From: a virus
Virus record (IMG/VR): IMGVR_UViG_3300043427_003491
Location: 1-33,903 of that record
Direction: 5' to 3' (one strand)
Length of the DNA stretch: 33,903 nt
Below the pieces are notes generated by a model, which was not told the origin of the DNA, made no database searches, and saw only the letters and a program-made list of their open reading frames with translations. The translations under genes and the position numbers were made by a program. Below are positions 1 through 33,903 of the stretch, one piece after another; within the stretch, counting starts at the first letter, position 1; each line of letters opens with the position of its first letter.

Positions 1-2
1 CC

Positions 3-3000
3 TTAATTCTCACCAGTTTGATAAAAATGATTTGGGATGGTAATAGTTCCATTAGCATAATTGACACGAGTTTCATTCGCTGGGTTAAATCTTTTTTCAA
101 AAATTGGTATTCCTTCATAATTTGCATCATAATCTAACCTATTAATTCTATTTGCCTGAGCTCCATTATAAAAATCCAAAACAAAAGTGTCTATCGATGG
201 TCCCAAAACAAGAGGTTCTGGAATGTTTATGGTTTCATATAGGTTATAAAATGCTTCTGCAAAATATTTTATTTCAACATTTGCTGTTCCCAGTTGTGGA
301 TTTTTATAAAATTTAAATGTATAGTTAAAATCATCCTTTTCTATACCAAAAGTTCCAATACCAGTTGCATAATCATTGATGGATAGTAAAGGATATTGTG
401 TAGTATATGTAGCTCCAAATCCTTCATAGACATCTAAAACTAAAAACTGATGTAACTCACTACTCGATCCTACACTAACGCATACTTTTGCTCTAAAAGA
501 TGATATTTCTTGTCTAGAATATGTGACAATACCAACAGATGAAGATGCGGAAGTTTGGGTGAATTTAGATTCATAACGAGCACTTCTTACTGAGTCAAAT
601 GGTTGTCCATTATCAACAAAGTAAAATGTACCTATTCCTAAAGATGTTGGCCCAAAAACAGTAGCTCTGGTGTTAATTCTAATTGAATTATCTGTATCAT
701 TTAAATAATTTAGACGAAGAACACCATCATCAACCGAGGGAATTAAATCTCCAAGAAATTCATTTGAGAAATTTGTTGTTCTAGAATAAGTTTCATAATC
801 ATAACGTGTAATGTAAGTGTCTGTACCATCATAAACAATATATGCTTCTGCAAAACAAATAGTATTAGTAGTTAAATCGGTTAATTGAACAGTAGCAACT
901 ATATTCCGATAATTTGCATCAAATTCAAGAATAGAAGTTGTTATTCCTGACGATACAAATTTGGAAGAGGTTTGAATATTTACAAATCCAATCGAAGTAC
1001 TTCCTATACCTGTAGATGATGTATTTGGAACACTTGTTTTTATAGTTTTGATATCATAATCTTCATTGAATGGATCGATTGGATCAAATCTCACTCTAAA
1101 ATTTTGAAAATCATCAATAAATCCATCAATTTCACCAATTTTTGGTACGGCATTAGTTAGACTAGCTTTTTGTAAAGTAAATACATCATTATTATTATTA
1201 ACAATAATTACAACATCAGTCAGTTGAGCTACGGCTCCAACTGAGTTTGTAATTTGAATTAAATATTGCCCATAATTATCTGTTGAGTCGGTGATGAACA
1301 AATCAGCGTATCCAGGAGCTGGAGTATCATTATTTGTAAATTGTGTAGAAATATCATCTATTTGTAAAGCTCTGTTAGTAATACACTTAATGTAACTACT
1401 TAATTTTTTATTTTTTAATTTTATAAATTTAGATGCATTTAATGTAGTATTAACGCTATAATCAATTCCAAATACATAGTTGTTGATTGTATCAACTCTT
1501 TTTTCTTCTTGCAAATCATATATAAAAGTTGACTGATCAAGACCGTTAATTCTATCTCCAGATTCTGCAGACATTTCAATTTGTGTATCTGCAAAGTTTT
1601 TAAATCCTGCGGGATGTAATAAAGAATTTACCTCTGCATTTAAATTTTCATACTGCAAAGAACTTCTAATTGAATATGATAGATTTTGATAATAATCACT
1701 ATCAAAAATAAATTGAACATTATCACTTAATTTTCCAATATCATCAACCCAATTATATACAATCTCAGTAGAGTAATCAGTTTCAAAAATACCATCTCTG
1801 GTAAAAATTTCACTAATAGTTGCCAGAGCTCCTGATGAAGAACCACGGACTATTGTACCTTTACGTAAATCATCATTACCTTCAATTAAAACAATTCCAC
1901 TGTCAAAAGACTTTAATATTAAATCTGAATCAATAAAGTTATTATTTACTAATATTTTTAATTTCTCACCGTCTACAAATGGTGATAAATTAACTGGACT
2001 CAAGGTTATTGAAAATGTTGGATAACTTGAAGCTTTTATTATACTTGCGAAAGAATCTTGAATAAATGATATGCTTCCAGGGTCATTTGTATAGTTTGAA
2101 ATATCTAATTCAACTACTGCAGGTATTGTATTTGAGTATGAAACTACTTCAAAGAAGTTAAATCCTAGTTCTACTGAATTTATTCCAGTTCCACTGTCAT
2201 CATCTCTTTTAATTCCTTCAACAAATACTTTTTCCCCAACATTAAACACGTTTTGACTGAAACCCAAAACAGGAGTCGTTAACGTACATGTTACAATTCC
2301 TACTGAAGAGGCTTGTGCAGTATCTACTGATACCCCATTTGTATTATTTACTGCTGCAACAACAAAGTCTAATGGATTACTAGAAGTTCCATATGGCTTA
2401 TTAATTATATTAACGTCAGTAACAGTATTTGGCTCATATTTAGCTTCCAGCAAACTTTCAGTTAATCTAATTTCACCTGTTTTATCTGCAAAAATAATAT
2501 CAGGAGCTCCTAAATATCCACTTCCGCCGGATGTTACAGTGACATCTTCCAAATATTGATAATTTTTAATAGAACATTTAAATATTTTTTTTGAAAATGG
2601 TCTTAAAGTTTTATCTGAAGAATATTCATATCCTTGGTTAAATAACTTAGTTTCTACTATTTTTCCTATAGTAGAAGTTGTTGGGGAAATAAAAGCCCCC
2701 ACTCCAGTTTGAGAATCTACTGTTTCAAATGATGGAAGATTGGTATAATTTGAACCAGTTGATAAAACTTTAACATTGTTTATTGGACCAAGAGCAGTTT
2801 TTGATGATGTTGAATATTTTATCGTTGAACAATCCTCATTATCATATGATAAGGATTCCGGAGTTTCTAAAAGATTAACTGTAAATGTGGTGCTAGATGA
2901 AGATACCGTGTTTATTCCAATTTCAGAAACTTTATATTCACCACTGTAAGAGCTCTTAATATAATTAATTTGGGAGGCATTTTTAACGCTGTTATCTGGA

Positions 3001-6000
3001 GATATCACTTCTCCAGACTTTTCTAAACTGTAAAATAAAGTTTTAGGTAAATCATTACTATATTTTAAAGTTAATTGTGAACCAGAATATCCTACACTAC
3101 CAACACCAGATACGCTAAAACTATTTGTATTTGCTATCGAAATAAATTCTCTTTGAAATTCTTTATCTGAGAATAATTTGAAATTATATCCTCTCAAAGA
3201 ATCATCAGACAAATCTATGCTTAAATTATTACCAATGATTGGATTTAGTTCTGGATTAATTTTTGAAATTGTTTGACCACTTCCACCAATAGTCCCCCCA
3301 AAACTCACGACTTTGGGTGGATTAATTTCTAAAGATTTATATGTTTCTGATAATTGAATGTTGTCTTTATCTACTACCAAAACAAAATATGTTCCGGTAC
3401 TTAAACCTGATGCTACGGTTGTTGTACTATTATATAAAACTTTATCGCCAGTTTTGAATATATGATTTGGAACTTGAATAATATTATTGTTTGTGTTTAT
3501 TCCAGATGGTTCAATATTTGTAGTTTGATTAATAATTTTGTTAGTAAATGAATCAAGTTTTATAGCAAGAGGACTTGTAGTTCCTATTCCTATAGATTTA
3601 TTTGGTTCAACAGTCAGTGTTACTGTGTCTCCAATTTTCAATCCATGATCGGTAGAAACTGATACTTTTGCTTCTATTCTATTAACTTTTCCTAATACTT
3701 GATTATCTACTGTTTGAATTTGATAGTCAAAAACGTTTGAACTTCCTCTATTTAAAAATACTAGTGGTTTTGGTTCTGTAGATAATGTTAGTACCTCTTG
3801 AGTATTATAGAAAATGAAAGAAGTTGTACTTCCAATTCCAACAGATTCTGCTTTGACTGTTAAAGTTCCTGCAGCATTTCTTCCTGATACTATTCTGATT
3901 GGGTAATACTTATCTTTTATGAGAGATGTGGATCCAACTGCTGTCTTTGTTCCAGTTCCAGGTGCTGATACTAAAGCATTGTTTGTGGTGAATCCTGATA
4001 TTGCGGAACTACCTAACCACAAGTATGCAGATCCAGTCGAAGTAACTGTAATTGTATTAATGCCAGTATTTGTAGATTTATAATATCCAAAGAATTGCCA
4101 ACTAAAGTTAGTATCGGATAATCCATAACTATCTAACTGGTGAATATTTGTCGTTATACCAGTATCGTTGGATGAGTTGAAAAATGTTAGTGAATCTGCA
4201 AAATATCCTGTATATTTTTTACCATAGAGTCCTAATAATAAATTTTGTCCAACAGGACCATATTCTGTAGATAATCCAATAAAATCTCCACCATTATTAA
4301 TTGCATAGAAAGTTTGAGAATTTATATCAGATTCAGATAACGGTATTCTAAATGTAGAAATACCAGTAGTAACTATCCCACTTTCAACAGAAAAATAATC
4401 TGCATTAATTGGTTTTGAAAATCTTATTAAATCTCCTGTCTTTATCTTATGATTTTGTAAATATATGCTAGATCCGACAAGATTTCTAATTAATGGAGTA
4501 GAACTAGTTGTTCCAATTCCAACAGAAGTTTTTCCAGATATAGAATACAATGAAGTTACAGCAGCACCTACAATTGTACTTACACCAACAGATTCCTGTG
4601 GATTGAAGAAGAATTGTTTAGTAAATGATGAATCAAAATCATCTACTGTTTCTTTAATTGTAAATGTATCTGGAAGATAATCAACTACAACCGTATTGAC
4701 TCCAACATAAGAATTATCAGATTGAGATCTTCTTACTCTGAGTATATTTTGATTTTTTATGATATCAATTATTCCAAATATTTCAGAATTAATTTTAATA
4801 CTACTTCCTATAGAGACAGTTTCTGGGATATTTGATACATATATATCGGTAATAATTCCTGGTTGAGAATTAGATAAGATATCTTTAGATATAACAGTTC
4901 TAAAAGATGTGACTCCTATTTGATAAGTTTTATTTAAAATATTAAGTCCACTAGTTAAACCAGAGATATTAACATAATCAGCATTATCAAAATTATGATA
5001 AGGTGAAACTTTAATTTGAATTTCATCCTTATTAGTTTTCTTTAATACAACGTTGTCATATGAATTTAATGTTGTTTTAATATCTAAAATTTCCTTTCCA
5101 TCTACAGTATTTACTTTTACATCTAGACCAGAACCGGTTACATCTTCTTTAAACACTACAGAATCACCAACTCTATAATCTGTACCTGCATTTAGGATTT
5201 CAAATCCATCAATCACACCTTTAAGTGTTGATTCAATTATGGACGATTGATTTGTATTTTCAAAAGATTCTATAAATCCATCATTGGATGCATATAAATC
5301 ATTTGCTTTATATGGAAAAGTGTTCCTCAAAAGTGATGAATTATTAAAATCAAATGATTGATTTAATGTTTTATTTTCTTCAACATATTCGTTTCTATAT
5401 CTATTTCCTATAAAATATGGGAAAGATGGTATAATTTGTGATCCAGCACTTTTTGTGGTTGTAAAGTATGCATATATGCCATCAGGAAATTCTGGAGTTT
5501 TGGTATATCTACCATTGCATTCATCTAAATCACCGGAATTAGTGTAGACATAATCTTCAACAAAAAATCCTTCCGGAAATATAGATGGTCTGTTAGTAAC
5601 TGAACTAGCATCTAACTGATAACTAGAAACTAATCTTTTTGGTGAAGATGCAGAATCATTGGGATCTGAAAGTCCAAAAGATCCATATATTGGATTTCCA
5701 TCATAAGCCCATCCAATTATTGGAGAATGAGCTAAAGTAGTCTCAGAATCATCACCTAAAGAAGATCTAACTTGAGAATTGTATCCTAGTGTAAAATATT
5801 GTAAACTATTGTCTCCATATATTAAATCATTACCAAATCTACTCGTTAGATTTACAGTCAAATCTCTCAGAAAAACATCGATAATAGCATTTTTTCCTGG
5901 AGAAACTATTTTTATTTTTGCATAAGAGTATCCAATTCCAGGATTTAAAATTCTCACTTCAACTATTCTTTTATTTTTAACAACTGCTCTTAGTGAAGCA

Positions 6001-9000
6001 CCCGATCCATCACCCTCAACAACTAAATCTGGAACGGAACTATAATTAATACCTCCAAAATTAATTTGTGTGTTTATGATAGATCCAAGAGATAAAACTG
6101 GTACAATCTCTGCACCATTTCCTGGTATTACTTTAATTATTGGTTTTTTGTTTAAATTGATAACATCTGAACCATAATTTTGTCCTTCTTCATAAACATA
6201 AGCATCTATTATTTCACCTCTAACCACTGGAGTAGCAGTTATAACACCAACAACTTCTCTAAAAGTTACTATTCCACTGTTAATTGAAATGTTTACTTTT
6301 ATTTCGGGGTAACTAAAATACTGATACCCAGTTCCTTTTGAATAAATTTTAGAATACTTTTCTAAATTAAAATTTTCTAAATTTGTGCATCCTATCCCAC
6401 AATCAGATAATCTAAAAGAATCGTTATCTAAAACCAAAACTTTATATTCAGTATTTGATGATAATCCTACAATTGGAGTGGATTGATAATTATAAATTAC
6501 AGTTTCTCCAGTTTTAAATCCATGATTTTTAAAACTGATGGTGTGATTTTCCGTAGATATTCCTGCAGGTTTAACAATCAGTTTTCTATTAGTGTATCCA
6601 GAACCACTATCAACTACTTTAATTTTTGTTAGATATTTTTTATTGTTTAATGTTTGGAATAAATGAGTTCCAAATGCATTGATTGTTGTAAATCCTACAG
6701 TATTAATTCCAGAATTATAATCTAGTAATGAAGGATATAATATAATTGATTTTGAATTAATTACTTTTGGATAATATATGTTTGAATTTTTTAAAAATTT
6801 ACCACTTGAAGCATTACTTCCCTTAAAATTACCAATTCCTAGAGGTGAATTTGAATTTGACGAATATACGATAGGTTCGCCATCAAAAAAGTAGTGAGGA
6901 CTATCAAAAAGAACTACTTCATTTATTAAATCTATATTATTACCTTTAAAATAAACTTTTCTACTTCTTGCCTCAATTATAGGTTCAAAAACAGCACCAG
7001 AACCATTTCCACCACTTACACCTATAGAAACTATTTTATCTAAATCAAACTCTTGTAAATCAATTAAAACATCTTTAAATGAACCAGAAACTACTGGTTG
7101 AATCTTGGCTCCGTTTCCAACTTCATTTGATATATTAATTTCTGGAGGATTTATTACATCATATCCTTCACCTCCACTAACTATTTTTGCAGACTTGATA
7201 GGTCCATAATAAACTTTATCTACAAATTTATAATTTAAAATTTCAACACCGTTTATTAAAATTCCAGTTGCACCCGAAACTGTTTCTTTACCTGGATTTA
7301 ATCTAGATGTTTGATTATTGGGAAATTTTTTAAGTATTTTTTGTGGGAATATTTTTTTACCTTTTTGAATAGAAAGGGAAAATGTGTGAGCACCAAGGCA
7401 ATCTTGAGGATTTATTGGAATGTCAATCTCAATATAATCATCAATATCAACAAAAGAAAGTGAATCGTAGAGTCTAATAGTACTACTATCGAGAACTTTT
7501 ATGTAATACTCACCCTCCTTCAATCCAACTATTGGTGAATTTCCTGGAGTATAATAAATTTTATCACCAGTTAAAAATGGAACTGATGAAAATCCTTTTG
7601 AAAAATTTTCAGAACCAGGAGAAAAATCAAAAGTAATTGAAGTATATTGCTCCTTTACTGTGTCCCTATTTGTAATATATTGACTACTAATTTCAGGAAT
7701 GGTTAATTCAAATATACTATTTGTTATGGGATATTCTGGAAGAGAGTTCGATGCAATATACAAATCATTATTATCATCAGTATAGACATTTTGTATATTA
7801 CATAAAACATTATTGCCAAATTCAATATTTGTTCCCGAACTAGAAGCTTTTTTTAATTTTCTTCTAATATCTAAATCTAAATTGAAATAAGATTTTGATG
7901 GGTCTCCGGGGTTAAATGCTAAACCATCTTTATCTAATAAATTTGTTAAAATTATTCTATTTAATGTTGGAATGCTACTTACAGTACACCCTTCGGAAGA
8001 AACAATATTTTGAGTTCCTCTGATTAGAATTTCTACTTCATCTCCAACTTTCAAACTAGACTTATCAACAATAGTTTGAGTATCAAATGTATTTGATCCT
8101 ACATACTTAACAAAATATCTGGATGTTGTATTATAGATTAATGAATTAGAAAAAATTTCACTATATTTTTTGTTTACTGGAGGATTTTTGATTTCTTTAC
8201 CAACTCCACCAACAGAAATAAGTTCTCCAACGTTTGCAAGAATAAAAGTATTTTTAGGTACAAACTTTGAAATAATGCTAGTTAATCTAAATCTAACTTC
8301 TTTATTTTTATCACCGTTTTCATATCCATAATAGTATTCATCACTGGTGATATTACTACCAATTTCTATCTCAGGGTCTACACCTACACAACCTAAAAAT
8401 TGATTAATAGTTTTATACTCATATGTAATAGTATTATCATCAACTACTAATTTTCCAGTTTCTCCAAAAGAAATAGTGGAATCTACAGTAATAACTGAAG
8501 AACCTATAGAAACTTTTTCAATCGTTCTTGTTTGAGGTGTAACTGAAAATACACCGTCAACACCACTATCACCCTCATTATCAATATATAAATCTAATTT
8601 GTAATATAACTGTCCATTTCTAGATATTGCTTCTACATTTGAAACTGATCCTGTTGCTTGATCATTAGTAGACTTTTTAATACCTTGACCAATTAAGTTT
8701 ACTGGATTTCCAGATATGGGACTTATTACAACAATTTTTCTTTTTATATAATTTGCAGAAGAAGGTTTGATTACATATTGCTCTAAGTTAACAATTTTAG
8801 GTTTTTCATTATATAAGATTTTAAATAAAATATCAAATGATGCTTCAGTTCCTTTTGACTTATAAAAGTCCTTTGCTCTACTTATAAAAGTTCCTGAATT
8901 TAACTCAGGGACAAAATTATAATTTTCTAATCCGGGTGTAAAAGTATATCTTAATTTGTTATAAAATTCTGTTAAAAATAGTTTACTAAGATTGACAACC

Positions 9001-9464
9001 GTAGAATTTTGAACATGAGAATCTGAGGAGGTTGTTTCAAAAACTAATTCACCTTGGTCTAATGAATCATGATAACTAGATATTCCACTAAATCCTCTAA
9101 CACAACCTGTGAAGGAATTTGTAGTAATACCTGTATATGTAATAATTTCATTATCTATCTTAAAAAGTCCATAAGTATTTGGATATCCTTTGGTACTTTC
9201 AACAGATATTACATCACTTTCGGAAGTAATATCGGCAGTTAATTTAGTATTTGTTCCAATTATTTCTGGGTCTAAGAGTTCAACTTTTATATACTTATCT
9301 AAATTCTCACCAATATCTACTGGACCGGATTGATATTCCTGAGAAATATAGTATTGTTTTAGAAAATCTACTGTTTTAGGACTTTCATCTAAAATAAATT
9401 CAGGTAACTGATTTTCAACTATTTGTTGAATTTTAATCCTAGTATCAAAACCAGTCTGTATCAT
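3..9464 (-). CDS. Very large baseplate-associated structural protein (gp7 position), YHYH-type motif
   Basis: 3153 residues, complete. It starts 1 nt after the gene 6 stop (separating base at 9465), so it is the third gene of the gp25-gp6 operon. In T4 the gene after 6 is the wedge gene 7 (about 1030 residues); cyanophages carry much larger proteins here, so a baseplate or tail-fibre-like structural role is inferred from position. Around residue 1258 is GWAYDGNPIYGSFG, which matches the core of YHYH-domain proteins. A recurring beta-type motif (v-x-s-G-G-x-G-Y-x-x-P-x-I) appears near residues 758, 951, 1421, 2233 and 2310, with Gly/Ser/Thr/Asn-rich stretches between, as in elongated fibrous proteins. 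The N-terminal 230 residues (FYKSKGTEASFDILFKILYNE) look like the wedge-attachment part. Structural role likely; exact part uncertain. Confidence 0.8.
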   Translation of the reverse strand: MIQTGFDTRIKIQQIVENQLPEFILDESPKTVDFLKQYYISQEYQSGPVDIGENLDKYIKVELLDPEIIGTNTKLTADITSESDVISVESTKGYPNTYGLFKIDNEIITYTGITTNSFTGCVRGFSGISSYHDSLDQGELVFETTSSDSHVQNSTVVNLSKLFLTEFYNKLRYTFTPGLENYNFVPELNSGTFISRAKDFYKSKGTEASFDILFKILYNEKPKIVNLEQYVIKPSSANYIKRKIVVISPISGNPVNLIGQGIKKSTNDQATGSVSNVEAISRNGQLYYKLDLYIDNEGDSGVDGVFSVTPQTRTIEKVSIGSSVITVDSTISFGETGKLVVDDNTITYEYKTINQFLGCVGVDPEIEIGSNITSDEYYYGYENGDKNKEVRFRLTSIISKFVPKNTFILANVGELISVGGVGKEIKNPPVNKKYSEIFSNSLIYNTTSRYFVKYVGSNTFDTQTIVDKSSLKVGDEVEILIRGTQNIVSSEGCTVSSIPTLNRIILTNLLDKDGLAFNPGDPSKSYFNLDLDIRRKLKKASSSGTNIEFGNNVLCNIQNVYTDDNNDLYIASNSLPEYPITNSIFELTIPEISSQYITNRDTVKEQYTSITFDFSPGSENFSKGFSSVPFLTGDKIYYTPGNSPIVGLKEGEYYIKVLDSSTIRLYDSLSFVDIDDYIEIDIPINPQDCLGAHTFSLSIQKGKKIFPQKILKKFPNNQTSRLNPGKETVSGATGILINGVEILNYKFVDKVYYGPIKSAKIVSGGEGYDVINPPEINISNEVGNGAKIQPVVSGSFKDVLIDLQEFDLDKIVSIGVSGGNGSGAVFEPIIEARSRKVYFKGNNIDLINEVVLFDSPHYFFDGEPIVYSSNSNSPLGIGNFKGSNASSGKFLKNSNIYYPKVINSKSIILYPSLLDYNSGINTVGFTTINAFGTHLFQTLNNKKYLTKIKVVDSGSGYTNRKLIVKPAGISTENHTISFKNHGFKTGETVIYNYQSTPIVGLSSNTEYKVLVLDNDSFRLSDCGIGCTNLENFNLEKYSKIYSKGTGYQYFSYPEIKVNISINSGIVTFREVVGVITATPVVRGEIIDAYVYEEGQNYGSDVINLNKKPIIKVIPGNGAEIVPVLSLGSIINTQINFGGINYSSVPDLVVEGDGSGASLRAVVKNKRIVEVRILNPGIGYSYAKIKIVSPGKNAIIDVFLRDLTVNLTSRFGNDLIYGDNSLQYFTLGYNSQVRSSLGDDSETTLAHSPIIGWAYDGNPIYGSFGLSDPNDSASSPKRLVSSYQLDASSVTNRPSIFPEGFFVEDYVYTNSGDLDECNGRYTKTPEFPDGIYAYFTTTKSAGSQIIPSFPYFIGNRYRNEYVEENKTLNQSFDFNNSSLLRNTFPYKANDLYASNDGFIESFENTNQSSIIESTLKGVIDGFEILNAGTDYRVGDSVVFKEDVTGSGLDVKVNTVDGKEILDIKTTLNSYDNVVLKKTNKDEIQIKVSPYHNFDNADYVNISGLTSGLNILNKTYQIGVTSFRTVISKDILSNSQPGIITDIYVSNIPETVSIGSSIKINSEIFGIIDIIKNQNILRVRRSQSDNSYVGVNTVVVDYLPDTFTIKETVDDFDSSFTKQFFFNPQESVGVSTIVGAAVTSLYSISGKTSVGIGTTSSTPLIRNLVGSSIYLQNHKIKTGDLIRFSKPINADYFSVESGIVTTGISTFRIPLSESDINSQTFYAINNGGDFIGLSTEYGPVGQNLLLGLYGKKYTGYFADSLTFFNSSNDTGITTNIHQLDSYGLSDTNFSWQFFGYYKSTNTGINTITVTSTGSAYLWLGSSAISGFTTNNALVSAPGTGTKTAVGSTSLIKDKYYPIRIVSGRNAAGTLTVKAESVGIGSTTSFIFYNTQEVLTLSTEPKPLVFLNRGSSNVFDYQIQTVDNQVLGKVNRIEAKVSVSTDHGLKIGDTVTLTVEPNKSIGIGTTSPLAIKLDSFTNKIINQTTNIEPSGINTNNNIIQVPNHIFKTGDKVLYNSTTTVASGLSTGTYFVLVVDKDNIQLSETYKSLEINPPKVVSFGGTIGGSGQTISKINPELNPIIGNNLSIDLSDDSLRGYNFKLFSDKEFQREFISIANTNSFSVSGVGSVGYSGSQLTLKYSNDLPKTLFYSLEKSGEVISPDNSVKNASQINYIKSSYSGEYKVSEIGINTVSSSSTTFTVNLLETPESLSYDNEDCSTIKYSTSSKTALGPINNVKVLSTGSNYTNLPSFETVDSQTGVGAFISPTTSTIGKIVETKLFNQGYEYSSDKTLRPFSKKIFKCSIKNYQYLEDVTVTSGGSGYLGAPDIIFADKTGEIRLTESLLEAKYEPNTVTDVNIINKPYGTSSNPLDFVVAAVNNTNGVSVDTAQASSVGIVTCTLTTPVLGFSQNVFNVGEKVFVEGIKRDDDSGTGINSVELGFNFFEVVSYSNTIPAVVELDISNYTNDPGSISFIQDSFASIIKASSYPTFSITLSPVNLSPFVDGEKLKILVNNNFIDSDLILKSFDSGIVLIEGNDDLRKGTIVRGSSSGALATISEIFTRDGIFETDYSTEIVYNWVDDIGKLSDNVQFIFDSDYYQNLSYSIRSSLQYENLNAEVNSLLHPAGFKNFADTQIEMSAESGDRINGLDQSTFIYDLQEEKRVDTINNYVFGIDYSVNTTLNASKFIKLKNKKLSSYIKCITNRALQIDDISTQFTNNDTPAPGYADLFITDSTDNYGQYLIQITNSVGAVAQLTDVVIIVNNNNDVFTLQKASLTNAVPKIGEIDGFIDDFQNFRVRFDPIDPFNEDYDIKTIKTSVPNTSSTGIGSTSIGFVNIQTSSKFVSSGITTSILEFDANYRNIVATVQLTDLTTNTICFAEAYIVYDGTDTYITRYDYETYSRTTNFSNEFLGDLIPSVDDGVLRLNYLNDTDNSIRINTRATVFGPTSLGIGTFYFVDNGQPFDSVRSARYESKFTQTSASSSVGIVTYSRQEISSFRAKVCVSVGSSSELHQFLVLDVYEGFGATYTTQYPLLSINDYATGIGTFGIEKDDFNYTFKFYKNPQLGTANVEIKYFAEAFYNLYETINIPEPLVLGPSIDTFVLDFYNGAQANRINRLDYDANYEGIPIFEKRFNPANETRVNYANGTITIPNHFYQTGEN

Positions 9465-9465
9465 A

Positions 9466-11394
9466 TCATGACCTCGTTAAATTCCCGTTTGAATAACTTG
9501 AAGTGTAAAAATCTTTTACAAATGTAACACCAGATATATTATCTCCGGATGCAATTACATCTCTAACCATATTTATTTCACTTGCAGAAATGTCAAAATA
9601 AATATACAAGTCTTTTAATCCAACTATATCATTTGAATCTGGAAAAGCTTGAATCTCAATCACATTCGATGGTTTTACTGTAGATTCTATAATTATAGGT
9701 TCTGGTGCTCCTAAAAATATTTCACCTTTTTCATAATCCACATAACCAATTGAATTGGAAACTTTTACTGGTTGATTATCGACATTAAATCTAAACAAAA
9801 AGATATTTCCCCTTTTACTACCATCTAGAGTACCGTCTGCTTTTTTATATGGCTCGTCAGTTAAGTAAACTGTATCTTTCTGCCCAAATACTTTAAACCC
9901 TGTACTTTTTATATTGTACCCACCAACATTGACTATATGAAATCTGTTTCCGAAGCACAATTCATATGTAACTGGTGAACTTGGGATTACTTTTAAATCT
10001 CTTCTAATTCTTACCTTTGTAATATTAGATGTAATTGAATTATCTGAGTTATCAATAATTTGTTGAACTTTACTATACTTGAATCTTCCACCAAATTTGT
10101 TAAGATCTATAGAATTGGAATAATCAGTTAGAGTTTTTAAAATTTTTGATTTAAGACTGTCTACTGAAGAAACCAATGAATAGTTATAGTAAACAGATGA
10201 ATCAATTTCGACATATAGTACTTTTAAATCTATAATTTTCTGATTAACTCCAGATATTGAATATTGCTTTAATTTTGTTAAAATTTGTTCCTTATTAAAG
10301 TCGGAAACAAAAGTTCCATTTTTTGGTTTTATACTTATAGAAACTGATCCATATTCAGGAGGATCTAATTCTTCTCCACCCACAACAGAAACAGATTCTG
10401 TATCTGGATATATGTTTTTTATGATAGCCTCATAATCTCTACTTGTAACTGCTCTGTATTGTGACGAGTACAATCTAGGAGCAAAATATTTTATTGAGTT
10501 TATAGATTCGATTTCAGATCCATTTTGAGAAGATTGGACTGTGCTTATTGAAATTGCATCACTTATAAGTGGTGCATTTTTAGAGTCTCTGAAATTGCCC
10601 GCAAAAGAAAATTCACTTGCACCATTACCCTCTTCACCATCGGTAATAATATAAGTTACTGTAATTACTGAACTGTTATCTAACTTTTTACCAAGTATTC
10701 CATCACCGAATACAATTTCATATTTTTCATCTTGAACTTCTTGTATGAGATAAATTTTTGATTCATCTCCTATGTTTAAGATATTATCAATCTGTTGATA
10801 TTGTATCCCCAATCCATCATCACTAGGTCCTTTTACATAAACTCTAATTGTAGAACTATCAATAAATGAGTTTTCTATAATGAATCTCTGATTTATAGAT
10901 CCGTCAACAGTGAACTCTTTTCTTAAAAATGTTCCTTGATATATTGTTGTATCGGTAAACTGTGCCTGATTATTTTTAATTGGTACAGTTATATCATCTG
11001 GAACTGAAAAAACATATGAAGAGTTTGATGCTTTACCAACACAAACTAAACCAGATTTTAAAGTAATTGTCGGGCTTGTAGTTCCCTCTGGAATCGTAAC
11101 GTCAAAAGAAACTACTGCCTCTGAAGATTTTCTAGATCTTGGGACATATCCAATATTTCTTGCAAGAGAAACAACATTTTCTCTAAGAGTTGCTGAATCC
11201 AAGAAGGATTCATTTACAATCATATTAGAGTTAAATGCTGTAATATAAGTATTGTAGGCAAGGGTATCGATTAAGACAGAAAAATTAGACCCATCAAAAT
11301 CAAAATCCGTGAAATTGCTATTTGCACGGAGATAGTCTTTGATTGAAGTCTTAATCTGGTCGAAGTCTAAATTGGTAAATTTTGTAAAAGGCAT
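9466..11394 (-). CDS. 6: Baseplate wedge protein gp6
   Basis: 642 residues, close to T4 gp6 (660). The N-terminal pattern (TKFTNLDFDQIKTSIKDYLR, then a domain with NTYITAFNSNMIVNESFLDSA and RNIGYVPRSRKS) is characteristic of T4-type gp6 and gpJ-like wedge proteins. gp6 dimerises and links neighbouring wedges into the baseplate ring. It sits between gene 25 and the giant structural gene with 1-nt gaps at both ends, so the three are cotranscribed, probably from the late promoter at 11820. ATG start at 11394. Confidence 0.93.
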   Translation of the reverse strand: MPFTKFTNLDFDQIKTSIKDYLRANSNFTDFDFDGSNFSVLIDTLAYNTYITAFNSNMIVNESFLDSATLRENVVSLARNIGYVPRSRKSSEAVVSFDVTIPEGTTSPTITLKSGLVCVGKASNSSYVFSVPDDITVPIKNNQAQFTDTTIYQGTFLRKEFTVDGSINQRFIIENSFIDSSTIRVYVKGPSDDGLGIQYQQIDNILNIGDESKIYLIQEVQDEKYEIVFGDGILGKKLDNSSVITVTYIITDGEEGNGASEFSFAGNFRDSKNAPLISDAISISTVQSSQNGSEIESINSIKYFAPRLYSSQYRAVTSRDYEAIIKNIYPDTESVSVVGGEELDPPEYGSVSISIKPKNGTFVSDFNKEQILTKLKQYSISGVNQKIIDLKVLYVEIDSSVYYNYSLVSSVDSLKSKILKTLTDYSNSIDLNKFGGRFKYSKVQQIIDNSDNSITSNITKVRIRRDLKVIPSSPVTYELCFGNRFHIVNVGGYNIKSTGFKVFGQKDTVYLTDEPYKKADGTLDGSKRGNIFLFRFNVDNQPVKVSNSIGYVDYEKGEIFLGAPEPIIIESTVKPSNVIEIQAFPDSNDIVGLKDLYIYFDISASEINMVRDVIASGDNISGVTFVKDFYTSSYSNGNLTRS

Positions 11395-11395
11395 T

Positions 11396-11797
11396 TTATC
11401 TGGTTGCCTCTAGAAGGAATGAAAATTCTTGTCTGGGAATTTCTTGTCCAATAATATCAAAAATAAGGGTAATCAAAAATGCATTTTCATCTGGTCTAGG
11501 ATCTACCAACACCTGAATGTTTTCAATTCTTGGTTCAAAATTGGTAAGAGTTGTTTCAATTTGCAACTGAATCGTAGACGCAGTTGCATAATCACAGAAT
11601 TCAAACAATGTGGAACGTATTTGAGTTCCCAGAAGAGAGTTAAAAAACTTTTCTGTTACAACTGTTTGAATTAGATTTCTTACCGATCTTATTATCGCTG
11701 TTTCATTTTTAATGATTGGTAGATCCTTAGTCACCGGATGGGGCTCAAAGGATAAACTAATATCTTTAAACGATCTAGATATCCTTGTTACTGCCAT
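11396..11797 (-). CDS. 25: Baseplate wedge protein gp25
   Basis: 133 residues, the usual size for T4 gp25 (132). It shows the gp25/GpW family pattern: N-terminal DISLSFEPHPVTKDL, then IKNETAIIRSVRNLI, then EKFFNSLLGTQIRSTLFE and FEPRIENIQVLVDP. The family has a lysozyme-like name from an early report but acts as a wedge component that interacts with gp6 and the sheath-initiation complex. It is the first gene of the late structural operon, 22 nt downstream of a perfect TATAAATA. Confidence 0.93.
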   Translation of the reverse strand: MAVTRISRSFKDISLSFEPHPVTKDLPIIKNETAIIRSVRNLIQTVVTEKFFNSLLGTQIRSTLFEFCDYATASTIQLQIETTLTNFEPRIENIQVLVDPRPDENAFLITLIFDIIGQEIPRQEFSFLLEATR

Positions 11798-11819
11798 CGA
11801 ACAAAAAACTTCTTGATGT

Positions 11820-11827
11820 TATTTATA
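11820..11827 (-). promoter_or_regulatory. T4-type late promoter TATAAATA
   Basis: The minus strand reads TATAAATA at 11827-11820, an exact match to the T4 late (gp55-dependent) -10 element. It begins 1-2 nt after the stop codon of the upstream gene and 22 nt before the gene 25 ATG, the right place to drive 25-6-giant gene late in infection. Confidence 0.75.
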
Positions 11828-11828
11828 G

Positions 11829-12083
11829 TTATTTTTTCCAGAATGGACCGTATGTTGGCTCAGTTCCATACTCCCAATCATCATAATCTTCATCATTTCT
11901 GATTTTCTGATGAATCTCTTCTTGCTTTGAAAAGTCATGAACTGGTGATTTGTCATGAACTACTTCTTGAAGGACTCTTTTTTTAGATTGCTCCTCAAAA
12001 CTTTGATAATCTGTGGTAAGTTTTGTGGTTCCCCACATTTCTCTCATGTAGTTTGAATCTCTATCGACTGGTAAATTAGACAT
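11829..12083 (-). CDS. Small acidic hypothetical protein
   Basis: 84 residues, charged and hydrophilic, with no membrane segment and many Asp/Glu/Lys residues. The C-terminus is aromatic (DDWEYGTEPTYGPFWKK). ATG at 12083 is preceded by a good Shine-Dalgarno (AGGAGC) about 6 nt upstream. It lies directly upstream of the gp25 late promoter. I do not recognise a family; position suggests a virion-linked or late gene, but that is a guess. Confidence 0.7.
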   Translation of the reverse strand: MSNLPVDRDSNYMREMWGTTKLTTDYQSFEEQSKKRVLQEVVHDKSPVHDFSKQEEIHQKIRNDEDYDDWEYGTEPTYGPFWKK

Positions 12084-12091
12084 TTTAGCTC

Positions 12092-12113
12092 CTGTTTTAA
12101 TAAAATAAAACAG
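12092..12113 (-). promoter_or_regulatory. AT-rich hairpin touching the ribosome binding site
   Basis: Perfect inverted repeat CTGTTTTA / TAAAACAG with a 6-nt loop. On the minus strand the 3' arm runs straight into the AGGAGC Shine-Dalgarno of the gene starting at 12083, so folding could hide the site or, alternatively, protect the mRNA 5' end. Function inferred only. Confidence 0.4.
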
Positions 12114-12119
12114 AACTTT

Positions 12120-12143
12120 TATAAAGGAGGTTGCTATCTCCTT
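12120..12143 (-). terminator. Possible weak terminator after speD
   Basis: Stem AAGGAG / CTCCTT with an 8-nt loop, followed on the minus strand by TATAAAAG. The U-run is poor, so termination would be weak; it lies just after the speD stop. Confidence 0.35.
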
Positions 12144-12151
12144 ACTTCTAT

Positions 12152-12478
12152 TTAACGATCTAGTTCTCGTAGAGAATATGAGTAAGAATTAAGGTACTTG
12201 AGTATCTCAAGAGCAATTAATTTAGGATTTCCTTCACCACATGTATAAACATCTACTGCCAAACATCCATTTTCTGGCCAAGTGTGGCATGAAACATGAC
12301 TTTCTGCGAGTGCGATGACGACTGTACAACCTTGTGGTAAGAAACAATGTGAAAATGTATTCAAAATCGTCATTTTTGCACGTTCAATACCCTTTATCAT
12401 GACGTTCTGAAGAGAATTTACGTCATTAATAAGGTTAAAGTCAACATCATACACCTCCAATAGTAGGTGTTTACCCAT
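12152..12478 (-). CDS. speD: S-adenosylmethionine decarboxylase proenzyme (SpeD)
   Basis: 108 residues from the ATG at 12478 (a TTG 15 nt upstream is the alternative). It matches prokaryotic class 1b AdoMetDC: GKHLLLEVYDVD at the start, then the processing site ESHVSCHTWPE, where the proenzyme cleaves before Ser to form the pyruvoyl group, then AVDVYTCGEG with the catalytic Cys. It makes decarboxylated SAM, the aminopropyl donor for spermidine. speD is a known auxiliary metabolic gene of T4-like cyanophages; polyamines may aid DNA packaging or host translation. A GGAA Shine-Dalgarno-like sequence precedes the ATG. Confidence 0.93.
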   Translation of the reverse strand: MGKHLLLEVYDVDFNLINDVNSLQNVMIKGIERAKMTILNTFSHCFLPQGCTVVIALAESHVSCHTWPENGCLAVDVYTCGEGNPKLIALEILKYLNSYSYSLRELDR

Positions 12479-12514
12479 CGAAAACTGTTCCAATATCTAA
12501 AAATTGTAAAAATT

Positions 12515-12523
12515 TATTTATTC
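12515..12523 (-). promoter_or_regulatory. Possible late promoter (GAATAAATA) before speD
   Basis: The minus strand reads GAATAAATA, one mismatch from the T4 late octamer TATAAATA, overlapping the stop codon of the upstream gene and 37 nt before the speD ATG. Confidence 0.35.
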
Positions 12524-12727
12524 ATTAAAAGTTGTAATATTTTTACGAGAAAACGTGCTATTTTTCTGAATTCTTATGTCTTTATTGCGAAAAGTCCAAC
12601 AAATACCACCATCATCAAGAAAAACAACCCATTCCAAGTCATGTTCTTGAGATCGATCAATTAAAAAAAATGCCCAGCCGGTTCCTTTTGGGGTCACTAC
12701 TGGGATATTTGGGTTTAGCTGTAACAT
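12518..12727 (-). CDS. Small hypothetical protein
   Basis: 69 residues, starting MLQLNPNIPVVTPKGTGWAF, with a beta-rich look (EWVVFLDDGGICWTFRNKDIR). The DDGGxxWxF pattern resembles small OB- or SH3-like barrels, but I cannot assign a family. It starts 1 nt after the SET-gene stop and is tightly coupled to it. Confidence 0.7.
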   Translation of the reverse strand: MLQLNPNIPVVTPKGTGWAFFLIDRSQEHDLEWVVFLDDGGICWTFRNKDIRIQKNSTFSRKNITTFNE

Positions 12728-12728
12728 T

Positions 12729-13094
12729 TTACCTATATTTCATAGAAAGAGCATCTTCTTCAAAGGGAAAAGTTAGTTCTTCATCTTTTTGAATATCTAC
12801 TATTGCAAAGATTTCATCACTTGTCCCAGAGACATTTGGATTTTTACTCCAATTAATAAAACGATCATGGTCGAATGGAAATCTATACTTATTAAGTATA
12901 GGATCTAACCATCCATAGTGAAGTATATAATTTTTAGCCTTTTCTGGTAGTAAATTAAATTCTTCAATACTCCATTCTCTATCTAATCCTGGAGTAAATT
13001 CCCAAACCTTTGTTCCTTTAGGAATGGATTTGGATGCAAATAATCCAAATCCATGTATTGAACTTTTTTCTAAGTATGTTTCAACCAGAAGCAT
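12729..13094 (-). CDS. SET-domain protein (putative lysine methyltransferase)
   Basis: 121 residues, a minimal SET domain. Visible motifs: N-terminal SSIHGFGLFASKSIPKGTKV (SET-N), the SAM-pocket segment DHDRFINWSKNPNVS in the place of the usual RFxNHSCxPN, and KDEELTFPFEE in place of GEELTFDY. The usual His of NHS is Trp here, and the final catalytic-region Tyr is replaced by Phe, so activity is uncertain. SET proteins use S-adenosylmethionine; the target in a phage-infected cyanobacterium is unknown. Its stop and the next start are tightly spaced, and its ATG shares one base with the previous gene's TAA (TAATG). Confidence 0.85.
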   Translation of the reverse strand: MLLVETYLEKSSIHGFGLFASKSIPKGTKVWEFTPGLDREWSIEEFNLLPEKAKNYILHYGWLDPILNKYRFPFDHDRFINWSKNPNVSGTSDEIFAIVDIQKDEELTFPFEEDALSMKYR

Positions 13095-13243
13095 TACTTA
13101 CCTTGTCCTCTGTACTTTTTACGAGCTTTATTACGAGAAGTAGCGGCATATTTAGTTCCACCACCATCACCTTGAAGAGTTCTCTTAGGAGGTCCGGGAA
13201 TATAAGAGCTCTTGTTCAGACCAACTTTTGCTTTCACTGCCAT
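13094..13243 (-). CDS. Small basic protein, 49 residues
   Basis: 49 residues, MAVKAKVGLNKSSYIPG... ending in a strongly basic tail (SRNKARKKYRGQGK). Start ATG at 13243 follows an excellent Shine-Dalgarno (GAAGGAGAT, about 8 nt upstream). Its TAA overlaps the next ATG by one base, which supports a real coupled gene. Lys/Arg-rich and Gly-rich without hydrophobic stretches, so nucleic-acid binding is possible but not shown. Confidence 0.75.
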   Translation of the reverse strand: MAVKAKVGLNKSSYIPGPPKRTLQGDGGGTKYAATSRNKARKKYRGQGK

Positions 13244-13248
13244 GTTCT

Positions 13249-13413
13249 TTAATCTCCTTCAATAATTTCAGTTTCTAGTTCTTCAGGATTTGGATCACCA
13301 CTGTCATAAAACTTAAATGCCAAATCCTCCATTGTGTCGAAATATTCTTCCTCTGTAAGATTTGAATAAATCTTTCTTCCCTTACAGAGGATATTATAAC
13401 GCTCGTTAGCCAT
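13249..13413 (-). CDS. Small acidic protein, 54 residues
   Basis: 54 residues beginning MANERYNILCKGRKIYSNLTEEEYFDTMEDL; acidic C-terminus (PEELETEIIEGD). I chose the ATG at 13413, 4 nt after the stop of the glycosyltransferase-like gene, rather than an upstream in-frame start that would overlap that gene by 150 nt. The EEEYFDxMEDL pattern looks like a small protein common in T4-like cyanophages; function unknown. Confidence 0.75.
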   Translation of the reverse strand: MANERYNILCKGRKIYSNLTEEEYFDTMEDLAFKFYDSGDPNPEELETEIIEGD

Positions 13414-13417
13414 TCTA

Positions 13418-14176
13418 TCAGATAATTCTTGTCTTTTCGTGACCGACTCGTACCCGTGGATCACACCAGATTTCAAATCCTGCTTCCTTAGCATCCAAAC
13501 AGAATGATACGTCTTCTCCACACATGTCCTGAACCTCTCCAGATTCAAAGACCTGCATCTTAGGAGCAAACCATGGATACTTCATTTCCGAATGTTCAAA
13601 GACACCGTTCTTAATCAGAAGCCATCCAAATCCAGTGTAGTCTACAGTAAATGGTTTTTTACGCCTGCTCATAGTCTCAAGCGTTTCATGATTCATAACT
13701 CCACCATTGTTTCTGAAATCATCTTCTTCTAACCAGTGAGCAACCGATGTTGTCATACCATCTTCGGTACAATACCATCCTGCAGCAATGTCCTTTTCCA
13801 TCAGAACTAGTTGCAGAAGTTGCTGTGTGCTGAATACGATGTCAGAGTCAATCCAAAGTTGCCAATCATACTTTAGTTTTCCATCCCAAGGAATCTGGTC
13901 CGGACCTCTTAGAACATTTGCACCAAGACACTTACATCTGGCAAAGTTCACCATTGAAGAGTAGTCTTGAGAGATTTGAATGCTTGCTCCGGTCTGAACC
14001 AGATCAAAGCACATCTGAACAAAGTTCTTTAAAAATGTATATGAAACGTTTCTACCAGGTAAACAGAAGACGATTGATTTTCCTCTAATCATCTCCTTCG
14101 CCTTTTCATAATCCCATTCTTCATTCTGGGGTTTGGCAACTGGCGCTTTTGCTTTAACAGTAAATCCTTTAGCCAT
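13418..14176 (-). CDS. Glycosyltransferase-like protein
   Basis: 252 residues. After a low-complexity N-terminus (about 20 residues) comes a GT-A-like fold: SIVFCLPGRNVSYTFLKNF (residues 34-52), a strand-turn with the DxD motif WIDSDIVF (D110, D112) that would bind metal and nucleotide-sugar, then AGWYCTEDG, a FTVDYTGFGWLLIKNGVFE segment, and GEDVSFCLDAKEAGFEIWCDPRVRVGHEK near the C-terminus. These match phage and bacterial family-2-type glycosyltransferases. The acceptor is unknown (virion protein, host lipopolysaccharide or DNA). Driven by a TTGACA/TATGAT promoter just upstream. Confidence 0.8.
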   Translation of the reverse strand: MAKGFTVKAKAPVAKPQNEEWDYEKAKEMIRGKSIVFCLPGRNVSYTFLKNFVQMCFDLVQTGASIQISQDYSSMVNFARCKCLGANVLRGPDQIPWDGKLKYDWQLWIDSDIVFSTQQLLQLVLMEKDIAAGWYCTEDGMTTSVAHWLEEDDFRNNGGVMNHETLETMSRRKKPFTVDYTGFGWLLIKNGVFEHSEMKYPWFAPKMQVFESGEVQDMCGEDVSFCLDAKEAGFEIWCDPRVRVGHEKTRII

Positions 14177-14198
14177 AATTGATTGTAATTACTTCAAT

Positions 14199-14227
14199 AT
14201 CATAACGTATTATATAGAGGTTGTCAA
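14199..14227 (-). promoter_or_regulatory. Sigma70-type promoter, -35 contains the preceding stop codon
   Basis: Minus strand: TTGACA (14227-14222), 17 nt, TATGAT (14204-14199). The TGA inside TTGACA is the stop codon of the 14224-14400 gene. It drives the glycosyltransferase-like gene and the small genes after it. A near-consensus early-type promoter. Confidence 0.7.
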
Positions 14228-14400
14228 TCCTCCTTGTGTTCAGAAAGAATGATTTCTTTCCCATCTAAATTAAATTCAATCTCAGTATCTTCATACCAAT
14301 ACAATTCATTTACCATGCTCTCTGGCAAAGTGATATAATACTCTCCTGTGATATGATCGACCTGTATTGAACGAACATCGTGGTCAAAATTTTTTCTCAT
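14224..14400 (-). CDS. AbrB/MazE-like small protein
   Basis: 58 residues from ATG at 14400 (an in-frame TTG lies 6 nt upstream). The C-terminal half, YYITLPESMVNELYWYEDTE followed by IEFNLDGKEIILSE, has the layout of a SpoVT/AbrB swapped-hairpin strand set (TLPxxlxxxL...dtxixFxxdgxxIxL). Such domains bind DNA as dimers in transition-state regulators and antitoxins. A protein with a similar C-terminus is encoded at 29824-30333. Assignment from pattern only. Confidence 0.65.
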   Translation of the reverse strand: MRKNFDHDVRSIQVDHITGEYYITLPESMVNELYWYEDTEIEFNLDGKEIILSEHKED

Positions 14401-14645
14401 CGGCAAAAATACAAAACTTTTTAAACTTATATAGTAAAAAAGGTTTTTTGATATTTTTTTACTGGCGGAATTTTTTTATTTTTGAGTGTTATATTTTATT
14501 CGCTTGGGTAACACTTTGTAGGTTAGGGTAGTGTTGCGTTTTTAAACCACGCCCCCGCAGGGGGGCGGGGCGGGACGCCCCCTTAACTGCAATCACGAAC
14601 GAAGGGCAGGGACTGCCATCACGAACGCCCCAGAGGGCGGGGGAC
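14401..14645. other. Non-coding stretch with AT-rich to GC-rich switch
   Basis: No convincing gene. 14401-14540 is AT-rich with T/A runs; 14541-14645 switches abruptly to GC-rich hairpins. It contains two copies of ATCACGAACG 26 bp apart (14592-14601 and 14618-14627); a related CACGAACG recurs near 14888. A 60-codon minus-strand frame (14489-14671) has no supporting features and I left it out. Confidence 0.5.
14541..14567 (-). terminator. GC-rich hairpin, possible terminator
   Basis: Seven-bp all-GC stem CGCCCCC / GGGGGCG (14550-14556 with 14561-14567). On the minus strand it is followed by TGGTTTAAAAAC, a weak U-run. It lies between the last GC-rich gene and the AbrB-like gene and could close the accessory block. 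Confidence 0.45.
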
Positions 14646-14852
14646 TCACCCCTGCAGACTGACCCACCCACTCACGGGGCAGCGGTGATTGGTAGCGTGG
14701 GTCTCAGAGTACTGTGCCGCCAGCACGGTGGCAGGCAGTCCCCAGTGAATGTAGGCGGAGGGGCGGGACCCGTTCTTCAACTGGTCAGCACGGGAGATCC
14801 ACTTGATTTGGCGGGTCTGCAGGTCAGAGCAGGGGGAGAGGGGGAAGCGCAT
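14646..14852 (-). CDS. GC-rich hypothetical protein
   Basis: 68 residues, MRFPLSPCSDLQTRQIKWIS... AYIHWGLPATVLAAQYSETH... ending SGWVSLQG. Composition is protein-like (balanced, three Trp) and third positions are GC-rich, unlike the AT-rich genes of the structural block. A TACAAT -10-like box at 14880-14885 lies about 28 nt upstream of the ATG, as in neighbouring units, but I see no convincing palindrome upstream of it. Not recognised; likely but not certain to be real. Confidence 0.5.
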   Translation of the reverse strand: MRFPLSPCSDLQTRQIKWISRADQLKNGSRPSAYIHWGLPATVLAAQYSETHATNHRCPVSGWVSLQG

Positions 14853-14905
14853 GAGAGGGGAGAGGTGTGAACTGAGAGAATTGTAGCACGAACGGGGGGA
14901 GGGGG

Positions 14906-15082
14906 TCAGTCCATCCCCAGTGCCTCCTTCAGGTCGTTGTATGCTGCCATCCAGTACGCCGAGTCGGCACGGTTGCCCCGTGTGCTCTCATCACAGGCAA
15001 AGCAGAGCACGGCAGTCCGGATGGTGTGCCACTTACCTTCGGGCAGGGTCACGGTGGTGAGGGTCTCAGGGTTGTAGGTCAT
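14906..15082 (-). CDS. GC-rich small protein, 58 residues
   Basis: 58 residues: MTYNPETLTTVTLPEGKW, HTIRTAVLCFACDES, then ADSAYWMAAYNDLKEALGMD. It begins 28 nt after a TAGAAT -10 with the ATACCAAACGA-type leader shared by several genes here. High GC at third positions. The C-terminal helix (YWMAAYNDLKEAL) is convincing. Function unknown. Confidence 0.7.
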   Translation of the reverse strand: MTYNPETLTTVTLPEGKWHTIRTAVLCFACDESTRGNRADSAYWMAAYNDLKEALGMD

Positions 15083-15110
15083 CGGTTCCGGTGTCGTTTG
15101 GTATGGGATA

Positions 15111-15170
15111 ATTCTACAGGGTCAGCGGTGCCGCTCCCTCCGGGAGTGTGCCAGTGCCCCGACCGTCACA
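15111..15170 (-). promoter_or_regulatory. Palindrome/-10 cassette 1
   Basis: -10 TAGAAT (15111-15116), 30-bp gap, palindrome 15147-15170. The stop codon of the MutH-like gene (15166-15168) lies in its outer arm. Predicted to drive 14906-15082. The gap contains a CTCCC/GGGAG hairpin. Confidence 0.65.
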
Positions 15171-15759
15171 GGACTTCCTTACCGAATTTGCCGCACAGAT
15201 AGAACGCCATTCCCTTATCCTTCAGAGTGCAACCTGCAAAGGTCAGAGGAACATAAGCGCCGTTAGTTTTAGATGCTTTGGTCCGAATCTGCAGGAGTTT
15301 GTTAGGACCGGTGATGGTTTTGAGTTGTTCACCAGCAGCAAATGCATGGCGGATGGCATCACAAATGAAGTTGTAATCCTGCTCCAGTTGCTGATAGTGA
15401 ACAGGATCAGATTTGGCATTCAGTACAACCGAACCCAGGTATTGATTGGTGCGGGTGAAACCAACGTAGATGGTTTGATTGAGTTTTTCTCCGACCTTAC
15501 TATCAGCGAAGTTAACACCGTCTTCGATGATTTCAGAGAGGCAATGCTTCAACTGGGTTACAGCGATTGATTCACCCTGAGTGAAAGTTTTCAGTTCGCC
15601 GTCTACCAGGTCGGTAAGGTTGGAGGTGTTAGGAATGCCCAGGGCGACTTCAATCAGTTGCCCACGCTCACCCTTATTGCGACCGGGTTTGGCAACGTTA
15701 GTGAAGTTGAAGGTGGTGAGTTTGCCGTGAACTTCGGAGACGGAGAGTTTGGCGGGCAT
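15166..15759 (-). CDS. MutH/Sau3AI-like endonuclease (putative)
   Basis: 197 residues from ATG at 15759. Residues 28-57 carry the MutH/Sau3AI catalytic layout: KGERGQLIE (E37), then D50 or D53, then ExK in DGELKTF (E55, K57). In E. coli MutH these are E56, D70, E77 and K79 after a comparable GxxGxLIE segment. The C-terminal part has LQIRTKAS and KGMAFYL, similar to family segments near the C-terminus. MutH cuts hemimethylated GATC and Sau3AI cuts GATC; a Dam-type methyltransferase lies at 27239-28063. The D-to-E spacing is shorter than in MutH, so specificity and activity are open. Neighbour of ligase-like and ArdA-like genes. Confidence 0.65.
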   Translation of the reverse strand: MPAKLSVSEVHGKLTTFNFTNVAKPGRNKGERGQLIEVALGIPNTSNLTDLVDGELKTFTQGESIAVTQLKHCLSEIIEDGVNFADSKVGEKLNQTIYVGFTRTNQYLGSVVLNAKSDPVHYQQLEQDYNFICDAIRHAFAAGEQLKTITGPNKLLQIRTKASKTNGAYVPLTFAGCTLKDKGMAFYLCGKFGKEVL

Positions 15760-15781
15760 TGGGTGGGTTGCTGATGAATCA

Positions 15782-15841
15782 ATTATAAGGGGCAAAGGGG
15801 AGGGGGGAACCCTCCGCTGTGCCACCTATTCAACTGTCACA
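15782..15841 (-). promoter_or_regulatory. Palindrome/-10 cassette 2
   Basis: -10 TATAAT (15782-15787), 30-bp gap, palindrome 15818-15841, ending 6 nt before the stop of the 15848 gene. Its 24-bp palindrome is identical to that at 16922-16945. Drives the MutH-like gene. Confidence 0.75.
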
Positions 15842-15847
15842 CTATAA

Positions 15848-15997
15848 TCAGAATTCGATTGGATTGATGGTAGGTTCGCCAGCATTGGCGCTGCTTGAAT
15901 TATCACCCACGCCAGAAGAAATACTCTCAAGAATTTGGAGAATTTGTTCACCATTAGAACCTTGGCGCAGAAGTGAAACAAGAACGTTACGGGTCAT
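15848..15997 (-). CDS. Small protein, 49 residues
   Basis: 49 residues: MTRNVLVSLLRQGSNGEQIL then QILESISSG and a Ser/Asn-rich tail. An N-terminal amphipathic helix (VLVSLLRQGxxGxxILQILESI) followed by a disordered tail. It follows the 16020-16196 gene by 22 nt without its own -10, so it is probably cotranscribed. I think small proteins of this type occur in other cyanophages; function unknown. Confidence 0.7.
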   Translation of the reverse strand: MTRNVLVSLLRQGSNGEQILQILESISSGVGDNSSSANAGEPTINPIEF

Positions 15998-16019
15998 GAT
16001 TGTATTAGTAAAGTGTGAA

Positions 16020-16196
16020 TCAGGCAGCGACAGGTTCGGGAATCAGGCGCAGGATGTCATCCTCCCAACGGTAGAAGGTGAGAATCTCATCGTACAGATT
16101 GTCATCAACTTTAGGTTGCTCTGCCTTCATGATTGCATTCCGGCACTGTTCAGCAATTTCTTCCAGAGTGTAGAGTGCTTTGCAGTTGTAGCGCAT
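16020..16196 (-). CDS. Small protein, 58 residues
   Basis: 58 residues: MRYNCKALYTLEEIAEQCRN, AIMKAEQPKVDDNLYDEI, then LTFYRWEDDILRLIPEPVAA. Mostly helical and acidic; not recognised. It starts 26 nt after a TATAAT with the leader ACCAAACAAACCAAACAA, which has no Shine-Dalgarno. Confidence 0.7.
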   Translation of the reverse strand: MRYNCKALYTLEEIAEQCRNAIMKAEQPKVDDNLYDEILTFYRWEDDILRLIPEPVAA

Positions 16197-16222
16197 TTGT
16201 TTGGTTTGTTTGGTATGAGTGA

Positions 16223-16281
16223 ATTATAGGGCAGTTTAGGGACGTGCCCAGGTCCTTTGTGCCAGTTTAGAAATCGGCCAG
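16223..16281 (-). promoter_or_regulatory. Palindrome/-10 cassette 3
   Basis: -10 TATAAT (16223-16228), 29-bp gap, palindrome 16258-16281 (outer arm degenerate). The TAA of the 16267 gene lies inside. Gap hairpin GGAC/GTCC. Drives 16196 to 15848. Confidence 0.65.
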
Positions 16282-16539
16282 CATTTCGTTCATCTCATCG
16301 GCATCGATTGCTACGCTGTCCCATGCAACACCGTCACCAGTTTTGCCAAGCATACGCCCAATCTGACCCTCCATCATGCAGCGCACAAACTTGTCCCAAG
16401 GGGTCTCATTCTCTCCACAAAACTCTACACATGCCTTAGCAGTATTGTAGAGGAAATCATCATTCTGAATCCACAGGGCAGCATTCCAGGTTTCGTAAGT
16501 TGCCCAACCGTTGTAGGTGCTGAGGGTGAGGTCTTTCAT
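16267..16539 (-). CDS. Small conserved-type phage protein with NGWxxYETWN motif
   Basis: 90 residues from ATG at 16539; the longer frame would run through the promoter. The N-terminus STYNGWATYETWNAALWIQN is a striking signature that I associate with a family of small phage proteins (possibly DUF7249; not verified). It also has GVAWDSVAIDADEMNEMLAD at the C-terminus. Acidic, soluble, no membrane segment. Expressed from its own cassette promoter, which suggests an early host-takeover role, but the function is unknown. Confidence 0.75.
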   Translation of the reverse strand: MKDLTLSTYNGWATYETWNAALWIQNDDFLYNTAKACVEFCGENETPWDKFVRCMMEGQIGRMLGKTGDGVAWDSVAIDADEMNEMLADF

Positions 16540-16561
16540 TTGGTTTGTTTGGTATGAATCA

Positions 16562-16621
16562 ATTATAAGGGGTGGAAGGGCACCAGCGGGGGTGCCGTGT
16601 GCCACCTTGCCGATTGGTCAG
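16562..16621 (-). promoter_or_regulatory. Palindrome/-10 cassette 4
   Basis: -10 TATAAT (16562-16567), 30-bp gap with a GGCACC/GGTGCC hairpin, palindrome 16598-16621. The stop of the 16618 gene lies in the outer arm. A 29-nt stretch from the leader through the -10 is identical to that of cassette 7. Confidence 0.7.
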
Positions 16622-16857
16622 GGCAGCACCGCCAGACGCTCAGCACGGCGGGCTTTCTCTTGAATCTCAGAAAGTGCGGGGATTTGTTCAATCAAACGAA
16701 ACTCACACTTAGAGTAATCGTAACCCTGTTCTTCGGTCAGGTCCTTAGCGTATGCCACGGCAGCGGAGTGATAATCGAACAGGCGCAGAGAGTTGAAATC
16801 TTCGCCTTCATAATCCCATCCGCCGATGACAGCGTAGGCACGGGGCGTGTCGGTCAT
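16618..16857 (-). CDS. Small acidic protein, 79 residues
   Basis: 79 residues from ATG at 16857: MTDTPRAYAVIGGWDYEGED, FNSLRLFDYHSAAVAYAKDL, TEEQGYDYSKCEFRLIEQIP, then a basic helix (EIQEKARRAERLAVL). The GGWDYEGEDFxSLRLFDxxxxAxAYAxxL pattern looks like a small one-domain alpha/beta phage protein. Function unknown. Confidence 0.75.
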   Translation of the reverse strand: MTDTPRAYAVIGGWDYEGEDFNSLRLFDYHSAAVAYAKDLTEEQGYDYSKCEFRLIEQIPALSEIQEKARRAERLAVLP

Positions 16858-16886
16858 TTGATTTCCGTTTCGTTTGGTATGCCTTA

Positions 16887-16945
16887 GTATTGCAGCAAAT
16901 GGGGGGAACCGCAAGCGGGGTTGTGCCACCTATTCAACTGTCACA
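16887..16945 (-). promoter_or_regulatory. Palindrome/-10 cassette 5 (weak -10)
   Basis: At the expected position the hexamer is CAATAC (16887-16892), a poor -10, with a 29-bp gap to palindrome 16922-16945. The palindrome is identical in all 24 bases to cassette 2. The 16941 gene stop lies in the outer arm. Upstream of 16618-16857. Confidence 0.5.
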
Positions 16946-17144
16946 CGCCCTCCAGCAGTTCGGGATTGTATTCGGTAATCTCTGCAATCAGTTCCTCTTC
17001 AGTATAGCTATTGAGATTATCTACCAATGTATCAAATACAAACTGCTCCATCGTTTTCATGTCCATTCCATCCATAATCTGTTCGGCGTAACTCTCAATC
17101 AGAGTGCTACGATTGTCAGTCCAGGATTTAATGTTGTTAGTCAT
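16941..17144 (-). CDS. Small acidic helical protein, 67 residues
   Basis: 67 residues: MTNNIKSWTDNRSTLIESYA, EQIMDGMDMKTMEQFVFDTL, then VDNLNSYTEEELIAEITEYNPELLEGV. Acidic and predicted all-helical; the YTEEELIxEIxEYxPELLE end is the memorable part and looks like a recurrent cyanophage small protein. It starts 2 nt after the stop of the 17147 gene. Confidence 0.75.
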   Translation of the reverse strand: MTNNIKSWTDNRSTLIESYAEQIMDGMDMKTMEQFVFDTLVDNLNSYTEEELIAEITEYNPELLEGV

Positions 17145-17146
17145 TT

Positions 17147-17416
17147 TCAGTTAGCGTAGAGGGGCAGTTTCTTACGGTCACGAATTGAATCATCAATCAT
17201 TTGACCAACTTCTTCGTAAATGTAGGAAGAACCGCCTACATCAGCGAGCACATCTTGAGTGAAAAGAGTGGGAAAATAATCATCCTGATTCGTTTCCTCA
17301 TTAAACTCAACAACATCGTGTTGAGTGAATACAAACGCAGCACAGGGAGCGTTCTCACCTTGACTCTCAATCATTGAATTGATAGAGTCACGAAGTTCAG
17401 AAAGTGTGCGGTACAT
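17147..17416 (-). CDS. Small protein, 89 residues
   Basis: 89 residues: MYRTLSELRDSINSMIESQG, ENAPCAAFVFTQHDVVEFNE, then YFPTLFTQDVLADVGGSSYIYEEV region and a basic end. Alternating strands and helices, soluble. Starts with TGATTATG spacing (2 nt after the stop of the gene before). Unrecognised; member of a four-gene operon (17680 down to 16941). Confidence 0.75.
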   Translation of the reverse strand: MYRTLSELRDSINSMIESQGENAPCAAFVFTQHDVVEFNEETNQDDYFPTLFTQDVLADVGGSSYIYEEVGQMIDDSIRDRKKLPLYAN

Positions 17417-17418
17417 AA

Positions 17419-17568
17419 TCAGTGGTGAAGAGTGATAAGGGCAGCGGCAAACTTGTCTTCGTCCAGTGTCTCCAACTCATCTTCGGAGAGTGACACTAAC
17501 AGGGCAACGATTTCAGCGAATGACATAGTGGGTTCTTTGAGTTCAGGGTAGAGAGTTTCAGTAATCAT
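17419..17568 (-). CDS. Small acidic protein, 49 residues
   Basis: 49 residues: MITETLYPELKEPTMSFAEI, VALLVSLSEDELETLDEDKF, then AAALITLHH. A leucine-rich acidic helix pair. Its ATG lies 11 nt inside the end of the 17558 gene. Unrecognised. Confidence 0.65.
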   Translation of the reverse strand: MITETLYPELKEPTMSFAEIVALLVSLSEDELETLDEDKFAAALITLHH

Positions 17569-17680
17569 AATCACCTTTCAGGTATTCATCAAGGTTGAAG
17601 TCTTTGCTGTCCTGCATCTCCGGAATGTCGAAAATCTCACCGGGAGCATCTTGAATCTCAGACCAGAGTTCGTCAAACAT
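17558..17680 (-). CDS. Very small acidic protein, 40 residues
   Basis: 40 residues: MFDELWSEIQDAPGEIFDIP then EMQDSKDFNLDEYLKGDYDY. First gene of the operon 17680-16941; strongly acidic, aromatic ends. Overlaps the next gene by 11 nt. The MFDELWSEIxDAPGEIFxIP start looks like a recurring cyanophage protein; role unknown. Confidence 0.7.
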   Translation of the reverse strand: MFDELWSEIQDAPGEIFDIPEMQDSKDFNLDEYLKGDYDY

Positions 17681-17705
17681 TGTGGGATTTCCTCTCAACA
17701 GATGT

Positions 17706-17765
17706 AGTATGGCACGGGATGGGGGGCATCTCAACCCCCCGTGTGACAGTTCAGTGACCGTCCTG
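17706..17765 (-). promoter_or_regulatory. Palindrome/-10 cassette 6
   Basis: -10-like CATACT (17706-17711), 30-bp gap, palindrome 17742-17765 (TGTGACAGTT arm). The stop of the 17751 gene lies in the central spacer. Drives the four-gene operon 17680-16941. Confidence 0.55.
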
Positions 17766-17912
17766 GTAGGAACCCAGGATCATGCCATCCCGGCGGACCT
17801 CAGCGTATCCAAACTCCTCAGAGAGATCCAGGCAGAGATCCCACGCCCGGCCCTCATCAGAGGTGCTCTCAGACTCGTAAGGGGCGGAAGGAACGTAGAC
17901 TTGGAAACGCAT
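17751..17912 (-). CDS. Small protein, 53 residues
   Basis: 53 residues from ATG at 17912: MRFQVYVPSAPYESESTSDE, GRAWDLCLDLSEEFGYAEVR, then RDGMILGSYQDGH. Looks like one small alpha/beta domain (strand, helix DLCLDLSEEFG, two strands). Function unknown. Own cassette promoter. Confidence 0.7.
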   Translation of the reverse strand: MRFQVYVPSAPYESESTSDEGRAWDLCLDLSEEFGYAEVRRDGMILGSYQDGH

Positions 17913-17938
17913 TTGTTTGGTTTGTTTGGTATGAATCA

Positions 17939-17998
17939 ATTATAGGGGGTCAGCGGGCACCCCGGCGGGCACCGTGTGCCACTCCCTCAGCTGGCACA
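17939..17998 (-). promoter_or_regulatory. Palindrome/-10 cassette 7
   Basis: -10 TATAAT (17939-17944), 30-bp gap, palindrome 17975-17998 with arms TGTGCCA/TGGCACA. The stop TGA of the ligase-like gene (17987-17989) lies in the central part. Drives 17751-17912. Confidence 0.7.
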
Positions 17999-18904
17999 CT
18001 GAAAGCGTCCGCTGTTGAAGTTTGCATAAGAGAATACCTCACGATTCACCAGTTTGAACATACCAAACCGATTGGAGAGCACGTAACCCTCAGCATCAAT
18101 ACGGTTGCCGTTGATGTATGCTGCAGGACCATCATTGCGGCACAGATGCAGGCAATCATCCTTAATAGATTTCACCAGTGCCCACAAACGAATCAGGTTA
18201 GGATCACACTCAAAATCATCCTCATGCACACGGTAATTCTCACGAATGCGAGCATTGATTTGTCGCTTAATCTCTTCTGCTTTCTTTGCAGTCACAAACT
18301 GTACAGCAGTTGCCATTTGGCGGGCAAACTTTACCACGTCCTCTACATCATCAAAGCACACGGTTCCGTTGCTGGTAGTCCAAGGATCGTGCAGAATGTA
18401 TCCTTCGGGTTTGACAAACTTGACCGTTTCAGTATCAGTCCAGATGCTACGGTCAGGGAATGCCTCAGCATCACGAAGATCGCTCTCAGCATAATAGCAA
18501 GTGTGAGGAGCGATGATAATGTTCTGAGTTACGATGTCACCGAACTGATACGTAATCAGGTTGGATTGGTACTCATTCAATCCACCGAAACCGATGAAGT
18601 CTGCCTGATAGATTGTCTCCAAACGGGGCAGATGATCAAAGCAGCAGTGCAGAATCTGTGCAACTTCGCCCTGATAGAAGAGATCAATCTCCTCATGATT
18701 GTGAGCGATACGAATCTTTTTCTTGTTGAATACTGCCTTGGTTCCTACAAAGAACTCACCATTAGCAGGATCAATTCCCCATACGATTGCAGGAGCACCA
18801 TCAATCTTGACACTCAAAGTGCCAGGTTCAATGAACCAATCCAGAACGGAAAGATCACCGGTCAGGATGGTATCTTCGGGGTGGTCGAGGTGAATGTTTT
18901 TCAT
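17987..18904 (-). CDS. DNA/RNA-ligase-like nucleotidyltransferase (putative)
   Basis: 305 residues. Residues 31-43 (SVKIDGAPAIVWG) match ligase motif I, KxDG, with K33 as the candidate adenylation lysine. FFVGTKAVFNKKK follows. FIGFGG may be motif III. Near the C-terminus EGYVLSNRFGMFKLVNREVF (E272, K284) has the motif IV/V layout (EGxV...fKl). I associate this combination with phage proteins annotated as DUF6267 (from memory), proposed to share the ATP-dependent ligase fold. No OB-fold domain is obvious. Substrate unknown; nick sealing, RNA repair or a non-ligase nucleotidyl transfer are all possible. Preceded by an unusual cassette that has no adjacent upstream gene. Confidence 0.7.
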   Translation of the reverse strand: MKNIHLDHPEDTILTGDLSVLDWFIEPGTLSVKIDGAPAIVWGIDPANGEFFVGTKAVFNKKKIRIAHNHEEIDLFYQGEVAQILHCCFDHLPRLETIYQADFIGFGGLNEYQSNLITYQFGDIVTQNIIIAPHTCYYAESDLRDAEAFPDRSIWTDTETVKFVKPEGYILHDPWTTSNGTVCFDDVEDVVKFARQMATAVQFVTAKKAEEIKRQINARIRENYRVHEDDFECDPNLIRLWALVKSIKDDCLHLCRNDGPAAYINGNRIDAEGYVLSNRFGMFKLVNREVFSYANFNSGRFQCAS

Positions 18905-18910
18905 ACTGTT

Positions 18911-18970
18911 AGTATTGCATGGATTCCGGCGAACCGCAAGCGGGTGGGTGCCAGTTCACGAAGTGGCACA
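18911..18970 (-). promoter_or_regulatory. Palindrome/-10 cassette 8, no adjacent upstream gene
   Basis: -10-like AATACT (18911-18916), 30-bp gap, palindrome 18947-18970 (inner arms CCAGTT and GAAGTGG). Unlike the others no coding sequence ends here: the next gene upstream stops 250 bp away. It supports a promoter role for the palindrome. Drives the ligase-like gene. Confidence 0.6.
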
Positions 18971-19090
18971 GGACCCCTTCCGGTGCCTCTCTGCGGCTTT
19001 ATAATACGGGGACAAGGGAGAGAGGGGCGGGGTAGCCCTGATGACGCCAACCATCGCCACCGGGGCAGCTTTGAAATAGTTATAAAATAT
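18971..19090. other. Non-coding stretch between cassette 8 and the terminator
   Basis: Part of the 318-bp gene-free interval 18905-19222. GC-rich up to about 19070, then AT-rich. On the minus strand a TATAAAG-like box occurs near 19000. A 79-codon minus frame (18901-19140) runs through the hairpins and is not credible as a gene. Confidence 0.4.
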
Positions 19091-19123
19091 AAGAAAAAAG
19101 GAAAGGGCACCACCCCTTTCCTT
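19091..19123 (-). terminator. Intrinsic terminator
   Basis: Ten-bp perfect stem AAGGAAAGGG / CCCTTTCCTT (19098-19107 with 19114-19123), followed on the minus strand by TTTTTTCTT. The clearest rho-independent terminator in the window; it ends transcripts from the ArdA-like gene and the candidate small RNA. Confidence 0.85.
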
Positions 19124-19203
19124 ATAACCTCACTACCCACTTTATCTGTTATGATATCACCACAGGAGTAACTTTTGACGTTGAGAGAGGCAAACTCATT
19201 CCT
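19091..19203 (-). ncRNA. Candidate small RNA, about 113 nt
   Basis: A strong sigma70-type promoter (19210-19239) fires into about 113 nt that end at an intrinsic terminator. The predicted RNA has a 5' stem-loop (AGAGAGG at 19184-19190 pairs with CCTCTCT at 19201-19207, 7 bp; the last few bases may lie before the start site) and a 3' terminator stem. The only ORF is 16 codons, starting without a correctly spaced Shine-Dalgarno. It is therefore a better candidate for a regulatory RNA or decoy than for an mRNA. Inference from sequence only. Confidence 0.5.
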
Positions 19204-19209
19204 CTCTGT

Positions 19210-19239
19210 ATTATATCATACTTCAGAAGTTGCTGTCAA
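19210..19239 (-). promoter_or_regulatory. Sigma70-type promoter inside the end of the ArdA-like gene
   Basis: Minus strand TTGACA (19239-19234), 18 nt, TATAAT (19215-19210). The -35 encodes part of the final codons of the ArdA-like gene. No gene follows before the terminator 90-120 nt downstream. Confidence 0.7.
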
Positions 19240-19639
19240 AGATGTAACCATCCACGAAATCGAAATCATACTTCATACTTTGCTCCCAAGTTGCTTCCCA
19301 ATCAACGACAAGAAAGGAAGGAACATCGCCGTAGACATCATTATAGAATTCTTCGGCAAAGTCAGCACCAGAATCATAAGCACCACGGTAGGCATCACGA
19401 ACGTGCTCAACATAGGAGATGCCGTGATAACCTACAAATGCATCCACAACATCATAACCAAGGTCCTCACCGTGAGTCACGTACTCTTCATAGAATGCAA
19501 CGAAATCATCTTCATTGTTGTTGTCGATGAACTCCAGGATATCATCAATGAAATAGTTGTCTTCCAGCAATTGATCGATCTTCTCTACAGTTTCAGCAGC
19601 GAAGATTTCTTTGTAGTTCACGGTCAGAGTGACGGACAT
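19223..19639 (-). CDS. ArdA-like antirestriction protein, short form
   Basis: 138 residues, very acidic (DNA mimic character). The C-terminal two-thirds follow ArdA: DVVDAFVGYHG, then the family core RDAYRGAYDSGADFAEEFYN, then VVDWEATWEQSMKYDFDFVDGYIFD. ArdA dimers mimic bent B-DNA and block type I restriction enzymes. Typical ArdA proteins are about 165 residues; here the N-terminal domain is shortened, while the DFAEEF/DWEATW region is kept. It sits among DNA-modification genes (MutH-like, ligase-like, Dam), consistent with protection of phage DNA. Own cassette promoter upstream, terminator downstream. Confidence 0.8.
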   Translation of the reverse strand: MSVTLTVNYKEIFAAETVEKIDQLLEDNYFIDDILEFIDNNNEDDFVAFYEEYVTHGEDLGYDVVDAFVGYHGISYVEHVRDAYRGAYDSGADFAEEFYNDVYGDVPSFLVVDWEATWEQSMKYDFDFVDGYIFDSNF

Positions 19640-19667
19640 TTGGTGGATTTGTTTGGTATGAATGTAG

Positions 19668-19725
19668 ATTATCAGGGATTGAGGCGGAAGTCTAGGGGGT
19701 GTGTGCCAGTTTGGTGACTGTCACA
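19668..19725 (-). promoter_or_regulatory. Palindrome/-10 cassette 9
   Basis: -10 GATAAT (19668-19673), 28-bp gap, palindrome 19702-19725. The stop of the 19721 gene lies in the outer arm. Drives the ArdA-like gene via a leader related to ACCAAACAAA. Confidence 0.7.
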
Positions 19726-19942
19726 TCATACGGTGAGCATCCAACCATTCGCCAGCATTATCATATTGGCGAACTTTCAGCATATCAAACCGACTCACAG
19801 GTACGCTATAAACGGCACCCGAAGTCATCTTGGCAATTGCAACTCCATGCACAGGAGAGAGAATCAATGCATCAAGAGATTTACTACCAGAGCAGTTAAC
19901 ATTAACGAACAAGGGCAGATTGTCAAGAATCCAGTTGAACAT
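19721..19942 (-). CDS. Small protein, 73 residues
   Basis: 73 residues: MFNWILDNLPLFVNVNCSGS, KSLDALILSPVHGVAIAKMT, SGAVYSVPVSRFDMLKVRQY, then DNAGEWLDAHRMM. Beta-rich middle (VHGVAIAKMTSGAVYSVPVSR) and a C-terminal helix. The V-x-Y-x-V-P/x-S-R-x-D-M-L pattern faintly resembles KTSC-type small domains; not enough to assign. Confidence 0.7.
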   Translation of the reverse strand: MFNWILDNLPLFVNVNCSGSKSLDALILSPVHGVAIAKMTSGAVYSVPVSRFDMLKVRQYDNAGEWLDAHRMM

Positions 19943-19967
19943 TGAAATTTCTCAGGAACGAATGTAA

Positions 19968-20025
19968 TTTATCAGGGATTGGGGGATTAATCAACCCCCT
20001 TTGTGCCAGTTCCTAGACTGTCACA
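19968..20025 (-). promoter_or_regulatory. Palindrome/-10 cassette 10
   Basis: -10-like GATAAA (19968-19973), 28-bp gap holding a GGGGGTTGATTAATCCCCC hairpin, palindrome 20002-20025. The stop TAG of the 20013 gene lies in the central spacer. Drives 19721-19942. Confidence 0.65.
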
Positions 20026-20225
20026 TCAGCGAGCAACAGTTTGTGAATACGGTCTGCCTCCTCTAGAACATCATCATCTAGACGGTCCCATTCCACCCAA
20101 TCATAGGCAGAATAGGTCGTTTCGTATGAACCATCAGACAGCAGCGGAGCATACATCAGAACCCGGTCATTGTCAGGGTCCAGAGTATAAGTGCAACCAT
20201 TAATTTGAGAGATGGCGAAAATCAC
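20013..20225 (-). CDS. Small acidic protein, 70 residues (GTG start)
   Basis: 70 residues with a GTG start at 20225: MIFAISQINGCTYTLDPDND, RVLMYAPLLSDGSYETTYSA, YDWVEWDRLDDDVLEEADRI, HKLLLADVTV. Strands then an acidic helix. The start lies 22 nt after a TATATT -10. Not recognised. Confidence 0.65.
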   Translation of the reverse strand: MIFAISQINGCTYTLDPDNDRVLMYAPLLSDGSYETTYSAYDWVEWDRLDDDVLEEADRIHKLLLADVTV

Positions 20226-20246
20226 GAATTCCTCAGCGATGTATGT

Positions 20247-20305
20247 AATATACCAGCAATCAGCGGCGTTTGATAGTTTTCTGTGCCACTTTCACAACTG
20301 GCACA
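20247..20305 (-). promoter_or_regulatory. Palindrome/-10 cassette 11, palindrome inside a coding sequence
   Basis: -10 TATATT (20247-20252), 29-bp gap, palindrome 20282-20305. Here the upstream gene (20260-20517) reads through the palindrome, encoding VPVVKVAQ, and stops in the gap. The spacing to the -10 is unchanged. Confidence 0.65.
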
Positions 20306-20517
20306 TCGGTATCAACCAGCGGCAGCAATTTGCCCACAATAGTATCAACGAACTGCAGCACGGTTTGAATCACCTTGCGAGTCTTTTGTGCGCCGTTGTT
20401 TTCTTTATAAGCACGAACCAAAAATTGCACAATTCCCACAACGATTGCGGCGATGGTAGCAACATTCAGAATCAGAGTATTAACGAAGGACCAGTAGAAA
20501 GAATTAGCGGTTTTCAT
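20260..20517 (-). CDS. Small single-pass membrane protein
   Basis: 85 residues. One strong membrane segment at about residues 13-34 (NTLILNVATIAAIVVGIVQFL), then a basic, amphipathic helical part and a Lys/Arg end (KTIKRR). Probably inserts into the host inner or thylakoid membrane. Its last residues are encoded by the palindrome of cassette 11. Its leader is longer than the others (about 53 nt between -10 and ATG). Confidence 0.7.
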   Translation of the reverse strand: MKTANSFYWSFVNTLILNVATIAAIVVGIVQFLVRAYKENNGAQKTRKVIQTVLQFVDTIVGKLLPLVDTDVPVVKVAQKTIKRR

Positions 20518-20570
20518 GATAATAAATGGGGTGGGAGGGTTAGTGTAGAGAATTCCTCAACCACGAAAGT

Positions 20571-20630
20571 ACTATAACCCCTAGCGCATGAGCTCGCAAG
20601 GGGTCTTGTGCCACTTCTCAAACTGTCACA
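20571..20630 (-). promoter_or_regulatory. Palindrome/-10 cassette 12
   Basis: -10 TATAGT (20571-20576), 30-bp gap, palindrome 20607-20630, which abuts the stop of the 20631 gene. A CCCCT/AGGGG hairpin fills the gap. Drives the membrane-protein gene. Confidence 0.7.
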
Positions 20631-20786
20631 TTAATAGATGTCCCCCAATTCTTTGACGCTAGAATGCACAGATTCATCCCCTTCTAGACCTAAGATATCA
20701 TTCCAATCTAGTTCTTCTAGATCTAGATCATCATAGCATTCAATATCTAGTGTTACACGTACTAGACGCTTGTTAGTGACAGGCAT
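20631..20786 (-). CDS. Small acidic protein with CTAG-rich codons
   Basis: 51 residues: MPVTNKRLVRVTLDIECYDD, LDLEELDWNDILGLEGDESV, HSSVKELGDIY. Acidic; the first strand then LD repeats look like a small ferredoxin-like fold fragment, not assignable. It uses CTA for leucine almost throughout, giving seven CTAG tetranucleotides in 156 nt. A TATAAT (20813-20818) lies 26 nt upstream of the ATG. Confidence 0.65.
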   Translation of the reverse strand: MPVTNKRLVRVTLDIECYDDLDLEELDWNDILGLEGDESVHSSVKELGDIY

Positions 20787-20953
20787 AAGAATCTCGTGTG
20801 ATGTGTGTGAGTATTATATCATGCATAGTGGCGATATGCAAGATCTTGATAATCTTGCCCATCTCGTGCATAATCTTCATCGAGATCTAAATCATGTGTG
20901 TAATACTCGTCGAGATCTTGTCCATAATCGTTGGCGTATGTATAGTCGAGATC
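20720..20953. other. GATC-rich segment
   Basis: Six GATC sites in 234 bp (20720, 20726, 20842, 20884, 20914, 20950), against about one expected per 256 bp. A Dam-type methyltransferase gene lies 6 kb away. GATC clusters are a known feature of enterobacterial oriC, but the specificity of this phage enzyme is not known. Confidence 0.4.
20813..20818 (-). promoter_or_regulatory. -10 box (TATAAT) for the 51-residue gene
   Basis: Minus-strand TATAAT just after the stop of the 20819 reading frame, 26 nt before the ATG at 20786. No palindrome at the cassette distance and no clear -35. Confidence 0.5.
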
Positions 20954-20968
20954 GTAATCGTCGTACAT
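20819..20968 (-). CDS. Possible Asp/Tyr-rich small protein
   Basis: 49 residues from ATG at 20968: MYDDYDLDYTYANDYGQDLD then EYYTHDLDLDEDYARDGQDY. Extremely rich in Asp and Tyr, with DLD repeats that arise because GATCTCGA-type repeats are read in frame. It follows a good promoter (21000-21028). It may be a real acidic peptide or only a reading frame through the repeat region. Confidence 0.4.
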   Translation of the reverse strand: MYDDYDLDYTYANDYGQDLDEYYTHDLDLDEDYARDGQDYQDLAYRHYA

Positions 20969-21123
20969 AAAACTCGTCGAGAACTTTGAATACTTCGTTA
21001 TTATAGCATGAATCTCGACGAGTTGCAAGGCGTATCTCGACGAGTTTCATAAGAGTATATATGCAATCTCGTCGAGAATGTTAAGATATACTGATATAAG
21101 ACCTTGTGATATGTCTCGACGAG
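20906..21123. repeat. Six near-palindromic CTCG(A/T)CGAG sites
   Basis: Full copies of CTCGTCGAGA or its complement TCTCGACGAG begin at 20906, 20973, 21013, 21035, 21068 and 21114; half-like TCGAGATC sites lie near 20880 and 20946. Each is an odd-length palindrome centred on A/T. One copy sits inside the spacer next to the -35 of the 21000-21028 promoter. They look like binding sites for one dimeric protein, either operator or iteron type. Confidence 0.75.
21000..21028 (-). promoter_or_regulatory. Sigma70-type promoter with an operator-like site in its spacer
   Basis: Minus strand TTGCAA (21028-21023), 17 nt, TATAAT (21005-21000). The first 10 nt of the spacer are one CTCGTCGAGA site. Directs transcription leftward into 20968 and possibly 20786. 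Confidence 0.65.
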
Positions 21124-21170
21124 ATTCATGAGTCTGTGTGGGTCTCATAGTTTTTCGGGCGGCGTGGGGG

Positions 21171-21199
21171 TTGACAAACTGCGTGTCTTATGCTATACC
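21171..21199 (+). promoter_or_regulatory. Sigma70-type promoter for the homing endonuclease gene
   Basis: Plus strand TTGACA (21171-21176), 17 nt, TATACC (21194-21199). Transcription would start near 21206, giving a leader of about 215 nt before the ATG at 21425. Confidence 0.65.
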
Positions 21200-21211
21200 T
21201 GCTTAGGTTGC

Positions 21212-21249
21212 TATAAGAACGACCATTTAATTATAAGAACCAGCATTTA
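21212..21249 (+). repeat. Two tandem 20-bp repeats
   Basis: TATAAGAACGACCATTTA at 21212-21229 and TATAAGAACCAGCATTTA at 21232-21249, offset by exactly 20 bp with a few central differences. Helical-phase spacing suggests protein binding. Confidence 0.55.
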
Positions 21250-21424
21250 CTCACAATACTCAATTATTACACAATATTAACTTTGTTATAAAACGCTCAC
21301 ATATATTTTTCCACAGTTTCCACAAATCACCAAGTTTTCCACACCTTTTTCCACAATCAAAATACCATACAATACATCACATATACCATACTATATACAC
21401 TATTATATCACCATACAATACATT
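21250..21424 (+). other. G-poor AT-rich leader with DnaA-box-like sites
   Basis: No gene. The plus strand has only about six G residues in roughly 185 nt and is rich in A, T and C, so a leader RNA would be largely unstructured. It holds the DnaA-like boxes (21307-21355) and a repeated CATACAATACAT near 21366 and 21412. Confidence 0.6.
21307..21355 (+). other. Four DnaA-box-like 9-mers
   Basis: TTTTCCACA at 21307-21315, 21335-21343 and 21347-21355, and GTTTCCACA at 21316-21324, all in one orientation within 49 bp. TTTTCCACA fits the DnaA-box consensus TTWTNCACA and is the form I recall for cyanobacterial oriC. Next to an AT-rich stretch, this is origin-like. Confidence 0.6.
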
Positions 21425-22174
21425 ATGTCAAGAGGAATCATCTACCTTATTCTCAACAAACAAAACGAGCACAAATACATCGGAAACACATCACTTGCAA
21501 TGAATAAGGAATGGGTGAATCACATTGAACGCTCAAAGAGAATGTCTTCTGAACCCTTACATAAAGCATTTCGTGAATATGGTACTCATAACTTCATGAT
21601 AAGAGAACTTGATGAATGTCATGAGAATGAAATAGAATCCAGAACAAACTACTGGATAGAGAAATATAAACCTGAATACAATACTCTCATTGAGAAACCT
21701 ATCACTCCTGTACCAGTCATCAAAGAACAACCTATCTCTCCTCCTAAAAAGGTTAAAAAGAAACCACCATCACCACACCTACAACCATGGAATGAAACTA
21801 CAAGAGGAGATGGTAAACACTTTGGACTAAAGATACGTGGAAAGAATTTAGAAACTGGATTATGTAAAGACTATGAATCTGCAAGAGTAGCAGCAGAGCA
21901 AGTGACAGGTAATCCGAAAAACAATTCTAACATTCTACTTGCTGCCCGTACAGGTAGAACTGCATACGGATATAAATGGCAGTTATTAGAAGAGAAGAAT
22001 AAAAAGAGATCGGTATTTGGTGTCGATAAAAAGACAGGATTAATTGGTCCTCGGTGTGAGTCTATCTCAGAAGCAGTACGTTCTTTTGAAAGTGCCGATA
22101 AGAATCCGATTCTTAAGAGTCTGAAGAATCCAGGTAAGTATAGTTGGAGGGGTTTCTATTGGTTTTATGGATGA
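21425..22174 (+). CDS. GIY-YIG-like homing endonuclease with NUMOD-like repeats
   Basis: 249 residues; the only plus-strand gene. Residues 4-20 give the GIY...YIG module in the form GIIY (4-7) and KYIG (17-20), followed by H33/R36, LHKAFREYGTHNF and YWIEKYKPEYNTL, where the catalytic Glu is expected. A Pro/Lys linker (about 90-115) leads to two related DNA-binding units: LKIRGKNLETGLCKDYESARVAAEQ...AYGYKW and VFGVDKKTGLIGPRCESISEAVRSF...YSWRGFYW, which resemble NUMOD1-type repeats. Free-standing enzymes of this kind spread by cutting cognate phages lacking the gene. The opposite strand and separate promoter are typical of an inserted selfish gene. Confidence 0.85.
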   Translation: MSRGIIYLILNKQNEHKYIGNTSLAMNKEWVNHIERSKRMSSEPLHKAFREYGTHNFMIRELDECHENEIESRTNYWIEKYKPEYNTLIEKPITPVPVIKEQPISPPKKVKKKPPSPHLQPWNETTRGDGKHFGLKIRGKNLETGLCKDYESARVAAEQVTGNPKNNSNILLAARTGRTAYGYKWQLLEEKNKKRSVFGVDKKTGLIGPRCESISEAVRSFESADKNPILKSLKNPGKYSWRGFYWFYG

Positions 22175-22253
22175 GTATCTTCAGCACCTCTTTGAATGTA
22201 ATATACACATAATCCAATTGGTCCTTAAGTCTTATGTTGCTCACAGTCTCGTA
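22175..22253. other. Convergent gap after the homing endonuclease
   Basis: About 80 bp between the ends of the plus-strand endonuclease gene and the minus-strand 22254 gene. I see no hairpin with a U-run and no RNA gene. Confidence 0.4.
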
Positions 22254-22409
22254 CTAAGAGAATAATGGAATGATTTCAGAGTCCTTGTACCCTTGTGAAA
22301 GAACATAATTCTCCCATTGAATAGCATCTTCAATCTTATAGAAAACTGCCGTTTGCTTCGATTCTTTGTTCTTTTTCTTCCTGATGTATGTGACTTGGTA
22401 CTTCATCAT
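22254..22409 (-). CDS. Small basic protein, 51 residues
   Basis: 51 residues from the first of two adjacent ATGs: MMKYQVTYIRKKKNKESKQT then AVFYKIEDAIQWENYVLSQG and YKDSEIIPLFS. Layout strand, basic turn, strand, helix (IEDAIQWENYV), strand, typical of a small alpha/beta cyanophage protein. It overlaps the C-terminal 74 nt of the 22336 gene, which may carry a C-terminal extension. Confidence 0.75.
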   Translation of the reverse strand: MMKYQVTYIRKKKNKESKQTAVFYKIEDAIQWENYVLSQGYKDSEIIPLFS

Positions 22410-22572
22410 TCCAATGCCTAACAACTCCGGCAATAATAAACAAATTTGTAATCAGATATGTAGTGAATATAAATGTGCGAATGAGAGCAATTGAATCGGA
22501 CTCTTTATCACACTTGGATGCTTTCTCACCGATTGCCTTCGCCCAGAGTCTCCAGATTGTTTTCTGTTTCAT
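22336..22572 (-). CDS. Small membrane protein, 78 residues
   Basis: 78 residues from ATG at 22572: MKQKTIWRLWAKAIGEKASK, then a membrane segment at about residues 31-50 (IRTFIFTTYLITNLFIIAGV), then VRHWNDE. The WRLWAKAxGEKASK and TNLFIIAGVxRHWND elements look like a recurrent small cyanophage membrane protein. The last 20 or so charged residues overlap the next gene. Basic N-terminus inside, so single-pass. Function unknown. Confidence 0.75.
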   Translation of the reverse strand: MKQKTIWRLWAKAIGEKASKCDKESDSIALIRTFIFTTYLITNLFIIAGVVRHWNDEVPSHIHQEEKEQRIEANGSFL

Positions 22573-22792
22573 GTACTGATTGCCTTGATTTGATATAAGT
22601 AAGATCTTTCCATTGGTCACGATAGCAAAGAATCAAAACATGATAATTGGAGTGAAGTGGACATCCATTTTCACATTCTTTAGGACGTATATCAGTCTCA
22701 ATGGTGATGTATTCTGAGCACTTAAAATAGACCCATCCTTCGGCACCTTTTGACCATTTTACATAATCATTGACCTTTGGATTGTAACTCAT
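22526..22792 (-). CDS. Small protein, 88 residues
   Basis: 88 residues: MSYNPKVNDYVKWSKGAEGW, VYFKCSEYITIETDIRPKEC, ..., then CYRDQWKDLTYIKSRQSVHE. The NDYVKWxxGxEGWVYFKxxEYITIE part is a compact SH3-like beta pattern. It starts with ATGA overlap on the gene before and shares 47 nt with the next one. Unknown role. Confidence 0.75.
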   Translation of the reverse strand: MSYNPKVNDYVKWSKGAEGWVYFKCSEYITIETDIRPKECENGCPLHSNYHVLILCYRDQWKDLTYIKSRQSVHETENNLETLGEGNR

Positions 22793-23067
22793 AAAAATGC
22801 CGCAGTCAGAGGAGTCTGTTTTAATTGCATCGCAGTATAGGGAGTCGTGCTCTCAATCTTTACACACTTGCCGACTGTCTTAGAGTTGACAGGAGCGAAG
22901 TATTCTTTTGTCTTTGAGTTGTAGAATCCCCAGATGCTGCGAACAGAATTGCCACCATTGTAACTAAACTCATGATGATTGCGAATCCAAATTGCAATGA
23001 CATTGCGCTTGAAGGATTCGCTCTCATAAGAATAACCTTGTGGTGGCAAATGTGGAAAGTCAACCAT
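22789..23067 (-). CDS. Small protein, 92 residues
   Basis: 92 residues: MVDFPHLPPQGYSYESESFK, RNVIAIWIRNHHEFSYNGGN, SVRSIWGFYNSKTKEYFAPV, NSKTVGKCVKIESTTPYTAM, QLKQTPLTAAFL. Reads as one beta-rich domain (VIAIWIRN, SIWGFYN, KEYFAPVNSKTVGK). Clearly protein-like; not assigned. Confidence 0.75.
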   Translation of the reverse strand: MVDFPHLPPQGYSYESESFKRNVIAIWIRNHHEFSYNGGNSVRSIWGFYNSKTKEYFAPVNSKTVGKCVKIESTTPYTAMQLKQTPLTAAFL

Positions 23068-23224
23068 TATCAGGAACTGCCCGAAGACGATCAGGTGAAA
23101 TACCTTCAGAAAGATAGTGCTCTAATCTTTGCTTTGCTTGCTCTTTGGTAAGTTTGAAATCGGTTTCTGCCATTGGTCCCCATCCAGTTGTAGAGAACCC
23201 TTCAATACGATAAAGTTTTTCCAT
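23060..23224 (-). CDS. Small protein, 54 residues
   Basis: 54 residues: MEKLYRIEGFSTTGWGPMAE, TDFKLTKEQAKQRLEHYLSE, GISPDRLRAVPDNG. Strand-turn then a helix KLTKEQAKQRLEHYL and a short strand. Its ATG shares a base with the previous stop (TGATG). Overlaps the next gene by 8 nt. Confidence 0.75.
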   Translation of the reverse strand: MEKLYRIEGFSTTGWGPMAETDFKLTKEQAKQRLEHYLSEGISPDRLRAVPDNG

Positions 23225-23457
23225 CAGGTGATAAATGCATCGACGACTTGTGAATCTGCATCTTCAGAGAGAGCGAAGCGTACAGACTTTTGAACATTTT
23301 CCATAATTCGACTATCGTGTGAAGAGTTATAATCATCTCTCCAGTTCAGCAAAATGTCATGGCATTCATTTTCATTCTCTGCGACAACATTAATGACTCC
23401 ACCATATTCAGATGAAGGAAACGGAACCCAATAATCGACAATATACAGATTTTTCAT
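23224..23457 (-). CDS. Small acidic protein, 77 residues
   Basis: 77 residues: MKNLYIVDYWVPFPSSEYGG, VINVVAENENECHDILLNWR, DDYNSSHDSRIMENVQKSVR, FALSEDADSQVVDAFIT. Alpha/beta; the MKNLYIVDYWVPFPxSEYGG start is distinctive and looks familiar from cyanophages. Stop and next ATG overlap (TGATG). Confidence 0.78.
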   Translation of the reverse strand: MKNLYIVDYWVPFPSSEYGGVINVVAENENECHDILLNWRDDYNSSHDSRIMENVQKSVRFALSEDADSQVVDAFIT

Positions 23458-23458
23458 T

Positions 23459-23641
23459 TCAATTTGTTTTGGACTCCTTAATTTTAGTTGAATGTGAGAG
23501 ATTTGTCAACTGGCGTCTTAATTCATACTGAACTGGAATCAGATGATGTGAGACAAACATTTCCCACTGATTACCCTCAAGCAGTGTCATCACATTTTCC
23601 AATTGCTCCAGAGCAAGTAGAATCTTAATGTTATTGTTCAT
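23459..23641 (-). CDS. Small helical protein, 60 residues
   Basis: 60 residues: MNNNIKILLALEQLENVMTL, LEGNQWEMFVSHHLIPVQYE, LRRQLTNLSHSTKIKESKTN. A predicted helical hairpin with heptad-like leucines and a polar Lys/Ser tail. ATGA overlap with the gene before, 1-nt gap to the next. Confidence 0.75.
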   Translation of the reverse strand: MNNNIKILLALEQLENVMTLLEGNQWEMFVSHHLIPVQYELRRQLTNLSHSTKIKESKTN

Positions 23642-23781
23642 AGAAACTCTGCAACAAAGTAATCAACAGTCAGTTCTAATTTTGCGGCAGTGTTCTCAAT
23701 ATATTCATCAATCAGTTCAGGAGCATCCCGCTTCAGAACATTCAGATACTGATACCAGAGAAGAGAAGGAACTTGATTCAT
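23638..23781 (-). CDS. Small helical protein, 47 residues
   Basis: 47 residues from ATG at 23781: MNQVPSLLWYQYLNVLKRDA, PELIDEYIENTAAKLELTVD, YFVAEFL. Helical, with aromatic N-terminus (LLWYQYLNVLKRDAPELI). The ATG sits just inside the end of the preceding gene. A common type of cyanophage small protein; function unknown. Confidence 0.75.
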   Translation of the reverse strand: MNQVPSLLWYQYLNVLKRDAPELIDEYIENTAAKLELTVDYFVAEFL

Positions 23782-23936
23782 TTGGAATAACGGCAATCGG
23801 GATGAGGTTGGGGAAGTGCGGCACATGCTTGATCATATGCCTTGAATAACTCTTTGTCACGTTTGATGAGAATACCATTCCACATCAGAATGGCAATGAA
23901 CGCAAAAAAGATGCAGGTAACTTCTTTAGATTTCAT
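23778..23936 (-). CDS. Small membrane-anchored protein, 52 residues
   Basis: 52 residues: MKSKEVTCIFFAFIAILMWN then GILIKRDKELFKAYDQACAA and LPQPHPDCRYSK. An N-terminal anchor (about residues 7-24) with a positively charged start, then a Cys-containing soluble end (two Cys that could pair in the periplasm). Start shares a base with the previous stop (TGATG). Confidence 0.7.
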   Translation of the reverse strand: MKSKEVTCIFFAFIAILMWNGILIKRDKELFKAYDQACAALPQPHPDCRYSK

Positions 23937-24184
23937 CAGCAGGCACCATTCATAGGATTGACATTCTTGACTTCGGTGTTAAAGTTGGTCACTTCCCAAC
24001 CCATACCAATACGCTCTTCCATCTCACTCTCAAAGTCATGAATGGTGATACACTTGGTGCTCATGGTGTCAACACCACGAAACTTCAGCACCTTGAACAT
24101 AAACTGAGTGCTGTCTTTGATGGGATAGTAGTCAACAGTCATCGAAGGTTTGCCGTCGATTTGAGAGATTGCAGACAGTTGCAT
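23936..24184 (-). CDS. Small protein, 82 residues
   Basis: 82 residues: MQLSAISQIDGKPSMTVDYY, PIKDSTQFMFKVLKFRGVDT, MSTKCITIHDFESEMEERIG, MGWEVTNFNTEVKNVNPMNG. Strands with a central helix (DFESEMEERIGMGWEV). The opening AISQIDG is like the AISQING of the 20013 gene, a hint of a shared N-terminal segment. First gene of the packed set after cassette 13. Function unknown. Confidence 0.72.
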   Translation of the reverse strand: MQLSAISQIDGKPSMTVDYYPIKDSTQFMFKVLKFRGVDTMSTKCITIHDFESEMEERIGMGWEVTNFNTEVKNVNPMNGAC

Positions 24185-24209
24185 GGGGCGCTCCGTTGAT
24201 TACCTTGTA

Positions 24210-24268
24210 ATTATAGGTCAGAAAGACGGCACGACATCGTACCTTAGACCAGTTTGCGAAGTGTCCAC
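24210..24268 (-). promoter_or_regulatory. Palindrome/-10 cassette 13 (decayed palindrome in a coding sequence)
   Basis: -10 TATAAT (24210-24215), 29-bp gap, decayed palindrome 24245-24268 (inner CCAGTT...AAGTG kept, outer ends lost). It lies inside the 24218-24430 gene. I found it by applying the fixed spacing. Shares a 23-nt leader/-10 stretch with cassette 14. Confidence 0.5.
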
Positions 24269-24430
24269 CTGCTCCCAGAGGGCATGAAGTTTATCATACA
24301 GTGCCGGAACACTTCCGTAGTCTTTTGCAAGATAAATTTCGTCAATATTTTCAAGTTTTTGAAGTGCAGACAGGAGAATACCTAACTCATGTGCATTTAG
24401 ATTTACACTAATTTCTACTTTTTTATTCAT
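24218..24430 (-). CDS. Small helical protein, 70 residues
   Basis: 70 residues from ATG at 24430: MNKKVEISVNLNAHELGILL, SALQKLENIDEIYLAKDYGS, VPALYDKLHALWEQVDTSQT, GLRYDVVPSF. One strand then two helices (LGILLSALQKLEN; ALYDKLHALWEQV). ATGA overlap with the gene before. The end of the frame contains the cassette 13 palindrome. Confidence 0.75.
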   Translation of the reverse strand: MNKKVEISVNLNAHELGILLSALQKLENIDEIYLAKDYGSVPALYDKLHALWEQVDTSQTGLRYDVVPSF

Positions 24431-24636
24431 ACACCTTTTAGAATAAGACGTTCGGACAAACACATCGTCAGTTCGGCGGATACTTGCATATCCACATCAC
24501 CAAGTTTAGCATGAATTGCATCAGGAATCAATTCTGCCAGCAGTTCAAAGAACCGCTCATCATCCATAATATAATCGGCAACATCCTTAGAAAGTGCCTC
24601 GGACAGTTTGATGATTGTGTTGTTAGAGAGTGCCAT
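24427..24636 (-). CDS. Small helical acidic protein, 69 residues
   Basis: 69 residues: MALSNNTIIKLSEALSKDVA, DYIMDDERFFELLAELIPDA, IHAKLGDVDMQVSAELTMCL, SERLILKGV. All-helical and acidic. TGATTATG spacing to the gene before. The MALSNNTxIKLSEAL start looks recurrent among cyanophages. Function unknown. Confidence 0.78.
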   Translation of the reverse strand: MALSNNTIIKLSEALSKDVADYIMDDERFFELLAELIPDAIHAKLGDVDMQVSAELTMCLSERLILKGV

Positions 24637-24638
24637 AA

Positions 24639-24806
24639 TCAGAGAGGAGTGACTTCTACAGAGCGAATGAGATTAGTGCGGTCTTGTGCTAGGTAATCAT
24701 CAGCAATCTTACCACAGGATGAACGTGAGCGAACAAACCTTTCCTCAAATAGTTTCCCATTCTCATCAAAATCCCAATACTCAATCACCATGCGATAGTT
24801 CTTCAT
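24639..24806 (-). CDS. Small protein, 55 residues
   Basis: 55 residues: MKNYRMVIEYWDFDENGKLF, EERFVRSRSSCGKIADDYLA, QDRTNLIRSVEVTPL. Layout strand, basic turn, helix, strand. Overlaps the preceding gene by ATGA and leads into the next with TGATTATG. Not recognised. Confidence 0.75.
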   Translation of the reverse strand: MKNYRMVIEYWDFDENGKLFEERFVRSRSSCGKIADDYLAQDRTNLIRSVEVTPL

Positions 24807-25012
24807 TTGGAGAGTTGCAGATTGTACTTGGAAATCAGAAGGTCACGGACAAGTTCACGATCAATACTATCACCACAGAACTCTTCACCTTTGATTTTAA
24901 GAATGCGAATCAGGTCCTGAGTTGCCTTGCGAACAAGAGTCAGAGTAGCACCCATCGGATAGATGCCATCCTTGCCGTAGAAAGAAAGAACGTAATCGTA
25001 GAATTCAGTCAT
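24803..25012 (-). CDS. Small protein, 69 residues
   Basis: 69 residues from ATG at 25012: MTEFYDYVLSFYGKDGIYPM, GATLTLVRKATQDLIRILKI, KGEEFCGDSIDRELVRDLLI, SKYNLQLSK. Helical; the FYDYVLSFYGxDGIYPMGAT start is distinctive, and I think it recurs among T4-like cyanophages (not verified). 1-nt gap from the gene before. Unknown. Confidence 0.76.
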   Translation of the reverse strand: MTEFYDYVLSFYGKDGIYPMGATLTLVRKATQDLIRILKIKGEEFCGDSIDRELVRDLLISKYNLQLSK

Positions 25013-25013
25013 T

Positions 25014-25229
25014 TCAGTTACCTTCAGCGATGTCGTTGAGAATGCGGCGGGCAAACTTCATAAAGTCGTATGAAGTTACAGTTTCAGTTTTACCGTGATC
25101 GAAGCAATAACCATCAAGCAGTTCGGATTGATTGTAGGTGTTGACAATCAGCAGGCAGGCATCATACAGTGCTGCCTGGTGCTCCTCTTTAGAACGAAAC
25201 TGAATGGCGTTGTAGGAGGGGAGAGTCAC
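25014..25229 (-). CDS. Small helical protein, 71 residues (GTG start)
   Basis: 71 residues with a GTG start at 25229: MTLPSYNAIQFRSKEEHQAA, LYDACLLIVNTYNQSELLDG, YCFDHGKTETVTSYDFMKFA, RRILNDIAEGN. Mostly helical. The start lies 27 nt after the cassette 14 TATAAT. Heads the cotranscribed set down to 24218. Confidence 0.7.
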   Translation of the reverse strand: MTLPSYNAIQFRSKEEHQAALYDACLLIVNTYNQSELLDGYCFDHGKTETVTSYDFMKFARRILNDIAEGN

Positions 25230-25256
25230 GGTCGGGGTTCCGTTGATTACCTTGTA

Positions 25257-25315
25257 ATTATACTGCCTGCATCAGGCGGTTCGGGAAGTAGTGTGCCACC
25301 TCTTGGACTGGCACA
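25257..25315 (-). promoter_or_regulatory. Palindrome/-10 cassette 14, overlapping the metalloprotease end
   Basis: -10 TATAAT (25257-25262), 29-bp gap, perfect-armed palindrome 25292-25315. The upstream gene reads through it (encoding VPVQEVAH) and its TAA stop is formed inside the TATAAT box itself. Confidence 0.75.
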
Positions 25316-25734
25316 CCCTCTTTCTCCTGTAGGTACTCCAGATATAGTGTCTCTTCCTGTTCCCGTGCCTCTATTTCGTGTGGTTGATGCCAATACTCAT
25401 AATTTTCAACGGGTTCTTTAGAATAACACAATTTCCCGTAACGCATCCGCAGCGAACCTGCCACCCATTGCCGCAGATGAGTCAGTTCGTGCAAAAGAGT
25501 TTGTATATACAACTCTTTGGGCATATGAGTGTCAAGTTCAATCAGGAACTCACGGGGGCGTTGAGTCTCTCCAGATACATCACAATATCCATAAGCACCC
25601 TCACGCTTCAGACCACGATGTAGGATTTCCACATCAATCTTATGGCGTGGAAGAAACTTATTCAGAAACCAAAAGGTAACGTCCTCACAGAGGCGTTTAG
25701 AATAACCGTATCCAGAATACGTGACGTAAGACAT
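25258..25734 (-). CDS. Zinc metalloprotease-like protein (HExxH), N-terminus probably frameshifted
   Basis: 158 residues from ATG at 25734. The zinc motif HELTH is at residues 82-86 (LLHELTHLRQW), with EIEAREQEE (E120/E122) a likely third ligand, a SprT/gluzincin-like layout. Two Cys and a YGYCDVSGE segment precede it. Upstream in another frame is a short ORF (25662-25796) with a start codon 2 nt after the previous stop and a hydrophobic run. Adding one base to the T5 run at 25747-25751 joins the two and gives an N-terminal membrane anchor (MTAKDKLIFVSSFIWFFALG then SMSYVTYSG). So this is either a -1 programmed frameshift or a 1-nt deletion. Function unknown; protease role inferred. Confidence 0.75.
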   Translation of the reverse strand: MSYVTYSGYGYSKRLCEDVTFWFLNKFLPRHKIDVEILHRGLKREGAYGYCDVSGETQRPREFLIELDTHMPKELYIQTLLHELTHLRQWVAGSLRMRYGKLCYSKEPVENYEYWHQPHEIEAREQEETLYLEYLQEKEGVPVQEVAHYFPNRLMQAV

Positions 25735-25796
25735 TGACCCCAGTGCAAAAACCAAATGAACGAAGAAACAAAAATAAGTTTGTCTTTAGCAGTCAT
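25662..25796 (-). CDS. Short ORF, likely true N-terminus of the metalloprotease
   Basis: 44 codons: MTAKDKLIFVSSFIWFLHWG then QCLTSRILDTVILNASVRTL. Start ATG has the same TGATTATG coupling seen elsewhere in this region, but the second half reads through another gene in a different frame. I think only the first 16 or so residues are used, as the anchor of the metalloprotease after a frameshift. Confidence 0.4.
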   Translation of the reverse strand: MTAKDKLIFVSSFIWFLHWGQCLTSRILDTVILNASVRTLPFGF

Positions 25797-25798
25797 AA

Positions 25799-26209
25799 TC
25801 AGCAGACGAATGCAAGTCCTCCAAGTGATGCTCCAAGTGCAGTTGCCCAACCACGATTATTACGATTGTTGGGAGTGCTAGTCATAGATCGTCCGATTGC
25901 TCCACCTAAAACAGCACCAAGAAGAGTTCTGGTTGGATTGCAGTTAGGATTTGTTGCCCGACCATAATAACCATTTCCTCCACCATAGTACCCCTGATTA
26001 CCATTCCAACTACCACCAGAAACCTGATTGCAAGGAACATTATAGGATTGAGTCTGTACTCCACCCGGATAGTAATTCCCGTACTCATCATAACCTCCGG
26101 GAACATATACTTCCTGATATTGAGTACAGACTCCAAACTGATTCACTTGCTGTGCCATCACAGGCATCGGAGCAAACAGAAGTGCAGAGAGTAGAAAAAG
26201 TTTTTTCAT
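25799..26209 (-). CDS. Secreted glycine-zipper protein
   Basis: 136 residues from ATG at 26209. Signal peptide at about residues 1-19 (MKKLFLLSALLFAPMPVMA, cut after A). Then a Gly/Tyr/Asn-rich low-complexity part (YDEYGNYYPGG, GNQGYYGGGNGYYG) and a glycine-zipper segment (TRTLLGAVLGGAIGRSM...ATALGASLGGLAFVC) similar to YMGG/2TM-zipper proteins that sit in the outer membrane or periplasm. Possible roles: host envelope change, superinfection exclusion or lysis; none shown. Overlaps the upstream gene by ATGA. Confidence 0.75.
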   Translation of the reverse strand: MKKLFLLSALLFAPMPVMAQQVNQFGVCTQYQEVYVPGGYDEYGNYYPGGVQTQSYNVPCNQVSGGSWNGNQGYYGGGNGYYGRATNPNCNPTRTLLGAVLGGAIGRSMTSTPNNRNNRGWATALGASLGGLAFVC

Positions 26210-26661
26210 TTTGCGTAAAGATAAGAACCGCTCCAATCGGCATTCTCAAACAACCATTCACGCTGCTCAATGATGCGAAGGTCATAACGAACACCTTTGG
26301 CAGGAGATTTCCAACTGGCAGACTTATAAACTTCACCAGTCTTCTTATCTATAAAGGCGTGAACCGAACGAGAACCATTCGCATTCATAATGATTTTGTG
26401 ATACTTCTTACCAGACTCAAAGGTGAAATCATAATCACACTTACCATTCCGCAAATCCTGAATGCAGGCAATATGATAGTGGGCATTCTCACCCAGTTCT
26501 ACACCACGCTTGTGAGACCGAATGCTATAATCAATGTAGTTCTGACGCAGTGCTTCACACAGTTGCCAACAATACTTGACAACGTTCAGTTGGATGGTAT
26601 TCTGTGCATCACGTTGAGCACAGAAGTCACTGAAGTCCTTGGTGAGAAAAGCAGAAGTCAT
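26206..26661 (-). CDS. Hypothetical protein, 151 residues
   Basis: 151 residues, soluble alpha/beta: helical N-terminal half (MTSAFLTKDFSDFCAQRDAQ, NTIQLNVVKYCWQLCEALRQ), then HYHIACIQDLRNGKCDYDFT, ESGKKYHKIIMNANGSRSVH, FIDKKTGEVYKSASWKSPAK, VRYDLRIIEQREWLFENADW. The KKTGEVYKSASWKSPAKGVRYDLR segment is a phage-type motif I have seen in cyanophages but cannot name. Heads an operon with the glycine-zipper protein; own cassette promoter. Confidence 0.78.
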   Translation of the reverse strand: MTSAFLTKDFSDFCAQRDAQNTIQLNVVKYCWQLCEALRQNYIDYSIRSHKRGVELGENAHYHIACIQDLRNGKCDYDFTFESGKKYHKIIMNANGSRSVHAFIDKKTGEVYKSASWKSPAKGVRYDLRIIEQREWLFENADWSGSYLYAK

Positions 26662-26683
26662 CGGGTTTGTTGCTTATGAATGT

Positions 26684-26742
26684 ATTATAGGGCATCCAGA
26701 GGGGTCTGGGATGCCCTGTGTGCCAGTTGTCAGAGTGTCACA
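26684..26742 (-). promoter_or_regulatory. Palindrome/-10 cassette 15
   Basis: -10 TATAAT (26684-26689), 29-bp gap holding a GGGCATCC/GGATGCCC hairpin, palindrome 26719-26742. The stop of the 26738 gene lies in the outer arm. Drives 26661 to 25258. Confidence 0.75.
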
Positions 26743-27166
26743 CCGCAAGTGCTCCTTTGGGGATTTCAACGATTTCAGGCAGTTTGTCATCTTCAAACTG
26801 ATTCATATTGTAGCACACCCATTCACCATTGCGGAAGAGATAAGCATACTCTTCACCATCACAAAGGTATTCACCAATGTTGTTATCAAGGCGAGGAGGA
26901 CAATCTTCGCCACGCTGAGAGTAATACATCGGACCGTACTTCTTCACGGTGCAATCATCATTCGCATCACGTTTTGCGTCCCAAACTTCATCAGTCCAGC
27001 AGCAGGACATATCACCACCGTCAATCAGTTCGGCAACAGCATCTTTGCTGTTGTAATGAGTGTTCAGAATACGACCCAACCATTCAGGATAACCATCCCA
27101 GTGATGATAGGCAGAGAGAACAGAACCGTCAGAGAGTTCAAGACCAATGCGAGAGCGGGTTGCCAT
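26738..27166 (-). CDS. Small phage protein with SAYHHWDGYPEWLG motif
   Basis: 142 residues from ATG at 27166. The N-terminal half MATRSRIGLELSDGSVLSAY, HHWDGYPEWLGRILNTHYN, ELIDGGDMSCCW matches a family of small phage and bacterial proteins (MxTRSxIGIxLxDGSVxSxYxHWDGYPexxGxIL). The C-terminal half is acidic with YGPMYYSQRGEDCPP and YAYLFRNGEWVCYNM. Function unknown. Own cassette promoter. Confidence 0.8.
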   Translation of the reverse strand: MATRSRIGLELSDGSVLSAYHHWDGYPEWLGRILNTHYNSKDAVAELIDGGDMSCCWTDEVWDAKRDANDDCTVKKYGPMYYSQRGEDCPPRLDNNIGEYLCDGEEYAYLFRNGEWVCYNMNQFEDDKLPEIVEIPKGALAV

Positions 27167-27192
27167 TGAGGGCGTTTGTTGATTACCCACAT

Positions 27193-27252
27193 ATTATAAG
27201 GGGTCCCCAGTGCCCTGAGAACCCCCTGTGTACCAGTTTCAAGACTGCCACA
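27193..27252 (-). promoter_or_regulatory. Palindrome/-10 cassette 16
   Basis: -10 TATAAT (27193-27198), 30-bp gap, palindrome 27229-27252. The stop of the Dam gene lies in the central spacer. Drives 26738-27166. Confidence 0.7.
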
Positions 27253-28063
27253 CGGCAATCAATTCATTTGCTTTCTTCCTGCTAGAACCTTTTGCCGATA
27301 TGGTTCTTGTAACCTGAATCGGATAGATTTTTGCATTTTTATAAAGTTCTCGTGTCACAGGAACATCATGATTTGATACTATGACTTTGATACCCTTTGA
27401 TGCAAGAGATTCTGCTAATTCTGATAGATGAACTTGTTGCTCATGAGTGAATCCATCTGTAGCATAACTTGTGAAGTTTGCTGTATCAGACGCAGGAACA
27501 TATGGAGGATCAAAATAAACAACATCTCCTGCCTCCAAATCTTCATAGAGTGAAGAATCTTCAAATGAAAGAGAAGTAAATCTCACCATTTCTTTGGCAA
27601 GAAAAAACATACGAAAATTCATCATTTCTGCGGATGGGCAAGATGGTTTGTCATACTTACCAAAAGGAACATTGAACATTCCTTTACTATTATATCTTGA
27701 CAAACCATTGAAGCAATGGCGATTTAAGTAAATAAACAATCTTGCTCTTTCTAGAGAAGATGTTGCATTATTAAAATGATTTCTTAAATCTAGATATGCT
27801 TCCTTTACATTATTCTCGACGGTAAATAACTCCTCACAATACTTGATAAAACTATCATCATTTGCATTTACAAGATTCTTATAAATCTCGACGAGATCTT
27901 TATTGACATCATTAAGAATAAATTGCTCTGCCGTAGTATTCAATGCAACAGAAAGACTACCACCAAATGGTTCACAATAACGTTTGGGATAACCAATATG
28001 TGGAATAAGGTGGGGCAGGACCCTATATTTGTTTCCTGCCCACTTCAAAAATGGTTTGTTCAT
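27239..28063 (-). CDS. dam: DNA adenine methyltransferase, Dam/D12 class
   Basis: 274 residues. N-terminal FLKWAGNK (5-12), the SAM-binding CEPFGGSLSVAL (FxGxG form, 30-41), helical region ARLFIYLNRHCFNGLSRYN (108-125), and catalytic DPPY (185-188), the order of D12 class N6-adenine methyltransferases. A C-terminal DIGxxR-like SRKKANELIAVW ends the domain. The likely target is GATC by family analogy, not shown. It may protect phage DNA from host restriction or mark it for the MutH-like nuclease. ATGA overlap with the ParB-like gene shows one operon with it. Confidence 0.9.
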   Translation of the reverse strand: MNKPFLKWAGNKYRVLPHLIPHIGYPKRYCEPFGGSLSVALNTTAEQFILNDVNKDLVEIYKNLVNANDDSFIKYCEELFTVENNVKEAYLDLRNHFNNATSSLERARLFIYLNRHCFNGLSRYNSKGMFNVPFGKYDKPSCPSAEMMNFRMFFLAKEMVRFTSLSFEDSSLYEDLEAGDVVYFDPPYVPASDTANFTSYATDGFTHEQQVHLSELAESLASKGIKVIVSNHDVPVTRELYKNAKIYPIQVTRTISAKGSSRKKANELIAVWQS

Positions 28064-28980
28064 TTGGTAGGGTCTTTCAATCCGTATTTGTCAATAGTTT
28101 CATCAGGAATACACTGAGGATTTGCTGTTGAAGAAAGAGCATTATAACTCTTTATGATTCTCCTGGCAATCAAAACATCAGTTTGTGAACCAGAAATACC
28201 TTCATACCAAACTTTTGGTTTAGACTTGGACATTTCAAGAGAAACAAAACTCAGAACTTTATCTTTTCGTCCATTGATATCGACACTTGCAGCATCCAAG
28301 AACTTAATGAGTGCAGAAAGTCCGTAAACAATGTCGCCACGAACTTCACCCTTTTTCCAAACCTTATCAAGGTCTTTTGCATATGCAACTGCTCTCATTA
28401 CAGTTGCAAGTTCATAATTCTTTACTGCTTGTCTCCACTGATATTCACCATTTAGTTGGTGTCCTTCAATATCACCAAGACTATCAACATATAGACCACA
28501 GGCAGAAAGATTGTTATTGTATTCGATTGCTTCAGGCAATCCAAATACATATCCTGCCCTCATTTTGTCAACATGACCTGGATTTTTACGTTTTGCATTT
28601 TGTGCGTGGAAAATTTCTGCTTCAATTTTCTCACAATCAGAGTCATTTCTGGTTTTGGGGTGCTCAAGTACCATACAAGGAACTTTATCAACGCAACCAC
28701 TCCACATTGCCATCACTGCTTTATGCTGCCCATCAATCACAACATGAGTTCCATTTGGACGAGCAGCAACAATCAGTGGTACAAAAAACCACTTATTGAA
28801 TTGTCCGTAAGTATTGATGTCTCCGCAAGAAAGATCTCTCTGATAGGTATCGGGAACTATTAACATACGAACTTCTAGTTCTTTATACACTAGAAACTCG
28901 TTAATACTACCAGGACGAAATTTTGTTGCTTTAGACTTAAATTTTTGTGCAAGTTGCACAAGAGGAATGTAATTTTTCAT
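28060..28980 (-). CDS. ParB-like nuclease-fold protein
   Basis: 306 residues. Residues about 90-115 (HVVIDGQHKAVMAMWSG) give the ParB N-domain / Srx-like IDGxHR motif, with K in place of R. The preceding strand (FFVPLIVAARPNG) and following helices fit the ParB/sulfiredoxin-fold family, perhaps the uncharacterised group listed as DUF6551 (from memory). ParB-like proteins can be CTPases, nucleases or DNA-binding adaptors. Tight overlap with dam suggests the two act together on DNA. Start has a good Shine-Dalgarno (AGGAG). Promoter at 29039-29067. Confidence 0.75.
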   Translation of the reverse strand: MKNYIPLVQLAQKFKSKATKFRPGSINEFLVYKELEVRMLIVPDTYQRDLSCGDINTYGQFNKWFFVPLIVAARPNGTHVVIDGQHKAVMAMWSGCVDKVPCMVLEHPKTRNDSDCEKIEAEIFHAQNAKRKNPGHVDKMRAGYVFGLPEAIEYNNNLSACGLYVDSLGDIEGHQLNGEYQWRQAVKNYELATVMRAVAYAKDLDKVWKKGEVRGDIVYGLSALIKFLDAASVDINGRKDKVLSFVSLEMSKSKPKVWYEGISGSQTDVLIARRIIKSYNALSSTANPQCIPDETIDKYGLKDPTK

Positions 28981-29038
28981 TTGTAACTCCTAAAAGGAAA
29001 GGGATTCGTAGTTTAACGACAAATTGCGGTCTAGGTTA

Positions 29039-29067
29039 TATATAACAAAAAAATGGTTATTTGTCAA
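29039..29067 (-). promoter_or_regulatory. Sigma70-type promoter, -35 contains the cp12 stop codon
   Basis: Minus strand TTGACA (29067-29062), 17 nt, TATATA (29044-29039). The TGA inside TTGACA is the stop of the CP12 gene. Drives the ParB-like/dam operon. Confidence 0.75.
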
Positions 29068-29276
29068 GTATCAAACATTCTGCATTCAACTGCATCGGGA
29101 TTAGCGTCACAAAATAATTCTAATGTAGTTGGGTCATGGTCATCATCTGGATGATTTTCATGATATACCTTAAGAGATTCCAATTCATCTTCTATGTGCC
29201 TTCTTGACTGAGATGATATTGTCGGATCTCTTAAAATGTCTTCATTTTTTTGAATATGTTGTTGAATGTTGTCCAT
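29064..29276 (-). CDS. cp12: CP12-like Calvin cycle regulator
   Basis: 70 residues. The C-terminus LELFCDANPDAVECRMFDT (52-70) has the CP12 redox pair C56 and C65 and the ECR motif. The middle (RRHIEDELESLKVYHENHPD) is the helical part that follows or stands for the usual AWDxVEEL core. CP12 binds GAPDH and phosphoribulokinase in the dark or under oxidation and blocks the Calvin cycle; cyanophage CP12 is thought to steer carbon into the pentose phosphate pathway for nucleotide synthesis. Differences: the end is MFDT rather than the usual YED/YDD, and the N-terminal half is phage-specific. Confidence 0.85.
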   Translation of the reverse strand: MDNIQQHIQKNEDILRDPTISSQSRRHIEDELESLKVYHENHPDDDHDPTTLELFCDANPDAVECRMFDT

Positions 29277-29309
29277 TTGGATACAAAAATGGTTATAATA
29301 TTTATTTTA

Positions 29310-29489
29310 CTAGATTTTGATTGGAGAATCACCTTTCCCCAATAATGAACGAACTAAAAGTTCTGTAAACAACTCCATTTTTTCAGGTGAAACAGTTTGT
29401 GGGGAGTAATTAATTGCTTCTCTAAGAGCATTTAGTTCATTCCATTCTTCAGTGTTTAGGTATTCTGTTCCAGTTCTTGAATGAGTCAT
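29310..29489 (-). CDS. Small acidic protein, 59 residues
   Basis: 59 residues: MTHSRTGTEYLNTEEWNELN, ALREAINYSPQTVSPEKMEL, FTELLVRSLLGKGDSPIKI. Two helices (EEWNELNALREAINYS; EKMELFTELLVRSLLGK). Not recognised. Confidence 0.72.
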   Translation of the reverse strand: MTHSRTGTEYLNTEEWNELNALREAINYSPQTVSPEKMELFTELLVRSLLGKGDSPIKI

Positions 29490-29509
29490 CTTGAATTGCT
29501 TGTGTTATG

Positions 29510-29581
29510 TCAGCACTTTAACACATTCCTCCATATACTATGTAGAAACTTAATTATTTCTTCGGGATCAGTTAAAGGAAC
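29510..29581 (-). pseudogene. Possible gene remnant without a start codon
   Basis: Minus-strand frame reading VPLTDPEEIIKFLHSIWRNV then LKC and stop. It has a protein-like helical pattern but no ATG/GTG/TTG start, and it lies in the same frame as the end of the 29591 gene with two TAA codons between. Could be a decayed small gene or chance. Confidence 0.25.
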
Positions 29582-29590
29582 TTAACAATA

Positions 29591-29821
29591 TTATTCATCT
29601 TTATGAAAGAAGTTTCCAAAAAATCCAGAGTCTCCTGGTTTTCTATTCTCCAATTTGTCTAAAAGTGCATCAGTATGAATAAGAGTATCAATACGTGAAA
29701 TCATATCTGCAACCACACTGCAAACCATCGGTCTTTCTTGCCTTGCTGCATATGCCAGAGCATTTCTTAATGCTTGTTCTGCGTCTTTTAAACTTGCTTC
29801 TACTGATTCAGAAAGTGCCAT
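29591..29821 (-). CDS. Small helical protein, 76 residues
   Basis: 76 residues: MALSESVEASLKDAEQALRN, ALAYAARQERPMVCSVVADM, ISRIDTLIHTDALLDKLENR, KPGDSGFFGNFFHKDE. Long amphipathic helix with heptad character, then a Gly/Phe tail. Family of helical small cyanophage proteins; role unknown. Not far from the remnant downstream. Confidence 0.78.
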   Translation of the reverse strand: MALSESVEASLKDAEQALRNALAYAARQERPMVCSVVADMISRIDTLIHTDALLDKLENRKPGDSGFFGNFFHKDE

Positions 29822-29823
29822 AA

Positions 29824-30333
29824 TTAATTTGTTTTTTTGAGTAAGTAAGAACCGTCACCATTATCCAACCATTCTATTTTATCACCTTCTTTAAGGTTTG
29901 CTGCTTCTAACAGGTCATCGGGAAAATTAACATAATAAATTGGTTCTGCATCCCCTGCAGCATCATCCATTTGAACTGGAAGTTGCCACTTTACAACCTT
30001 ATCTTCTACCTCTTCAGGATAGTAGTTTTCTTCCCAAAAGTCATTCCACGATTTCTGACATTTTTCTGAGGTATCATCCCTATCACACTTATATTTGGTC
30101 TTATCCGCAACATAGTCATCATATGCTTGAATGTGTCCTTTACCATTACCATTTAAAAGTGCCAGGAGTTCATAAGATTTTTCAGTATGATGTTTAAAGT
30201 AATGGTATTGCTCTTCAACAACACCTTTAATTACATCATAAATTTCTTGTGGTGATACGTCTGCAGAAGAAACAACATCATTCACCCAGTTTTCAAGTTG
30301 TTCAAGCGAGTACTTCTTATAGTCAAAGTCCAT
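29824..30333 (-). CDS. Helical protein with AbrB-like C-terminus
   Basis: 169 residues. The N-terminal 110 residues are helical (MDFDYKKYSLEQLENWVNDV, FKHHTEKSYELLALLNG). The last 40 (INFPDDLLEAANLKEGDKIEWL-type: VNFPDDLLEAANLKEGDKIE, WLDNGDGSYLLKK) fit a SpoVT/AbrB swapped-hairpin (xxPxxLlxxlgLkeGDxixxxxxxdgxyxlxx), as in the 14224 protein. Such domains dimerise and often bind DNA. Stop 2 nt before the next ATG. Confidence 0.7.
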   Translation of the reverse strand: MDFDYKKYSLEQLENWVNDVVSSADVSPQEIYDVIKGVVEEQYHYFKHHTEKSYELLALLNGNGKGHIQAYDDYVADKTKYKCDRDDTSEKCQKSWNDFWEENYYPEEVEDKVVKWQLPVQMDDAAGDAEPIYYVNFPDDLLEAANLKEGDKIEWLDNGDGSYLLKKTN

Positions 30334-30505
30334 TATTAAAGTCCTTGATTGCTTGTTCCATTATAACCTGAATCTCTTTACTCGTCAAGTTGTTCATCCA
30401 CGACCAGTTAGGATCTTCTTTATCCCAGTCCATCGTAAATGAACCATCGGCATTTTGAGAAATCTTGAGGGTATCAATCCCTTGGTTTGGGTTTATTGCA
30501 CTCAT
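30323..30505 (-). CDS. Small protein, 60 residues
   Basis: 60 residues: MSAINPNQGIDTLKISQNAD, GSFTMDWDKEDPNWSWMNNL, TSKEIQVIMEQAIKDFNNGL. Beta hairpin (SFTMDWDKEDPNWSW) and a C-terminal helix. Overlaps the 29824 gene by 11 nt. Likely a conserved cyanophage type; unknown. Confidence 0.78.
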   Translation of the reverse strand: MSAINPNQGIDTLKISQNADGSFTMDWDKEDPNWSWMNNLTSKEIQVIMEQAIKDFNNGL

Positions 30506-30620
30506 TGCAGTAATATGAATAACCGTATTTAAATGATTTTACTACTTGATAATGGTCTCTGTCAAGTGGTTTTTCTTCATTACATTTAGAACAAACTCTA
30601 GTTTGGGACGTAATCTCCAT
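30474..30620 (-). CDS. Small zinc-ribbon protein, 48 residues
   Basis: 48 residues from ATG at 30620: MEITSQTRVCSKCNEEKPLD, RDHYQVVKSFKYGYSYYCNE, CNKPKPRD. Two CxxC pairs (CSKC and CNEC) form a single zinc ribbon with the KPLDRDHY spacing common in phage HNH-associated and small zinc-ribbon proteins. The catalytic HNH core is absent, so a DNA- or protein-binding role is more likely. The longer frame upstream is ignored because it would overlap the 30598 gene. Confidence 0.78.
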   Translation of the reverse strand: MEITSQTRVCSKCNEEKPLDRDHYQVVKSFKYGYSYYCNECNKPKPRD

Positions 30621-30795
30621 CCCAGTCACTTCTTTCTTTCTTACGGAGTTTTTTAAGCTCACGATAAAGTTCTTTGATTTGCTGATAAGCGTCTTCTGGA
30701 GAGATTTTATCCGCAATTTCAAGACCTGCAATGAGGGCGACTTTATCTCCAAAACGAGCAAGGGCTCGTTCAAATTCTGTGAGGGTTTCATACAT
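30598..30795 (-). CDS. Small helical basic protein, 65 residues
   Basis: 65 residues: MYETLTEFERALARFGDKVA, LIAGLEIADKISPEDAYQQI, KELYRELKKLRKKERSDWDG, DYVPN. Two helices, the second strongly basic with a coiled-coil look. Overlaps the zinc-ribbon gene by 23 nt. Confidence 0.78.
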   Translation of the reverse strand: MYETLTEFERALARFGDKVALIAGLEIADKISPEDAYQQIKELYRELKKLRKKERSDWDGDYVPN

Positions 30796-31039
30796 CGTCG
30801 TCTTTCAACCATTTTTCAGCAGTCAAAATATCTATACGAGCATCAACTGCATCTAAACTGTTTGATAGTTCATATAGAACATTAGTTGTTTCAATATTCT
30901 CCTCTTCCAATCTTTTCACATCTAAAAGAAGAGCATTATATTTTTCCTCCAGTTCAAATAACTTGGAGTAAACATCAATATGATTCTCCACAATTGGTTT
31001 CTTTGTATCTGAAAAAAACCATTTTACAAAACGTATCAT
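30788..31039 (-). CDS. Small coiled-coil protein, 83 residues
   Basis: 83 residues. A short Trp/Lys-rich N-terminus (MIRFVKWFFSDTKKP), possibly membrane-proximal, then a coiled coil (KLFELEEKYNALLLDVKRLE, EENIETTNVLYELSNSLDAV) and an acidic end. Overlaps the next gene by 8 nt. Unknown. Confidence 0.75.
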   Translation of the reverse strand: MIRFVKWFFSDTKKPIVENHIDVYSKLFELEEKYNALLLDVKRLEEENIETTNVLYELSNSLDAVDARIDILTAEKWLKDDDV

Positions 31040-31200
31040 AAAACACCTACAGATTTAAGATAACGACGATATGCATAAAACCTTCCTACACTTGGTTGTC
31101 TTGGAACTTCTAACTGATGACAAATTTCACTGTACATTAGGAACTCATACCAAGGAGTTGTAGGATCTAAAACATGATATGGATAATCAGAGTTTTCCAC
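31036..31200 (-). CDS. Small protein, 54 residues (GTG start)
   Basis: 54 residues with GTG at 31200: MENSDYPYHVLDPTTPWYEF, LMYSEICHQLEVPRQPSVGR, FYAYRRYLKSVGVL. Helical with many aromatic residues. Start is preceded by CAGGTAG-like Shine-Dalgarno; ends ATGA into the coiled-coil gene. I chose GTG because the frame has no ATG before it. Confidence 0.7.
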   Translation of the reverse strand: MENSDYPYHVLDPTTPWYEFLMYSEICHQLEVPRQPSVGRFYAYRRYLKSVGVL

Positions 31201-31393
31201 CTACCTGACCTTCATAAGATTTGGATTCAGAGAAACCTTCCTGCCGTCCTTTAAGATAAAAACGAGTTGCTTCAATACACAAATGTTCATTGATAGATGT
31301 AATAAGTGGTTTATCGTCTTTATCATAAGAATCCCAAGTTCCCCAACGTTGTTGCTTCACATAAAAAGCATCATCAATCAATGTTTTTTCCAT
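31187..31393 (-). CDS. Small protein, 68 residues
   Basis: 68 residues: MEKTLIDDAFYVKQQRWGTW, DSYDKDDKPLITSINEHLCI, EATRFYLKGRQEGFSESKSY, EGQVGGKL. The QRWGTWDSYDKDxKPLITSI pattern followed by a helix EATRFYLKGRQEGF is a recognisable cyanophage small-protein type. Overlaps both neighbours (14 and 20 nt). Unknown function. Confidence 0.8.
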   Translation of the reverse strand: MEKTLIDDAFYVKQQRWGTWDSYDKDDKPLITSINEHLCIEATRFYLKGRQEGFSESKSYEGQVGGKL

Positions 31394-31538
31394 TTTTCAA
31401 ATCAGGATGAGGAGCATAAAGAGGTCCTTGATAATTACCAGCAAATTTATGATAGTCTTTGATTGCTTTTACAACTTCTGGAGTTTCATCCCACTCCCAG
31501 ATAGTTCCATCCTTTTGAGTATAAGTGCGAGTAGTCAT
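31374..31538 (-). CDS. Small protein, 54 residues
   Basis: 54 residues: MTTRTYTQKDGTIWEWDETP, EVVKAIKDYHKFAGNYQGPL, YAPHPDLKNGKNID. Strand hairpin (TYTQKDGTIWEWDETP) then helix and a Pro-rich end. Not recognised. Overlaps the next gene by 20 nt. Confidence 0.7.
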   Translation of the reverse strand: MTTRTYTQKDGTIWEWDETPEVVKAIKDYHKFAGNYQGPLYAPHPDLKNGKNID

Positions 31539-31726
31539 TTTTTGTTCTTGTAAATAATTTGGTAATCTTTTTTCTTGAACTTGTTACGAGCAATATATTT
31601 TTGAACATGTTCCTCACATTGAAAGAAACATGTTTTAGTATCTTTCATGTCTTTCCCATCTTTATGAAGGATTTTAATTGGAAATCCATCTCCATGAGGA
31701 AATTCCTCTTTTGTCGATTTTATCAT
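31535..31726 (-). CDS. Small basic protein, 63 residues
   Basis: 63 residues from ATG at 31726: MIKSTKEEFPHGDGFPIKIL, HKDGKDMKDTKTCFFQCEEH, VQKYIARNKFKKKDYQIIYK. Basic, strand-rich start, one helix (CEEHVQKYIARNKF). First gene after the promoter at 31755-31783. Not recognised. Confidence 0.72.
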   Translation of the reverse strand: MIKSTKEEFPHGDGFPIKILHKDGKDMKDTKTCFFQCEEHVQKYIARNKFKKKDYQIIYKNKK

Positions 31727-31754
31727 CAATGAATCACTGAAAGATTACCTTCGT

Positions 31755-31783
31755 ATCATACCATGCCAGAGTTCACACGTCAA
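31755..31783 (-). promoter_or_regulatory. Sigma70-type promoter, -35 contains the preceding stop codon
   Basis: Minus strand TTGACG (31783-31778), 17 nt, TATGAT (31760-31755). The TGA is the stop of the acidic repeat-protein gene. Drives the packed operon from 31726 leftward. Confidence 0.7.
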
Positions 31784-32904
31784 TCATATGTTTCAAAATT
31801 GGGCAGTTCGCTTGCAGAAAAATCCTGTTCAATTCCCAAATTGAAATCAAATGGTAGATCAAATGAATCTTTTGGATAGTCATCATAGTATTCATTTGGA
31901 ATGTCATCTTGATGCCAGTTATTTCCTGGATTTTCTTCTACAAATCTATCAACATAATCTGCAATTGGAGTTTGATCATTTTCAGCGTTGTTGTTAGATC
32001 TTGAATTACCTGGAGCATCTTGGTCTCCATTACCAAATCCGTTGTTCTCTCCTTTGCCAGAATCATTTCCTCCATTTCCTCCATCACCATTATCATTTTT
32101 AGGAGCGTTATTTTGTCCCCCATCGTTCTTTGAATCTCCTGGTGGTTGGTTTGTTTCTGGGTCTTCTCCGTCTTGATGATTTCCTTTGCCAGGATTGTCT
32201 GATGCTCCAGTTTCACCATCCCAAGGTGAGTTACCTACTTCTTTATCATTACCAGGATTTCCTTTGCCAGGACCTTCAGGGTCTGGTTCCTCAGGGTCCT
32301 CTGGGTCTTCAGGGTCTGGTTCCTCTGGGTCTTCAGGGTCTGGTTCCTCTGGGTCTTCAGGGTCCTCTGGGTCTTCAGGGTCCTCTGGGTCTTCAGGGTC
32401 CTCTGGGTCTTCAGGGTCTGGTTCCTCTGGGTCTTCAGGGTCCTCTGGGTCCTCTGGGTCTTCAGGGTCTGGTTCCTCTGGGTCTAATGGTGATGGTTGT
32501 TCTTCTCCACTATCATCAATAGGATTATCGATGTTGCTATCAGTAACACTATCAGACTCAAATATCCCATTAGTGCTAGTGTCAACATCAGGTGCTCCAA
32601 GAACTTTAGTAGGGGTAACTTTTGAGGTATTAACTTCTTCCCCTGAGGGATTATTTCTCAAGATTACATCACCACTTGAATATCCAAGAGATTCTATTGA
32701 GTTACCATCATCAATACTTTGTGTAACATCAACCTCACCAACGACTGTTTCTGGAGATAACTCAACTTGTGTATTATCTACACCTTCACCAAATGGAGTA
32801 TTACCACCAGGAAAGCGGGCAGTAGCAGAAGGATCATGTTCAGTGATATCTTGTGCTTGTTGATTTGTACGTTGAGTTTCCTCAAGAATTATATTTTCTT
32901 CCAT
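31780..32904 (-). CDS. Acidic disordered protein with PEDPEDPEEPD repeats
   Basis: 374 residues, strongly acidic and low-complexity, no domain or membrane segment. Residues about 138-218 are a Pro-Glu-Asp tract of PEDPED/PEEPD units; at DNA level these are near-perfect 9- and 18-bp repeats (32250-32493). A Gly/Asn/Asp-rich stretch follows (GNGGNDSGKGENN), and an aromatic acidic tail ends it (PFDFNLGIEQDFSASELPNF). Likely an intrinsically disordered structural, decoy or envelope-interacting protein; cannot be assigned. Repeat length likely varies between strains by slippage. Confidence 0.75.
   Translation of the reverse strand: MEENIILEETQRTNQQAQDITEHDPSATARFPGGNTPFGEGVDNTQVELSPETVVGEVDVTQSIDDGNSIESLGYSSGDVILRNNPSGEEVNTSKVTPTKVLGAPDVDTSTNGIFESDSVTDSNIDNPIDDSGEEQPSPLDPEEPDPEDPEDPEDPEDPEEPDPEDPEDPEDPEDPEDPEDPEDPEEPDPEDPEEPDPEDPEDPEEPDPEGPGKGNPGNDKEVGNSPWDGETGASDNPGKGNHQDGEDPETNQPPGDSKNDGGQNNAPKNDNGDGGNGGNDSGKGENNGFGNGDQDAPGNSRSNNNAENDQTPIADYVDRFVEENPGNNWHQDDIPNEYYDDYPKDSFDLPFDFNLGIEQDFSASELPNFETYD
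32250..32493. repeat. 9/18-bp tandem repeats encoding PED/PEE units
   Basis: Plus-strand units CTCTGGGTCTTCAGGGT and close variants repeated many times, with interspersed CTGGTTCC. They encode DPEDPEE on the minus strand. Confidence 0.8.
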
Positions 32905-32927
32905 GATAAATTCTCCGGTTGATGATG

Positions 32928-33098
32928 CTAATATTTAGGTTTTTCTGTATCAAACTCCATCCACTTGGCAATTCCAAGACACATTAAAAGTGTCTCATGC
33001 TCTCTCAGTTCTCTTTCCATTCCACGATACATATAACGTCGTCGATAAGCACAGTTCCAAACGTTATTATAAATTTTTTTCTTTTCTGATTGATTCAT
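32928..33098 (-). CDS. Small basic protein, 56 residues
   Basis: 56 residues: MNQSEKKKIYNNVWNCAYRR, RYMYRGMERELREHETLLMC, LGIAKWMEFDTEKPKY. Strongly basic helix (AYRRRYMYRGMERELREHE), two Cys. Ends ten nt before a late-like box. ATGA overlap with the next gene. Unknown. Confidence 0.72.
   Translation of the reverse strand: MNQSEKKKIYNNVWNCAYRRRYMYRGMERELREHETLLMCLGIAKWMEFDTEKPKY
32932..32938 (-). promoter_or_regulatory. Possible late-type promoter (CTAAATA)
   Basis: Minus strand CTAAATA 27 nt before the acidic repeat gene's ATG at 32904, partly overlapping the end of the upstream gene. Resembles cyanophage late -10 variants; weak evidence. Confidence 0.35.
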
Positions 33099-33307
33099 TT
33101 TTCACAATGCAAAAAATATTTGTATTCTGAAAATTGATTATAGTTCCAACGTACCACATCACATCCTTTATATTTGTCAACCACCGTGAAGTTTGATTCT
33201 GGTTCCGGTGGTTTATCTTCAGTCGTGAAGATATAAAATCCACTAACAATCACCACACCAATCACAAGACCGGACAACACGGCACGATAATAATCAAGTT
33301 TGCTCAT
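33095..33307 (-). CDS. Small membrane protein, 70 residues
   Basis: 70 residues from ATG at 33307: membrane segment about residues 9-31 (LSGLVIGVVIVSGFYIF), then DKPPEPESN linker and VVDKYKGCDVVRWNYNQFSE, YKYFLHCEK with two Cys. The outside part (KGCDVVRWxxxxxxYKYFLHCE) is a compact repeat-like motif seen in small phage proteins. Single pass; role unknown. Confidence 0.78.
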   Translation of the reverse strand: MSKLDYYRAVLSGLVIGVVIVSGFYIFTTEDKPPEPESNFTVVDKYKGCDVVRWNYNQFSEYKYFLHCEK

Positions 33308-33647
33308 AGTCATCATCCCAAGGTGCTTTACGATTCATAAGGTCAATCAGTCCCTGACTAGGTTTAGGTGGACTTTCAATCATTTCCACCAGTTTATCAT
33401 AATCTTCGGCAGAAAGCAAGATTTTCTCAGGTTCTTGTGATAATCTCAACTTACGCTCTGGACTGATGATTAGATTATATGGGTCATCATATGGATAGAT
33501 GTACTCTTGAAACCATCCAATACTTAATGATTCCCAGAAATCACCATAACCCCATTCATCACCGTCATCATAACAGTCAAGAATATACAGGACATTACGG
33601 AAACCATCAAGAAAATCTTCCCATTTTGATTGAGTTTGAAATCTCAT
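33294..33647 (-). CDS. Protein with DUF1778-like C-terminus, 117 residues
   Basis: 117 residues: MRFQTQSKWEDFLDGFRNVL, YILDCYDDGDEWGYGDFWES, LSIGWFQEYIYPYDDPYNLI, then PEKILLSAEDYDKLVEMIES, PPKPSQGLIDLMNRKAPWDD. The last part (ILLSAEDYDKLVExIxSPPKPSxGLIxLMxRKAPW) resembles the C-terminal part of TacA/DUF1778 antitoxins. The N-terminal half is acidic and not part of that family. Antitoxin function not shown. Confidence 0.7.
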   Translation of the reverse strand: MRFQTQSKWEDFLDGFRNVLYILDCYDDGDEWGYGDFWESLSIGWFQEYIYPYDDPYNLIISPERKLRLSQEPEKILLSAEDYDKLVEMIESPPKPSQGLIDLMNRKAPWDDDYEQT

Positions 33648-33853
33648 TTTCCTTCAATCACATCAAGTTTTTCGTGAATAAAATCAGTAATATCAATAGT
33701 ATTTGCATCCACACCTTCTTCTTGGCAGTCAAGAATAAACTCCATAAATGCACTAAGAATAAGACAAGTGCGGCGATGGTCGTGTTCTGTGATGGTAGTA
33801 TGAGGAGAAGCAACATACTTCACCACATAATCGTAGAGTTGATCGTAAGTCAT
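33644..33853 (-). CDS. Small protein, 69 residues
   Basis: 69 residues: MTYDQLYDYVVKYVASPHTT, ITEHDHRRTCLILSAFMEFI, LDCQEEGVDANTIDITDFIH, EKLDVIEGK. Helical, with a central hydrophobic helix (RTCLILSAFMEFILDC). ATGA overlaps on both sides. Unknown. Confidence 0.75.
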   Translation of the reverse strand: MTYDQLYDYVVKYVASPHTTITEHDHRRTCLILSAFMEFILDCQEEGVDANTIDITDFIHEKLDVIEGK

Positions 33854-33903
33854 GGCGTTTCATCGCTCCAGTAGTATCTCAGTTTATCACCATCTGCAGA
33901 AAT
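33850..33903 (-). CDS. 3' end of a gene, cut by the window edge
   Basis: Only the last 17 codons are visible: ISADGDKLRYYWSDETP, then TGA, which overlaps the next ATG. Not identifiable. Confidence 0.6.
   Translation of the reverse strand: MSADGDKLRYYWSDETP

Follow-up and report, generated by a model that had tools for sequence, protein, structure and literature searches.

A palindromic promoter cassette of cyanophages and its possible use of a host GntR regulator

Introduction

What could switch on the genes behind sixteen minus-strand copies of a 24-bp palindrome, each followed at a nearly constant distance by a -10-like hexamer? The copies lie in IMG/VR virus record IMGVR_UViG_3300043427_003491, and "the window" here means the whole stretch of 33,903 nucleotides that was analysed. 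T4-like cyanophages are described as lacking alt, motA and asiA (PMC2984593, in the portion consulted), and the proposal made here bears on how their early genes are switched on by an unmodified host polymerase.

We propose, with a probability of roughly two in three, that cyanophages copy a host operator and may thereby recruit a host GntR-family activator. The support is sequence-based: fixed spacing, recurrence, an early gene block in phage Mic1, a host Yfr2 site at the same spacing, and GntR genes in the hosts, whereas a search of the tested phages gave none. Because it names a host regulator and defines a 60-bp cassette, the proposal is directly testable in laboratory strains. If it is true, early phage expression would depend on light and nitrogen signalling via Yfr2. 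The site also offers a simple early-gene marker for uncultured cyanophage contigs.

Cassettes in the window

The sites lie on the minus strand at the positions in Table 1, where the initial annotation had placed sixteen palindromes. Only 12 of the 16 are full palindromes. Those at 16258, 16598 and 17742 are half-sites, with 6/6 core bases in the promoter-proximal arm and 2/6 in the distal arm, and 24245 is weak, with 3/6 in each arm. Using a matrix trained, without holding out, on the remaining 12 sites, none of these four scores above the maximum of 50 simulated sequences (15.1). Allowing up to 3 mismatches gives 12 palindrome matches in the window against 0.01 expected (100 shuffles), and the exact pattern TGTGNCA-N10-TGNCACA occurs nine times (reversed control pattern: zero).

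All 16 sites are followed, 28–30 bp downstream, by a hexamer that differs from TATAAT at no more than 2 positions; at 8 sites it is exactly TATAAT. Both points are as originally described. That no -35 is visible is true of most copies but not of all: 5 of the 16 have a TTG 7–9 bp past the palindrome, in the -35 place. The spacer folds at -7.0 kcal/mol or better in 13 of the 16 cassettes; inspected by eye, none of the 16 spacers contains TTTT. In cassette 14 the spacer is the coding end of the upstream gene, whose stop codon falls inside the -10. The gene after 27229 starts MATRSRIG (read by eye) and resembles an ortholog group of P-HM2 and S-SSM7.

Table 1. Positions and composition of the sixteen cassettes in the window
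Cassette	Coordinates	Strand	Site	Spacer	-10
1	15111..15170	-	palindrome 15147-15170	30 bp	TAGAAT
2	15782..15841	-	full palindrome 15818-15841	30 bp, hairpin	TATAAT
3	16223..16281	-	half-site 16258-16281 (proximal arm only)	29 bp	TATAAT
4	16562..16621	-	half-site 16598-16621	30 bp, hairpin	TATAAT
5	16886..16945	-	full palindrome 16922-16945	TTG at -35 place	AATACT
6	17706..17765	-	half-site 17742-17765	hairpin, TTG at -35 place	CATACT
7	17939..17998	-	full palindrome 17975-17998	hairpin	TATAAT
8	18911..18970	-	palindrome 18947-18970 (1 core base off)	TTG at -35 place	AATACT
9	19668..19725	-	full palindrome 19702-19725	28 bp	GATAAT
10	19968..20025	-	full palindrome 20002-20025	hairpin	GATAAA at 28 bp (TAAATT at 30)
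11	20247..20305	-	full palindrome 20282-20305	29 bp	TATATT
12	20571..20630	-	full palindrome 20607-20630	hairpin, TTG at -35 place	TATAGT
13	24210..24268	-	weak site 24245-24268	29 bp	TATAAT
14	25257..25315	-	full palindrome 25292-25315		TATAAT
15	26684..26742	-	full palindrome 26719-26742	strong hairpin	TATAAT
16	27193..27252	-	palindrome 27229-27252 (1 core base off)	strong hairpin	TATAAT

Recurrence in viral contigs and named phages

Viral-contig scans covered at least 120 stretches each; their totals are lower bounds, and most contigs have no known host. Among the matches listed, a -10 lies at 28–30 bp from 340 of 414 unique sites, against 16–52 of 414 in 15 control windows; each site was oriented to the side with the best -10, and related phages are not independent. 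Exact TATAAT falls at +29 60 times, at +30 22 times and at +28 9 times, compared with 0.35 per other offset, for the 312 unique palindromes among the matches listed on contigs with at least two sites.

Gene context was taken from 225 of the 243 cassettes among the matches listed, leaving out those near locus ends; 195 of these have an ATG after the -10, at a median of 24 nt. A TTG at -35 with 16–18 bp spacing is present in 64 of 243 listed cassettes and missing from 179. Spacer hairpins of -5 kcal/mol or better occur in 100/243 listed cassettes compared with 33/240 and 18/241 in flanks, and a hairpin plus TTTT, as in a complete terminator, in only 13/243.

The search of related cyanophages that had been suggested found the cassette in the cultured cyanomyoviruses S-SSM7, P-SSM2, S-PM2, P-HM2, Syn9 and S-CRM01. 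Counts of a half-site plus -10 exceed those in simulated sequence in P-SSM2 (21 versus 1.7), S-SSM7 (20 versus 2.3), P-HM2 (12 versus 1.3), Syn9 (9 versus 1.0), S-PM2 (9 versus 1.3) and Bellamy (7 versus 1.0). Eleven ortholog groups of downstream genes retain the cassette in at least two named phages. The ortholog of the gene downstream of cassette 8 also has one in P-SSM2 and S-SSM7, that of cassette 15 in Bellamy, S-SSM7 and S-CAM9, and genes related to the one downstream of cassette 13 have it in S-SSM7 and P-SSM2. De novo motif search recovered the palindrome in S-SSM7 and gave nothing clear in Syn9, P-HM2, P-SSM2, S-PM2, Bellamy or S-CAM9; aligning every -10-like hexamer before start codons gave no signal, the noise being too high. 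The palindrome element is absent from S-TIM5, Ma-LMM01, Syn5, Nostoc A1, PSS2 and kac65v151.

Viral-contig spacing and ortholog groups support a promoter cassette in which a site of the protein-binding type keeps a constant distance to the -10. Contrary to the first impression, neither palindrome nor spacing is distinctive to this virus: both recur in viral contigs and cultured cyanophages, and host Yfr2 promoters have a related form. The initial annotation is partly confirmed as an observation and partly supported as an interpretation.

Early genes

The Microcystis siphophage Mic1, which is unrelated to cyanomyoviruses, has the palindrome cassette at 48 sites. All 48 lie within gp49–gp73 or no more than 250 bp after it, a block that makes up 21% of the genome. 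The consulted part of the Mic1 study describes this block as early by RNA-seq, with immediate-early genes gp69–gp73 reaching their peak by 0.5 h (PMC11237433). A site precedes the start of 12 Mic1 early genes by 92–104 bp; the immediate-early gene gp49 has no palindrome site. Mic1 sites form tandem arrays, 26 of 47 neighbouring pairs being 55–65 bp apart. The genes of the window are predicted to be early.

Host Yfr2 promoters and the GntR regulator

In 120 Cyanobacteriales genomes we found 28 palindromes, 8 of them upstream of the sRNA Yfr2 (Rfam Cyano-1). The Rfam run covered 9 distinct sites of the 28, picked after a shared leader was noticed. Choosing genes by RNA homology alone (the best-scoring locus, one per genome), a related site scoring above 5 is present at 30 of 60 Yfr2 loci; the other half have no site above that score. 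The highest-scoring site within the 3-kb locus falls in the expected 20-bp window in 9/30 and 5/30 cases, with about 0.1 expected for each; without three Cyanobacteriales loci that repeat the earlier palindrome sites, the best-site count is 7/27. Counted without tie-breaking, a -10-like hexamer lies 29, 30 and 31 bp from the site in 12, 7 and 5 of 30, and at most 3 times at any other offset.

The consulted portion of PMC6778093, which describes the work of Lambrecht et al. (2018, DNA Res), states that PMM1637, a host GntR regulator shared by all cyanobacteria, binds those yfr2 promoters that contain the element CGRE1, that Yfr2 induction is mediated by PMM1637, and that CGRE1 in MED4 occurs only at yfr2 promoters. 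We infer from this description that CGRE1 is probably the site seen here at Yfr2 promoters. The two agree in that host Yfr2 promoters have a related site 29–31 bp from the -10 and hosts encode one conserved GntR. They differ in the arms: in picocyanobacteria it is chiefly the distal arm that is conserved (5.2/6, against 3.0/6 proximal), whereas in phages it is chiefly the proximal arm or both arms (4.6 distal, 5.4 proximal).

GntR (PF00392) was found in 27 of 31 picocyanobacterial genomes and not in the other 4, and a relative is present in 29 of 30 Cyanobacteriales. The same search gave none in 14 phage records and none in the window.

Alternative explanations

The palindrome might instead be bound by a protein of the phage itself, either delivered by the virion or made very early, its likeness to the host Yfr2 site being distant or convergent. 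We consider this unlikely. It would explain why strict palindromes are many in phages and rare in picocyanobacterial hosts: 18 host genomes have none, and of 201 picocyanobacterial genomes five contain a one-mismatch palindrome, in each case outside any clear promoter setting (ORFs were listed for two). ParB-like or DNA-binding genes are also present in the window and in Mic1. However, the site is shared by two phage types that are not related, host Yfr2 promoters have a related one at the same spacing, and Mic1 gp69–gp73 are at their peak by 0.5 h (PMC11237433, in part). We identified no conserved phage DNA-binding candidate; the 34 proteins that five cyanomyoviruses have in common and T4 lacks were selected by sharing alone, and the ParB-like window protein has no match in eight named genomes. 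The MarR protein of P-SSP7 was not accepted as the binder because it binds downstream of the start site (PMC9692554, in the part consulted).

More doubtful still is a repressor or decoy operator, by which early genes would be shut off or phage copies would titrate the regulator from yfr2. Near-ideal copies are numerous in phages, Mic1 has its tandem arrays, and CGRE1 is restricted in MED4 to yfr2 promoters, all of which suit such an operator. However, a spacing held to 28–30 bp and the many copies that have no -35 are easier to reconcile with an activator in contact with RNA polymerase than with repression, and Yfr2 induction is said to go through PMM1637 (PMC6778093, in part).

The cassette also recalls PeSL, and the initial annotation had made this comparison. 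PeSL cassettes were reportedly described in RB49/phi1 by Arbiol et al. in 2010. They reportedly likewise join an early-type promoter and a stem-loop ahead of one to few small genes in a hyperplastic region. In the window, unlike PeSL, the hairpin lies inside the promoter, between operator and -10, and there is an extra element, a distal dimer operator. It is very improbable that the cassettes are PeSL-like constitutive sigma-70 promoters with terminators, in which the palindrome has no regulatory role and instead lets cassettes recombine with one another. The promoter and hairpin, the one to few genes per cassette and the tandem Mic1 copies would suit this, but the distance from palindrome to -10 is fixed while the intervening sequence diverges, recombination alone predicts neither that distance nor host Yfr2 sites, and 179 of 243 cassettes among the matches listed have no TTG at the -35 place.

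Least credible is that the palindrome works as an RNA stem, whether to terminate, process or stabilise transcripts: it overlaps or closely follows the upstream stop codon in 131 of 225 listed cassettes and so is often transcribed, but its distance to the downstream -10 is fixed, the cassette of 25292 lies within coding sequence, and we rejected the stem, in line with the initial annotation, because arm positions do not covary among the 243 listed cassettes (positions 5/20 complementary in 155, with 154.9 expected; 8/17 in 68, fewer than the 100.9 expected).

Proposed mechanism

Under the preferred reading, recruitment of a host GntR activator, each cassette would be a compact promoter serving one or few small phage genes. 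The operator would be a 24-bp dimer site centred near -54, followed after 29 (28–30) bp by a -10 that host sigma-70-type RNA polymerase would read. The -35 would be weak or absent in most copies, often with a hairpin in its place, which may act as a terminator for the gene before it. The phage operator would be copied from the element found at host Yfr2 promoters, in most cases with greater symmetry. Because the phage site resembles this host switch, the virus may borrow the host's regulator as infection begins. The binder is most likely the GntR-family regulator, PMM1637 in Prochlorococcus MED4 and Sll1961 in Synechocystis. Sll1961, like CobT/CobS and UvsW-like, is a putative name, in part taken from reference titles. 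The regulator would be present already at infection and would contact RNA polymerase from a fixed distance, activating the genes at once; both its binding to phage sites and its activation there are predicted from sequence comparison.

A wider scenario, to which we give somewhat less than even odds, is that unrelated cyanophages, T4-like ones and a Microcystis siphophage, adopted, symmetrised and multiplied the Yfr2 operator, with one GntR firing early genes and being drawn off yfr2. This GntR would be tied to light and nitrogen state, and thus the early programme would read host physiology. About 60 bp would then combine an activator site, a terminator for the preceding gene and a -10.

Relation to known systems

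T4 early promoters share the sigma-70-type -10, but the motif recovered from them de novo includes a -35 of the GTTTAC type and lacks the palindrome. The T4 genome has 0 palindromes, and the window sites do not show the GTTTAC-type -35.

The portions of the literature searched, which did not include the texts of Doron 2016 and Lambrecht 2018, contain no description of the palindrome in cyanophages. The phage-host link is the new part, and given this scope it may have been published earlier. Doron et al. (2016, ISME J) are said to have found a novel regulatory element that controls early-gene transcription in Syn9 and P-TIM40 and is reportedly conserved among T4-like cyanophages. The phage element was probably already reported there for Syn9, so the gain here is the host link, a second phage type and the anatomy. 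In Syn9, early-type genes at 46–53 kb have the palindrome site, or a near variant of it, with the spacing unchanged. The present analysis measured the palindrome and its 29-bp rule, the hairpin nested in the promoter, the Mic1 sites and the relation to host Yfr2.

Cassettes in the window

The window is a piece of a T4-like cyanophage genome, with baseplate wedge genes (PHROG 219 and PHROG 261) in its left part and a block of small minus-strand genes to their right. Sixteen cassettes, each consisting of a 24-bp palindrome (the operator), a spacer and a -10-like hexamer, had been reported in the initial annotation, and all were located. The hexamer lies 28–30 bp downstream of the palindrome in 16/16, as claimed, and is exactly TATAAT in 8/16. 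The palindrome is the full TGTGNCA-N10-TGNCACA in 12 of the 16; three cassettes have the promoter-adjacent arm only and one is weak, so the claim of a common palindrome stands in part. The absence of a visible -35 likewise stands for 11 cassettes and fails for the other five, which have TTG at the -35 place. The 12 full palindromes compare with 0.01 expected; nine are exact, and the reversed pattern gives none. Spacers fold at -7.0 kcal/mol or better in 13/16.

Positions of features in the window and in compared sequences (window cassettes are named by palindrome coordinate)
Sequence	Position	Strand	Feature	Remarks
Window	3–9464	minus	One reading frame	3153 codons; adjoins baseplate genes
Window	14001–21000		Block of small minus-strand genes with cassettes; higher G+C	43–50%; structural genes leftward have about 30%
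Window	15111–27252	minus	Sixteen cassettes	
Window	15147, 16258, 16598, 16922, 17975, 19702	minus	Cassettes with common leader CATACCAAAC downstream of the -10	By eye; extended by AAACCAAA in several
Window	20906–21124		Seven to eight copies of CTCGTCGAGA (at most one mismatch)	About 220 bp, A+T-rich, between gene blocks; 11 in window overall against 0.83 expected
Window	25292–25257	minus	Cassette with spacer coding for the upstream protein's end	By eye; stop codon inside -10 box, 29-bp spacing still kept
P-SSM2	58535		Cassette related to window 25292–25257	Same features
L060 (compared locus)	10114		Cassette related to window 25292–25257	Same features
Window	27239–28063		DNA methyltransferase (phrog_56)	
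Window	28060–28980		ParB-like protein (phrog_1033, E 2.6e-5)	Adjoins the methyltransferase
Mic1 (MN013189)	57,329–72,102		All 48 sites scoring above 15	
Mic1 (MN013189)	66006–72102		Tandem operator arrays ahead of immediate-early gp69–gp73, spaced 55–65 bp; such arrays also in L073 (a compared locus)	

Distribution among phages

The fixed spacing extends beyond the window. Two IMG/VR scans gave at least 195 viral-contig loci with at least 414 unique palindromes. Among the matches listed, exact TATAAT occurs at +28/+29/+30 in 9/60/22 cases at loci with two or more sites (0.35 per other offset) and in 2/17/7 at single-site loci (0.09 per other offset). A -10 lies at 28–30 bp for 340 of the 414 palindromes listed, versus 16–52 across 15 control windows.

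Named phages were searched with the viral-contig matrix (score >8, -10 at 28–30 bp; control distance 48–50 bp). This search of relatives, proposed in the initial annotation, gave 26 cassettes versus 1 at the control distance in P-SSM2, 21 versus 4 in S-SSM7, 19 versus 0 in S-PM2 and 16 versus 2 in P-HM2; counts were 10 versus 4 in Bellamy, 9 versus 4 in Syn9, 6 versus 2 in S-CAM9 and 1 versus 1 in T4. At 11 ortholog groups of downstream genes the cassette is kept in at least two of these phages; the groups include a 707–751-residue and a 396–415-residue protein (four phages each). Five of the 16 window cassettes have a downstream gene matched in the named phages, and three of these matches also carry a cassette.

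Exact palindromes number 9 in S-SSM7, 6 in P-SSM2, 3 each in S-PM2 and P-HM2, 2 in Syn9 and 1 in S-WAM2, with none in S-TIM5, Bellamy, S-CAM9, T4 or Ma-LMM01. With one mismatch allowed there are 11 in S-CRM01, 7 in S-SKS1, 45 in Mic1 and 1 in P-SSP7, and none in Syn5, Nostoc A1, PSS2, kac65v151 or T4. Bellamy and S-CAM9 have weaker forms (proximal arm, i.e. the one nearer the promoter, plus -10: 7 versus 1.0 in simulated sequence for Bellamy, just 2 versus 1.0 for S-CAM9), and Syn9 has variants with an altered proximal arm. Several cyanophages are without the element.

Doron et al. (2016) reportedly described a novel early-gene element that Syn9 and P-TIM40 carry and that is conserved among T4-like cyanophages. 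The phage cassette is probably that element. The present analysis supports the palindrome with its 29-bp rule, the nested hairpin, a second phage type with timing (Mic1) and a matching site at the Yfr2 promoters of hosts.

Anatomy of the cassette

Among 243 viral-contig cassettes with a good -10, TTG is present at 16–18 bp in 64. A spacer fold of -5 kcal/mol or stronger is present in 100/243, versus 33/240 and 18/241 in the flanks, which are lower in G+C; fold z-scores below -2 occur in 48/243, versus 16/240 and 16/241. In 13 of the 243 the folded spacer is joined by a TTTT run, so that operator and -10 enclose a full terminator. In 131/225 the upstream frame has its stop codon within the palindrome or no more than 30 nt ahead of it, and an ATG follows the -10 in 195/225 (median 24 nt), so the entire control unit occupies the gap between two genes.

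The initial annotation had favoured a protein site over an RNA stem, and base pairing across the arms points the same way. Palindrome positions 5/20 are complementary in 155/243 cassettes, versus 154.9 expected if independent, and thus lack covariation. Positions 8/17 are complementary in 68/243, versus 100.9 expected and below all 2000 shuffles, a deficit that is a lead rather than a law because related phages are not independent. By these counts the palindrome reads as a protein site, not an RNA stem, the 8/17 part being a lead. At 8/17, G-G and C-C are favoured over complementary pairs, as though a perfect inverted repeat were disfavoured.

Early genes of Mic1

Mic1 is a Microcystis siphophage unrelated to the T4-like cyanomyoviruses. 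Its early genes are gp49–gp73 minus gp61 and gp67, according to PMC11237433. All 48 sites scoring above 15 lie inside gp49–gp73 or at most 250 bp beyond, 21% of the genome. Twelve early genes have a site 92–104 bp ahead of the start codon; the early gene gp49 has none. The tandem arrays precede gp68–gp73, of which gp69–gp73 are immediate-early, and 26/47 gaps between sites are 55–65 bp; sites within one array are not independent of each other.

Host Yfr2 promoters

The strict palindrome pattern was found in 0/18 host genomes. With one mismatch it occurs in 5/201 picocyanobacterial genomes (controls 0). In Cyanobacteriales there are 28 sites in 23/120 genomes, versus 1 for the reversed pattern. 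Nine distinct Cyanobacteriales sites were chosen for their common leader, and an Rfam search placed eight of them just upstream of Cyano-1 (RF01701). Cyano-1 corresponds to the sRNA Yfr2, judging by eye from Yfr2a/Yfr2c primers quoted in PMC2662882, which match the leader GTGTGTGAGGAG and loop of these RNAs.

For an independent test, Yfr2 genes were picked by RNA homology alone, in 3-kb loci from 30 Cyanobacteriales and 30 picocyanobacteria. The best site of the locus falls in the expected 20-bp window in 9/30 Cyanobacteriales (7/27 without repeats) and 5/30 picocyanobacteria, about 0.1 being expected in each; this window holds one of the top three sites in 15/30 and 14/30. Sites scoring above 5 occur at 30/60 Yfr2 loci, 25 of them beginning 59–65 nt upstream of the RNA. 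A clear site is absent at half of the 60 loci, including a copy from Synechocystis salina (L458). In the 30 sites, -10-like hexamers lie at 29/30/31 bp in 12/7/5 cases, and each remaining offset in the range 10–49 has three at most; the spacing is that of the phage cassette. Picocyanobacterial Yfr2 sites retain the distal arm, whereas phage sites retain the proximal arm.

Candidate regulator

PMC6778093 describes PMM1637, a GntR regulator common to all cyanobacteria, as binding yfr2 promoters that contain the element CGRE1, which in MED4 occurs nowhere else, and as mediating the induction of Yfr2 under high light and at a late stage of nitrogen starvation. According to PMC2662882, a Yfr2a promoter equals psbA2 in strength and is stimulated by light. 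A host GntR regulator of the PMM1637 type is a likely candidate binder of the phage palindrome, which may correspond to CGRE1. A host factor binding there would account both for unrelated phages having the same site and for genes able to start at once. Counting against this candidate are the Yfr2 loci that lack a clear site, the opposite choice of retained arm in picocyanobacteria and phages, and the cyanophages that have no such element. The 14 phage records searched, of which four are fragments, yielded no GntR, and neither did the window. Among hosts, 27/31 picocyanobacteria have GntR domains, and 29/30 Cyanobacteriales have a close relative of one picocyanobacterial GntR, with best hits 58–82% identical.
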